A model generated the notes under the pieces. It was not told where the DNA came from, made no database searches, and was given only the letters and a program-made list of their open reading frames with translations. The translations under genes were made by a program, and so were the position numbers. DNA of 64,000 nt from Bolinopsis microptera (lineage: Eukaryota; Ctenophora; Tentaculata; Lobata; Bolinopsidae). Where the stretch lies: assembly GCF_026151205.1 (NCBI RefSeq), contig NC_087072.1, positions 11,694,169 through 11,758,168 on the forward strand, in the 5' to 3' direction. Of this stretch, positions 1-64,000 are shown piece after piece (the stretch's first letter is position 1; each line of letters opens with the position of its first letter).

Positions 1-105
1 AGTGGCTCTTGCTTGTCAAAGATGTATCAACTACCCGCCGAGGCGGTGGGTTGGGAGTCTCCCCCTGGGATCATTTCGTCCGTACAATTTTACACAATAT
101 AAAAG

Positions 106-1201
106 CTACACTAAATTATCTATAAAATTTACATAAACAAACTTAAGAGACCTCAAAGCTCGTCTTCTGAGGAATGAGATTAAAGGATACGTCATCCAGT
201 CCAAGGTGCTGGGCTTTTTGTCTTCGGTTCCTCTGATTCCCCTGAGTGCTATGAGTGTGCTTCGTAGCAGATCAAACCTGAATCGTGTTCTGATGTGATT
301 TTTGACCTGGCTCTTAGCTTCTTTATTGTGGTCAGCTATCCTTTCAGAAATACGATCTACAAACACAGTGCAGAGTGGGCCCATACCTCCGGATGTTGTA
401 AAGACTAGTGGGACAAAGGACCCTTTCTCTGACTGAAGTACTCTCTCCTCATATAGATCTTTCTTCGCTTTCTCATGCGCACTGTAGATTTTATTTAGTG
501 GCTTAAATGTATTTGTGTCGCAATTAGGATGAGTGACCCTGATGTCAAAGAATGTTCTTTCGAATGGTGCATACAGTCCAACAGCTGCAACATCCAGACG
601 GGCTTCATCCTGGGTGTTGGTCTTCCTGGAGAATGAAGTTGGTTGGACAGGTGGTAGTGCAGGTTCTATCCTTACATCCTTACACTTTGCTTCTTGAAGG
701 AAGAAAACTGCAGTGTCTATAATGGCATTGTGGCGCATGCAAACGTATCCACCTAATTTACAATCAAGGAAGTGGTAGACACCATTTTGCATTTGCAGCG
801 CATGTCCGCAAGCACATTTAGAGGGCACTCCTTGGATCTTCCATCCATATAGCGTAGGCGTATGCTGTCTTGGAACTCTTGCTTGTTTAGAACATAGTTG
901 AGGTCCTTTAGAGGTAATGCTGAAAGCCTTGTTGATGCTCCCTTCTCTCTTGCTTGGTTAAAGTGGTTCTTAAGAAGATGATCTGACCCATTATAAAGCA
1001 TCTTGAACCTTTGTGATAGAAACTCATCGTTCTGTTTTCTCAGTTCTTCTTTCTTTTCTTTCATCTTTGATCTTGCCCATATCCAGCTTGGTAATATCCT
1101 GGTCTTGTTGGTTGATGAAACTCACAAGATCTTTAGTGAGTGCCACTGAGAATGCATAGTCACGAGATGCTATCCTGACGGGATTGATGATACGTGTAAT
1201 G
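106..1201 (-). pseudogene. 3' part of a retroelement polyprotein with nuclease-like C-terminal domain (two frameshifts)
   Basis: Read on the minus strand, one protein runs through three frames. It starts with NPVRIASRDYAFSVAL and INQQDQDITKLD (about 1195 to 1065), shifts near 1060 to a frame with REKGASTRLSALPLKDL and LNKQEFQDSIRLRY, and shifts again near 828 to CACGHAL, GGYVCMRHN, EARLDVAA, FFDIRV and SGGMGP, ending at 106. I recognise this order (N-terminal helical block, ALPL block, Cys/His knuckle, RHN block, RLD...DIRV core) as the region after the reverse transcriptase in a retroelement protein common in cnidarian and sponge genomes. The RLD/DIRV core resembles a PD-(D/E)XK restriction-like fold; that is inference. 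The reverse transcriptase itself is missing, so the copy is 5' truncated as well as frameshifted. Confidence 0.7.
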
Positions 1202-1895
1202 TAATACGTATACCCCCAGAACTTGTACCACTTAGTAGGTACTCACCCATGCTTTTAGTATTTCTACAATATGGTCATAGGTCTAAGACTTTTACACAGC
1301 ATAATACCTTATAATGTCGTTTATTTTAAATTCTCTTTGCTGTATATGTACTATTTGTAAAAGTTTCAAATCAAATCGGATGTAAATAATTTGATAATAA
1401 TCGAATTATTATTCAGAGAGAGGATTGAATATGCAAAACTGTTAGGTATTGAGGTACTCCATCACACAAAATTCTTTATCTGATGAGGCCGCCTACTAAG
1501 TTTTATAAATATAAGTTATAGTGTAACTCTGTTGATAGTAATTCATTTGTGTTGATAATGCTCTTACTAAAACCCTCTCAACAAACAATTCCACGTGACT
1601 CCGATTTTTTTAACGAACTACTCTAACTGCTAACCCCGCCCAACCCTTACTTACTTACCTTACAATTAAAGTTATCTCTGGACAAGTTAATACTTTTAAC
1701 GTTAATAATTGTTTATCGTAACGTAACTTTACAAATCGTTTTGTATCGTTACATTTTTGTTATCTTATGCATATGGGCGCTAAGCCGTACAGCCCCCACG
1801 TAATTTTAAACAAAATAAAGTCTGTTTTGGTATGGATTATGATTAATCACTCTACACTCGACTATCACGTGACTTTTTCAACCCGTTCTCCACAG
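1202..1895. other. AT-rich stretch without recognisable gene
   Basis: No open frame with protein-like composition, no paired splice sites and no clear repeat boundary were seen. It separates the retroelement remnant from the first dispersed repeat. Confidence 0.4.
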
Positions 1896-2090
1896 TGGCG
1901 TAACGTTTCCTGTTGGCGTCCCTCCGCCGAAAAAGCGCCCCCCAGTTGGCGCCCCCTCCCCTTTTGGTGCCCCTCCCTAAGATTGAAAAAATTAGATTTA
2001 GATGATTTTAGAGGATACGCCGGTAAAATCTCTAAAAAAGTGTGTATCTAGAGCAAAACGCGCAGTTTTGCTAGTACTTTAGTAAAGTTT
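1896..2090 (+). repeat. Dispersed repeat starting CAGTGGCGTAACG (copy A)
   Basis: Starts CAGTGGCGTAACG and continues through a C-rich block, a GAGGATACGCCGGTAAAAT block and the hairpin GCAAAACGCGCAGTTTTGC. The same order of blocks occurs in the same orientation near 18503-18690, so this is a dispersed element. The CAGTGGCGTA start resembles hAT termini, but no matching second end was found. The open frame at 1767-2051 is an accident of this repeat. Confidence 0.6.
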
Positions 2091-2259
2091 TCGAAATTGA
2101 CCCACATATGAGATTGATCAAAATCGGTGTATTTTTGGACGCTGATTCCGAATTACCCCCCATGACGTAGGGTGAAAACAGAAAATGCTTCCCTGGGGAG
2201 TTATGGGCAAAAATCCGTTTTGGTCACGTGACAGGCTAGTAAAACATGAATTCGATTGT

Positions 2260-2337
2260 TAAGGGTTAGGGTTAGGGTTGTGGTAAGGGTTATTGATAGC
2301 TTCGGGGTTAGGGTTAGGGTCATGGGATTAGGGTTAA
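2260..2337 (+). repeat. Interstitial telomere-like (TTAGGG)n tract
   Basis: Several short runs of GGGTTAGGGTTAGGG are separated by degenerate bases. This is the animal telomere motif in an internal position, too short and interrupted to be a chromosome end here. Confidence 0.7.
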
Positions 2338-2699
2338 TGTAAAACCGTTTTGTACAGCTGCAAAACCATAAAAACCAAAGTCACGTGAAATTTTTGGGCG
2401 AGCGAATTAGTAAAAGCCATCAGAAACTGTCAGGGACTTGGGTGATTCTATCACATGACCGCTGTAAGACACCCCACATACAGATTCTAATGCTTGGGTA
2501 CTCATTTCAAAACCATGGTGCGGAGTAAGCTAAAATATTGCTATGCAAGGTCAAGGACATTTAGAAAATATTCAGTATACTACTTAGAACGTCTCATGAA
2601 ACTAAATATCATATTCTTGCAGAGACGCCGAAAATGGAGCTTCTTGATCCACACTTGTTATAAAATATCCCATATCTTGAGCCCGAATTATATCGGGTC

Positions 2700-2930
2700 A
2701 TATCGGCATATTGTTGGTAGCAGGGGCGTGTCGGGTACATTGCCATTGGCGAAACGTACCCGTGTGCTGCCCCACCGCAAACATTTTTGCCGCCCCCACC
2801 CCTCCCCCAAATTTTGTTGGGCCAGTTTTTTGCCCCTCCCCCCTACAGCTTTTTTGTTTTCCCACCCCCTCGAAGCAAAAAAGAACCCAAATATTTTTTC
2901 ACGTCGACCGAACGTTAAATTAGACAGGGT
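2700..2930 (+). repeat. Dispersed C-rich repeat, inverted copy near 56842-56960
   Basis: A C-rich run ends in ACGTCGACCGAACGTTAAAT. The reverse complement of that end is found at 56842-56877, followed there by G-rich sequence. The overlapping open frames at 2494-2996 have repeat composition and are not genes. Confidence 0.55.
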
Positions 2931-3044
2931 AATACACAAATTTGGTGTTTTTGCTTTGAAAAATACCTGAAATTCAGAAGATTGCAGCTTCCTCATGTCT
3001 ATGATGTTTAATGTTCATTTTAATAGAATGAACATAATAAAAGG

Positions 3045-3117
3045 ATGAGTGTGATGATCTTATTCGTTCTCTGGTTGGTTATGGGGAACATCACTGCACA
3101 GGAATCTTCAGACGATG
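3045..3117 (+). CDS. Exon 1 of the receptor-like gene: signal peptide
   Basis: Codes for MSVMILFVLWLVMGNITA followed by QESSDD, a typical n/h/c signal peptide with likely cleavage after residue 18. The donor G|GTACAA leaves phase 1, and exon 2 starts in phase 1 after CTGCAG, so joining gives a clean glycine codon. The palindrome ATGTTCATT...AATGAACAT lies just upstream. Unspliced, the frame would run on to 3239, but that tail is non-native hydrophobic and basic sequence. Long-range linkage to exon 2 is inference. Confidence 0.6.
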
Positions 3118-6100
3118 GTACAATTTTATTTATTATAAGTATCATAGTTTTGATATTTGGCCTTCAGATTGTATTCAGTATTGATCCAATTAGAATAAGA
3201 TATTTAAAGGTGTACACCGAGATAGGGAAAAAATGTTAACATTTTTGTTTTTTAACTCAATCTGATAGTCAAGCGAATATATTATTATTAACTTCCGCAA
3301 AATTTAGGGACACGCAAGTGAGGGTGTCGCCCTCTAATTGGCCACTAAAATTAGGGTCGCTCGAGTAGATGCAGCATACTATCGCTGTGTCTACCCTCAC
3401 TATTACATTGTTTACATTTGCAATGCCGCGTTTTTTCTCTGTTCACGCAATCATGACACATTCGTTTTAACCGGTAATACTGAGCACTAGTAGTTTGTTA
3501 TTGTTAACACGATTAGTTATTTAACTATGCCATCTCGTATCACTAGTTACAAGTTATAATATCACGAGTTATTTTAGTATTCTTAGTCACATCCAATTCT
3601 TCAATACTCGAACGACGTTACAGAAATAAAGTACCTAGCTGAATGGGCGAATGGCTGAACAACCGCCTTCGAAGAAGCAGAAACCAGGAGGATCATTTTG
3701 TGTTGTGGGTGGTTGCTCAAATCGTAGTGGCCGAAATAAAGTAAGTGATCACAGTGGAAGAGGATTTCTAAAATACGTCAGACTACCCAAAGATCAAGCT
3801 TTAAAGCAAAATGGGTTGTGGGGATGAATAGAGATTCACGATCATGGCAACTTAGCCTAAGTACAAGATTTTGTACTGATCACTTTTTCCTGAATGACTT
3901 TCAAGAGGGCGATTTGGAACGATATCATGCTCTAACCAATCCTGAAACTCGCACATTGATTCGCTTGAAAGTCGATAGTGTACCAAATACAGATCGAAGG
4001 ACTGGTAGTTTCGCCAACCCCCTAGTCCAAACAATTACAAAACGACCACCCCCTAAAGAAAGACTATAGTTGAAATGAAAACGGCAGGGTCGACTGATGG
4101 CATAGATATAACACGTTTACCAACCTTTACTAATGTAGTAACCTGGCGTAACTCTCTGTTCTATCCAACTAATGTTAACTTCAGTTCTCCCTGGCAGATG
4201 GTGGACAGTGTAAGACGTTGAGTGCATCGACTTTTTTTTCTTAAAAAGTCATAAGATGGTTAGAATTGGTAGGATTTGAGGATGGGTAGGGTAGGTAGGT
4301 AGGTTTTTCGTAGGGTCACAAAGGAAAACATGCATTACCCTCCGCATAGCCATTTTAATGCATCTTCTCCGCGTGCAGACCAGTTATGGTTTCGTCGCCA
4401 CGGTTACCCTTAACAAGGACAGTCTGCAGCTAATGATTGACCAACTCCACTCATTTTGCACTAACTGGGGATTGATTGTTAACATTAAGAAAACTGCGGT
4501 CATCATCTTCAATCCCTCAGGAAGGCAGTTACTCGAGAGTAAAACATTTACCTACGGCAGAAGTATTGTAATCCCTTCGGTCAAAAGCTACTGCTACCTA
4601 GGTACTCATTTCACAATATGTGGCAGTATGAAGCTTAACCAAGAGCAGCTCAGGATCAAAGGACTTCGAGCATACTTCTCCCTGAAAAATACGGTTGATC
4701 TCTCCTCAATTTCTAAAGAGGCTGTGTTCAAACTCTTCGATGCCCTTATACTTCCTGTCGTCTCATACGGTAGTCAGGTGTGGATCCCCTATACCAACAT
4801 TCTCAGCAACATCTGTCAGAAGAAAACACAGTCCGACAAAGACACACTCAGTCAATTAGCGAATGACAGCATCGAGCGCCTGCATCTCTCGCTGCTAAAA
4901 TGGACGACTGGGGTCAACAAGAGAATTTCAAATATCCCGATATGGGGATACACAGGAAGATATCCCCTTGGAATACAACTGAGTAAGCTCTTTCTTGACT
5001 TCCACAACAGGCTCGTCCTCCTTGATAGAAAAAACTCACCACAGATTGATCGCCATGCTTTCGTAGAGCAAAAAAACCTAGAGCTGACCTGGTTCCGAAC
5101 ATTCCGAGAGCGCTGACCGAAGCACTTGACCCAGGAGCAATTAAACGAACAATTGTCTCGAAGAATGTTCCCATGCCGATCAGCCAACTCGTTCGGAGTA
5201 GACTGAGAGATTGGTTCCAACAAAAGTGGGAAAAAGCTCGACTTGAAAACAAAAAGCTTGCATTCTACAACAAAGTCAAAAGCAGCTTTGGATTAGAACC
5301 ATACCTATCTCTACCCAATCACAAGAAAACCCGATGTACCACATGGCTGAGGACAAGCTCCCACAAAGACGGGGAGATATGGCTGGAAAAATTCAAGTAT
5401 CTTCTACAGAGCTTGCCACTTTTGCTGCAGCTCAGACAGAATCACCATAGACCTCCTGAACGAGCTCCCTTTTAGTGACATCATTAAAGAAGACGAAGTC
5501 CATCTGCTTAAAGAATGTCCTGTCTACAAGGAGATCAGACAAAGAAACATCACAGACCTTCACAACATGCTCACAAATAGTCAATTCAGTAAACTATTTA
5601 ATGAGGATTACATTTTGAGACCAGAAATTTTGTTTATAATCTATTTCGTGAAAGATTTCCTAAAAGTAAGCTATGACTTAGTATCCTTATTCCGTGCACA
5701 CTTTGAATCCATTTATTTATTTATTTACGATATTATGTTTTTATTGTTTGGTTGAATAACTTTCATTTAACTGATTGGGATCTGATACATGTAATATTGT
5801 AATGATCTTTCTAATTTCTAATTTCTAATTTCTAATTTCTAATTTCTAATTTCTAATTTCTAATTTCTAATTTCTAATTTCTAATTTCTAATTTCTAATT
5901 TCTAATTTCTAATTTCTAATTTCTAATTTCTAATTTCTAATTTCTAATTTCTAATTTCTAATTTCTAATTTCTAATTTCTAATTTCTAATTTCTAATTTC
6001 TAATTTCTAATTTCTAATTTCTAATTTCTAATTTCTAATTTCTAATTTCTAATTTCTAATTTCTATAAATTCATTCCCGTTTTACATAGGCATAATGTTT

Positions 6101-6766
6101 CGTGTTAAATGTTAAAGTCGTGTCAAACATCGTAAGGCTCTGGTCTTTGTGCTTTGGGTTTTAAATTTCGCACAACCTTGAGGCTTGATAGTGATAAGTC
6201 CGCAGATTTGTGATTTTGTCGTTTAATTCCACAAAAATTGATTACTTTGCGAATATGAAATTATAGCGAATGAATTTGAATTCTATGGTAATTGATTTGA
6301 ATAACAAGCGATTTCCCGGATCTTAAACATGTGTTAAGTAGTTTTAAATTCAAGCTTTTCTTTACGGTACACAGGCGCAGGATAACGCCAAACGCGGTGT
6401 TCGGTCATTTAACTTTTTAAATTTGAATAACTGACAATGGCAATTCCCTTACATTTTGTGCTCCGTATAGCGCCCAAAGAATGGTGAATGAAGACAGAAG
6501 AACAGTTAATTGATATTTTGACCAACATGAAACGATTTTTATTTAAAATTTTAAAAGGAAATGCCTACTGTCGATAAAAATCTAGCGTCCGCTAATTCTA
6601 AACGGCGCAATTCTTGTTAAAATTTCATCGAACAAAGCTTCCGACTATTTACCAATATCCTCAAACTTCATTTACTTTTAGTAGTTGGCCTTCAAATTCA
6701 AAATTGATCCCATTGAAATAAGGCATTTTAGACAAATAACATCGCTGTATTATTGATTATCTGTAT

Positions 6767-6800
<34 letters not shown>

Positions 6801-9800
6801 AATGGCATAAAATGGCATAAAATGGCATAAAATGGAGACTTTTTCTATGGAGAAAATGGAAAAACCCATGAGTAATTCTCCATTTTCTCCATTTTATGCC
6901 ATGAATTTTGTCTTCGAAATTTCATCTTTAACACCATTTAACACCTAAATTGGACATCCTAACATGTTTATTTACGCTTACTAGGGGCGTAACAAGCTTA
7001 TGAAAGCTCATAGTAGGCTACTAGATGCTTATACTAGGTAAGTAGAGGCACACTTTAGGCAAACTCATAATTACTCAAGCCTAGTGTAAATTTATTTCTA
7101 CAGGCTACAGCAGGAGTGAGTAATAAGGGAGGGTAATAGGCACTGAGAAGTGAGACCTACATCCTCGAAAGTCGAAACGAGCTCGCACTGCAAAGGGGAG
7201 GCCTACCTTCCGAGATCGCATTACCAGGGGGAAGCCTCGAGTCCAAATTTGTGTATCGAGGGGTAGGTGTAGACTTCGATAAACCGAAAAACCAAAAAAA
7301 TATTTTCGGCTAATAATGAAGAGGGTAGCATGAAACGTGGAGAAAAGTGGTTTTTAGAAAAACTTTGAAAAATTTTGACTTAGAAAATTTTCGGCCCGAG
7401 TCATTCTCGATACGTACCTCTCGTATCGAGAGCTCCCGATTCCGAGCTCGTGTTGCAAAGGGGAGGCCTGCCTTCCGAGATCGCATTACCAGTGGGAAGC
7501 GTCGAGTCCAAAATTGTGTACCGAGGGGTAATTTTCTAAGTCAAAATTTTTCAAAGTTTTTCTGAAAACCGCTTTTCTCCACGTTTCATGCTACCCTGTT
7601 CATTATTTGCCGAAAATATTTTTTCGGTTTTTCGAAGTCCACACCTTCCCCTCGATACACAATTTTGGACTCGAGGTAATGCGATCTCGGAAGGCAGGCC
7701 TCCCCTTTGCAACACGAGCTTGGAATCGGGAGCTCTCGATACGGGAGGTACGTATCGAAAATGACTCGGACCGAACATTTTCTAAGTCAACTCTTTTCAA
7801 AATTTTTCAAAATTTTTCTAAAAACCACTTTTCTCCATGTTTCATGATACCCTGTTCATTATTGGCCGAAAATATCTTTTTTTTTAATAATTTTTCTCGA
7901 AATTCTAAATTTTTCAGGTTTTCAATGGCATAAAATGGCATAAAATGGCATAAAATGGAGACTATTTCTATGGAGAAAATGGAAAAACCTATGAGTAATT
8001 CTCCATTTTCTCCATTTATGCCATTGGCCCCCCCCCCGGCCTCTGTATCTGTATAAGAGTTAAAAAATAATAGTTGATTTGCCGCACGTTACATATCCCT
8101 TTTGTGCACCAAAAAAAGGTAATCATTTTTGTCTAAATGTTTGTTTAGGTTTTTGTTGAACTTCTGAAATACCTTCAGCATCTTATTTTAACTATTAGCT
8201 GTTATTTAACGGAATTTATTGGGTAAGAATATCGTTAGAAGTAAAGTAAAATTTAAAATAGTAGACTGATTAAAAATATTCCCGTCAGAATGATCAATTT
8301 ATTTTCAATTAACAATAAATAACCCATTAGTGAAAATAATTCACAAACTCACAACTGCAGGGTGGACAGCAGTAACAGTACGTGGCATCACTAGCGAGCC
8401 AATACCCTTCCCACTTGAATCTACTTCACTGGAGATAAGGACTGATAGTCGGCTGGGAAGTTATAGTGCAGTGTGGGTGTATTTCTACGATACCTCAGAA
8501 AGACCATCAGGAGGAGTTGCTATCTTATTCTTATCTACCAAATACCAGTACTGGCTCTACTACTGCAGCAGTTCCAGGATTGATTTCCCAGTTACTCTGC
8601 CCTCCACTACTGACAAGATATGGAGGATTACCCTGACACGCAGTTCAGGTGTCAGAGTTGTTATACACTGTAATAACGAGGAAGTAGGTAACGTGCTGCT
8701 ATCAGACACCTTGTGTAGTGACAGTACGTTAGAGGGTACGTGGGGAGACTACTGGAACAGAGAGACGGAGTATATAAAATTTGAACGCAACGAAGCCTCA
8801 GATTACTATAGAGAGGCTAAAACAGGTTATTAACATCAATCATTTTATATTACAGTAACCAGATATATTGTACGTGGCCTTTTTTTATTTTTATTTTTAT
8901 TTTTATAAGAGAGGCTGGGCCAAGATAGCCCACGAGAGGATAGCATTGAGATGCTCTGCCTACCTCTGGGATGTGGCAACCTTGGGGAAGGTTGCCGGTG
9001 AAATCAGAGTGATTGGTGGAGGATGGTGTAAGATGATATATGAGTCAAAATAATAAGCTTAAATGCCAGCTGGGTTTGGAAAAGTAAAACGAGACGAGAC
9101 AGCATATGAGATAATACTTTAAGTCACCCCGGTCTGATCCAGCTCTTCCGGCACAATTAAGCGTTTGGTGCGGTTTGGTGCGGTTTGCGACAATTGTGGT
9201 GATGTGTTGGTTGTCGAATATGTCATTGACAGAGAGGTAGTAGTCCTGGAAATATTGACCTCTAATTTGGGCAATAGCCGGACACTGTCCAAGGAAGTGT
9301 GAGACAGTTTCCTCTCCGTCGCCGCACATAGGACAAGCACTGGTGTTTGATTTGCAAATGGTGTGAAGGTGTTTGTTTAAGCCGCAGTGACCCGTGATGA
9401 GGTGAACTGCAGTTCTGTAATCTTGTCTGTTTTTGCTGAGTGTAGTGTTGAGGTTTTTGATGATTTTGGCATGCTTGTGGCCGAGTGTCAGTTTGGTGTG
9501 TCTGGGACCGTCAGTTAACCAAGTTTCCTGATTCAGTCTGTTGACTTTGTTGTCGATTTGACGCTTGATGTAGGATTGTGGAATTGGACACTTCAAAGTG
9601 GATTCACTGGTTGTACCAAGCTTGGCCAGCTCATCTGCTTTTTCGTTCCCCCACAATCCGATGTGTGCTGCAATCCACCGTATCTCTAGCGTGTTGTTGG
9701 ATCCGAGTGCATTAAGAGAGTCGTAACAGTCTCTTGTAGCTCTACTCCGCGTTGAAAGCGCAGAGATAGCTTGTATAGATGAGAGACTGTCAGACCATAT

Positions 9801-12800
9801 GATGATATGTGTGTTGGTATAGGTAGAGAGATATTTGCAAGCTTCAATGATGGCGGTGAGCTCTGTTTGGTAAACAGTGCAATAATCAGGGAGCTTGAAT
9901 GATCTTTCTTCAAGGGTGGTATTATTGTTGTCAGTTGTGATGATATAGCCAGCCCCGCATCCTGAGTCTGTGAGTGACCCGTCAGTGTAGCAGGTGATCG
10001 TTTCACTGGTAATGTTGTCAATGGTGTTTTGAAGTGAATTTCTATATTCAGTGGTATCGGCTCCAGGAGTTGTGACGGTGAAGTGCCGTCCCAGCATCAT
10101 GGTTGGTGTTGTTAGGTCTCTCGTTGCTCTAGGTGGGATAATGAGGTCTGCCATGAATTGTTTGTTGATAGTGGTATGATTTTTGATAGCTCCCTTCCTG
10201 AAGGCAATAGTTTCAAGAGTGAGGCTGCCATAAGCTTGTAGCCTGGCCGCACCCTTTGCTGCTTCGCCTTGCAGGAACAGTATGATGTCAGAAGTGTCGG
10301 TGAGGTGATTCAATGCGATAAAAGGTGTGCTTGGCATGGCACCAGACATCATTCTGAGTGCCAATGCCTGAACACGTTTGAGTTTCTTCGCGTTATAGTC
10401 CGTTTGAGTGGCCCTGATCCATATACTACAGCAGTAGGATAGGATTGGACGGATGACAGCCGTGTACATCCATTTGCATGTTTTGGGGCTCATACCCCAT
10501 GTGGGGCCGACAGCTCTTCGACATTGCATGAGGGATGCCGTGGCTTTTTTGGTGGTGTTGATGATATGTTCATTGAAGTTGAGTTTGCTGTCCAAGGTCA
10601 CTCCTAGAAATTTAGCAGACTTGGAAAGACCTATAATGTTGTTGCCAACTGTTATAGGTCTTAGAGTCCACTTACTATTCCAGGTAAACATGACTATCTG
10701 AGTTTTAAGGGCGCTAATAGATAGCTCTTTGGTTCTGCACCAATTTTCTATCGTTTTAATAGTTTTGCATGTTCGGTCCCAGATGATGTCTAAATCATCC
10801 CCTTCCGCTAGAGACAACAGATCATCCGCAAAGGCTTGCAGGTAACCCGGGATGTCTTTTGCGGTAAAGGAAAGGAGATCGTCGACTACCAGGTTCCAGA
10901 GAAAAGGAGAGAGAATGCCTCCTTGGGGGCAACCTCGCCTGATCCGTACCCTTCTCGACTTATCCTTATGATTTAGTGTGATGAATCGATTGGTTACCAT
11001 GTTGATGATCCACTGTGCTGTAGCCAAGTCCACTTTCGTAGCCTTGACTGCTTCAGAGATAGCCTTGAACGAGACATTGTCGAAGGCGCCCTCTATATCT
11101 AGAAAGACACCTAGGACATATCCTTTCTTGGCTATTCTGCGCTCAATGGTGTGAGTAACTTTATGAAGTGCCGCTTCTGTGGAGCAGCCCTTCTTAAAGC
11201 CGAATTGTCGTTTGTTGATATCATTAGCTATGTTGAGGTCATGTTGCATATGCCATAAGATCACTTTCTCCTGCAACTTTAACATCACAGGCGAAAGAGT
11301 GATCGTTCGAAATGACTTAGCTTTGTTGTAGTCGGTTTTTCCAGGCTTAGGGAGAAAGATTCCAAGAGAGTCCCTCCACAAAGTTGGGATGTGTTGCGTT
11401 TCATGGTTTTTTGTCATAATGTTTTTCGTTATGTCTTTGATATGAGCCCAGGCTTTCTGGAATATGATAGGTTTTAGAGTGTCAGGTCCTGCAGCCTTCA
11501 AGGGATCGAAGGATAGGAGAGCCTTTTCGATTCTTTCAGGGCTGTAGATTTTGTCTAGTAAGTCTGTGGAGATGGGTAAGGGGCAGAGAGGCGGAACTGG
11601 CGGATCAGTAACACTCTCCTTGAAGTGGGTTTGAGTCATGACCTCCAGTGTCTCCTCTGCGTTTTTGGTGAGTTCGCCATTTGGTTTATAAACGGCTTCA
11701 AGTTTGTTATTGGTGTCAGTACAGGTTTTCAGAATCTTGTTCATCCTTCCAGATTCCTTAACCGATTCTGTGTCTGCGCAGAATTTCCGCCACGCATTGC
11801 GCTGGGAGTTGGACAGGATCTTGTTGTATTGCTTGTTGCTTTCTCTAAGAGCGAGCCACGAAGCATCAGTTTTGATTCGACGAGCTGTGATGAGTTTGCG
11901 TCTTATACCCCTCTGTGCTTCCTCAACTTCTCGAGTTAGCCAGGGTGGTTTTCTGACAGCGCTGGAGATGTAAGTAATGGGACATGCCTCCTCGAAGGCC
12001 GCTCGGAGAGCAGTATTAATGGTGTTAACTTTGTGATCAATGTCGTGTGGTGTGTTAACGCAGGTGTTGTGGAGATCATTGTTGTTGTAAAGAATCTCGT
12101 CAAATTTCGCCTAGTCAGTGTTCTTGACTAGGCGTATTTGTCTTGGTTCTTTTTTGGGACCAGAAGTAATGTCGAACATGATATATCTGTGATCGGAGTT
12201 TGAGTAAAGATCACTAACGTGCCAGTTACTGATCAGTTCAGCCCCCAGTTGGTTGGTAATAGTGAGGTCAATGATGGAATTATGACCTCGTGAGTTGAGG
12301 AATGTTGGAGTTGAACCTTTGTTGGAACAGGAGAGCCCTAGCGACGAGAGGAAATCAAGTAGTTCCTCTCCTCTTCTATTGCACAACCTGTTACCCCAAA
12401 GAGTGTGTTGGGAGTTGGTGTCAGAGCCTATTATGAGTGGTATTTTGTTGTCTATAGCGTATTTGGCTAGAGGTGTGGTTTCGTGGGATGGAGCTGGTCC
12501 ATTAATATCCATGTACGAAGCTGCCAGAATTACTTCTGTCGAGCTAAGTTGAATCTTAATAGCAACTTGATCCGGGGTTGTGAATTGCGATAGTTCCCAA
12601 CTTTTTTCAGCTAGGTTTTTGTGTATTACTATGACGGCACGGGGCCTAATGTCCCCAACTTTGTAATAATACTCGGTTAGTTCTTTGCTTATTGGTGGAA
12701 TTAGGTGTTTGTTATTAGTGTATGGTTCAGTCGCTAGTACAATAGGATTTTTCCTGCCATGAGTGTTCACCAGCAGGGTTTTCCAAGCGTTGTACTTGCG

Positions 12801-15800
12801 TTTAAGGTTGATTTGAGTTACAGAGTAATATTCATGATGAGTTTTACCTGTTTTTTTGGTATTGGGGACGTGGCGTGCAGCACCTGCAGTTACCCTCACC
12901 GGTCGGGTACTAGGACCTTTTGGATTGGGCACTGTGTCGGGGGGCTGGTCGAAGTCGAATAGCAGCAGCCAGCGTCTCCGGGAGAAAACTGTGTTTCTCT
13001 AAGAATGTCTCACCCGAAGGTGAGACATCCACCCAGATCCGCTGCCTTTGTTTAAACTCCGTCGACGGGCCCCCACCTTCATGTAGCTGCACAGCCACTG
13101 CCTCCCAGATGTTGGTGATCTGTATCCTATTCCACGGTGGGGTAGGATTGAGAGATAATGAGTTGTTGTGTATCAGTATATGGGAGATTATGTGCGCGTT
13201 CCCGCGCAATGTTGTTGAAATAGGTCCTTTAATCACAATAATGTCTGATGTTAAGCGTAAATCAGAAAACCTCCGCTCTGCGAAAATCAATGTCTCATCT
13301 GTGTTATGCAGTTGATACATCTCATTACCGCTATCAGTCATGATTGTTTTGTAAATCCGGAGTTGTACTTGTAGTATAGGGGTAATAGTGGTGGATTCCT
13401 TGGTGGTTGCTGAACGAGCACAGCCCCGATTGAAACCAGCACCCTCGCAGCAAGGCTGTGAAGCCTGCGCAAGTGTGCCAATCCCACACGAGGCCGGCTC
13501 AGTCCCGCCTCCTCCACTGGTAATCCGGTGTTGTAGTGTAGGTGTAGTAGTGGTGGATTCCTTGGTGGTTGCTGGACGAGCACAGCCCCGATAGGAACCA
13601 GCACCATCGCAGCAAGGCTGTGAAGCCTGCGCAAGTGTGCCAATCCCACACGAGGCCAGCTCTGTCCTGCCTCCTCCACTGGTAATCCGGTGTTGTAGTC
13701 CAAGTGTATTAGTGAGAGTTTTAACACTTTCTGCGTATCGTAGAAAGATGTTTGTTTTACTACCGCGACAGTAATGATATGCCGCTAATAAGGTAAAAGT
13801 AAAACGGGTGCTAATGATCGGTATTAAGGGCCCGACCTTGAAGTGCACACCCTGAACTTCTAAAACCCTATATGCTCAGGTGTGAGTGAAGGCTGTGAGA
13901 GCTCCAAAAGAAAAAGGGATCAAATGGGGTAAAGGAAGACGGTTGGCACGTGCGACCTACGTTCAGTTTTGCTCAGCTGAACAGTACAGCTTAGTCTCGG
14001 CTGGTCTTGTGATGCCGATTAAGCCCCCTTACCACGGCAAGGTCATTTGCTTTGGATAAAGCACCATTACCAATCACTATAGGTGAGAGAAACAGGATAG
14101 GATTGGGTCCTGGGCAGTAACTCCAGAGCAAATGGGCAGAGTCATAAGTGGTGCTCTAGTGCTCAGGATTGACTCTGCCGCTGTACTTTAAATCAATAAG
14201 TACCTACACGTGTGACAGACGCCCCAGCCGACAAGCCCCCTGACGCGATGCATGCGAGCCCAGAACAGAGTGCCTACACCCAGTGGCACGCCATGCTAAG
14301 ACAACGCCGCCAGCTATCGACCCGGATGCTATCCCCACGAGCTACCTAGCGACTTTCGTCGCTTGGGTGCTCAATGTGGACTGCCTCCGTTACGACCACC
14401 AGCTTCGCCACTCAGCCCAGCGGTCCCCTGGCTTCAGCCATCCACCCCAGTCTCAGCACACACCACACTGGGAAACACCAACCAGTACGTGGCCTGGTAT
14501 AGTAACTAGTGTACAGTATAATAACTAGTATACAGGATAGTAACTTGTGTAAAGTATAGTAACTCGTGTAAAGTATAGTAACTAGTGTACAGCGTAGTAA
14601 CTTGTATACAGTATTTTATCCAAAACAAAGGAAATGATATTAATTTGAATAACCGTCCGCAAATGCAAATTGATACCGAGAATGAAATCGGTCGCTCGAT
14701 TTTCCCATTCATTCACGGCTTACGAACTGTAATAAAGCTTATTGAATGGGAATATAATATCGACAGTAACTCTGTACAGGTGATAAATCAAACATTCTTC
14801 AGATAAGTGTGACGTTGGTACAGTTAGAGATGGCGCCCAATGCAGGAAATGTGACCCTGGGTTCCAGCCAGACCTTCCTCAATCTGCGTGTGGTTAGTTA
14901 TAAACTTGTTCATGTAGTTGTTCTATGAAATTGAACGTGATATAATTTGCTAGAAATGATATAGAATATCATATTACCACGCACTGTTAAAATGTTAAGA
15001 TCTTTGTTTGTGTAACCTGAGGATATTGGCTCTTATATTACAAGATCTAACATCACTTCAGGGCCCTGTCCAGCTGGAAGCTACAAAAATTTTGATATGG
15101 ACACGTGTGCAGAATGTCCTGACAACACGATCAGTACAATAGAAGGAGCAGTCTTGTGTATACCTTGTGGAGATGGCAAGCAACGAAACTTAGATGGAAC
15201 TGAATGCGGTAAGGAATTTGGATGGGTTTATGTTAGTTGTAGAACCTTTCAGATAGGATGATGTGAATCGTCATTAGTAATAAGAATAACTGACCAACGT
15301 GTTCTGTTGATTCGTGCATTTGCAGCCAACTGTATCCTCTTATGCCAGTCAGTGTAATCACAGTGCTGGCAAGCACGACCGTGGACCTTATACATTATAT
15401 ACTATTATATCCCCTATACTATTACCAAATAGATGATTTTAGAAGAAAAATTGTCTTAAATAAAATCGGTCGCTCGCTTTTCCCATTCATTTACAATTAC
15501 AATTGTAATAGATTAAGAAGAACTACCTGAAGGCAGCTGTACTCGGCAATAAAGATTCAATAATGAATAAACTCAGCTAATTGGACACTAACTATACCGC
15601 CCTTATCCCGAAATACTAGGTATCGACCCGAAAGCAACCCAAAGAGATTTGTACAGCATGTGATTGATATAATTAATCGAAACTTACTAAAATTCGCAAG
15701 CCGTGAATGAATGAGAAAAGCGAGCGACCGATTTCATTCTCGGTATCATTTTGCATTGAGAACGGTCATTCAAATTGATATCATTTCCTTTAGTTTGGGA

Positions 15801-18800
15801 AAGAGAGACACTGGCAGCTGGCCACTCTCCCCAATTATGGGTTTTGGTCAAATTATGTTAAATAAAATCCATACTACAGTACATAGCTAGCTGATGAAGA
15901 GAAATTAAATCATAACTGATTTTTTCCATCGACTTTTTTTCTTAAAAAATCATAAGATGGTTAGAATTGGTAGGATTTGAGGATGGGTAGGGTAGGTAGG
16001 TAGGTAGGTAGGTTTTTCGTACGGTGTCACGTGTCACAAAGGAAAACATGCATTAGGGTCTGCCCACACTACGCCTCTTCACATAGCCATGTGTCTACGC
16101 GTACTGCGTGACGCGCTTGTTTCACAAGTAGATAGCAAGCGAGAGGGCTCTGGTTAGAGCAACTACGCCTCTATTCCCCGAAGGTCTGCCTACACTGTCA
16201 CTACGCCATGTGACGACGGGCCATTTAAAAAATTCGTGCCTCTCTTCCCCGAGAGTTTCCACGCCAACTGGCGGGAGCTCTGCGCCTCGTTGTGTGAATC
16301 CGGTTTTTTTGACCCACGTCATGTGGCCCGTCACCACATGGCGTAGTGTGTTGACCATTGTTAATGATCTGGCCCGGCGCGCGCTACTTCGTAGCACTTG
16401 CCGTCGGGCAAGAAAGCGGGCCGTCGAGAAGAAAGCGGCGCGCGCTACTTCGAAGAAATTTAGACGAGTAAAATCCGTCAACGTAGTGTGGGCAGACCTT
16501 CGGGGAATAGATGTGTAGTGTGGGCAGACCCTTACCCTCCGCATAGCCATTTTAATGCATCTTCTCCACGCGCGCAGACCAGTTATGGTTTCGTCGCCAC
16601 GATTACCCTCCGCATACTATACGTTTGCCATGCACGATTCGACGATTGAGTTACACTTTCAAATGCGCGGCGCCAAGCTTACTGTAAGTTTTCATGACAG
16701 TTAATTACAGTACGTCAGCGTATTATATATATGTCATTACAATGATTTATTCTTGATATGTTGTTTTGAAATGGATTTACATATAAATTCATTCCCGTTT
16801 TACATAGGTTTAATGTTTCGTGTTAAATGTCAAAGTCAGCGAGACTTTCACTGTCGGACAACCTTAAGAGTCTTTTGCTGCTCAAGGAATACGGAGCTAT
16901 CATAAATTCTGCCCATGTGCAAGAACTGGGCAAATTCCTTTGCAACTGTCACCGCATCAGGAACCCGAAAAAGACGCCAATACTGCCTGTCACCCCATCA
17001 AGACTACCAACTCAACATACATAATACAGATCATCATTATGCAGATTTCACGATCTGTTGTACGAGCACGGAACACTAGTGTTTACTGTTTCCAGTACTA
17101 TACGTTCGATTATGAATGTGTCTTTTGAGGACTCGAATACTGATATCACTGTTTAGTGATCATTGAAGTTGCCTTTTACTACTTCCTCTTATGTTAAATT
17201 ATTATTTCAGCATTTATTTCTATTTCGGTTGTTTGTACGGGAGTTAAATTTTAAGTGCTTGTGTTTTAAATTTTCATGACTCTTGAAACTCGAATTTTAT
17301 TTACTCTAGTTATGTTATTCATTCATGTATAGTCGAGACGATGGTGTTAGTGCCATCTCCGACAACTTTACGTTTAATTCCGTTTAATTCCGTTTAATTC
17401 TGTCATACATCGTAAGGCTCTGGTACGGTCTTTGGGTTGTAAATTTCGCACAACCTTGAGCCTGAGGCTTGATAGTGATAAGTCGGAAGTCCTCAGATTT
17501 GTGATTTGGTGAAGACAGAAGAACAGTTATTTAATATTTTGACCAACATGAAACGATTTTTATTTAAAATTTTAAAAGGAAATGCCCACTGTCGATGGAA
17601 ATCTAGCGTCCGATGGAAATCTAGCGTCCGCTAAACGGCGCAATTCTTGTTTAATATGAAAAGAGAGATATTTGACACCTGAAAATTACGGACAATGAGT
17701 CAAAAGAACACATTGTGTGTTAAGTGAATTAGAAATGACAGATTTCTAACGATACTTGATACTACGAAGTAAGCACAGCTTACACTGTACAGTAAAATCT
17801 CGCTATCGACAGCTCACAATAGAATTAGCAATGAATTTAACCAATAACGATCAACTTATTTATCAATGAATACCATGTCCATACCCTTACCAACATTGCA
17901 TTAGCTCATCAGTTTATCAAGTTATCGTATTTCATGACAATATCAGTGGCTGCTGAACTAGCCAAAATGCCTATAGGGCAGATCGCATAATAAAATTGTG
18001 TATAAAAATATAATAATATATAAACAAGAATTGCGCCGGTTAGCGGACGCTAGATTTCCATCGACCGTAATTAAATTTAATTACGATTAGCGATCGTTTC
18101 ATATTGGTTAAATGACCAAATTTCTTTTTGGGCGTTACAGAGAACAAAATGGTTATGGAGGGGTTGCCGTTGTCAAATATTTAAATCGAAAGTTAAACGA
18201 CCGGACACCGTATCCTGCGCCTGTGCGGTGTTATGCAGTTACAAGTTTGAAGAACAAAAGCCATGTGAAGGAATCGTTGTTTACAAGTTTACATAAGTTG
18301 TTAGATTAAATAAAATGGTATTGCTAGTCGTGAAATCCGGAGTAGGTAATGTAACTCATAATTGATAATAACATTTATGATCCATTTCGTATAACATATA
18401 ACAAATCAATCACTCGACAATCATGTTCAACATAATATCAGCATCATAATTTGTTCAACAGTATAACGGATTACTAATATCATTATCGGGAGCCAAGCAG
18501 TGGCGTAACGTTGCCTGTTGCCCCCCCCTCCCCGCCGAAAAGGCGCCCCCCTGTTGGCGCCCCCTAAAATTGAACAAAAACATTAGGTGATTTTAGAGGA
18601 TACGCCGGTAAAATCTCTAAAAAAGTGTGTATATATCTAGAGCAAAACGCGCAGTTTTGCTAGTACTTTAAGTTTAGTTAAGTTTTCGGTGGTTGTACCA
18701 AGCACTCACAACAAAACGAGAAGTTAGTATGCTGTACCGCATCATGATCAATGATCAAGTAAAGAAAAGCTTGAACTACTTAACACATGTATAAGATCCG

Positions 18801-21800
18801 GGAAATCGCTTGTTATTCAAATCAATTACCATAGAATTCAAATTGTATGCTTGGCGCCGCGCATTTGAGGTTTAATTCAATCAATCGTCAAATCGTGCAA
18901 ACGTATGCGGAGGGTAACCATGGCGACAACACCATAACTGCTCTGCGCGCGGAGAATATGCATTCTAATAAAGTATGCGGAGGGTAATGCATGTTTTCCT
19001 TTGTGACACGTGACACGAAAAACCTACCTACCCATTGGCACTATGTTTCACATAGCCATGTGTATACGCGTACTGCGTGACGCGCTTGTTTCACAAGTTG
19101 CGCTACTGCAAGTGAGACTGAGAGGGCTCTGGTTAGAGCAAGCACTATGTCTATACCCATTCTCAAATCCTACCACTTCTAACCATACTTATACATTATA
19201 CTTTTTTTGAAGAAAAAAGAAGTCGATGGAAAAAATACTTCATTTGGTATGCAAACATTTTGAAGGATCTGTTTTAAAAATACAATAGAATCATATTCAA
19301 GGTATACGCATGTATAATAAACATAAAAGCTGTCTGCAAAATGCCTCTATCACATTCTCCCCACTAAATTGGATTGTCTAATTGTCTAACATTTTTCTCT
19401 AAGAGAGAGAAAAAACTACCGAGAATTTTGTCTAAAATTGTTCGTTAACAAGAATTTCGCCGCGGTTAAACCACGCACGATCAATTTTCCCAGCCCTACG
19501 ATGTACTTGTACCATTAATTCTTTTGAGTGAAAACAGAAAAGTGTGACTAGAAAAACATATTTACACGCTTTGTTTTTTAAATAAATGAGTGGGATTTGA
19601 TTCACGATGTCAACGTCCTTCGTGCTTCGCAGCTCGGTGAGGCCCAGTGCATGGTGCATCTCGCCGATCTACCGTGGTTGCGAGAAGAATTATTGGATGC
19701 GCGGCGCGGCCCAGTAGTGCATCAACAATAAATGAATCCTGAAAATTGTGGAAAATAACTTTGCGAAGGAGCTGAGGAACTTCACTGTAATTAATTAACA
19801 CATGGCTAGTGTCGCGCGCAGCATAACAGATGCTTCCTATACACATAATTATAGGTTAGTGGTCTATATTGCGAAGGAGCAAACTTTTGTCGTCAACGTA
19901 GGACCGTCGGGCCACCTCATATATCCAAACCCGATTACTCATTCCCTACGATCTTTTTGCCATCGGCAAGAGCAGGGAAAAAAATCATAGTGCTCTACAA
20001 GTACAGCGGGTGAACCAGAAAATTATAAACTTCTAGCTCGACGAACCATATGTACAAAGTTAGCATGTAAGAGTTTCTTTATGATTTTAAAGAGCTGGTC
20101 AAATAGGTAGTCACATGACCATGTCAGAACTATTTAATCTGACCCGGAACTCTAGAGCATTGCAAATCGGAGGATCTGGCCATAGAGAACGGAGTAATGA
20201 CCGTACACAACGAAGCTACAACGCCCTACGAGCAGGGAGTGAAGGTCAGCTACAAGTGCAATGATAGGTTCAAGTTGGTGGGGAACAGTGAGCTGACTTG
20301 TAACAACCGAGCGTGGAGTAATGCCGCCCCTCTTTGCAAACGTAAGATATGTTACAGTTAGGGCGTGAGGAAGTAACGAACTTGCATATATATATCAAAC
20401 TATCAGCTGTATATTGACAACTCTCACCAGTTAGTTCGAATTGATTGATTAATCAGAGGAAAGTTTAAAAGAAGTAAAAAAATTAAAAGTTAGAACAACT
20501 CACTCAACCAGCTGTTAACGCGATGTGCCCGTCATACGAAGTGATCAACGGCAAGGTCATGGACGAATCATCCGGCCCATTCCTTACTACTGAGGTGATA
20601 AGATATACTGATAAGGATTGATAATCATGAGATCCTATTCCATCTTAATTGCGGTAATCTAGAAAGTTTTCATCCTAGAAAGGTGAACATCTGTTGCAAT
20701 TATTCACATGTGAACTTGTTTAACTCATCAAACTAACACTCCCTCACTAGAGCGTCAGTGCGATATGTGAACTTGTTTAACTCATCAAACTAACACTCCC
20801 TCACTAGAGCGTCAGTGCGATATGTGAACTTGCTTACAACCTGAACGGAACTAACCCCCGTGTATGTGCGGAGGCAGGATGGAAAACAGATGCTCAAAAT
20901 TGCGTTTACAAAGGTAATTACTAGTGATTTTGTTATGGAAAAATATTATTTGTATGAAAAATAAAGATTTTGTGTTAACCAGTGATAAGAGCGATTCCAC
21001 TTTATTACAGGGCTCTTCGTTATATCGTAGATCAAATTAATTCTACCGGAATCTAAAATTCTTACTAAGAAGAGTTTCCCCGAACAGAGGGAAGATGTCC
21101 GCCACTAAAGCACTTGGAGCACGGAGGTCTCTCATGTAATGGAGGTTACACTTACATTATTAAAAGTTCGTGCACTGTCTCATGTGACCCAGGATACATT
21201 TATCTGAGCGAAATTAAGGTAAACATTAACCACGACTCCTTGTGTTACCGTGCCAAGCTGTTAATTAATACCTCGATCGTAAAAACATAATTATGTTAAA
21301 AAAATATTAATATATATAGTATATAATTTTCCTGACTTCTGTTATCCTACAGAAAGTGACCTGTCAAGAAGATCTACGGTGGAGCCACCAGTCCTTTACC
21401 AACAGTCAGGGAAACTTTGCCGCATGTGCTAAACAGGAGACCCCCAAGTCCCATGTCTTAGAAGTAGAACTTTACCTTGACGTGGATTACTGTAAGACAG
21501 ATCCAGAGAAAGCAGCTGTGGTTGCTGCCTTTGAAACTTACATCCATTCTGGTTCTGCGGCTGTGCCCTGTGTTACTGGTGCTAAATGCACGGTTAGTTT
21601 CTCTTTCAGTAACTCCTTAATTAGTTGTCTAGTTTGAGAAGATCAGTTTCAACATGATAACTCCTGACCCACCTTATCATAATTACATTAAGACTGTTCT
21701 TCAAAATTTGATTATCACCCACGTACCGTGTACACGTCATTGTTTATACGATAAAATTAAATCATCTCAACACTTATCAGGTACAAAATACCAGCTGTAA

Positions 21801-24172
21801 GAATGGTGATGGATCGAGTGTAGTGAGCTTTGAGCTTCTGCAGTATGGAGACCTCTCTTCAGAAGACGCCTCCACTCTTACTTCCTCAGATTCAAGGCTC
21901 AAAGAGCTTGTCACCGCCGAAGCCATGACTTTTGAGTGAGAAGGATATTTAAACTTTGAAATGAATGTAGTATTTAAAGTGTGGCATATCAGGGGATTTC
22001 ATTGAACCGATTGCCATACAAACAACAAAAATAGTTTGATAATTTTTGACATAATTCTAAATTCAAGACTTTTCTCAGAGTAACAACATCAAAGAAGAGA
22101 GCGACTACGAGATTCACAGCTGAGGACGGCAGTTATACCGGGAACGTGAAAACGGCTTGTGAGGCTGGGTTTGCTCAAATCTCGGGTTCATGCAGTGAGT
22201 CATTAAATATTAGAATAGTGTTAAGTGTTATCAACCTACCAGTACCATTTCATTAGTCTTAAACCTCTGTGAAGAGAAAATTTGTTGCATTATTCATTCA
22301 TTACATTTGTCTGATCTTGCTGTAAAAGCCTCTTCAACATAAGAATATGAATTGAACGATGATCCATTTAAACTAATTCGTTTCATTTTCAGTCACGTGT
22401 CCGGCGGGATATCACATCCCGGGGGGATATATCTGTAACGCATGTGCGGTGGGAACCTACAGTACGGCTCCCAACTCTGTGGGCTGTGAGAAGTGTACCA
22501 GTGGCTCCACTACTTATGGTAAAGGTAGCACCAGCAGTGGCGATTGTAAGGAACTCTGTAAGGTTCCTGGGGTGAGTTTATCTGGGGAGAATTGTTTATT
22601 CTTCTGAAACTTTTCACTATCGAATACACGCGAAAAGTTCATTGAAATGAACCGAAAAACTCGAAGTATGAAATTTCCGGATATTTTAGTTAGGGATCTC
22701 CGTTTGACGAACCTTCTTTCAGGTGACACACGGCAGCATGTCTCCTCCAACAGGATACAACGTAGATCCCAACACACTCATCAAGATGACTTGCGACAAT
22801 GGGTCCGTTCTGCACACGGGAGAAGAGAAGTTTAAATGTAGTACTGGCATAGTTCCTACTTGCAAGGAAGATGGAGGTAAGAAACTTGGTTCAATAATTT
22901 CGTATCTCTGCAAATTGAAGAATTAGTGTCCACGGTGAGGGTAGGGCAAATCTGAAGTAACTGGCCCGAAATATGCAAGTATACATGTGCCTCGTTTATT
23001 AATGTACGCCTCTGATCAAGAAGGCATGGCATTCTTCTGGATCAACACTGATATGTTCAATAATGACAGATAAAGTGAGTGATGGTGGAGGCTCCACAAC
23101 AGTGATCATAGTCGTGGTTGTGGCGGTCCTTGTCATGCTAGCAGCTGTAGTGATTGCTGCATTCTTCATCAGAAAGAGATACTTGGTAAGAACTTGATTA
23201 AAATTATATTTTATTACTGGAATTTGTAACTGAGATTGACTGATTTGCATTAGATTGCATTGAAAGATTGAATGGTATGGATGAATGTATTGCGCACAGT
23301 TATTATTCATGATTATTGATTATTAAAATCAATCTGATTTATTAAGAAACTGTTTACACCATTAAAATATTCAAAACCCCTAAAAGAAATAAAGTCATCC
23401 TAAAATGGTGATCAGTACAGATCGAGACAGCTAGAGTAAAAATTTGTTTCTCCAAGCAACTCTATCATCGGCTAATATCTTATGCTTATTAAGATCATTC
23501 AAAGAGTTAAGTTTTAAACCTCTACGGGTCAAATCATTCACAATAATCTTGAACAAATTCTTACGATGCGCACCGACACGCCCTTTACAGTTTGTTGTGA
23601 CAGCAAACTTTAACGCTAATGCAGCGGGGGAGTCATCAGCACTACGCAAGATATGACCTAGGAGCTTCCACCTTGATTTAGGGACACGATCTGATAGCTT
23701 TACTGAGTTACATCTTAGGTATAAGTTTGCATTGGATATTGTTTCATGAGGCCAATAAATGTTCAGTAATGATCTAAGGTGTTTTCTATGGCAAATGTCT
23801 AGTTTTTCTAGTGACTTTGCAGTAGGACACCAACTACTGCAATTGTACATGATGATTGATACAATTTGGGCTTCGTATACTGCTATCTTTCTGGTAACGG
23901 AGATATTTCATACTCAGAATTTATGAATTACCGACAGAGTGACTGAGTTCGAACCTGATTATAAATGAAGGATTAGCCAAATGTTGATCTAACATTAGCA
24001 TAGAATTGCACTCCTTTAATTTGCATGTTGATTGTTGATTTACACTCAATTCTAGAAGAGGGTAGGGCGTGGCCCTGAAACTGCAACTGTTCTGGTCAAT
24101 AAGAAGGCTCCTACTAATGGTCATGGAAATGGAAGTGAAAATGGGGAAAATGATTACGATACTAGAATTTAG
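3045..24172 (+). CDS. Single-pass receptor-like protein: signal peptide, GCC2/GCC3-like and sushi modules, one TM helix (15 coding exons)
   Basis: Joined exons: 3045-3117, 8361-8825, 14824-14892, 15062-15208, 20156-20341, 20512-20594, 20808-20913, 21088-21218, 21353-21592, 21781-21935, 22079-22194, 22393-22571, 22723-22876, 23070-23185, 24056-24172. All junctions have GT/AG and matching phase. The sum is 2337 nt, an uninterrupted 778-residue frame ending in TAG. Predicted order: signal peptide 1-18 (cut after NITA), unrecognised domain about 26-170, Cys-rich GCC2/GCC3-like 183-252, sushi 1 254-313, sushi 2 318-376, sushi 3 379-444, an unassigned region 447-590, a second GCC2/GCC3-like motif 592-640, sushi-like module 4 645-698, transmembrane helix about 712-735, then a 43-residue tail. 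A cell-surface adhesion or recognition role is inferred from architecture. Exon 1 lies 5.2 kb upstream of exon 2; its membership rests on phase 1 and signal-peptide content. Confidence 0.78.
3651..4221 (+). pseudogene. THAP-type zinc finger protein remnant (frameshifted)
   Basis: From ATG 3651 the frame reads FCVVGGCSN, then KYVRLPKDQ; after a one-base slip in the A-run near 3810 it continues KWVVGMNR, FCTDHF and DFQEGD. This is the C2CH order of a THAP DNA-binding domain (C-x4-C ... C-x2-H, with LPKD, the invariant W and the F-D-F tail). The frame stops at 4067. A further frame (4075-4221, LPTFTNVVTWRN and SPWQMVDSV) looks like its continuation after a second slip. THAP domains occur in P-element and Harbinger-type transposases and in host regulators; no transposase core is left to tell which. 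It lies in intron 1 of the receptor-like gene. Confidence 0.65.
4225..4410 (+). repeat. End fragment of the 3.3-kb inverted-repeat element family
   Basis: Contains GCATCGACTTTTTTTTCTT, the TAGGTAGGTAGG run and TACCCTCCGCATAGCC, all also present at the left end of the element at 15919-19236. A LINE starts abruptly at about 4411 within it. The family continues at 6065. This copy shows an uninterrupted CATGCATTACCCTCCG site, the empty-site counterpart of the MITE at 16056-16531. Confidence 0.65.
4411..5807 (+). pseudogene. 5'-truncated LINE: C-terminal part of reverse transcriptase ORF
   Basis: Starts just past the RT active site with LNKDSLQLMIDQL, then INIKKTAVI-like VNIKKTAVIIF and YLGTHFT, the conserved thumb-side block of APE-type non-LTR RTs, then ALILPVVSYGSQVW. 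The protein continues after frameshifts near 5110 (KRTIVSKNVPMPISQL) and near 5465 (EDEVHLLKECPVYKEIRQRN, part of the usual Cys/His tail), stopping at 5755. Upstream residues of the long frame (4358-4410) come from the interrupted repeat. The exact clade cannot be assigned from this fragment. Confidence 0.75.
5808..6064 (+). repeat. (TTTCTAA)n tract, about 36 copies, forming the LINE 3' tail
   Basis: Near-perfect head-to-tail 7-mer directly after the 3' UTR of the LINE at 4411-5807, ending where the interrupted host repeat resumes with ATAAATTCATTCCCG. Its position marks it as the element's microsatellite tail instead of poly(A). Confidence 0.9.
6065..6640 (+). repeat. Internal fragment of the 3.3-kb inverted-repeat element family
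   Basis: Blocks such as ATAAATTCATTCCCGTTTTA, CATCGTAAGGCTCTGG, GATTTTTATTTAAAATTTTA and CTAGCGTCCGCTAA recur at 16782-16830 and 17400-17650 and, inverted, at 18030-18240 and 18790-18850. No protein-like frame. Confidence 0.6.
6768..8041. mobile_element. G-tract fold-back element with 8-bp target duplication (hAT-like, non-autonomous)
   Basis: Bounded by TCTGTATC on both sides (6760-6767 and 8042-8049). The left end is a 31-base G run then CCAATGGCATAAA; the right end is the inverse, TTTATGCCATTGG then a C run and GGCC. Each end also carries ATGGCATAAA three times. Inside, the unit GCAAAGGGGAGGCCT occurs at about 7190 (+), 7455 (+) and 7690 (-), so much of 7190-7810 can fold back. An 8-bp duplication is typical of hAT elements; assignment beyond that is inference. 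Several short frames inside are repeat artefacts. Confidence 0.7.
8361..8825 (+). CDS. Exon 2 of the receptor-like gene: unrecognised extracellular domain
   Basis: One large phase 1-1 exon of 155 codons between CTGCAG and ACAG|GTTATT. It reads as an extracellular beta-rich domain: WTAVTVRG near the start, repeated aromatic blocks (VWVYFYDTS, YWLYYCSSS), then KIWRITLTRS, RVVIHCNNEEV, LLSDTLCSDS, TWGDYW and YIKF. The V-x-H-C-N-N and S-D-x-x-C-S-D segments look like a conserved core. It vaguely recalls farnesoic-acid-methyltransferase-type (FAMeT) beta domains, but I cannot assign it. The upstream ATG at 8330 lies in the intron. Confidence 0.75.
9045..12932 (-). pseudogene. LINE ORF2: APE endonuclease, reverse transcriptase, RNase H, Cys/His knuckle; single nonsense codon
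   Basis: Reads as one frame of 1295 codons with a single TAG at 12111-12113, where NTD-stop-AKFDE suggests a former TGG. Endonuclease about 35-270: ATEPY, IIGSDTNSQHTLWG, SNSDHR. RT about 515-790: SFRTITLSP, GFKKGCSTEAA, FLDIEGAFD, GCPQGGILSPFLWN and the catalytic FADD near residue 701. RNase H about 978-1106: CYTDGS, YQTELTAI, WSDSLS, AHIGLWGNEKADELA, i.e. the D-E-D-D set. Knuckle CPMC...H...C near 1226. APE endonuclease with RNase H after the RT places it in the I/LOA/R1 group. The frame up to the stop could yield an endonuclease-only product; the downstream ATG at 11744 would lack it. Confidence 0.9.
12910..13341 (-). CDS. Short ORF1 of the I-like LINE
   Basis: From MTDSGNEMYQL (ATG at 13341) to the stop at 12910, 143 residues, overlapping the ORF2 start by 23 nt. 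The frame is open further upstream to 13848 through the 162-bp repeats. No zinc knuckle, coiled coil or RRM is obvious; the C-terminal end is basic and Ala/Arg/Pro-rich. Its role as an RNA-binding ORF1 protein is inferred from position only. Whether the longer frame is translated is unclear. Confidence 0.55.
   Translation of the reverse strand: MTDSGNEMYQLHNTDETLIFAERRFSDLRLTSDIIVIKGPISTTLRGNAHIISHILIHNNSLSLNPTPPWNRIQITNIWEAVAVQLHEGGGPSTEFKQRQRIWVDVSPSGETFLEKHSFLPETLAAAIRLRPAPRHSAQSKRS
13373..13696 (-). repeat. Two tandem 162-bp monomers in the LINE 5' region
   Basis: The blocks GTGGATTCCTTGGTGGTTGC, GCAAGGCTGTGAAGCCTGCG and CCTCCACTGGTAATCCGGTG each occur twice at a spacing of 162. The monomer length is a multiple of three, so the ORF1 frame stays open. 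Repeated 5' monomers in LINEs often carry promoter activity; here that is inference. Confidence 0.8.
14498..14611 (+). repeat. 19-bp tandem repeat, about 6 copies
   Basis: Degenerate unit TATAGTAACTAGTGTACAG directly after the LINE's right target duplication, in the intron before exon 3. Confidence 0.8.
14620..14727 (+). repeat. Left member of an inverted repeat pair flanking receptor exons 3-4
   Basis: Contains GAATGAAATCGGTCGCTCG and CCCATTCATTCACGGCTT. Matches the reverse complement of 15695-15799 over about 105 bp with scattered mismatches; a shorter third copy lies at about 15461-15500. Confidence 0.75.
14824..15208 (+). CDS. Exons 3-4 of the receptor-like gene: Cys-rich GCC2/GCC3-like modules
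   Basis: Exon 3 (14824-14892) codes for RDGAQCRKCDPGFQPDLPQ. Exon 4 (15062-15208) codes for CPAGSYKNFDMDTCAECPDN, followed by C-x2-C spacing and GDGKQRNLDGTEC. The C-P-x-G-x-Y ... C-x2-C-P pattern is that of the ephrin-receptor-like GCC2/GCC3 family, small disulfide-bonded extracellular modules. Both exons are phase 1-1 (69 and 147 nt), so each could be skipped or shuffled without breaking the frame. Exon 4 joins exon 20156-20341 in phase (GTEC then E-H-C). Confidence 0.82.
15695..15799 (-). repeat. Right member of the inverted repeat pair flanking receptor exons 3-4
   Basis: Reverse complement of 14620-14727, ending CCTTTAGTTTGGG. The two arms enclose exons 3 and 4 and could pair in the pre-mRNA. 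Confidence 0.7.
16056..16531. mobile_element. MITE with GGGTCTGCCCACACTAC terminal inverted repeats and TTA duplication
   Basis: Ends GGGTCTGCCCACACTAC and GTAGTGTGGGCAGACCC are inverse, flanked by TTA at 16053-16055 and 16532-16534. The related locus at about 4330-4350 reads CATGCATTACCCTCCG without the insert, so the boundaries are confirmed by an empty-site copy. A second inner pair (TTCCCCGAAGGTCTGCC against GGCAGACCTTCGGGGAA) makes it largely self-complementary. Confidence 0.85.
16078..16161. mobile_element. Short SINE-like element, copy 1, with 10-bp target duplication
   Basis: Begins TTCACATAGCCATGTG, contains TACGCGTACTGCGTGACGCG and ends CTCTGGTTAGAGCA. Flanked by ACTACGCCTC at 16068-16077 and 16162-16171. 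It sits inside the MITE at 16056-16531, so it is younger. Other copies: 19047-19141 and 27763-27964. The ends are not inverted repeats and there is no poly(A). Confidence 0.75.
18503..18690 (+). repeat. Dispersed repeat starting CAGTGGCGTAACG (copy B)
   Basis: Same block order as 1896-2090, including GAGGATACGCCGGTAAAAT and the GCAAAACGCGCAGTTTTGC hairpin, in the same orientation. Confidence 0.7.
19047..19141. mobile_element. Short SINE-like element, copy 2, with 9-bp target duplication
   Basis: Same ends as copy 1 (TTCACATAG ... GGTTAGAGCA), flanked by GCACTATGT at 19038-19046 and 19142-19150. It interrupts the right arm of the 3.3-kb inverted-repeat element. Confidence 0.75.
19430..19990 (+). 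repeat. Dispersed repeat (CAAGAATTTCGCCGCGGT family), copy 1
   Basis: Blocks AACAAGAATTTCGCCGCGGT, GTGGTCTATATTGCGAAGGA and CTACGATCTTTTTGCC recur in the same order at 49880-50165, with a partial relative at 51590-51780. About 200 bp near 19600-19790 has no counterpart in the second copy and may be a further insertion. No gene seen. Confidence 0.65.
20156..20341 (+). CDS. Receptor-like gene exon: sushi module 1
   Basis: A single 186-nt phase 1-1 exon codes for one complete sushi/CCP domain: HCKSEDLAIENG, VKVSYKCNDRFKLVGNSELTC, AWSNAAPLC. The four cysteines, the Y-x-C, the G-x-x-x-L-x-C and the W-x3-P-x-C positions are all present. One domain per symmetric phase-1 exon is usual for sushi proteins. 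Confidence 0.9.
20512..20913 (+). CDS. Receptor-like gene, two exons: sushi module 2
   Basis: Exon 20512-20594 (MCPSYEVINGKVMDES, ending phase 0) and exon 20808-20913 (SVSAICELAYNLNG, VCAEAGWKTDAQNCVYK, ending phase 1) together form a second sushi module split by a phase 0 intron. The second acceptor (CACTAG|AGC) lies in the downstream copy of a 57-bp tandem duplication; the first copy would hit TAA after 9 codons. Confidence 0.8.
20708..20821 (+). repeat. 57-bp direct tandem duplication spanning a 3' splice site
   Basis: The unit from ATGTGAACTTGTTTAACTC to CAGTGCGAT occurs twice with period 57, then a third partial start at 20822 is the functional exon. Each copy carries the acceptor CCCTCACTAG|AGCGTC. 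Confidence 0.9.
21088..21592 (+). CDS. Receptor-like gene, two exons: sushi module 3 and start of an unassigned region
   Basis: Exon 21088-21218 codes for GRCPPLKHLEHGGLSCNGG, then SCTVSCDPGYIY, ending phase 0. Exon 21353-21592 opens with VTCQEDLRWSHQSF and NFAACAK, closing the sushi module, then moves into a different region (HVLEVELYLDVDYC, AAFETYIHSG). The latter alternates strands and helices and is not sushi-like; a SEA-like or related fold is possible but not shown. Confidence 0.8.
21781..22194 (+). CDS. Receptor-like gene, two exons: unassigned extracellular region
   Basis: Exon 21781-21935 (TSCKNGDGSSVVSFELLQYG ...) uses donor GA|GTGAGA, leaving phase 2; without splicing the next codon is TGA. 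Exon 22079-22194 (RFTAEDGSYTGNV, CEAGFAQISGSC) picks up the phase and ends phase 1. The ending C-E-A-G-F...C leads straight into the next Cys-rich module. With the end of the previous exon this makes about 145 residues that I cannot place in a family. Confidence 0.75.
22393..22876 (+). CDS. Receptor-like gene, two exons: GCC2/GCC3 motif and a fourth sushi-like module
   Basis: Exon 22393-22571 codes for CPAGYHIPGGYICNACAVGT, then YSTAPNSVGCEKC and a G-S-T-T-rich C-terminal part, a textbook GCC2/GCC3 (ephrin-receptor-like) motif. Exon 22723-22876 codes for VTHGSMSPPTGYNV, IKMTCDNG and FKCSTGIVPTC, a short sushi-like module begun by CKVPG at the end of the previous exon. A juxtamembrane position follows. 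Confidence 0.85.
23070..23185 (+). CDS. Receptor-like gene exon: transmembrane helix
   Basis: Starts DKVSDGGGSTT, then about 24 uncharged residues rich in V/I/L/A and closes with FFIRKRYL, the positive stop-transfer flank. With the N-terminal signal peptide this makes a type I membrane protein. Confidence 0.88.
23431..23850 (-). pseudogene. LINE reverse transcriptase C-terminal tail (139 aa)
   Basis: Reads LEKLDICHRKHLRSLL, NIYWPHETISN, SRWKLLGHILR and GRVGAHRKNLF, ending at 23431. This is the C-terminal tail shared by a group of APE-type LINEs (R-x-H-L-R-x-L-L ... W...GH-x-L-R ... G-R-x-x-x-N-L). Related tails lie at 47386-47532 and 55118-55429. It lies antisense in the last intron of the receptor-like gene. 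Confidence 0.75.
24056..24172 (+). CDS. Last exon of the receptor-like gene: cytoplasmic tail
   Basis: From TTCTAG|AAG it codes for KRVGRGPETATVLVNKK, a G/N/E-rich stretch and NDYDTRI, then TAG. The tail has no kinase or death-type domain. The last three residues T-R-I fit the class I PDZ ligand pattern (S/T-x-hydrophobic), and Y-D-T could be a phosphosite; both are pattern-based inferences. Confidence 0.85.
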   Translation, partial: KRVGRGPETATVLVNKKAPTNGHGNGSENGENDYDTRI

Positions 24173-24750
24173 GTTTAAGTAAGTTTGCTGTTTAACGTGT
24201 GCTATTATAGCCGCTCTTCAATGTTCGATGTCAAACTTATATATTGTAGCACAGTGGATATTTCTAAATTCCATTATTTGTTTTTCTACAAGTCATTAAA
24301 TCGCTTCATCTATCTTACACAGTTCCTTTGGTGTAACATCTTGCTTGGCTGATGAATAAGGTATGTGTGCTGCTTCACAACACGTGTACGCTGTCATGTT
24401 TATGTGAAGTATTACAAAGTTACAAGATACGAGTAAAAGAAGGAGAAGATTAGAGCGCCTAAAATTAAATAGATAAGATGTATTATATTATATTCCCAGT
24501 ATGCGTTTGTAGCTGGATTTGGATTGTGATTTGTAGGACCCTAAATGGTAGTACTAAAAAAAAATTTAAATTACAGTAAAACAATGAACCATATCACATT
24601 ATTTTACTGTAATTTGTTTTTCTTCAAAGTTCAAACTCATGAAGTGAAAATGTCCCACACTCGTTGCATGGAAACAAAATGCTGTATGTTCATTCACAGT
24701 TCACCCGATAAGGATTTTTAAAACATATGTATATTTTTTGTTGCTCGATC
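24173..24750 (+). other. Presumed 3' UTR and downstream spacer with a hairpin
   Basis: AT-rich, no gene. TTACAGTAAAA near 24571 and TTTTACTGTAA near 24605 form an 11-bp stem. No strong AATAAA was found close to the stop codon. Confidence 0.4.
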
Positions 24751-24801
24751 AATGATCAATTTAGGAAAACTATATTTTAACAACGAAATTCCTCACCTAT
24801 A

Positions 24802-25297
24802 TCATAATAAAATCTGTAGACATATTACTGTCCTCATGCATGTCCAAGAAGTTCCGGTCGAAGTCCGGTTGTGTATATCATCGGTTACTGTTCTTGGGTT
24901 TCTGGGTGGTTCCATTATATCTGGCCTCTCAGTTGGTTGTGGTTGTGGTTTTAGTTGAGGTTCTGGTTCTGGTTCCATTATATCTGGCCTCTCAGTTGGT
25001 TGTGGTTGTGGTTTTAGTTGAGGTTCTGGTTCTGGTTCTGGTGCTCGTGCTGGTTTTAATGCCGCAATCTGCAGTGATGACCTGCTCTTCCACTGTTCGA
25101 CATTGTTTAGCGGTTTTTTCTTTAAAGTTCTACCTCCTATCTTGCAACCGTCGAGAAATTTTAAAGAATAATCTTTAAACCTCTAGTGATCTTCTCAAAC
25201 TTCTTGCAACTTGATTTGAACTTAGATTTTTCACTTGTAGTGAAGTAGTGAAGGTAACACAGGCCAACACGACAACGAGAAACAGAAAGGACCGCAT
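24802..25297 (-). pseudogene. Candidate secreted Pro/Gln/Glu-repeat protein, one frame break
   Basis: ATG at 25297 opens MRSFLFLVVVLACVTFTTS, a strong signal peptide, then QVARSLRRSLE before TAA at 25175. In the next frame the protein seems to go on, RFKDYSLKFLDGCKIGG, LNNVEQWKSRSSLQIAALK, then two copies of a 21-residue unit (EPEPEPQLKPQPQPTERPD plus IM), stopping at 24802. A one-base shift near 25180 joins the two parts with no residue conflict. A TTTAAATA box lies about 50 bp upstream of the ATG. I do not recognise a family. It may be a real gene with a natural or assembly frameshift, or a young pseudogene. Confidence 0.5.
24908..25033 (-). repeat. Two 63-bp coding repeats in the Pro/Gln/Glu-rich protein
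   Basis: GGTTCCATTATATCTGGCC occurs at 24908 and 24971 with period 63, giving 21 residues per unit in the minus frame. Confidence 0.8.
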
Positions 25298-25399
25298 CGT
25301 GATCGAACTTCGATGAATTGAGTTCTGGTCGATACCTTTGGTTATTTAAAAGTAATCTAGGACGGTGTCACAAAGTTATCACGTGATCGCTCTCTTCAA

Positions 25400-27100
25400 T
25401 TATTATTTGATCATCACTACCTTGATGTTTCTCTTTCTCGACAATTAGTTAATATTAAATTTAAATTGCACAATTCTGAATGCTCCGTATTATTAAACGT
25501 AGTCTGACTCGATTAAAAGAAAATTAAGGTTAGTGAGGAGCTAATAAGAGAAGGTGACGAGATGGAAATAAACTGATACATATTTATATTATATATATAT
25601 ATCAGTTTATCTCCACATTATACTTTTATTATTGTCTGTGGTCAATTAATATATAGCGTGATCTACAGTCTGCAATCTAGATATTATATAAAACGCAGTA
25701 CGAGTTACCGGGGCGTCATGATGCAGCCTCCTCCATAACAATGGAGTCTGAATCCAGCTAGACACCAACTTGTAGTGATCAATCGAATCAGCTCCCATTA
25801 AGATTACATCCACACATAGTCAAACAACATGCGACAAGTGGAAAACAAACGAACGAATAGAATTCAAGTTCGTAAAGGATCGTCGCTTGAGATCGGAGAT
25901 TTCAAAACTCTTATTCGACAGGCAAAATTCTCTTGTCGAGCTTTAGTTTGTGTCGGACTTTAGTATGTGCCAAACAAGTTCGACAGAGTCGAACTTAAGG
26001 GTTGTCGAACTAGAGAACGTATCGAACTCGGAACTATAGTACGTGTCGAATTGGAGTGCGTGTCGAACTATAGAGTACGTTTACCGATCCAACCAAGTGG
26101 GTGGCTAAACTAGCCACTCCTAAACTAACCACCCCTAAACTAGCCGCCAGCAACTCCTGCAGCGTAGCCGTAAGTGACCGTGTCTTCATGTTTTACAGTT
26201 TTAGGTTTGCATCATTGATCATTGTTATAACTTTATAAGTCTTCGTATTCTTGTTCAATTCATTTTAAACGGTAATGCATTGGAAGCATTTTTTTAAATT
26301 AGTTAGTAAGCATTTAGCAAGCATGGGAATTCTGAATGCTAATTTGATATCGTCCCCCACCCTGTATCAATATATGATGGTTAAGCGTGTATTTAATATT
26401 GAATTTATTGTATTAGGTACGGCTGTAAAAAAGAACCTTATAAAAGGGTTTTACACAATTCAAACATGAAACATATAATCCATGCGAGAATTAATCGAGA
26501 ATCCCGCACTACAATAAGAATTTATCACGGACGATAATTTTAACAATTAATCCCCCTAGTACTCATCTGACCAGAACCATGCTGTGAGAAAAACAGACAA
26601 CAAAGCACCCGTATCAGGAAACAATGAGGTTTCAAAAAACGTATACGATACCGCAGAAACGCAGAACATATAGATGTTAAGTTGCTGTCCTGATCAAGGA
26701 CCAAACCGGACAGATTTTTTAATTTGTTTAACTGCAGAAACTTGTGTTTTGTAGTGTTTATAGTTATAAGTCCATGACTGGATTTTTATTAAGATTTACT
26801 GCTTAAAATCCAATGCACAACCTTGGCTTATGTTGTTACTTGTTAGACTTAAAAGAGAATTGATATTTTTTTGCTCTACAGAATTTGATTTAATAATTTT
26901 AGATTTTGTTTGTAAATATAGTGAAGATTTATTCCAGAGCAGAGTTTCATTCAAACATGTGACAGAATTTTCCATTCTGTGCACTGCCCCCAGGAACAGA
27001 GGAAACATATTGGTGCGGTAAAATTATGCAAATAGTGCGATCCCACTCCTGCCTACAATTATATTATGTGCGACAGATTTTAAGGGTAAAAACACCGCGA
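25400..27100. other. Intergenic region with degenerate repeats, no gene
   Basis: 25870-26070 carries many degenerate copies of a GTCGAACT...ACGT unit; 26100-26160 carries CTAAACTAGCCAC units. A short inverted repeat AAACTGATA/TATCAGTTT lies near 25570-25610. No splice-paired coding frame was seen. Confidence 0.45.
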
Positions 27101-27105
27101 TTAAG

Positions 27106-27290
27106 TTGACATACGTTGCATGCCACTTTTCGCGCGCGAAGCGCGCGCCGCCAATATTATCTCTGATATTGGGATACGAAACATGTATCAACGATTAAGC
27201 TAAACGATTCGCCAAATTTGCTCTCTCTCTAGTTGGATTATTCAACAGCGCACACTTCGGCGGCGAAAAGTGTCATGCAACGTCTGTCAA
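27106..27290. mobile_element. 185-bp MITE with 28-bp terminal inverted repeats
   Basis: The left end TTGACATACGTTGCATGCCA and the inverse of the right end TTGACAGACGTTGCATGACA match at 18 of 20, and similarity extends through ACTTTTCGC. The interior includes the GC-rich palindrome CGCGCGCGAAGCGCGCGC. Target duplication is unclear. Confidence 0.75.
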
Positions 27291-27762
27291 CAAATATATT
27301 ACATTTATTGAGGACGTTATATTTGTTATACTTGTTAGCCTCATTTCACCCTCTCAAAAGGTGGTTAGCCTCATTTTCACCTCGAATATTTTAAGCTTAG
27401 ATACCGATTACAGATTAGGAACCGACCGGAATGAGCTGTTGGCTGCCGGATATCAATCTGTTATCCGGTTAGCCGGATTTTTCTGGACCGGAACCGGTTG
27501 TTAGAAAGGGCAATTATAAGGTTGCCGGATCTTGCCGGAAAATTTAAATTAATCCTTATTATTGGACTTTTGTCATTATCAATTATTATATTAATCCTTA
27601 TAGTTATATTATAAGCTATAGTTTGTGGAGCGTTCTGAATTATTCTACAGTCGATCTTCAAGATTGTTCTAAAAAGGCCCCCGACAGTTGAAACCAACTT
27701 GAATGGATGTATTTTCGGACGCTGATTCCGAATCACCCATAGTCTGACTACAGACTAGCGAT

Positions 27763-27964
27763 TTCACATAGCCATGTTAATGTGTTTTACGGGTGATACT
27801 CGTAAAATATCTGTTCGTCGACGAGTCCAACTCGGCGCGCGTCCTGGTAGGTTTTAAACCTACAATAATGTGTATACCATATACGCGTACTGCGTGACGC
27901 GCTTGTTTCACAAGCGCGCTACTGCACATGCAATCGAGAGTGGAGAGGGCTCTGGTTAGAGCAA
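27763..27964. mobile_element. Short SINE-like element, copy 3 (longest), with 9-bp target duplication
   Basis: Flanked by ACTAGCGAT at 27754-27762 and 27965-27973. Same ends as the copies at 16078 and 19047, with about 110 extra bases (ACGGGTGATACTCG ... GTAGGTTTTAAACCTAC) after the first 15, so the shorter copies are either internally deleted or a subfamily. Confidence 0.75.
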
Positions 27965-28241
27965 ACTAGCGATCAACGTTCCTCGTAGCTCAACGGAGGG
28001 GGTAATCGGGGCACGTGTTAATGAAAAATGTACGTGTCCTTCCACAATTCCTTCTGTTGGGTCACACGTTTATTGAGGACTCATGAGATCGCTAGCGTGT
28101 AACTAGAAACAGTATATGTAAAGTAACATAGGTGATAGGCAATATGAAATTACAAATCTAATTTTAGCCCATGGACTTATCAATTAAGGACTGGTGGTGG
28201 TGTCATCGTTTGTCGTACTCAAAACGTTTCGCGCTTGCGAA

Positions 28242-28325
28242 ATGCGAATGCCGGCCCATTACTGGGCCGCGCTCAGCCTGTCATTCTGCCTGTTGTTTAC
28301 CAACATTAAAGCCTGGGGTCCTCAG
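28242..28325 (+). CDS. Orphan first exon: signal peptide
   Basis: ATG at 28242 codes for MRMPAHYWAALSLSFCLLF then TNIKAWGPQ, with a good donor CAG|GTAAGC in phase 0. This reads as the first coding exon of a secreted or membrane protein with cleavage after IKA. No downstream exon in matching phase could be assigned; the region behind it is full of elements, so the gene may be broken or its next exon far away. Confidence 0.45.
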
Positions 28326-29090
28326 GTAAGCCGGTCCATTGAGGAAAATCTTTTTACTTTGTTTTTTAACCATTATAAAGTATGATAAGTTGGATATAAT
28401 ATTGAGTTCAAACAGTTCCCGAAACGAAAAAGCAAACATTTGATTTTTGTTTGGGCGACTGAATTGTCGATGGGCCTACAAATATTTGTTGTGATTGTCG
28501 ATTAGTGTTGAATACTCATATCAACATGATTATTGATTTAATTTAGGAATTGAATTTAAATATCTTTGCTTTGACCAAGTTTAATTGTCTATGAAAATGC
28601 ACCCCAGCACTTGGCGCGCGCGGCCGCGGCGGCTTTGATGTTATCGCGAACTAGCATTCTTGCTTCGCAGAGCAACGATCTCGATGGGTTGACATCGTCA
28701 CCCAATAAGCGGCTACAAGTTAGGCAGCTGACGATAAGATGCCGCGCGCGTTCAGCGTACGGCTTTCCGTTTTTGATTTTACAAAGCAACTTTTAATGGT
28801 TATTAATGAAATTATCGGATATTTATAAATCAATTTGTATTGATTCTTCTGTGGAAAATAAAAATTGTATTTTACTTTTTTTTAATTGTATTTTACTTTT
28901 TTTAAATTGTATTTTACTTTATTATAGCTTTACTAAAAGAAGTATAGAACTGTATGCCTCTTTTACTTTTATTCTAAAATGGTTCTATACTTCTCAAAAA
29001 TCTTTACTCTATAAATAATTCTACATAGTTCTGACGAAATGTTAAAGTAGGTATCTATGTAATTTTCGTATTAATTTAATGGTTACCTTC
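28326..29090. other. AT-rich and low-complexity spacer
   Basis: Includes three ATTGTATTTTACTTT units (28861-28925), an AGAAGTATAGAAC/GTTCTATACTTCT hairpin (28937-28995) and a CpG-rich patch (28610-28770) whose minus frame has no known family. Confidence 0.4.
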
Positions 29091-31457
29091 ATAATAATAA
29101 TAATAATAACTTGTTTGAAGTTCTGGAAGAACATATGGGAGCAGCCGGTTGAACATAACAGTGTAGTGATGCTGAATGGTTACCGGATGTCAGAACAGCA
29201 CTAGCCTCAGCAGATGAACAGCGACAGTTCGTTATAACTAATACCCTGGTTGCAAATAGGGTGAAGAAAATGACCAATCGGTCCTCTCCTGGTACAGACG
29301 GACTGCATGCTTATTGGATAAAGCACTTTAAAGAACTCCACAATAGGATTGCAGATCAACTTATGAATTGCTTAACCAACGCTGATACCCCAGACTGGAT
29401 GACATTGGGACGCACGTACCTGCTCAGAAAGGACCACTCCAAAGGACCCATCCCAGGCAATTTCAGACCTATTACATGCTTATCAGCTATGTGGAAACTG
29501 TTCACTGGTCTAATCTCAGATTCCATATACAACCATTTAGACCAGCAAAAACTCCTCCCAACTGAGCAGAAAGGGTGCAAGAAGAAGAGCAGAGGATGTA
29601 AAGAACAGTTAATGATAGACAAACTCATTCTGAAGAACTGTAAACGAAGGAAGCGGAACCTGAACATGACGTTTATAGACTACAAGAAGGCGTATGATAG
29701 CGTCCCACACTCCTGGATTCTGTCTTGTTTGACCATGTGTGGTATCTCTTTATCCATCAATCATCATAGACCTGTTTGAAGCCTCCTTCAAACAATCGTA
29801 TGTTAACCTGATGCTTGGTAAAGTTTCCTTAGGGAGAATTAAAATTAATAGAGGTCTATTCCAAGGAGACTCAGTATCACCTATTCACTTTATCATTAGT
29901 CTTATACCCCTGTCCATTCTTTTGAATAAGCATGATATAGGATATTCTCTGGACAGAAAAGATGGACCAAAAGTGTCGCATAGGCTATACATGGACGACC
30001 TCAAGTTGTATGCCGAGAGTGAAGACGAAATGCAAACACTGGTTAATACCACAGCAGAGTTCAGCAGTGACATAAAAATGGAATTCGGGCTAGAGAAATG
30101 TGCCGTGGTGAAGGTGAAGAAGGGAGCAAGACCCGTTTTCGAAGGCATCTCCCTACCCACAGGTGAACAGATCCATGAGTTGGAGGACGAGGGCTATAAG
30201 TATCTGGGAATACTAGAAGCCAATGATATACTACACAAAGAGATGAAAGCACTGGTTACAAAAGAGTAAATCAGAAGAGTTAAAAAGGTTTTAAAATCCC
30301 AGCTTCATGGCAGGAATAGTATACAAGCAATTAACACCTGGGCTGTACCTGTGATAAGATATGGAGCTGGAATTCTCTCATGGAATGCTGGAGAGACCAA
30401 AGCCTTAGATGTCAAGACCAGGAAACTGATGAGGATAAATGGAGCTCACCACCCTCAAGGAGATGTTGATCGGTTATACGTAAGCCGTCAACTGGGTGGC
30501 CGTGGGCTACATAGTATAGAGGAAGTCGTAAAGAGAGAGGAGAATGCACTCACCACTTATGTGGTGAGAAGTAGAGACCCAGAACTGATTGCTCTGAAGG
30601 ACTACTTTGTCAAAGACAAGATACTCTTGGGTGAAGAGATAGAGAAAGATATCGACCGAACACAACGCGAGGAAATCCGCAAGGAGAAGTGGACTGCTAA
30701 AGTGATGCACGGACAGTTCCCAAGGCAGATGATGGGTATAGCGGACCCGTTAACCTCTTGGAACTGGCTCACTCAACAAGACTTGAAGAAGGAGACAAAA
30801 GGATTGTTGATAGCAGCCCAAGACCAAGCACTTAGGACTAATTATGTGAAGCACAGGATTGACAAAACACCTGGCTCTTCTCCCCTCTGCAGACTCTGCA
30901 GAAATCATTACGAGACAATAGACCACATACTGAATGGGTGCCCAAAACTTTCACAGACAGAATATAAGTGTCGGCATGACAAAGTAGCTGCCGCATTGCA
31001 CTGGAGTCTGTGCAAGGAATACGGCTTCCCACGCAGTAAAAGGTGGTACAAACACCGGGCAGAGAAGGTGCTGGAGAACGAAAAAGTCAAGATATTGTGG
31101 GACTTCCATGTCCAGTCGGACCACGTTATCGAACACTGCAGACCGGATCTCCTCCTGGTAGACAAGGTAACCAACGCAGCAACCATCATTGACGTTGCAG
31201 TCCCAGGAGATACCCGGATCCTGGATAGAGAACAAGAAAAGATACTGAAATATCAAGACCTAAAAAGAGAAATTAAGAAGAACTGGAATTTACGAAAGGT
31301 CACAATCATTCCTGTGGTGATAGGCGCATTAGGAACTATCACCATTAACTTTCGTAAACACCTCGACGCAGTCCACTGCAATCTGAGCATCTCTAATCTC
31401 CAGAAGACAGCTTTGCTTGGATCAGCCAGAATTCTCAGGATGGTCTTAGACATATGA
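29091..31457 (+). pseudogene. 5'-truncated R4/Dong-like LINE with RT and restriction-like endonuclease, beside a (TAA)n tract
   Basis: A TAA microsatellite (29091-29109) directly precedes the element. Coding blocks: NRSSPGTDGLHAYWIK, GPIPGNFRPITCLS, FIDYKKAYDSVPHSW, a frameshift near 29755, GLFQGDSVSP, the catalytic YMDD (RLYMDDLKLYAES), KYLGI, a single in-frame TAA at 30267-30269, IRYGAGILSWN, a Cys/His knuckle (CRLC...H...C), then RPDLLLVDK and TIIDVAVPGDTR, the RPD...D core of the R2-type restriction-like endonuclease. RT plus C-terminal nuclease plus a TAA-repeat target fits the R4/Dong group, known for inserting into TAA repeats. Frameshift plus stop make it inactive. Confidence 0.88.
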
Positions 31458-31714
31458 TATTATTGAGAGTATATTACACTGTAGATACTCTATATTTAAG
31501 AAAAGACAATTTGAGAAAAGACAATTTTATTATTTATCACCAATTCAATACATAATCAATAAATATATATCCGAATAAATTTGATTAAAAATTAAATGAT
31601 ACAAGTATGCTAGCAGCTAGCGCGCTTATATTTGATAAATATTCACGCTGTTAAAATGGGTTTTACCACACCGCCACTCACATTAGCACAGTTGGTGAAC
31701 GGACCCAGGCGCTG

Positions 31715-32560
31715 TTAAGGCCACAGGGGGGGGTCGAGGCCTCAAAAAATGCAAAAAAACATTATGCTTTGAATCAATATATATTTTTGTGGTGGATACT
31801 TTGCCACCACTCATTTGTCTGTAGCTATTTTACTTTTTTTTATAAATGAGGTTCACCAATTCTCATTTAACCTCATTTTTTTGATAAATCGATAATGGAG
31901 GGCAGAAATATTGATGCCATTACAACTGAAAACTACGATAAGCTTTGTTTTTATTGTTTTTGTGTTATTTCAGCAGTTAAACTTTGAAAAATATACAAAT
32001 AAAGGCAAAATTCTCAAAAATCACATAACATAAAAAACAGTTTTTTGCCTCTCCTGAAAAACTCGAATTTTTGACTTCAAAATCTATCTTCTCCTAGAGT
32101 TTTTATCCATTTCACCTCAAATTTGGAACTTATGTTCCTGACATAAATTTAAAAGTTTGTTATGTAACGATTGTTGTAATTTTGCTCCTAACTCTTTTTA
32201 TGAGGTTAACCATTTTAAATTTTGTAACCCGCACTCATGGTTAACCTCATATCTCAGCTTTGGAGCAAGATATCATAAATCGTTACATAACAAAAACTCA
32301 AAATACCTTGAAGAACATTGTTGCTAAGTTACAAGGTTCTAAGTCATAAACTGAAAAAGAAGATAGATTTTGAACACGATTTCATTTAAAGTTTTCATTT
32401 ACAATAGAATTACAGGTAAACCTCAAAATTCAACGCGCGATATCTTCAAATAGGAAACTTTGTTTTCGGTAAGGACAAAAGCATTTGAAAATTTAGATCG
32501 AGCTCTACAACATATCTCAAAATCTCAAAATCGACCTCGGACCCCCCCCTGTGGCCTTAA
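31715..32560. mobile_element. 846-bp TTAA-bounded element with GGCCACAGGGGGGG termini
   Basis: TTAA at 31715-31718 and 32557-32560 encloses inverse ends GGCCACAGGGGGGGGTC and (from the right) GGCCACAGGGGGGGGTC. TTAA duplication is the piggyBac hallmark, though TTAAGGCC could also be part of the inverted repeat. The interior has no transposase; it carries spaced GGTTAACCTCA-type motifs. Confidence 0.7.
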
Positions 32561-33335
32561 GCTTTTATGAGCCCTGGTTGACTGCTGAGAGTGGCGAAGG
32601 GGCTGATATTAATTTTATCTTAGTTTAACCTAGATTCCAATAAAATTTTAGTTTTGTGTTATAATTATATGATTTTTATGCGATGTTTAAGTTACAGCTG
32701 CTCGCAATACATTATTGCTTAAAAATTGTTAAATATGCTCGCTATACGCTTAATTTTAGATACCGTATGTATATATACATATCAGCTCATAATACCAAAT
32801 AACAATAATAAATAAATTAAGAGCATTGAAGAGGTCCAAAACCAATTCAAGCATGACACAAAGTTGAATACATTTTCATCGGAAGCTGCAAGCTTATTAA
32901 CGTTTGATTCCGTACGTTCATGATCCGTTATTATGCATTCACCTTCAGGCGGTGTCGACGGATCATGCGAAAAGGGTTTTTGACAGGCTGTGCCCTTACC
33001 ATAATTAAACTGAACCATTGCCTGATACGATGTAAACAAGAGTGTTGGATAGGTGAGCCGCGCAAGCGCTCGCGCATTTGTGTCGCTCTGACAAATAGCA
33101 CTTGAATAATTTAGCTACCAAGACGTAAATCGCGCGTTACGTAAAGTATTATTTTTCCCTTCGGATAAAGTGAACGTTACACCCGCGTGTAACCTGCTTT
33201 AATGTTTTGTGTGCATGTGTGGTGGAGTGAGTGTATAATGTAATGATTGAATGAATCTTTTTTCTTTTGGGGTGCATATATGATGTGAGTGACAGGTGTA
33301 AAATCTAAAATATATAAATATAAATGGGGGTCTTT
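32561..33335. other. Spacer, no gene recognised
   Basis: AT-rich, short frames only. No repeat boundary seen. Confidence 0.35.
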
Positions 33336-34236
33336 TCATAGGAAAGTGTTGAAGTTTAAGTCCTGCCAGTTAATATTGTCAGGTTGGTGTTGAGCCTTCA
33401 TGATAGAAAGCTTCAATTGGGATTTAATTGAGCCTAGAGAACCTATTTTACCACGTGCATTTGACTGTTCAAGAAACGTATTCCATAGATTTGCCCCTTT
33501 ATATGCGAAATTGTGAGATGAGTGTGGTGTCACAAATCTGTCATCTCTGAGCTGAGACTTCTTAAAGAGAGAATACATGGATATGGGCTGATGACTCTTC
33601 ACTATCTTCATTGTTTCAGTAATGCATCTGTATCTATATATGTTATGTACTGTCATTAGTTCCTTAGATTGGAAAATAGGTTTTGTTGATTCTCTAGAGT
33701 GGAATTCTGCCCCAAGTATTTGGCAGCGATGTGGCCTTGCTTGTTTATCACCAGTCTTCCTCAAGCTGATACATATAGAACACGGTTTAATGTGAGGTAT
33801 AGTTGATTCATTGGATATTTGACCTTTCTTGTTTATACTGCACTGGATTGGCCTGCTACGAGAACAAGTTTTAAACTTGTCGCTAAATGCTTCCGAGTCC
33901 CCAAATAAGATTCGGACACATTTCTTCTGTGCAAGGAATAGTGGTGAAAGCTTATTAATTGATACACCACCCCATACAGTTATACCGTATCCTAGATGAG
34001 ATTCAAAAAGAGTGTGGTATATCTGTTTGTACAGCTGGCTGGGGAGGGAGTTTTTTATTCGATAAATACGGCCACATATGCTGTTTAATTTCTTAGTTAG
34101 TTTCTCGATATGAGGTGTCCAACTCAGTTTGTCATCAATAATTACACCTAGAAATTTCGTTTCAGTCACCTGTTTGATCGGGATCCCATCAATTTCTAGA
34201 TTCAAGTCATTTTCAGTATTATCAATGGTCTTACGT
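33336..34236 (-). pseudogene. CR1/L2-like LINE fragment: RT C-terminal third
   Basis: Reads KTIDNTENDLNLEIDG, TKFLGVIIDDKLSW, SHLGYGITVWGG, QKKCVRILFG, then DKFKTCSRSRP, a Ser/Cys/Lys-rich stretch absent from the relative at 39596-40762, and CQILGAEFHSRESTKPIFQ, ending at 33336. This matches the thumb and connection region of CR1/L2-type RTs. 5' truncated, no stop within. Confidence 0.78.
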
Positions 34237-34295
34237 TAGTTTATTCTTCACTGGATACTGTAATAAACACTTTTTACATGGTCCTCTTATAACTT

Positions 34296-34720
34296 TTTCC
34301 TTTGCTATGCAAGCCCTGTCTCTTGTTTATACAATTTTTAACTCGTATATTGGGTAGACTGTGTATTTGTTATGTATTTTATGTTATACAGTTTTGTGTA
34401 CAAGTAATTATTGTTATTTACTGGACTAAGGGGTATACATGTGTTGGAGTTTTTCTCTTATTTTTCTTCTCTTGCTCTGCATGCCCTGATTCTTGTATAA
34501 ACATGATGTTTGTTATATTGTATATTCTTGTATTGATTGTGGTATTTTGTGGGTCAGATTCAGCAATACCCAATGGGTACTTGCTGAATCACTGTTTTAT
34601 ACACTCTGTAACCAGTTCCTGTGTTCCGTCCCTTGCCCTGCAAGCCCTGTTTCTTGATTATACAGCATTTATTTATCGTGTATTACACTGTAGTATGTAA
34701 TAAACATTTGTAGTAGTGTA
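34296..34720 (+). repeat. Three diverged tandem repeats of about 150-180 bp
   Basis: TATGCAAGCCCTGTCTCTTG (34306), a GCATGCCCTGATTCTTG variant and GCAAGCCCTGTTTCTTG start three similar blocks. A single related block lies at about 37816. Long frames here are Cys/Ile-rich artefacts. Confidence 0.55.
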
Positions 34721-34935
34721 GGATTGTTTGAATTTCTTTTTGCTAGGTTTTATAATATTTATTTGTATAATTTGTGCCCAGGTCAAGATCCTTAACTATC
34801 TAGCCATCTCCAAGCCGACCAATCACACAAGATTGCCCAGTTTGATGTATCAAACTTTTGTTTTTATTAGTACCATACGACCAATAATTGGTCGTTCACA
34901 CGCAAATAATTTCCAATTAGCAAATAAATAGTTTT

Positions 34936-35054
34936 GTGCCGCGCTAGTTTTTTATGGTCGTATGGCGACTAAACGACCATATTTTAACTATCTAGCAAGT
35001 GCCGCGCTAGTTTTTTTTGGTCGATGGCGACTGAACGACCATATTTTAAATTTG
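34936..35054 (+). repeat. 63-bp direct duplication with GGTCG/CGACC hairpins
   Basis: GTGCCGCGCTAGTTTTTT starts at 34936 and again at 34999; each unit also carries TGGCGACT and ACGACCATATTTTAA. Confidence 0.75.
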
Positions 35055-35103
35055 GCGCCAAATCTAGCTAGTTAAAATTGGTCGCCCGATTTGACCAAAT
35101 TTA

Positions 35104-35514
35104 CTATATAAATCCGCGATTCTGTAAAAACAAGTTCAGTTGTCATGGTGACGACCAAAACTGGGACAAACAATCCCTCTCCAGCCATAGTGTCTGGTGA
35201 ATGGTGATAATATAAAGCGGTATTTTAAACTTTAGCATTCAAAATTGTATGGATTCAAGTTGGTTCCTTTAGTCTAGATTCATTTAGAAAATTCTCGAAG
35301 TTCGAGTGGTACAGTATTATTAGGGTTTGGCTTAAGGAAGCTTCACATCCGAGACCGATTTTCACGAATCAATTTAATATTGTCGCTACAGCTGTCATTA
35401 TCCTTTACCATAATTACCTTTTAATTCCCAGGATGTGCTCATGAAATCATCTTGAACAGTGCAAGTGGGAGGGAAGTCCAGCCACATACAGGGAACTCAT
35501 ATGTTCTAGGTGAA
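35104..35514 (+). CDS. Candidate two-exon start of an unknown gene
   Basis: TATATAAA near 35104 is followed by ATG at 35145 (MVTTKTGTNNPSPAIVSG) with a possible donor G|GTGAAT in phase 1 at about 35200. A stronger exon is 35432-35514: acceptor TTCCCAG, codons CAHEIILNSASGREVQPHTG then NSYVLGE, donor GAA|GTAAGC. The phases of the two match. The second exon resembles the start of an extracellular sponge-type domain, but I cannot name it, and no further exon was found. Uncertain. Confidence 0.3.
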
Positions 35515-35516
35515 GT

Positions 35517-36005
35517 AAGCTTGGCATCCTAGAATCATCTAAGACTACAGTGCTAGTGTAAACACCAACAGTACTTTATAAGTGCATTTTCAATTTGCTT
35601 GCTCCCGCAATGTATTACAACTCACCATTCGGTTTCACAGTTGTTACATTTCACCGTGACGTTGTAGCATTAACAATTAATATCGTTTGCTTACAAGCGA
35701 CATGTCTAAAGCAAGCTCCAGATTCACAGATCGCACGCAAAACATCAACACAATGCCGAAGTCACTTATTAGGTGACGTATCAAACAGTATACTGATGTG
35801 CCAGAAACTTGGCCCTCAATCGAATTAACAAGTTGGAAGGCAGCTGTGAAGGGATGGTGGTGGACTATATATAAACTGCTTGAAAAATATATCCTTGCGT
35901 TTCAAATAAATCAAAGAATTATCAGAAATTTTTTGAAAATGCAATTTCAAAGTACTGTTTACGCTTGCACTGTTATACTCTAGATGATTCTAGGATACGA
36001 AGCTT
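35517..36005. mobile_element. 489-bp element with 25-bp terminal inverted repeats
   Basis: Left end AAGCTTGGCATCCTAGAATC and the inverse of the right end AAGCTTCGTATCCTAGAATC match at 18 of 20, continuing ATCTA. It begins 2 bp after the end of the exon 35432-35514, so the donor's downstream bases come from the element. Confidence 0.65.
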
Positions 36006-36073
36006 GCTCCCCTGCAAGTGGCTAGACTCACCTCCCTCTCGGCTCCCTCTGGAGAAACTAATAATACTGACAC

Positions 36074-37481
36074 TTAAGGGGAGATACACCAAAAACGTTT
36101 TTGCTCCGAACATCGATTTTATTTTATATTATGGTTAAATAGACAAAAAGAATAAGATTGCACACCTTCAAAATTTTCTAAAAATATTCCCTCATCGAGA
36201 AAAAAAATATTTTTCTTTTTCGAAAATTTTTAAAATTTGGAGAAGTCTGTCACTGTAATACCGATAGTTCGGCTATTTTAAAAGTTTTTTGGCTGATTTT
36301 TTTACTGGATATTACTTACACTCCGTACAGGACAACTCTTAAAAGGATTATATAATTGAACAATAAATGACCAAGTTACAGACCGAACAAGGTGAAAAAA
36401 GAAAAATTGGGATTTTTGCCTACCACCAAAGTTGTACATTTTACCACTCGCTCAGGTCATCAGATATAGCTTTAAAAATTCTTGTGAGTGTAGCTGATGA
36501 TCGTATCAAACTTTTTGGAACAGGATTTCTCTCAGTTTTGAGTTTTAAGGTATGAAATGTGGCCTAAACGACTTAGTAAAATTCATCGTAAAAAAGGGCC
36601 AAACATGGCAGATTTAAGGCTTAAAATGCCTATAACTCAAAAAGTATCAGTTTTTTTGAAATAATTTTTACAGGATCGTAATCAGCTTGGTAAGACAAAT
36701 CTTTTAGTACCAAATTTATAATAGTTAAAGAAACAAAATTTGTAAAAAAATGTGTACAATTTGTACAAAATTTATACAAGGGACCCTTGTGTTGGAGCTG
36801 GAAAATTATTTAAGACAATTTGTCTTCTAAAATCATCTATTTGGTACTAAAAGATTCGTCTTCTCAAGCTGATTACGATTCTGTAAAAATTATTTCAAAA
36901 AAACTTACACTTTTTGAGTTATAGGCATTTTAAGCCTTAAATCTGCCATGTTAGGCCCTTTTTTACGATGAATTTTACTAAGTCGTTTGAGGCCACATTT
37001 CATACCTTAAAACTCAAAACTGAGAGAAATCCTGTTCCAAAAAGTTTGATACGATCATCAGCTACACTCACAAGAATTTTTAAAGCTATATCTGATGACC
37101 TGAGCGAGTGGTAAAATGTACAACTTTGGTGGTAGGCAAAAATCCCAATTTTTCTTTTTTCACCTTGTTCGGTCTGTAACTTGGTCATTTATTGTTCAAT
37201 TATATAATCCTTTTAAGAGTTGTCCTGTACGGAGTGTAAGTAATATCCAGTAAAAAAATCAGCCAAAAAACTTTTAAAATAGCCGAACTATCGGTATTAC
37301 AGTGACAGACTTCTCCAAATTTTAAAAATTTTCGAAAAAGAAAAATATTTTTTTTCTCGATGAGGGAATATTTTTAGAAAATTTTGAAGGTGTGCAATCT
37401 TATTCTTTTTGTCTATTTAACCATAATATAAAATAAAATCGATGTTCGGAGCAAAAACGTTTTTGGTGTATCTCCCCTTAA
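36074..37481. mobile_element. 1408-bp TTAA-bounded near-perfect palindrome
   Basis: TTAA at both ends, then GGGGAGATACACCAAAAACG and its inverse. The arms (about 36074-36715 and 36840-37481) are nearly identical with no net length difference: every paired coordinate sums to 73555. The same 62-residue frame (MTKLQTEQGEKRKIG ...) appears in each arm at 36367-36555 (+) and 37000-37188 (-); it is a by-product, not a recognised protein. About 125 bp in the middle are unpaired. A TTAA-inserting fold-back element; whether piggyBac-mobilised is inference. Confidence 0.85.
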
Positions 37482-39595
37482 CCATCGGTATGATATCACT
37501 TACTGTGCCAGTTTATCAAACGCACTCACTGCCTAGTAATAATTTTCCGAATGTAATTATGTCTCATTAGTCGTGAAACTGAAGACATGTCGTCTCATTT
37601 CACGACTACCCAATTAACTTGAAGTTTAATTGTTTATGATAGACACACCGAGACCGATATCACTCTCACGAGGCTGAGATTGAGGATGACTTCACTCTAA
37701 CGAGGCCGAGCCAGCCGAAGGCTGGCGAGGCCGAGTGTGTAAAAACGACCATCAAAAACGCCATAGGCGACCATTTCAAACTAATCTTGACCTGGGAATT
37801 TGTGATTGTTTCTCCCGGTTTTCTTCCCTTGCGTAGCAAGCCCTGTCTCTTGTAAAAACAACCTCGAAAGATTTGTAGATACACATAGTCTCTACACCTT
37901 TACCCTCTGGTCCCTAGGGTCAGCTGATCCCGGGCCAGAGGAAAACTACCGACTGCCAAGGTTTGACGCCTAGGCAGTCGAGACCTCTTATTGAGACCCT
38001 TTATAATAATAATAATAAATTTGAATGCTATTTTTATACAGCACCAAAAGGTTAGATAATTTAAATTTAACCCTTATGCTCAGCTGTAAATGATACTTAA
38101 TTTACGAGTTCGTGCATCTTCGCCTTTGAAGGAGATGAAACATAAATAACTGTAAATTAAATCTTTAATAAACAAGGCAGATGCACCTAACAAGCAGATT
38201 TCCTAGAAATTTTAGCAGGTTTTCTAACAAATGACTTGAAAAATGGATGATGACTACAAGAAATCTCAGTATGAAACTCATATCATCAGCATATCAAAAT
38301 AATATTCAAGATAATAAAGACGAAAGTCCCTAAAATATTATAGTATTACACACTAGTAAATTCTACGTAATGCGCGAAAACAATAATTCTGTAGCGTTTT
38401 CATTGTCACATCTCACGGGATTAAACGCGCGCGCGCGTAACAACTTATCTTACTGCTAACTCAGCGACTAAACACACAACGACTTTGACAATTGACAGAT
38501 GATTAAACAATTGTGAGTTATGACGGACTTAACTGTATGGGTCAACTACTGAAACTGTATTGTTTACTATCTTATTCATTATACTGGACATGAAATGACG
38601 AAGTATCTTAAGCAGCACTTTATACCCCCACTTAGAACTTGATTAGTCACGAACAATAGAATCATCAAAAACCGATACAATAAAACATCTTGATCAATAA
38701 ATGCCTAGCAGCACCAGACAGCAGCCGTGTACCTTTTTCGACTCCGTGGAGTCCCTGATGGACTTTTGTTTACTTTTGTTAATAATCGGACCAACCTTTC
38801 TTTCTCGAAACATGTATCCTATTGTATCTCATTATAGTATTAAGATGTGAAGATATACTAAATATTACAACGGAATAGCGGTATACCAAATTGGCCCTTG
38901 ATATTAACTATAACCGTGTTGATGGTTTTAAATTTTGTATGTTGTAAGTAGTTTAGTTTGTGAAGCGTTTACTCCTCCCCCTCAGCAAGACAGTTAGATT
39001 GTAGATTAATAGTAAAACAAAGTATTTTAGTAAAACAAAGTATTTTATTTATTAGCAGTGCAATCAATTCATATGATATAATTATAAGAATATAATAGTA
39101 TGTCACACCTATTTAACTGTTACGTTCAAGTAGTCGTGCCGTGGCTAAATTTAACTAGGACCAGTGGTGTCGATTAACATTTTAAAAGGTGATTCTAAGT
39201 GACACAAATGGAAAATTTTAAGAAAAGACGGATCAAAACACAGATCCAAGGACAAGGAGACCCCACTGCAGGACCATACATGCTATTGGCTTGTGCATGG
39301 CCCAAAAGGTTCCAGTTGTCCAGGAAACTGTACGTAGCTGGTCAACTAGTTTTGAATTCAGACTAGGCTTGATGAGTTCTGGGGTTTCTAGAGTAGGATT
39401 TGATGGTGCCAGGTTTGTTCAGGCGGACATGGAAATTATGCGAGGAATATATAGGTATATAAAAATCATATCAATATAAAAATAGATCCAAAGATTCACA
39501 CGGCAGTCAGGGAACTTCCAGACAGGATGCTTTTGAAACAGGTATAATTAGCGCTTTTGTAATTAGTTGTATGCAAGGGATGGGATGCTGATTGA
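37482..39595. other. Intergenic region, no gene recognised
   Basis: Contains the hairpin TAGTCGTGAAA...TTTCACGACTA (37568-37608), a CG-rich SSR at 38427-38437, a (TAA)n tract at about 38003-38021 preceded by a GC-rich stretch (37900-37990) that may be a LINE 3' end, and a repeated AAAACAAAGTATTTTA at 39015-39050. No coding frame with support. Confidence 0.4.
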
Positions 39596-42500
39596 CTAAG
39601 CTGGTTCAATGCCCCAGCTATTTAGGGGGAGCCACTCAATTTCACGCCCAGGTGTTGTCAATTGCTGGGTTTCAAGTAAGAGCTTTTTGATACGGCTCTT
39701 GATAATTGAGATGGGGGAAGAAAGGTCGGAAAATTTACTAGAGCCAGGGACCATGACATTGTTTTCATTAGGAGTGCATTTGTCGAATATTTTATCAACC
39801 AAACTGTTCCATATAGTCGTACCTTTGAAGACAAAATTGTGTTTAGAAATTTCAAGTTTGTGTCGGGGGACCCGCATAGTTTGGCTACATGCTCTGGAAC
39901 TTGTTTGGAATAAACTTGTCAGAGAGATAGGTTGATGCAGTTTCAAGATTTTAAACAGTTCAGTGGATATATGTTGGGTGTACAGGTTGTGGATTGACAT
40001 GATTTTCTCGGTATTGAATATTGGCTTAGTGTTTTCCAAAGCAAAGCTCCTTTTTGCGATGTGTTCACTGTATGGTCTTGCACGTGCACATGTTTCATAA
40101 TACTCTGCCCGGTCAAAGCTTGGTTTGCTTCCAAATAGAAGGCGTACACATCTTTTTTGGATGGAGAACAGTTTAGATAGTCTATAAGGTGTGACACCAC
40201 CCCAGCTACTGATACAGTAGCTCATATGAGACTTGAATAAGGAGTCATACAGCTTATGGTACTCTGTTTCTGGAATAAACTTCATAATACGTTTAATTAT
40301 AGCTATACTTGTAGTTAGTTTACTTTTTATGTTATCTAGTTGGGGTTCCCAGGATAGTTCATGGTCTATGATAACACCAAGGAATCTCACTTTATCTACT
40401 CGTGTAAGCGTGTTGCCTGATAACGTGAGTGAGTTCTCAGAGCCATATTCACGAGCACGTGCACAGGACGAGTACCGGCCAGGTCTGAATAACATGTAGA
40501 CCGATTTGCTTTGGTTAATGTGCAGCAAGTTAGATTCCATATAGTCATTTACAGATTCAAGTACTTTATTAGCATTCAAATAGGCTTCTTGTTCAGTTTT
40601 TCCAGCAACAAATATGTTCGTGTCATCTGCAAACAGTATGAAGTGTCCAAGTTTGCTAGAGTTGATTAAAACTGACATTAATGTAGAGTAAGAAGAGGAG
40701 AGGGCCTTTTGCAGTATTTTGGAAATCAACATACTGCTGTCGGTTACACAAATAGCTTTCAATTAGGTCAAGACAGGGCCCTCTTATGCCATAGTGTTCA
40801 AGTTTGACAAGTAATTTTCTGTGGTCGATTGTGTCAAACGCTTTGCTTAAGTCAATGAATATGCCAATTACATGATTCTTACTTTCTAGGTTTTTAAGAA
40901 TGTGGTCAATGGAGTAATTGATGGCATGTGCCGTTGAGTGGTTGGATCTGAATCCAAACTGTTTATCGTATATGACCATATGTGAAGTAAAGAAGCTATA
41001 TAGTCGGCAGTAAATTACTTTTTCAAATATCTTACCAAAGATAGGTAGAATGGATATAGGCCTGTAGTTATCAAACAGCTGTGGGTCTCCTTTCTTAAAT
41101 ACGGGGGTGACCTTACCTATTTTGAGAATATTTGGAAATAGACCCAGCTTCATGAATGAGTTTAGGAAACCAGCTAGGTGCTTAGAGATTGTAGTGCAAT
41201 ATTTCTTAAGAACAGCTATTGATATGTCACTAGCCTTGTCACCCTGGAAGGTTTTAACAATTTTTTCGATTTCCTCAGAATCACAGGGGTTTAAGAACAT
41301 ACTGTTGGTAACTCTTTTGTTAAAGTAGTTCTTATAATTAAGGGGCCTCTGGCAAGCTGTGTCACGACTTATTGGTTTGGAGGAGCAGAGCTTCGCATTA
41401 AGTTTACCTGCAATGGAAGAGAAGAACATGTTAAAGCCATTCGATATGACACGCTTGTCTTTTACTAAACTACCATCTATTTTGAACGAGGCCTTTATTC
41501 CAGTTTTTGTTTTTCCCCTCAGTTCATTGATCAGTGCCCATGTTTGCTTCATATTACCTGAGACTTTTGAGAATTTTCTGCAATAGTACAATTTCTTGGC
41601 AGATCTGATAATGTACAGGGTGGGCCAAAAGTCAGTGTGCAAACGTTGGCCTTAATAGCTCAGTCACTGAGTGCCCAATTGAAATAATTTGTTCTGGTAT
41701 GACTTACTACCACCACTGGTTCGAGAAATTTGTCAAATCGAAACACATTTGTGTTCATTTTTTTCAAAAGAAGGTTCATTTTCGCATTTATTTGATAGTT
41801 TGGATAGTCGGATCGAGCCAAATTTTATTGAATTGTGTTTGGCAATTCGAATTACGTTTGTCCTGAAAAAATGAGAGCTGTAGCTTCTCAGATCATCGAG
41901 ATACGAAGCATAACGAGTTTATTCATTACGTGTGATCAGGTGATTGGCTTACCTGATCACGTGATTAGGTAACCCCGTTAACCACCCCGTTAAACATTAT
42001 GGGAATCGTTAAGGCTGCCCAATTAAGGTGTCTTGTCACGGTGTCACATAATCACCCAGTCAATTTTGTTAACGAGATACACAAAATGCTTGATAACTTC
42101 GTCATTTCAAATCCGTTTCACATCATTTTTTCAGATCAGATGCAACATTTAATAATCTACCGTCTCTGAAAAAATTAGACATCTAGCATGTTCAGGGAGA
42201 ACGATATAAGTGTTTTAATATTGAATGGGCGTGGTCTAAAATATTCGAATTTTCAAATTTTGGTGACGGAATCCTCGAACCAGTAGGTACAGTAAACCAT
42301 CTGCAAAGCAACAACCCTCAAATATAAAACACGGCGGAGGTATAAGACCCAACGTTTGCACACTGACTTTTGGCCCACCCTGTATTTTAACTGTCGACGG
42401 AATTTACTATAGGTTAAGTATAGATCAGAGTCTCCAAGAGGGTTGGGTTCCTTAATTGTACTCTTCCACTGCTTGTAAAGATATTCTTTCTTTTTCACTG

Positions 42501-43766
42501 ATGCAATGATCCCTGGTGTGATCCAAGGGTTTGCAATCATATTTCTTTTTGACTTTTTGAACGATTCAGATTCAATTAAAAAGTTTTCTTCGATCAAAAG
42601 TTTTATCTTATTTGCAAAAATTTCAAAGTTTTCTACGTTGTAGCACACCTGCCCACAAAAATTTGTTTGAATATCTTCTAAGAACTTGGTCATATTAGAT
42701 TCACAGTAGTCGTATTTTGGTTTACAAGGGTCAAGTTCTGGTTCTTCAGGCATGCTACATTCGAGAATACAGAAAATTGGAGAGTGATGCGAAACCCTGG
42801 TATCCAGTAGTCCAGCTGACACAATATTGTCAGTGGAGTTTGTCAGAATATTGTCAATAAGCGATGGGACACAGCCTGGTTTATGGTGCGTTGCCAGTGA
42901 TATAAGTGGGATGAAGTTATTTCCATATAAAATGTTTTCAAAGCTGGCAGAGCCTTTATTAAATAGATTAAAGTTGAAATCTCCAAGCAGGATAACGTTC
43001 CTATCAGGAACCTGATTAAGAAGGCTCTCAAATTCGTGTAGGGCATCTTTGTCAGATCCACCAGGTGGTCTGTATAGGACGCCAACTGTTTGGGGCCTGC
43101 CAACATTTGTTATGGAGACAAACACTGATTCAAGGTTAGGGGTACACATACATAGTTTGTCAATACAGGTGTAAGTAAGTGACTCATTGATGTAAATTCC
43201 CACTCCACTACCTTTAGATTTGTCACGTAATTTATTGGTGTATTCAGAGAGATAACCGGGTATCCTATACAGGTCTTTGAGGTTTGCATCAATATTTGTC
43301 TCAGCCAAGCCAATAAACGAGAGCGGATGACTGTACTGACTACTGTGAGATTTCTGTGACAAATGTATCAAAATTTGCAGCATTTCCATCAATATTGTTA
43401 AAAATACCAGTAAGGTTCTGCCCATTTCTATTTTCTATGATACAGCTTTATGAGGTTCTTAAAGCTTTTATGATCATAATTTTTACAGCTTTTATGGATT
43501 TCATTGATTTCAGAAACATCTTCAATTTCATCAAGGTGGACTGGGTCATGTTTGTCACGTATAAGTGCAGAAGCAAATGGGCAGTACCGTTGTGGTAAGC
43601 TGGCGATGCAGATGTAGCATTGCCAGCTATCATTGGTGTGGCTGTATTGGAAGAGATTTTTGGCACATTTAGAGTGAGTAACTGTTCCACAGGAGCTACA
43701 GTTCAAAATTTTGTGGTGTGTTGAGATAAATTTATTGCATCCCTTGCAAACATAATAATAATTGTC
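39596..43766 (-). pseudogene. CR1/L2-like LINE with PHD-type ORF1, endonuclease and RT, degenerate and interrupted
   Basis: From 43766 downwards: a zinc finger protein (CKGCNKF, CSSCGTVTHSKC, WQCYIC; PHD-like spacing) to 43428; an APE endonuclease (FIGLAETN, VGIYINES, VGVLYRPPGG, LLGDFNFN, SLIDNILTN, SHHSPIFC) in 42383-43350 after a frame slip; RT from 41613 (FKKGDPQLFDNYRPISILP, KQFGFRSNHSTAHAI, FIDLSKAFDTIDH) and, in another frame, FADDTNIF, FLGVIIDHELSW, down to the stop at 39596. A deletion near 40700 removed the PQGS motif: QQYVDFQNTAKGPLLFLLYI joins blocks that are normally about 17 residues apart. It is also split by the element at 41616-42382. Confidence 0.88.
41616..42382. mobile_element. 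767-bp TA-flanked element with 34-bp perfect terminal inverted repeats
   Basis: Ends CAGGGTGGGCCAAAAGTCAG and its inverse, extending through TGTGCAAACGTTGG, flanked by TA at 41614-41615 and 42383-42384. Removing it with one TA joins the LINE frame as QLK-Y-IIRSAKK, so boundaries and the TA duplication are confirmed by the host reading frame. Tc1/mariner-type target choice. No transposase. Relatives: 51098-51450 plus 52440-52560, 55797-56424 and a remnant at 48710-48760. Confidence 0.9.
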
Positions 43767-45740
43767 AAATGACGTTATATATTATATAACAGTTATAAAT
43801 GTTCAATAGTTGTAGAGCGATTTCAAGAGTAGTGGTCCACAGGGGTCCGAAAAAGCCGTACAGGCACTTGGGTCCTTATCCTTGTCACTAATCTCAATTG
43901 GATTCGGTTTACACAAAACATGAACATTTAGACGTACACATTGACACGATATTTATTAGAAAGCAAAAAGTATAAAATAATACGTGCGTGCGCGGCTTGA
44001 GCCGCGCCGCATAAGAACAGATGCGTGCAGGGGCTGGAGTATGCTTGTATGTAGATTAATGAAATGTTGCATTGTAAATATTGAGAATTGACGATATATA
44101 ATGATCTAATAGTCAATTTTACAAAGCTGGCTTTGGATTTAGGTAAGATTATAAATTGTAATTTATTTTAAAAAAACCACGGATAGTTTTAAATTTATTT
44201 CTATTTGTCGTATAATCATGAACAATTTAATCCTGTTTTCAAGAATGCGCGGCTTTGGCGGCCAGTTATTGACTTATACATAAAATTGAATTTTAAATAG
44301 AAATGTTAATATATTAAAATTTAAAACTTTCAAAACGGAGGCTTATAAATATTATTATATTATGATTGTAAAATAAAGGATAAAATTTTAAATTTGTTTC
44401 ACTAAAAATTTGTTTCATTATAATTTCTATAAAAATTCTATAAAACTCCAAATATACAAACAATCTGAAAACTCCAATATACAATGAAGAATGATTGAAA
44501 AAGTTGACTGCATAACAGTACCTGATGATAAAAATTATTTATGAAAATATAATAGTACAGTCATACCAAACAATCTTGGCAACATACAAGTACATGCATG
44601 CCCACAGTTCAATGTTTTAAACCACCATACCAATATACCTGTTATCTTGTGTCATAACTTAGTCTCATAACTATACCATACTTCATACTCATTAACTTAT
44701 TATTTATATACTATAATATGTTTTGATTCTTAGTCCTTAGAAGGGCACTCTATTAACAGTTTTTGCCTGATTTGAATGTCCTGCACAGGCCACAACAGAT
44801 CAAAACTTATTTAAATTATTTACAATTTTTATTGTATTGCTGTGTAAATTTGATTCTAATCTTACATATATTATATATAAAGCGAGACGATATATGTTTA
44901 TCCGTACCATTTTACTGACACCATGGTATCAGCTTTAACGCGACTTCCCGCTAAAAACCATTCAAGATATACGACTGAAACCTTTTTGACTGGGTCAAAT
45001 GCTTTCATGGCCTCCAAATCAGCACGTGGTGTCAAAAACGCATATTAAATAGGTAATAATTATTTGAGTCTCTTGAGTCCTGACACCATTTCAGAGTTAT
45101 ACGGGTTCCTGCTAGTTCTAATAATTCTAATAATCGAAATGAGTTTATAACAAGGTCGATCTTTTGGTAAATTTCTAGCTTTCTGCCAGAAAATAAATCT
45201 GGGTTTTCTAATAAATATAGTACACTTACACTCACATTCACAAGCATGCAAGCTCACCTTGTCCAATGAGGGAAATGGAGAACAAGCTCTGTTGCATCAT
45301 AGTCATGTGACCTCAGGCTCATAATCACATGAACTCAGCTCAGACCCAATCAACTGGGTTCTGGCCTGGTCAGCACACTGTTACCTGATCTTGAGGTGAC
45401 GTACAAGGTGTTGTTTTCTTGAATTTTTTGTTTTCTTGTTAGTTGTTTACCCAATCAATGTCTGGAAGGCTGCAAATTTTCGCATGCCCAGCACCAATTT
45501 TTCATAAGGAGTTGTGCGATGTGACAATACATAGAGGCCGCAGAATTATGAGGACTACCAGATCCTAGTGGAATCTTAGTAATCCATGATATCACGACAG
45601 GCCCTACAGAATAGATCACTCAATACCTCTCAAAAAATTAAACACATACAGGATCGGAGGAAGAACACACAAACTCCTGGAAAGTTATCCTTCCAACCTC
45701 ATAAAAACATCTCAATGAAACATCTGATACTATACAGTAT
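43767..45740. other. AT-rich region, no gene recognised
   Basis: A 42-codon frame (ATG 44921, just after TATATATAAAG) is the only item with a promoter-like context; it has no family and lies in AT-rich sequence. The rest is simple AT-rich DNA. Confidence 0.35.
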
Positions 45741-46020
45741 ATCCAGGTGCTCTTTGGAGTGCCACTGTTCTAAATCTAAATAGACGACCTTAAAAACTAT
45801 AATTTGTTCTATTTGCTGATGACGTATGCATACAAAAAAGCCAATGAAGTTCTAAGTTCAGTGTATCGCTACATGCTTGCTAATAAACTTCACATAAACA
45901 CTGGCAAGAGCTGTTACCTTGAATTCTCAAACTCTCGATCCAACAAAGATGAACATACACCTTCTGGTCAAAAACTCAATATCAATACTAAATAGAGTCA
46001 TCAATCCAAGAAAAGAGTTC
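45741..46020 (+). pseudogene. LINE reverse transcriptase fragment with FADD
   Basis: 45806 onwards reads VLFADDVCIQKSQ, then after a one-base slip KANEVLSSVYRYMLANKLHI and NTGKSCYLEF, the palm motif C and following helix of a CR1/Jockey-type RT. Both sides are degenerate. Confidence 0.6.
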
Positions 46021-46499
46021 TCATCAATCGTCCAATCTCTTGTAGTGAGCTGGCCATCATCTAGTAGAGAGTCTATGACTAGTGTAGAAACTCAAAGAGA
46101 CACAGTAATCTCGATTCTTTGGTAGGTCTTCTTCAGTAGTGTACTAGCACTCAATAACAATGGCATACCTTTGGAGAGAGTACATGAAACTAAATTCTTA
46201 ATATGTAGTAACCATCGATGAAGGCCTAAATTAGCTCAAATGTTTGCCGCTTTTAAAAACAATTTTGAAGAGAATGAAACAAAAATGTGAATAAAAGAAA
46301 AATTCTATTTTATACCCACAATCAATTTATGTTTAGTTCAAGTACTTATAGTCAAAATAACCATTTCACAGAAGTGGTTTTATTATATAATAAAACCATT
46401 TGTAATATTAGTGTAAAAGTGATAAATTAATTTACACTAACAAATGTACAAATTATGAATACACAATTTTTACTCTGCAACACTGGTTCGGCGAAACAG

Positions 46500-46620
46500 C
46501 AAAAGAGAGGCTGGACCTAGTGGCCCACAAGAGGATAACATGAAGGTGCTTTGCCTGCCACTGCATGTAGCATCCCTGGTGGATGCCGGGGTTAAACATG
46601 TGGATGTGTTGAGGTACAAA
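46500..46620 (+). repeat. LINE 3' UTR-like repeat, related to 8905-9030
   Basis: GAGAGGCTGGACCTAGTGGCCCACAAGAGGATAA parallels GAGAGGCTGGGCCAAG...GCCCACGAGAGGATA next to the tail of the full-length I-like LINE, so this is probably a 5'-truncated relative. Here the motif lies in the same strand direction as in the 8.9-kb copy. Confidence 0.55.
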
Positions 46621-46870
46621 ATATAACAAAAAATAGATATTAGATTTTTTAAAAAACTATCAAGAGATTATAATTTTTATTACATTATTTGATCGTAAAT
46701 AAAGGATGGAATTTAAAACTTTCACTAAAACTTGTTTTATACTTGTTTTATAACAGCAGCAACCTATTTAACACTTGTGGAAGACTTTAGGCGGTCAAAC
46801 GAGAAACAAAATGCTTTTCTATTTTATTATTATTTTATTATAATAATTTGTAATTGTAATTATTTCTTAG

Positions 46871-49800
46871 ATGGACGTTCATGCAATTGTTACACGTCTC
46901 AGAGATCTTTCAAGAGACCCACAAAACAGATCAGCAATCGCAAAAGATGAGGCCTCTTTGTCAGGTAATTCCTTTAAATTGAAACTAAAAAAGAAATTTT
47001 AGTTTCAATTCGAAAAATTTAATTGGTTAACCTCAAACGAGTCAAATAAAAAAATTGCTACACCAGATATCTAGATAGTTGTCCAAGGAATCACTGTACC
47101 AAATCTCAATATCAGGGGGTGGCTGCTTTTCTCAACTAAGGAATTGAAAGCAACAAAAGTGTGTTTTCAGATAGATGCAATTTAGTGTTTTCAACATTTT
47201 GAATATTCACTGGAATGTATCACAATTCGTTAGTTAGGACTTTGTATACACTTAATAATGTTCAATGCTTGATTAGACCTGGCCATTCCCTAAAATGATA
47301 ACACTGGGATTGGTTTATCAATATGTTATTATATATGTAGTAAAACATTTGCAAAGTGTAACGATTAAGTCAGAGTACTAAAAAGGGTAGAGTAGGCAGA
47401 CACCAGTCGAACTTGCTTAGGACTATTAAATTTGATTTAGGTAGTAGGAACATTCCATTTGTAAATACAGACGATTTGTACAATTTAAGACTTTTAGCCT
47501 CTGATAGAGCGGGATGGAAGAAATTGTTATAGCTTGTGTATCAGTATTTCTTTTTTTCTGGGCTCTGGCTACTTATCAGATCTTTAAGATGTTCATTTAT
47601 GTTCTATTTTCGATTTGAATAAATTTATATAATATAATATAATAACGATTAAGTGTTTGAGGTTTACATGTAATTGACTAGTCAGATATTCAAAAAATGA
47701 GAGGTTAATGTCATTTTTTAGCCATTTACAGGTAAAATCTATCTACTTAAATATGGTCAGTTCAAATCACTTTTGTCACGTGAAGTTGTAGGCATTGTGA
47801 TACCAATAGATACCTCACTGCAATATTGTGGTACATTAAAAAAGTAAGAAATGTATGTATATTCTTACGGAACCAAAATGTGATGGTTAACCTCATTTTT
47901 TTCATTTTCCCAAGATAAAAGAAAGACAACCAACACGTCATCTATTTAGAAATGTGTATACCGTAAACTTACGATGAAAATAATAACTCCATCATTTGAT
48001 ATATTCTCGCTATATCTAAAAAAGAGATTAACCTCATTAAATCACGTTTAGATATTACTTTTTCTGACAATTGTGATCCTAAAATTTAGAGTTTACATTT
48101 GCTGACCGAAGTAACAAAAAATATGAAGTGTAATAAAATATCAACCTCAATTTTATTAACCTCATTGTTGTAGTCAATTTTGTGAAAATCGGTTAACCTC
48201 AATTATTTTTTTTTAAATTAAATTGATTTAGAAAATAGTATTTTGGTCGATTTTTTGGACCCCTTACCCCCTCTGGCCTTCAAGGTTGTTAAATACGTCA
48301 AATTTTCGTGAAAGAATACGACGTATTCGGTTCTAATAAAGAATACGTCGTAATACGCCGTAATACGGTAATTTCTATGGATTGTTAAATACGTCCACGA
48401 ATACGCCATAATACGCTGTAATACGCTGATTTGACAAAATTAAACATTACAGCTGCGCGCCACCCTCATCATTGATCATGCATTAAAGGAGTGCAGTTAT
48501 ACATGATAACTTAAATTTGTAATCAAATTTCATGGTTAATCCGATAAGCAAACAATTTTTTGCGTGCACGACACACTTTTTCGTAATACGTCAATTTTCG
48601 AGGATTAATACGTATTCGTATTCCAATACGTATTCCCTCCTAATACGTATTTAACAACTTTGCTGGCCTTAAAGGGTTGTGTGTGGGCAGTTACTTCTGG
48701 GCCACCCTGTAAAGACAGCCCAAACGTTTTGTGCACTGACTTTAGGGCATCTTGTATTATGATGTATTTTCATTTCAGGACTTGTACTTTGTCTAAGCAA
48801 TGAAGACCCTAATATCGTCCTGATATCCTTGGAGGCCTTGAAGTTCCTGGCCATGTATACATCCAATAGACCTGTCATGAAGAATCACATGGGGATGATA
48901 CAAAGTTTACAGGTAAAACGTAATTCAATACTCGATAGATAGGCTGCTTACTGGTTTACAGAATATTTACCAACATGGAAATTGTGCTGTTCACTTCGTC
49001 TTACTTTTATTGTCATTGAACTCCAAGGGTTAAAGCCAAGTATTTAAATGCTACAGCTTATTAAAAATCAATCATCAAGAAATCAACATTATTTCTATTA
49101 AGTTGCATAGGTAGTAAAATGATTGGGAAATCTAGGTTAGTGGTTGATTGGTAAACAATAGCGGAGTATTTTTAATTTGCAATTGATAAATATATATATT
49201 TCAGACCTTATCTGCCAACGAAAACGCAGAAGTAGTGCGCACAGCAGAAGAAATCCACAGTAGTCTAGTCCCGTCCCGAGCTGCCCAGCGCACCAAAAAC
49301 GTTAACTCTCCTGTGTGAGTTTTTAATGATGTGATTACTTGATTACTTCTCTACTAAAAGTTGAATCAGATAAAGCATGCTTGTAAAGATACAAACAAAG
49401 TTACACATCCTAATTCCTAATCCATAAAATGTACCTAATTCTTACCTTGGGCGTTATCAATCATCCTACTGAGTTTAACCCCCATCAGTAATAATCCTGG
49501 CCCGAGTGTCCCAAGGTAAGATAGAGAAATCATTGAGTCTTTGCTGTGTTTCCGTGTTTGTGAAACCTATTGTTCAGCTCCACCCCACTTCTCATTTGCT
49601 CGTTTTGAGTATAAAGCTTTAAAGCCAATTTCAAAAGTTGGTTATATTTTGTGCTCCTGATCTTATCGGCTAATTTAACTATTTGTATTCAAAGCGCTGT
49701 ATAACACTGCCTCTAACTTGTGTGATGTAGTACTGTGCTCCTTCATTACAACTCCAATTCTAACTCCAGATTTATTAAACTGATCAGACAGAAAAAAGTG

Positions 49801-52800
49801 CTAATCGCGCATGTTAATTGTAGTGTGCAATAAACTTTGCTGGAAGCTTCCTGGCCTAATGTAGTAAAAGTAAAAGCATACATTAACAAGAATTTCGCCG
49901 CGGTAACACCACGCACGATCAAATTTCCCTATTGCCTACAATGTAATTGTTCTACTTCATTGTATCCCAGAGTGGTGTTTGGCGCACGTGATAATCAAAA
50001 TAGGTTCCTTTTATACACATAATTATTGGGGAGTGGTCTATATTGCGAAGGAGCAGACTTTTGTCGTCACCGTAGGTCCATCGGGCCACCTCATATAATA
50101 TCCAAACCCGATTACTTATTCCCTACGATCTTTTTGCCTTCGGCAAGAGTAGGGAAAAAATCCGAGTTTTAGGAAAACAACTGCGGTAAATCTAGGTCCA
50201 TGGGAAACAATAAGTTTTTTAATGAAACTACTAAGTTTATTTTACATTCCTTTAGCTTTAAATCTGTGTGGGCCGCACAGGCACGTACGGTTGTTCAACA
50301 ATCAACGGGCGACAACGACGGACGCAAGCCAAACTGACCAACATGCCCCTCTTAATACCCCTCTAAATGCCCCTCGTTGGGACTTGGGCCTAATGCCCCT
50401 CTTTCGAGGGATGCCCCTCCATGCCCCTCTAAATGCCCATCGTTGGGCCTAATGCTCCTATTTTGAGGGATGCCCCTCCATACCCCTCTAAATACCCCTC
50501 GTTGGGCCTAATGCTCCTCTTTTGGAGGGGCATCAGTATTTATCCCTCTGAAGCAAGTAAAACTGTTCAAATCAGCTAATTTCCCCAAAAATGTTCGCCG
50601 TTGGCACTGGGATTACTTTAAAATTCAACCGTTGGCACTATTATTTGAGTTTTCTAATTGCGATTGAGTTATTATTTTTTTAAATATAATAAATATCTAG
50701 TTCCCCTTACCTCACTACATAATAGGCAGGTTTTCGAAAATTGGGAAGAAAAAAAATGTTTGCCTGCGGCAAAATATCTGCAATATGTGTCTGTGCGAAA
50801 GTTTATGTTATCCACACAAACCTACTTTCAAAGGGACATATCATAATTTGTGATAATTACGACAAATGGTGCCAGCTGGCTGTGTTTTACTTGTGGGTTG
50901 TCGGAGAAAGCCAGTTTAAAATATTGATTTCTCAAATTTTCTATTACACTAGTTTGAAGGATATTTCAGATATTTTGTTATTGTAGATTTTAATGTGTCC
51001 AAGCAAACCCTGGGAAGCCGACATTGCAAGCGAAGCGAGCGGGCCACAAAAACAGAAAATTTGTATCTGGGAGAAAATTTTAAACTTTCTGGACTGCAGA
51101 TCATGTCAGGGGGGAGTCAGTACCCATACGTTGGCTTTAATAGCTCACTACTCAGTAACTGAATGCCCGATTGAAATAATTCTTTCTGGTATGACTTACT
51201 ACCACCACCGGTTCAAGGAGTTTGTCAAATCGAAAAATATTTGTCAAATATAGTTTGGATAGTCGGATCGAGCCAAATTTTATTGAATTGTGTTTGGCCA
51301 TTCGAGTTACATATTTTTACGAGTTTATTCAATACGTGTGGTCAGGTGATTGGTTTACCTAATCACGTGATAAGGTGACCCCGTTAACTACCCCTTTAAA
51401 CATTATGAGAATCGTTAAGGCTGCCCAATTAAGGTGTCTTATGGAATCGTATCATTGTATCACAGAGTTATGCCAAGTCGATAATAAAATTTCCCTTTAT
51501 AAATAAATTAGTTTAAATTAATCGAAGGACTGATCTTTAGTCGTAGTAGGTTTCATTTATAATACTAATAATACACCGCAACTTAATCCCTACGATCTTT
51601 TGTTTGCAGTTAGGAAAAACCCGATTTAGGACACAATTACAAAAAATAGTTTTAATGAAGTACTAATTTTTAACTAGCTTAACCCGTGTGGCCCACAGCC
51701 TATCGGTTACTCAACAGTCACGGGGACACGACGACGCGCCTGTACCACGCCCTTTATATCTAAATGTCCGTTTGATTTTGGGCTATGACTTTGAGGATTA
51801 ACCTAAAGCAATTTTGGAATGTCTATTTGGGGATCCCCTCTTCCTATAAATACCTCGTTGGCTAATGTTTTGGCATCTGTTTTATCTTAAAAGTAATGTT
51901 CAATAGTATTTTACCCCTAAAATGCTTGGCATGGTTACTTTCAATAATTAAACATGCACTTTATGACTTTCCGTATCGATTGATTATTATTTTTTTAATA
52001 TAATAAATATTATCCCTTACTACAACTAATGCATAGAGTTTGAATGGAGAAAAAAAAAATTTTGCATGCCAATTCTGCTATGTGTCTTGCAAATTATTTA
52101 CCAGGTAATCTCAGGCATCATGTTATTCCGTAGTGGTGTATTACTTTTTTCAAAACCAGTTAAAAAGATTTCTCCATTTTGCTTTAACTCGTTAGGATAT
52201 CGATAATTGTTATTTATTTTAAGTTAGTAACCCTGAAGCCGGCCCGCCGCCACCGATGCAGATTTTAACCTGTATTGCTATATGCGCGGAGTCAGAGCAC
52301 ATACTCACTATCAGTAACGTCACGAGTTGAATAATTTTTTGGTGGATTATCCGTCAGAATGCGAATGAAAATACAATATTTGTTCGGCGGATTTTATAAT
52401 TGTGTTTATTCATTACAATTTAAGTTATAAAGATGTTGCTCACGGTGGTCACATAATCAACAAGTCAATTTTGTTAACGAGATACACAAAATGCTTGATA
52501 ACTTCGTCATTTCTATTCCGTTTTGCCTCATTTTTTCAGATCAGATGCAACATTTAATAATATACTATGTGATATAGTATAGTTGATAACCTATAGATAC
52601 TATCCCACAGGGTAAAGGGTGTGCCGTCTGCAACTGGTCGTGGAGCCTTCTTTTTGGGTCAAGGCAACAAAAATGCCAAGGTTAGAAACAGTACCTACTT
52701 ACTTGAGCGTATATCTCTAATTACGTTATAATAAGTATGTATATAAGCATATTATGACTGCAGACTGATATACCAAAGCATATAATGACTGATATACCAA

Positions 52801-54596
52801 AAGAAACACCAAAATTTGACTCGGAGGGTTAAATAATGGGGGGCAAAAATATGAACTGTTATAAATATGGTTCTTTGGCCCGAAAAGGACCAAATTAGAC
52901 CCCCATAATATTACCGACTAAGGTAGATAAAAACATGGCAGTAGTGACTAAATTACATTATTCCACTTTCCCTGACACTGCTCACTTTTCAGGTGTTTCT
53001 CATTGAAATAAACGGCGTTTTCTCCTCAACAGATGAACAATCGGTAAATTTAATTAAAAAAATAAATAAATACTGTTTAAATATTACACAGTACACTGTA
53101 CAGCATAGAAGTACGAAAAATAAAGTCGCGAAATTATCACTAAATATAATATTTGACGGTTTGCCAAAGACGGTAATGCACGGTAAACTGCGCATGTAGG
53201 CCGTAATTATATACTATAAAATGAACTCAGTCTCTGTCTTCCTTCTCAACTGTAGTTCATCAGAAAACCTTTTAAAATTTAGCTACCTGCGGCAGCCCTA
53301 GCCGCAAAGGTAAAAATCTCTCGCAAAAAAGCCAGGTTAAAAATTTCAGCTTAGGTCAAGGTGCTACTTTTTAAACTTATTTTTACCTATGCTTCAATAT
53401 GTTTCATTATCAATTTAATCAAAATTATCGATTCAACTATGATACATTTTGTATTTCTTTCATCATTGCTGACTGAATACTGCTTAGTTTTAAAAATTCA
53501 TAATTTTATAAGCTTTTTATTAATTTATTATATAAGTTGTAAGATTACCAACTTTAACTCCTGAATAAAAAGCTCCTATACTACGTTGTTTAATTACTAC
53601 CCGTCACTAAAGACAATACTCAGGTAAAGACGGAAATGTTAAAGATCAGAGGTATCATTAGTTTCACATATGATAAGATGAAACAGAGATACACAATTAG
53701 AACGCGAGCAGATGTCACACCAGAGGTTTGGTTAGAAACTTAGAAAAGTCTATGAGATCAATCAAATATAACAAGAGATTAAATAAAATTGGCATTACAA
53801 TACAGTTATATATACAGTGATGAAACCTTTTTAATGTAAATCAAAGTATCGAGCATTATTAGCGACTGCTTCAGAGGATAGTGCATCAGATTAACAAGAT
53901 AAAGGGAATATCAGCTTCTCACATTATAAAGAATGAGAACGGAGAGGAGGTTGCTATCAAATATGGGTCTGACTTTGATCAAGAGGTAGGCAAATATTCG
54001 AGCTAAAAACTATTAATAGTATAATTAGTATTAGTATTATCTATTGTTAACAAGTCCACTCTGTATATTTATACAATATTTACTACAGACGCTAATTTCC
54101 CAAAATACACGTCTGTTGTCTCATAGAATCCAAAAAGAACAGGACATAGGTGTTCTTTGTCACCCCCCCCCCCCCCCCCCCCCCCCCCCCGATAATGACA
54201 TAGGATCGGCAGTTGTACAAATAAATAATGGCGACTTTTCACAGCAATTTGGCTAGGAACCCTTTCCTCAATTACCTAACTTTTGTCACTGGGCTCTCGT
54301 GCTCTTTCAAGTCATATTGAAGGTTATCAAAGGTTAATAAAATTAGGGACAATGGCAATATTATCTCATTTTTATGAACAAGTTACTGCGAGACGTGTTA
54401 GTCAATCAAATCTTGTCTCAAATCAAACTTATTGAAATTAAATACCACAGGCACAGCCCATGCCAACTAGAATAATATTGAGTAATGAGCAAGAACAACA
54501 GTTGTAGAGTATTATTTTAACAACTTATTTCAGAACGTACCCGACTATCCAGATTATCTACCAGAAGAAGATGACGACTTTGACGGTTCTGGAAAG
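46871..54596 (+). CDS. ARMC1: Armadillo repeat-containing protein 1 orthologue (at least 9 coding exons)
   Basis: Exons: 46871-46964, 48779-48912, 49205-49314, 49489-49515, 52611-52680, 52993-53043, 53624-53725, 53875-53985, 54534-54596; total 762 nt, 254 codons, all phases match. Blocks in order fit vertebrate ARMC1: VTRLRDLSRDPQNRSAIAKD, ISLEALKFLAMYTSNRPVMK, GMIQSLQTLS, GAFFLGQGNKNAK, VFLIEINGVFSS, MLKIRGIISFTYDKMKQRY, GISASHIIKNENGEEVAI and YPDYLPEED. Residues 1-110 form the armadillo-like part; from about 145 the fold is HMA-like (beta strand, helix LKIRGIISF). Vertebrate ARMC1 acts at mitochondria; function here is by homology. The vertebrate C-terminal WLSTAANFLSRSFYW-type tail was not found. 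The ATG sits right at an acceptor, so a 5' UTR exon is likely upstream. Confidence 0.88.
47386..47532 (+). pseudogene. LINE C-terminal tail in ARMC1 intron 1
   Basis: Reads GRVGRHQSNLLRTIKFDLG, then NIPFVNTDDLYNLRLLASDR and AGWKKLL before TAG. Same tail family as 23431-23850 and 55118-55429. Followed by a 3' UTR-like stretch ending in ATAATATAATATAATAA. Confidence 0.7.
48230..48280 (+). repeat. Right-end fragment of the TTAA element family (31715-32560)
   Basis: TCGATTTTTTGGACCCCTTA followed by CCCCCTCTGGCCTT parallels the right end at 32530-32560. It resumes as AAAGGG after the nested element at 48281-48662, so the original end read CTGGCCTTAA. GGTTAACCTCA motifs upstream (47028, 47889, 48029, 48190) match those inside the 31.7-kb copy. 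Confidence 0.55.
48281..48662. mobile_element. 382-bp hAT-like MITE with perfect 8-bp target duplication
   Basis: Flanked by CTGGCCTT at 48273-48280 and 48663-48670. Ends CAAGGTTGTTAAATACGT and (inverse of right) CAAAGTTGTTAAATACGT differ at one position. The interior is full of AATACG/CGTATT palindromes. It is nested in the end of a TTAA-type element. Confidence 0.85.
49880..50165 (+). repeat. Dispersed repeat (CAAGAATTTCGCCGCGGT family), copy 2
   Basis: Same block order as 19430-19990; lies in ARMC1 intron 4. The related downstream part of the family appears at 51590-51780 (CTACGATCTTTTG ... GTGTGGCCCACAGCC). Confidence 0.65.
50344..50535 (+). repeat. Tandem ATGCCCCTC-type repeat, about 3 copies
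   Basis: Units ATGCCCCTCTAAATGCCCCT followed by CGTTGGGCCTAATGC and a TTTTGAGGG end repeat about every 70 bp. Confidence 0.7.
51098..52560 (+). mobile_element. Relative of the TA-flanked element at 41616, itself interrupted
   Basis: 51098-51450 matches the left half of 41616-42382 (GGCTTTAATAGCTCA, GGATAGTCGGATCGAGCC, GTGATTGGTTTACC) and 52440-52560 the right half (GTCAATTTTGTTAACGAGA, CAGATCAGATGCAACATT). About 980 bp in between includes the dispersed repeat at 51590-51780. In ARMC1 intron 4, close to exon 5. Confidence 0.65.
54163..54190 (+). repeat. 28-base C homopolymer
   Basis: Uninterrupted C run in the intron after the exon 53875-53985. Similar G/C runs at 6768, 56402, 56905 and 58999 mostly sit at element ends. 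Confidence 0.95.
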
Positions 54597-55117
54597 GTAA
54601 GAGAGAGATTTAGATAGCTGTCAAGCGTTTATGGGATTCCTTTTTAAAATGAATGTGGTGGAGAGAATAGAGAGTTACTGTGTGATTTGCTGTGCTGCTT
54701 ACTGTCTTGTGTGCTGTGAATTGCGATCTGTTTCATGACATCTCATACCTTTATGGATTGATATTTGATATATAATTTATATTTATATATATATATAAGC
54801 GTGACAAAGTAAATGATGTTTTCGTCAAACTGAAAGTTTCATGGATGTGTGAACAACAAATATATAATATATTTATTTTTTTACATAATGTTAAAAAGAA
54901 CAGAAAGCAAGTAAGAAGTTTTAACCAAACGTCAGTTTAATGGATCTTTGGAAAGTTTTATTGCTAGCTAATTTAATGAAGATAAATGTACAAAGAAGTG
55001 TGATTTACATGGATTTACACATACAACCAATAATAGTACAGCCACTAATAGTACTAATTACTATAGGGGTAAGGAAATAGGCCCTTTTAATCGTAGAGCC
55101 CAGCACATATATTATTA

Positions 55118-55806
55118 TTATTGAACTTTACACAAATCTGAAGTAGCTAACAATAAACATCCTAAAGATCTGATAAGTCTACAAAGAAGATTGGTAAAAA
55201 CATATTTTAGTGCCAATAACTTAAATATGTGTTTATACATATCTTTTAATACAAAAACATAAAACATGTACATAATAAAAAATAAATTTCTCCATAAAAT
55301 ACGGTTCGAGCCAATATGTCTCAGTTCTGTCAAGTCTTCTGTATTGTTTATTTTTATATTTCTTTTATCAAGGTCACTCAAAATAGTTTTAAAAATGTTA
55401 CTTTGATGCCTGCCAATTCTATCCTTCATATTATTTACCGTGCTGCAGAGTCGCGATCCAAGAGATACAGCTTTCCTCCAGGGTTCTCTATTTTTAGAGG
55501 TTCCCCATTTTCATCGAGTTCATCTTTGCCTGCAATGTAAAAATGAATGAACTTTGTTTTGTCTTCGTTAACAAATAGGTTATATTGCTCCAGGATCTCT
55601 TTACATATGGGGAGAGTTTGCCTGAGAAAATTCTCATCCGCAAAGTCACCATCGTCTGCATATTCCCATTCTACAGGAAGAAGGGTTTCTGGATCAAAGG
55701 GCGGATAACTGACAAAAATGACCGATTTTCTGATGGTATCAAAAAATAATGTATAATGTAAAGATCTGTCGAGTGTTCTATTATAATAATAAAGGGGGGG
55801 GGCCAA
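55118..55806 (-). pseudogene. Internally deleted LINE: RT palm motif and C-terminal tail
   Basis: From 55806: FVSYPPFDPETLLPVEW, then EYADDGDFADENFL with intact YADD, LFVNEDKTKFIHFYIAGKDE, and a stop at 55435; directly next, KDRIGRHQSNIFKTILSDL and RILWRNLFFIM to 55118. The region normally between palm and tail is missing. The tail belongs to the same family as 23431 and 47386. The upstream side is cut by the element at 55797-56424. Confidence 0.75.
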
Positions 55807-56424
55807 AATTTATTATCCATACGGTGGGTATCATACAGTTATACCACCGTGTTTTATATTTGAGAGTTGTTACTTTGCAGATGGCATACTGATTACTGTA
55901 TCATACTGTTCAACTTTCAAGGATTATTAAATGTTGCATCTGATCTGAAAAAATGAGGCAAAACAGATTAGAAATGACGAAGTTATCAAGCATTTTGTGT
56001 ATCTCGTTAACAAAATTGACTGGGTCATTATGTGACACCGTAACACGACACATTGATTAAACGGGGTCACCTTATCACGTGATTAGGTAAGCCAATCACC
56101 TGATCACACATAATGAATAAACTCGTTATGCTTCGTATCTCGGTCATCTGAGAAGCTACAACTCTCATTTTTTCAGGAAAAACGTAATTCGAATGGCCAA
56201 ACACAATTCAATTAAATTTGGCTCGATCCGATTATCCAAACTATCAAATTAATGCGAAAATGAACCTTCATTTGAAAAAATGAACATGAATATTTTTCGA
56301 TTTGACAAATTCCTAGAACCAGTGGTGCAGTGGTAGTAAATCATACCAGAAAGAATAATTCAATTGGGCACTCAGTGACTGAGCTATTAGGGCAACTTTT
56401 GCCCCCCCCCCCCTGTATGTTAAT
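55797..56424 (-). mobile_element. Relative of the TA-flanked element, inverted
   Basis: Reverse complement matches 41616-42382 over most of its length (CATCTGATCTGAAAAAATGA, CAAAATTGACTGGGT, GGTAAGCCAATCACCTGATC). Ends are G-rich then GGCCAAAA, and TTTTGCCCC then a C run then CTGTATG. Confidence 0.65.
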
Positions 56425-56837
56425 TGTTAAAAGGTACTAGTTGCACTGTCTTCTTATCTGGTCAGGTCTACAGCAGGGTGTCATAATTATTGGCGCGTAG
56501 AAAATTTTGCGTAAAATTTAAGCTGTGAGATAGGATTCTAATAATCAGATATCTTGGACTTGGATGGAAATCTAGCGTCCGTCTATTGCCTAACCGGCGC
56601 ACTTTTTGTCGAATTACAGCTATTCTGAGTGAAGGACTAAAAGTGGAATTGTAGAATGTAGACATATACCCTCAAAACAAAAAACAAACCAAGCCCTCAC
56701 TTGGCCGAGAAATTTATCAGGTGGTCAGGTTGACCACCTGCTATTTGACGAGGAAGTAGCAAATTAAAAATACCCTTTTCTTAATTACCGTTATAACATA
56801 TATATACTGACATCATACAGGACTACGTCGCCCAATT

Positions 56838-56990
56838 TGTGAATGATCCTGTCCAATTTAACGTTCGGTCGACGTGAACAAATATCTGAAGTCTTTTTTG
56901 TTTTCAGGGGGGGGGGGGGGGCAAAAAGGAGGCCCGACCTTTTCCTTGTTAGGACCAATTAGATTGGGGGGAGGGGGGGGGGCCGGGGTA
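56838..56990 (-). repeat. Inverted copy of the C-rich repeat at 2700-2930
   Basis: ATTTAACGTTCGGTCGACGT is the inverse of the end of the 2.7-kb repeat, followed by G runs. Confidence 0.6.
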
Positions 56991-57536
56991 TATCACTCTT
57001 TTAGTCTTATTTCATATAGAAAGTTCTGCACTCCAGTCTCCACTGCATGTATTATTTAATGTTACAATGGACTCTCCCACATATGTTACAAACTCCACAT
57101 TCTGTAACTCGCTTAAATATGTGAATAATAGTTTGATGTTATCGCCGAATCCATGGCCATTAAAAATCAGATTTTTATTATCGTCAAAACTGGTAAAAAT
57201 CGGTCACATCGTACTTCTTTAAATGTATCTTATTCTTACATATATATAGCACGCGAAATTCTATTTTTAAGTTTCATAGCGCGCGTTCGTCGCGCGCGGT
57301 CGCTACTAATTAATAATTAGTTTGTGCGCGGCCCTTAACCCCAGCATTATTATGCATGTATCATATGCCAGCCGCCAGGCCCCTCGCTCATTCATTCAGT
57401 TTGAATATATAGATCAGATCTTGAAATTTAGCCTGGAAAATTTCAGAATTTGACCTAACTCAAAATTCCACTCCTAAACTTGAGGTCGAAATGCGATTCT
57501 ACGTTGATTCCGAAAATAACTTTGTCGTAAGCCCAC

Positions 57537-58021
57537 TACCGTCTACCAACCATGTCGTAGCTAGACTCATGTTTCTCTACCAACCATGTCGCAGCTAGAC
57601 CCATGTTTCTCTACCAACCATGTTGCAGCTAGACTCATGTTTCTCTACCTACCATGTCGCAGCTAGACTCATGTTTCTCTACCAACCATGTCGCAGCTAG
57701 ACCCATGTTTCTCTACCAACCATGTCGCAGCTAGACTCGTGTTTCTCTACCAACCATGTCGCAGCTAGACTCATGTTTCTCTACCAACCATGTCGCAGCT
57801 AGACTCATGTTTCTCTACCAGCCATGTCGCAGCTAGACTCTTGTTTCTCTACCAACCATGTCGCAGCTAGACTCGTGTTTCTCTACCAACCATGTCGCAG
57901 CTAGACCCATGTTTCTCTACCAACCATGTCGCAGCTAGACCCATGTTTCTCTACCAACCATGTCGCAGCTAGACCCATGTTTCTCTACCAACCATGTCGC
58001 AGCTAGACTCATGTTTCTCTG
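57537..58021 (+). repeat. 34-bp satellite array, about 14 copies
   Basis: Unit CTACCAACCATGTCGCAGCT plus AGACTCATGTTTCT, with few substitutions (TCATG/CCATG/TCGTG). Confidence 0.95.
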
Positions 58022-58081
58022 TTAGACCAATGAGCATGTTCAATAATGATACAAATTAGTAACCGTCATATTAAAATACCG

Positions 58082-58300
58082 TCATATTAAAATATCAAAT
58101 TCTAAATTGTGTTCCGACCCACTATGTAAGATATTGTAATGTATAGCAAAAGCTTGACTAACATTAGAAGGAGTGAGGGGATATTTTGCATTTCGTAAGT
58201 GCTCTCCGATCGTATCATGTGCCATTCTGCAAGTCTCTCCGGTATAAATGCTACTACAGATCTTACATGTTATTTTACAATAATGCGAGTCCTAAATAAT
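58082..58300 (-). pseudogene. Penelope-like element fragment: GIY-YIG endonuclease region
   Basis: Minus frame reads HYCKITCKICSSIYTGETCR, then GEHLRNAKYPLTPSNV and IHYNILHSG, ending TGA at 58082. The C-x2-C, IY-x-GET-x-R and EHL blocks are typical of the GIY-YIG nuclease C-terminal to Penelope-like RTs. The RT part is absent. Confidence 0.65.
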
Positions 58301-58982
58301 ATTCCTATCCCCATATCCAAAAACCCGCATTCTCGCATTCTAAGAATGTAGGAAATTTTTAAAAGTAGGAAATTTTTGACAAAAAGTAGGAAATTCGAGA
58401 GCCAACTCTGAGAATTTTCGATAATATTTCAGTAGGAATTTAAGTGAAAGAGCAGACTGAAAGTTGCTGGACCGTTATTTAAATGTCCTCAGTCAGGGAT
58501 CCACTGATCCAGTCTATCAAATTTCGTTTCACAGACCAAAGTTTGTTGCTATTAGCTACAAAATCTGTGCATCAAGTAACCACTAACCAGATGCTAATTA
58601 TTGGGGCATTTTCGCGTACACGACATAAATAGTTGTCATTATTACTTTATTAACATTTTACTATCTACTCATCTAGTCTATGAAACGGGCTTGAAAGCAG
58701 AAAGTGATGGTAGTAGATGAGAAAACATTTTTGCCAAAATTATAAACTCTTGATACTTCATGCTGTCTCCTATTTCGTGCTTTAGTTAAGCCAAGTGTTT
58801 AGGGATTCTAGAATCCAGACAAATTATCCCAATAAAAATTGAAATCAGAAAATAGTATGCTAAAATCGTTCTCCATTGTCAGATTCGTTCCAGGAGGCCA
58901 AATCTAGTTTAAATTTCCAAAATTTTCGGGGGCTTCGCCCCCAAAAGTAACCTAGGATTATCTATTAAAAAGCATTCCGGGC

Positions 58983-59592
58983 CAGGCACGTAGACAGGGG
59001 GGGGGGGGGGGGCTAGGGGGCGGCAGCCACCCCGGAAAAAATCGAACCCCAGAAAAAAGATAAGCCCCCTAGTCCCCATGGTCGCCTGGTAACTGGGCTG
59101 TGTTTATGACTGCAGTCAGTCAAAGATTTGAACTGTGGATTAGTAAATATCTGTCATTAAATCCAAGCAAACATTCTAGAAGACTTCTATAAATAGTCAA
59201 TAGTGTCCCCTAGACCGTAGGAAATGTAAAAATCTTAAGACAATGAGGCCTGAGTAAGTCGTAAATTCTGATTGGAGAATGCAGATTGCTGTTGTGAAGT
59301 TACCAAATTTACGTGAGTACTTGATTCTTTTCAGTCCCAGTTTATTGCTGTCCTACAAATTTCTTTAATGCCAAATGTCGTCTAAAACACCCTGTTTCGC
59401 AAAAATTTTCCGGGGGGCTGCGCCCCCCTAGCCCCCGCCAAGGGGCTCCGCCCCTGGACCCTGTTGGGGGCTGCGCCCCCAGACCCCTGCCACAGCTTGC
59501 TCGCTTCGCTCGCTGCGCAGCTGGATTAGACGTGTCGGGTCGCTTCGCTCGCCAACAGCCCCCCTCAAAGAAAAATCCTGGCTACGTCCCTG
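58983..59592. mobile_element. 610-bp hAT-like element with perfect 8-bp target duplication
   Basis: Flanked by TTCCGGGC at 58975-58982 and 59593-59600. Ends CAGGCACGTAGACAGG and (inverse of right) CAGGGACGTAGCCAGG. Subterminal G/C runs and repeated GGGGGCTGCGCCCCC hairpins. CAGGGRCGTAGCCAGG-type ends are known from hAT elements. No transposase frame. Confidence 0.88.
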
Positions 59593-60177
59593 TTCCGGGC
59601 CCTAAAAAAGTAACATTGAGAATCTGGAATCCGCCATGAAAAATCTTTGAACCGCGTGAATGCAAAGACTTTTTATGCGAGCGAAGCGAGCGGGCCACAG
59701 AAAACGAAAAAATTGAGAATGTAGGAAATTAAAATTTTTTTGGATATGGGTTCCTATCCGGATATAACATCAAATAGAGTACTTTTTCAAAAGATTTTTT
59801 ACTATCATATTCATTCATTGAGTATGTTTTTGTTTGGAGTGTATTAAAAGTCCAACCGCTTTGACATCGTCAATCTTTATTTTAATTTGGATTGTTGATA
59901 AAAGCTGGATTAAAATGCTGTATTTCATTTCATCAGTGAAAAATTTACTTTTTGTTTAACAAAGTAATAAGGACCATAATTAAGGACAATCATATAATTT
60001 GATGTTCCTAAAATTACAGACAGAGTTCAAGAGTTTACTGAAGACTAGGATGCAATTTGTGTGTAAAGAGCAGCTTTCTTTGTTCAGTTCAATACAACCT
60101 ATAGCTATGTATAGGATACAGCTTGTGTGAATAATAGAAATTGTGTGTAGGATGCTACTTGTGCGAATAATATAAAT

Positions 60178-60360
60178 TGTGCGTAGGATGCAACTTGGAA
60201 GGATTGTGTGTAGGATGCAACTTGGAAGGATTGTGTGTAGGATGCAACTTGAACGGATTGTGTGTAGGATGCAACTTGGAAGGATTGTGTGTAGGATACA
60301 ACTTGGACGGATTGTGTGTAGAATACAACTTGGACAGATTGTGTGTAGGATACAACTTGT
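60178..60360 (+). repeat. 27-bp minisatellite, about 7 copies
   Basis: Unit GTGTGTAGGATGCAACTTGG plus AAGGATT. Because 27 is a multiple of three, up to five frames stay open; these are not genes. Confidence 0.92.
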
Positions 60361-60411
60361 TGCACTGTATTTTGTAAATTTGGATACATTTTGACTCATT
60401 GATTGTTTCAG

Positions 60412-60438
60412 GATTCAGACAATGCATATTCAATACAG
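60412..60438 (+). CDS. ARMC1: Possible ARMC1 micro-exon
   Basis: Between TTTCAG and a GTTTGT donor, 27 nt code for DSDNAYSIQ in phase 0, in phase with the exon ending at 54596. The composition suits the acidic linker after YLPEED. A continuation at 62360 (VGRIA then stop, after TTTTTAG) is possible but weak. Low confidence. Confidence 0.3.
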
Positions 60439-60474
60439 GTTTGTGTTTCTTTAAATAATCTATTATAATAGAAG

Positions 60475-60540
60475 GGGCTAGGTGGCCTAGTGGTTAGAGT
60501 GTAAGCAGTCATCACTTGCTTGAGATTCGTAGATTATTTG
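60475..60540 (+). other. tRNA-like (SINE or pseudo-tRNA) sequence
   Basis: GGTGGCCTAGTGGTTAGAGTG fits a pol III A box in a D-arm, and GAGATTCGTAG, about 30 bp on, is a degenerate B box. The T-arm and acceptor stem do not close well, so a tRNA-derived repeat is more likely than a functional tRNA. Confidence 0.4.
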
Positions 60541-62640
60541 TAGTAATTTAGGTTACGAACAACAAAAACGAAAGTAATAATGATGGTAAAAAAGGGTAAG
60601 AAACAAAATGATTAACAATTCAATTACTTACAAAATACACTTCCTAATTACTCTGACTTATAACGCCCTACATCTAAGTTGTAAAACACACGTCCTTACT
60701 CTACCTTTACCTATCACGGTTAACCATCGTTAACCGTCTCTAACGAAGTCTTACCCTTAAACTACACTTACATAACACTTTCAGTCCTCGCTGACCGTCC
60801 TTATATCAGGCCCAAATCCACTATAGTTCATTCTCGCTCTACATGAGCCCGATTGTTGTTGACACGAACCCACTCGTGTTCGATTAACCCGTGTTAACCC
60901 TGGCTACAACACAGCCTATTCCTGCTCTCCTGAGTTAACCATTGTTGACTCTCTCTACGCTTAAGCCAGACTGCTCATGTCCTCCGCACAGTTCACTAAC
61001 TACAGACCACGATAATGCTCTCTCTGGGACCCTGACGTAACAGGTCCTGGCTCCAAAGTAACCTATATCAATGGCCCTCGAATCGGGCAAACTCTATCTC
61101 TCTTTTTGACCTTTCCACCGGACCTTATATAATGTCCTGTCCGTGGTTTTTCACCCGACCTCTCTAACCAGACTCACGTGCCCCTGCTCACACCTTTGGC
61201 AGCTGGTCTTATCTCCCACTAAAGCTTCATTGTCCCGAGTCCAGGTGTTACGACTATTCATCTTTTTACCAAAGCTTCCTGTCTGATGACCTCTGAATCC
61301 ATAGTTTGTTTAGAACTCACATCTATCTTTGACTCTCTATCTACACAAAGGCTTTACGTCTGAGTTCTCCTAGAACCATTGTCTCTCCTCCAGAGTGACA
61401 TGTTTCTCGTCCGTCCAGGTGAGGTCCAACCCACAATCTCCATTGTATTCTCTTTCTCTAACTTTCCCTAACCACAGACCAGAACTGGATGTTCCACTTC
61501 CACTGCCTTATTACACAATACTGCCTTATTACACAATACTTGCCTTATTACACATTACTATCTAAAATCTATCAAATAATATAGATCAAATAATCACGGC
61601 TTACACAACTTTACAAAATATGATCTTTTTTAGAACTTTACTATAATAGTATAATATGTAGTATAATAATTTAATAGAACATCTCGTACTACAGACTATA
61701 TTCCATATCAGCTTCTATTCGCTCAATATTCACGGCTAACACAACTTTACAAAATCTGAGCTTTTTTAGAACTTTACTATAATAGTGCATATAATAACTT
61801 TATAGAAAATCTCGTACTACAGACTATCGTTTCAATACTATCTTTAACTCACTTTTCAAAATTCTTACTCTACCAAACTCATTACTCTGTCCCAGAACCA
61901 AATAAAATTGTTCTTTTTTGAACACCATGACGGGCCATCTATTCACTGTTTATCTTCATATTATGTTCTATTGTCTATTTAAGTATAATGCTTGACTTAC
62001 TTCACTCCGTCTTAATTATGTCTGACTCTATACAACATGGCGAAATCAGTTCTTCTGACGATCCCCCTGCTCCTCCTCCTCGTGTCACTTTGTACTTTAT
62101 GTCGGGTACTTTTCCCACTCCACCTGTTGCCCCGACAGCTCCGACTCCGAATCCAAGTCTTCCTATCCAAAATGATATGGTGAGCAGCTCCTCTCCGGAT
62201 GATTAGATTCGCTCCCTATCTTCATTTCCAGGTATGTATTGATCAGCTTTTCTCCACCGCCCCTGGGGGATGATAATCCCCCATAGTTATTCAATCCAGT
62301 CTAAGTTTACTTTATAAATTCATTACTTTTCCACATCTATGAAATCTTTTCGTTTTTAGGTTGGAAGAATAGCGTAAAACCATTTGGATTCAACTGCTCC
62401 TACTAGAATGTATTTACAACCTGGTAAGTCTCCAAGTCTCCGAGTCTCCTTCCAACATCGTTCCATTGTTTCTTTTACTGTGTATCTCTCTTGTTCCACT
62501 GGTGTTCCTCTTAATTATCAACCTCTCTGCGTCTCTCTCTTCTTCTCACACCATGTCTCCGTCTTCCGCTCGTTTCCAACATTTTGGACAGTTCCCTGTA
62601 TTATCGTACTGTCCGTCCCTCCAGCTTTCCATATCTGTGT
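60541..62640. other. C/T-rich region without recognisable gene
   Basis: Contains three GCCTTATTACACA units (61505-61555) and a diverged direct duplication (about 61597-61700 and 61733-61828, CACGGCT.ACACAACTTTAC...CTCGTACTACAGACTAT). The frame at 61988-62206 is Pro-rich with no supported start or splice partner. Confidence 0.4.
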
Positions 62641-63010
62641 CTTCTTCTAATGTTTCACGTGTCTCCTTCTAATGTGTCACGTGTCTCTTTCCAATGTCTC
62701 CATGTATCTTCTTCCAATGTCTCCATGTTTCTTCTCCCAAAGTGCTCTCGATTCTCCTTCACAGGTCTCCGCGTGTCTCCTTTCATATGTCTCTTCCCAA
62801 TGCCATGTGTCTTCGTCCAATGTCTCCATGTGTCTTCCTCCAATGTGCTCACGTGTCTCCTTCACAATTCTCCACGTGTCTCCTCCAAATGTTTCCATAT
62901 GTCTCTTTCCAATGTCTCCATGTGTCTTCTTCCAATTTGCTCACGTGTCTCCTTCACAAGTCTCCACGTGTCTCCTTCACGTGTCTCTATGAGTCTTCCT
63001 CCAATATTTT
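62641..63010 (+). repeat. Degenerate CACGTGTCTCC / TTCCAATGTCTCCATG minisatellite
   Basis: About 30-bp imperfect units, strongly strand-asymmetric (C/T on +). Frames open on both strands here are artefacts. Confidence 0.8.
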
Positions 63011-63360
63011 AACGTGTCTTTTTCATCCATCTTCCAGCTTCCTTTCAGCTTTTCATCAATTGTCCCTACGTACTGAGCAATGTGCATCAGTTCTTTTGGA
63101 CTATGTTTTCTTTTGGACTCTTCCCTGTTTGCTCTTTCACGTCTTTTTCTTGTCTCTTTCTGCAGGTCCCCATTATTTCTATTGTTGGAAACTCTCATTC
63201 TTCATGCCTGGGACTTTTATCCGTCTTCCTTTTTCATTCACTTTTTCTTTAAGTTTCGTTTCCCTTCTAGTTCCCGTTTTCTTCTTTTTCGACCATCCTC
63301 TCCAAGCTATCTATTCTTCGTTTCTGCTTCTCTATTTTTTCCGATCCATGCTTCCATGTG

Positions 63361-63666
63361 ACCTCCAATCCATCTGTCATCCAATCTGTCTTCGATCCAC
63401 ACTTCCATGCAACCTCCAATCCATGTGTCCTCCAATCTGTCTCCAAGCCATGCTTACATACGACCTCCAATCCATGTGTCCTCCAATCTGTCTCCGATCC
63501 ATGCTTACATACGACCTCCAATCCATGTGTCCTCCAATCTGTCTCCGATCCATGCTTCTATGTGACCTCCAATCCATGTGTCCTCCAATCTGTCTCCGAT
63601 TCATCTTTCTATGTGACCTCGGGTCCATCTGTCATCCAATCTGTCTCCGATCCAATGTCTCCGATC
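63361..63666 (+). repeat. 51-bp minisatellite, about 6 copies
   Basis: Unit ACCTCCAATCCATGTGTCCT plus CCAATCTGTCTCCGATCC and a variable end recurs at 63361, 63412, 63463, 63514, 63565 and (variant) 63616. A 17-residue frame stays open on both strands as a by-product. Confidence 0.93.
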
Positions 63667-64000
63667 CAATGTCTCCTCGTATCTCCTTCAAATGTTTATT
63701 CTTCGATATTTACCCTGGAATGATGTTTAATGCTCTGTTACCACTCACCATGTCCCAATATTATTTCCACTATTTACCACAAGTATTGCCACTGGAAACC
63801 CCCAAAATGGTTTTTGTTTTCCCCTTTCCTTTTCGATCACCAAGGTCCAACGCCCCTTTTAAATTCCTTGTATCGCCCAGCGAATTATTTTGGGCCCCGA
63901 TGGTTATTTCAAATACCACCTCACCCGTCCCATCCCCCTGCCCCATAGCATTTCCACTATTTATCACCTTTCCATGCTCCAATAGTAATTCCCACATTTT

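Follow-up and report, generated by a model that had tools for sequence, protein, structure and literature searches.

Which kind of protein is encoded at positions 3045-24172 of the window, and how did its gene come together? The window is the whole stretch of Bolinopsis microptera DNA that was analysed, 64,000 nucleotides long (C1:11694169-11758168), and the genome searched comprised 264,652,675 bases in 232 contigs (C1, C2 and so on). An earlier note had described a receptor-like protein of 778 residues, encoded by 15 exons over about 21 kb with GT/AG at every junction, matching phases and no internal stop. We rebuilt the model from the sequence with the same endpoints. Again 15 exons over about 21 kb were obtained; the introns are GT-AG throughout, the phases are compatible and no internal stop is present. 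The coding length is 2358 nt (785 amino acids plus stop), which makes the product seven residues longer than the earlier 778, with a total that is still divisible by three. The donor of the first exon is weak (GTACAA). The gene model at 3045-24172 is confirmed.

All exons lie on the forward strand. E1 (3045-3117) carries the start codon, a predicted signal peptide (MSVMILFVLWLVMGNITA; the hydrophobic N-terminus covers residues 1-19 by hydropathy) and a phase-1 donor. E2 (8361-8825) encodes an uncharacterised head domain of about 155 amino acids (residues 25-179), E3 (14803-14892) a Cys-rich GCC half-module, and E4 (15062-15208), the last exon of the head cassette, a GCC2_GCC3/Ephrin_rec_like module. 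The shared body starts at E5 (20156-20341), which encodes sushi 1; E2, E3, E4 and E5 are each symmetric with phase 1-1. The two halves of sushi 2 are encoded by E6 (20512-20594) and E7 (20808-20913), the first part of sushi 3 by E8 (21088-21218), and its end together with the start of a stalk by E9 (21353-21592), the stalk continuing through E10 (21781-21935) and E11 (22079-22194). E12 (22393-22571) encodes a further Ephrin_rec_like (GCC2_GCC3) module, E13 (22723-22876) a fourth module that is sushi-like by eye, E14 (23070-23185) a transmembrane (TM) helix at about residues 718-742 followed by the basic stop-transfer flank RKRYLKR, and E15 (24056-24172) a short cytoplasmic tail with a T-R-I end, which we take to be a class I PDZ-type motif, and the stop codon.

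A domain search for sushi and GCC2_GCC3, as the earlier note had proposed, placed both families above the Pfam cut-off: Sushi (PF00084) with 64.8 bits against a cut-off of 20.7 in three stretches of the product, and Ephrin_rec_like/GCC2_GCC3 (PF07699) with 28.9 bits against 23.1 in four stretches. Two more Cys-rich Pfam families match below cut-off. The Cys-rich modules of the earlier description thus hold (the product contains 43 cysteines), and of its four sushi modules three stand, the fourth (E13) being without a Pfam match. The stalk was labelled SEA-like by eye; it has no Pfam match and two weak unrelated PDB matches. The signal peptide, TM helix and basic flank described before are all present by hydropathy and sequence, and with one TM helix and a basic inner flank the product is predicted to be a type I single-pass protein. 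No Pfam match to the GPS motif was found in the window product, which with its one TM helix is not classed as an adhesion GPCR.

The most distinctive part of the product is E2, which, judged by its sequence, encodes a separate uncharacterised domain that is neither a sushi nor a GCC module. A search with another member of this family gave at least 151 genomic matches (445 candidates, 150 scored), some of them partial, and a stop codon is present in seven of the 150 matches listed. An alignment was made of 21 E2 sequences: 17 of 20 exons fetched from the higher-scoring part of the genome protein search (L024, L029 and L037 were left out), the window copy, two of six copies on C6, and one copy on C7 (C7a). 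In this alignment the cysteines are invariant and the second half of the domain is conserved, around KVWRITLTRTAGVRLVIHCN. Pfam searches with the 21 members gave eight scattered weak matches, each in one or two of the 21 (best E 0.013), the single match in NCBIfam was weak and unrelated (best E 0.027, three of 21 members), and an hmmsearch of the PDB with the alignment gave none at E ≤ 10. A farnesoic acid O-methyltransferase-like identity (Methyltransf_FA, PF12248) was considered and rejected; none of the 21 members matches it, and there were no genomic matches in a search in which the controls were silent as well. A peptide pattern was matched by 57 stretches of prokaryote contigs and 39 of viral contigs, none of which encodes a relative within the reach of the scans. 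Similar unannotated stretches may exist in cnidarian or lancelet proteins, and we therefore do not claim the domain to be specific to ctenophores. The sponge or cnidarian setting implied by the proteome search suggested earlier is probably wrong, the host being the ctenophore B. microptera. An AlphaFold prediction from the single window sequence failed to give a fold (mean pLDDT 39.4). The E2 domain is probably all beta; its strand positions were read off this low-confidence model and the entropy pattern described below.

Paralogous loci were found by protein search of the genome and by exon-by-exon tblastn, recurrence being defined on genomic sequence as conserved exon order and splice sites. 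E5 to E15 recur at two loci, on C13 (3.952 Mb) and on C1 (8.810 Mb). At both, 11 of 11 exons have intact AG/GT splice sites and stay open in frame, their lengths differ only by multiples of three, and the TRI end of the tail is kept, which bears out the earlier judgement that the fit of the model is beyond chance. The DNA of E1 matches two other places, both on C7. These homologues (MSLMILFVLGLVM... and MIQMILFVLGLVM...) lie 5.1-5.2 kb upstream of an E2 homologue, and both have an in-frame ATG and a phase-1 donor at the equivalent position; matches starting at window 14485-14640 (satellite) were left out of the comparison with C7. One of these two loci, C7:4899500-4914500 (L045, L046), is decayed, its E2 having a frame break and a stop. 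E2-E3-E4 recur on C6 in a tandem array with six E2, four E3 and four E4 copies, and the introns of this array also align with those of the window. Given the recurrence of E1-E2, E2-E3-E4 and E5-E15, every join of the model is seen elsewhere except E4-E5, which among the loci seen occurs only in the window.

Heads and bodies occur in other company at these loci. The C13 body is preceded by exons encoding a domain of about 136 amino acids in two copies, plus sushi pairs, which would be spliced to the body. This 136-residue domain, with 127 genomic matches (itself and partial ones included; many on C11), has no Pfam match at E ≤ 1, and represents a second large head family. An F5/8-type C (lectin-like) identity, assigned to it by eye, was rejected; besides the lack of a Pfam match at that threshold, two weak unrelated PDB matches were obtained. 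The body at C1:8.81 Mb is preceded by diverged body-like exons (E7-, E12- and E13-like). At one C7 locus, the exons behind E1-E2 are a GCC-like one and, some 10 kb further downstream, Ig-like ones (labels by eye). On C10, alternating GCC exons form an array behind an E2, and a sushi-like exon (by eye) comes after the array. Arrays on C9 and C8 end in the same way, with GCC and then a sushi-like exon, so that such an end was seen in three of five arrays examined (C10, C9 and C8; it is not listed at C2 and C12). The array-end sushi-like exon has no Pfam match (C9 copy tested), and no TM exon was found after it on C10, C9 or C8. At C10:13770028-13776776 and in other arrays the GCC exons stand in tandem with a spacing of about 735 bp and the copies are near-identical, so the arrays may differ in length from one individual to another. 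The E2-E3-E4 array on C6 is immediately followed by an adhesion-GPCR-like gene (C6:1648542-1657183, L011) with hydrophobic exons, a GPS motif (Pfam) and exons that resemble F5/8C, sushi, SEA and GCC modules; matches of a C6 exon to F5/8-type C are below the Pfam cut-off (E 0.0069 and 0.017).

Intron 4 lies at the one join limited to the window, that between E4 and E5. The C6 units match window 14516-15924, a segment with E3, E4 and the first part of intron 4; the intron that precedes E5 at C1:8.81 Mb matches window 17650-18027 and also, though with gaps, the sequence from 19226 on. At the boundary between head and body lies a 1.7-kb transposon on the forward strand (15921-17651, approximate ends), with a head-type left flank and a body-type right flank. 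The left flank reads ...ATAACTGATTTTT up to the element, where C6 runs on uninterrupted as AAAATTTC..., and the right flank (TTTAATATGAAAAG...) is uninterrupted at C1:8.81 Mb. A related copy on the same strand in intron 1 (4219-6618, approximate ends) stops where the head-type intron sequence AAAATTTC... begins, and by sequence comparison a third copy of the family lies inverted in intron 4 (18022-19230, approximate ends, reverse strand). The simplest account of the boundary is recombination between copies of one transposon in two phase-1 introns; alternatively, the transposon was inserted later, at a junction made in another way.

The reading that we lean towards, and which we hold to be somewhat on the probable side, is that of a diversified recognition receptor made by a transposon-linked fusion of head and body. 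A phase-1 intron would have been the place where a C6-like head array became attached to a body resembling the C13 and C1:8.81 Mb ones, and a single transposon, with head-type sequence to its left and body-type sequence to its right, would still mark the junction. Recombination between transposon copies would have been the cause of the fusion, and E4 would be spliced to E5. The locus can thus be regarded as a readable fossil of a head-body fusion, in which both parental introns and the transposon are still identifiable.

The same intron could be taken to separate two genes. E1 to E4 would then be left over from the beginning of a broken head array, and E5 to E15 would belong to a receptor of their own that has lost its first exons or has them elsewhere. 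The restriction of the E4-E5 order to the window would fit this, as would the length of intron 4 (4.9 kb, over half of it transposon) and the different exons that precede the two related bodies, other head exons on C13 and diverged body-like exons at C1:8.81 Mb. The scan for signal peptides was run twice, with first thresholds and then with relaxed ones. The first scan did not recover E1; its one weak candidate in intron 4, at 18315, would fit two genes. This candidate, like the open phase-1 stretches at 16136-16345 and 18091-18264, sits inside a transposon, and the relaxed scan found no signal-peptide exon in intron 4; in the window it picked out E1 and no other distinct candidate ahead of E2. 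The C6, C1 and C13 stretches scanned yielded one or two distinct candidates each, which indicates that such candidates arise by chance as well. Against two genes also speak the E4 donor and E5 acceptor, both of phase 1 and both intact, the composition of intron 4, which directly combines an intron of the kind following E4 with one of the kind preceding E5, and the use of the order E2-GCC-sushi-like (by eye) elsewhere in the genome. We regard two genes as unlikely.

A misjoin in the assembly, in which a head locus and a body locus were connected at the repeated 1.7-kb transposon, would likewise place the junction at an element whose terminus is repeated (its left terminus has at least 40 genomic matches, the window's own counted) and whose two flanks match different loci. 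However, the window lies inside a contig of 26.2 Mb (C1, 26,206,493 bases), and an element of 1.7 kb is short relative to long reads. Such a chimera is considered improbable.

Several other repeats were observed around the gene. Intron 2 consists mostly of a non-LTR retrotransposon on the reverse strand (8881-14484; endonuclease, reverse transcriptase and RNase H). It is flanked by 11-bp target duplicates (8870-8880 and 14485-14495), and the empty site is present on C6. Intron 1 contains a long TTTCTAA-type satellite at about 5819-6065 and, at about 6768-6799, a run of about 30 G that is a likely weak point of the assembly. More open reading frames of reverse-transcriptase type lie at window 29159-31457, 40656-41651 and 33336-34235; RVT_1 matches in Pfam were obtained at 29159-29776 and 40659-41651, and none for 33339-34235.

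The diversity of the head was measured between copies within one reference genome. Two sets of E2 copies were used, a far set of 19 of the 20 fetched copies (L024, with a stop codon, was left out) and a close set of eight (the broken copy C7b was left out). Among the 19 distant copies, the entropies of successive residues in the segments AVWVYF, AILFL and QYWLY alternate between 2.3-3.4 and 0.3-1.1 bits; Y67, the residue after QYWLY, breaks the alternation (2.0 bits). Over 34 positions, a stretch that was picked after seeing the track, the autocorrelation of entropy is -0.50 at lag 1 and 0.43 at lag 2 (permutation P 0.0004). The pattern suggests three predicted strands that are hypervariable at alternate residues, and the cysteines and other core positions of E2 are fixed while these residues vary. 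Since no fold was obtained for E2, the assignment of the variable residues to one face of a sheet rests on this pattern.

Between the window E2 and each of the six C6 copies, dN is 0.194-0.208 and dS is 0.055-0.077. In the close set, the maximum likelihood estimate of omega over 101 codons away from gaps is 2.41 (2ΔlnL 9.55, p 0.002). At the 22 codons that are variable in the independent far set omega is 9.27 (2ΔlnL 13.5, p 2.4e-4), and at the remaining codons it is 1.72 (p 0.15). In a codon bootstrap of the close set, dN ≤ dS occurred in none of 2000 replicates for all codons or for the variable codons, and in 11% for the rest. In the far set dN/dS is 0.84 overall and 0.46 at less variable codons, which confines selection above 1 to variable sites there; the omega of 3.95 at its high-variability codons is circular, the sites having been selected on those very copies. 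With the mask reversed, the far set gave 1.32 at variable codons and 0.61 at the others. The introns provide a neutral yardstick that is itself variable: divergence before E2 (211-257 bases) is 0.028-0.040 against the six C6 copies and 0.31 against C7a, in a stretch that is partly non-homologous, and divergence of intron 3 against three C6 copies is 0.09-0.10. Gene conversion among array copies may occur and weakens tree-based selection tests. For the other exons of the cassette, dN/dS against C6 is 0.077/0.013 for E3, with one pooled synonymous change, and 0.088/0.044 for E4, with five. Across three pairs of bodies dN/dS is 0.58-0.94 (sushi part 0.70-1.15, TM-tail part 0.26-0.66), indicating weak constraint on the body.

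These values bear on a further alternative, that of an ordinary fast-evolving adhesion or mucus/extracellular-matrix receptor that binds a sugar or matrix ligand in normal tissue and owes its diversity to duplication, weak constraint and gene conversion instead of to recognition of non-self. Adhesion proteins often contain modules of the sushi, GCC and SEA-like kinds; the dN/dS of the body (0.58-0.94) and of the distant E2 copies (0.84 overall) would suit such a receptor, and so would the adhesion-GPCR-like neighbour of the C6 head array with its GPS motif. Relaxation alone, however, cannot yield an omega significantly above 1, and the variation is concentrated on every second residue of the strands, with no change at the cysteines and other core positions. 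An adhesion or matrix receptor of this kind appears doubtful to us. Recognition is favoured because the amino-acid excess concentrates on the alternating strand positions. The earlier proposal of a surface recognition or adhesion protein agrees with the type I layout, the large head family, the hypervariable strands and a dN/dS above 1 in recent copies, adhesion being the less likely of the two functions. Its direction was broadly right, and it lacked the main feature, the unnamed hypervariable head in E2.

In the recognition reading, then, the product would be a type I cell-surface receptor of the ctenophore. After removal of the signal peptide, the E2 domain would form the membrane-distal head, which would bind a variable ligand through the putative hypervariable face of a sheet. 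This ligand may be microbial or allogeneic, and a matrix component is also possible. Two GCC modules, three to four sushi modules, the SEA-like stalk and one more GCC module would serve as a spacer that holds the head off the membrane. The single TM helix would be followed by a short tail whose class I PDZ-type end may link the receptor to intracellular scaffolds for signalling. Head specificity would have been diversified by amino-acid selection and also by the movement of whole phase 1-1 head cassettes onto shared bodies.

Resemblance to known proteins is partial. The sushi modules belong to the same Pfam family as those of the vertebrate complement-control proteins factor H, CR2, CD46 and CD55, and residues 272-398 align with factor H. 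The likeness to these complement regulators (RCA) is one of sequence between sushi modules only, and to our knowledge head, GCC and stalk modules are absent from all four. GCC modules are shared with ELAPOR1 (residues 181-258 align) and with the mastigoneme protein Mst1 (residues 180-262 align), both of which differ in overall architecture. In the type I allorecognition receptors of Hydractinia, the Alr proteins, the membrane-distal domains vary strongly and related loci exist. The window gene may be likened to them in its type I layout, variable membrane-distal domain and related loci, whereas Alr heads are Ig-like and the tails differ.

The nearest parallel appears to be fester of the Botryllus schlosseri allorecognition locus, in a likeness of layout. 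Fester is reported to be a surface protein encoded by 11 exons, with one exon-encoded sushi module, TM exons, three predicted TM segments and alternative splicing, and a selection signal was reported on its extracellular exon 3, which has no recognised domain (PMC3549757). Both are many-exon surface proteins with exon-encoded sushi modules and a selection signal on an extracellular exon without a recognised domain; unlike fester, the window gene has one TM helix, several sushi and GCC modules, a different head domain with at least 151 matches and diversification between loci. A survey of immune receptors in Mnemiopsis, Bolinopsis and Hormiphora was based on 20 Pfam domains, TIR2, NACHT, SRCR and CTLD among them, and reported large and shuffled ctenophore receptor families, some proteins of which contain sushi (PMC11797021). 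Because E2 has no Pfam model, a survey of that design could not find the family by its head. Literature searches on ctenophore allorecognition, hypervariable sushi proteins and immune gene families returned no description of such a family among the matches listed; the domain has no name to look up.

On a wider scale, we tentatively put forward as a possibility, one that we would not yet call probable, that ctenophores possess a combinatorial recognition system with well over 100 exon-encoded hypervariable heads of at least two mutually unmatched domain types, carried on phase 1-1 cassettes and swapped among shared bodies, with transposon-linked recombination in introns as part of the mechanism. 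Should the heads be recognition domains, they would be a concrete candidate for self/non-self or microbe sensing in ctenophores, which hints at a possible, so far unrecognised system of this kind in one of the earliest animal branches.

A minor feature of the body concerns E7. At window 20708-20836 a 57-bp unit is present in 2.3 copies and duplicates the E7 acceptor. If the upstream acceptor is used, translation runs into SVSAICELV and then a stop, giving a possible truncated form. The match pattern on C13 suggests that the unit is present there in a single copy.
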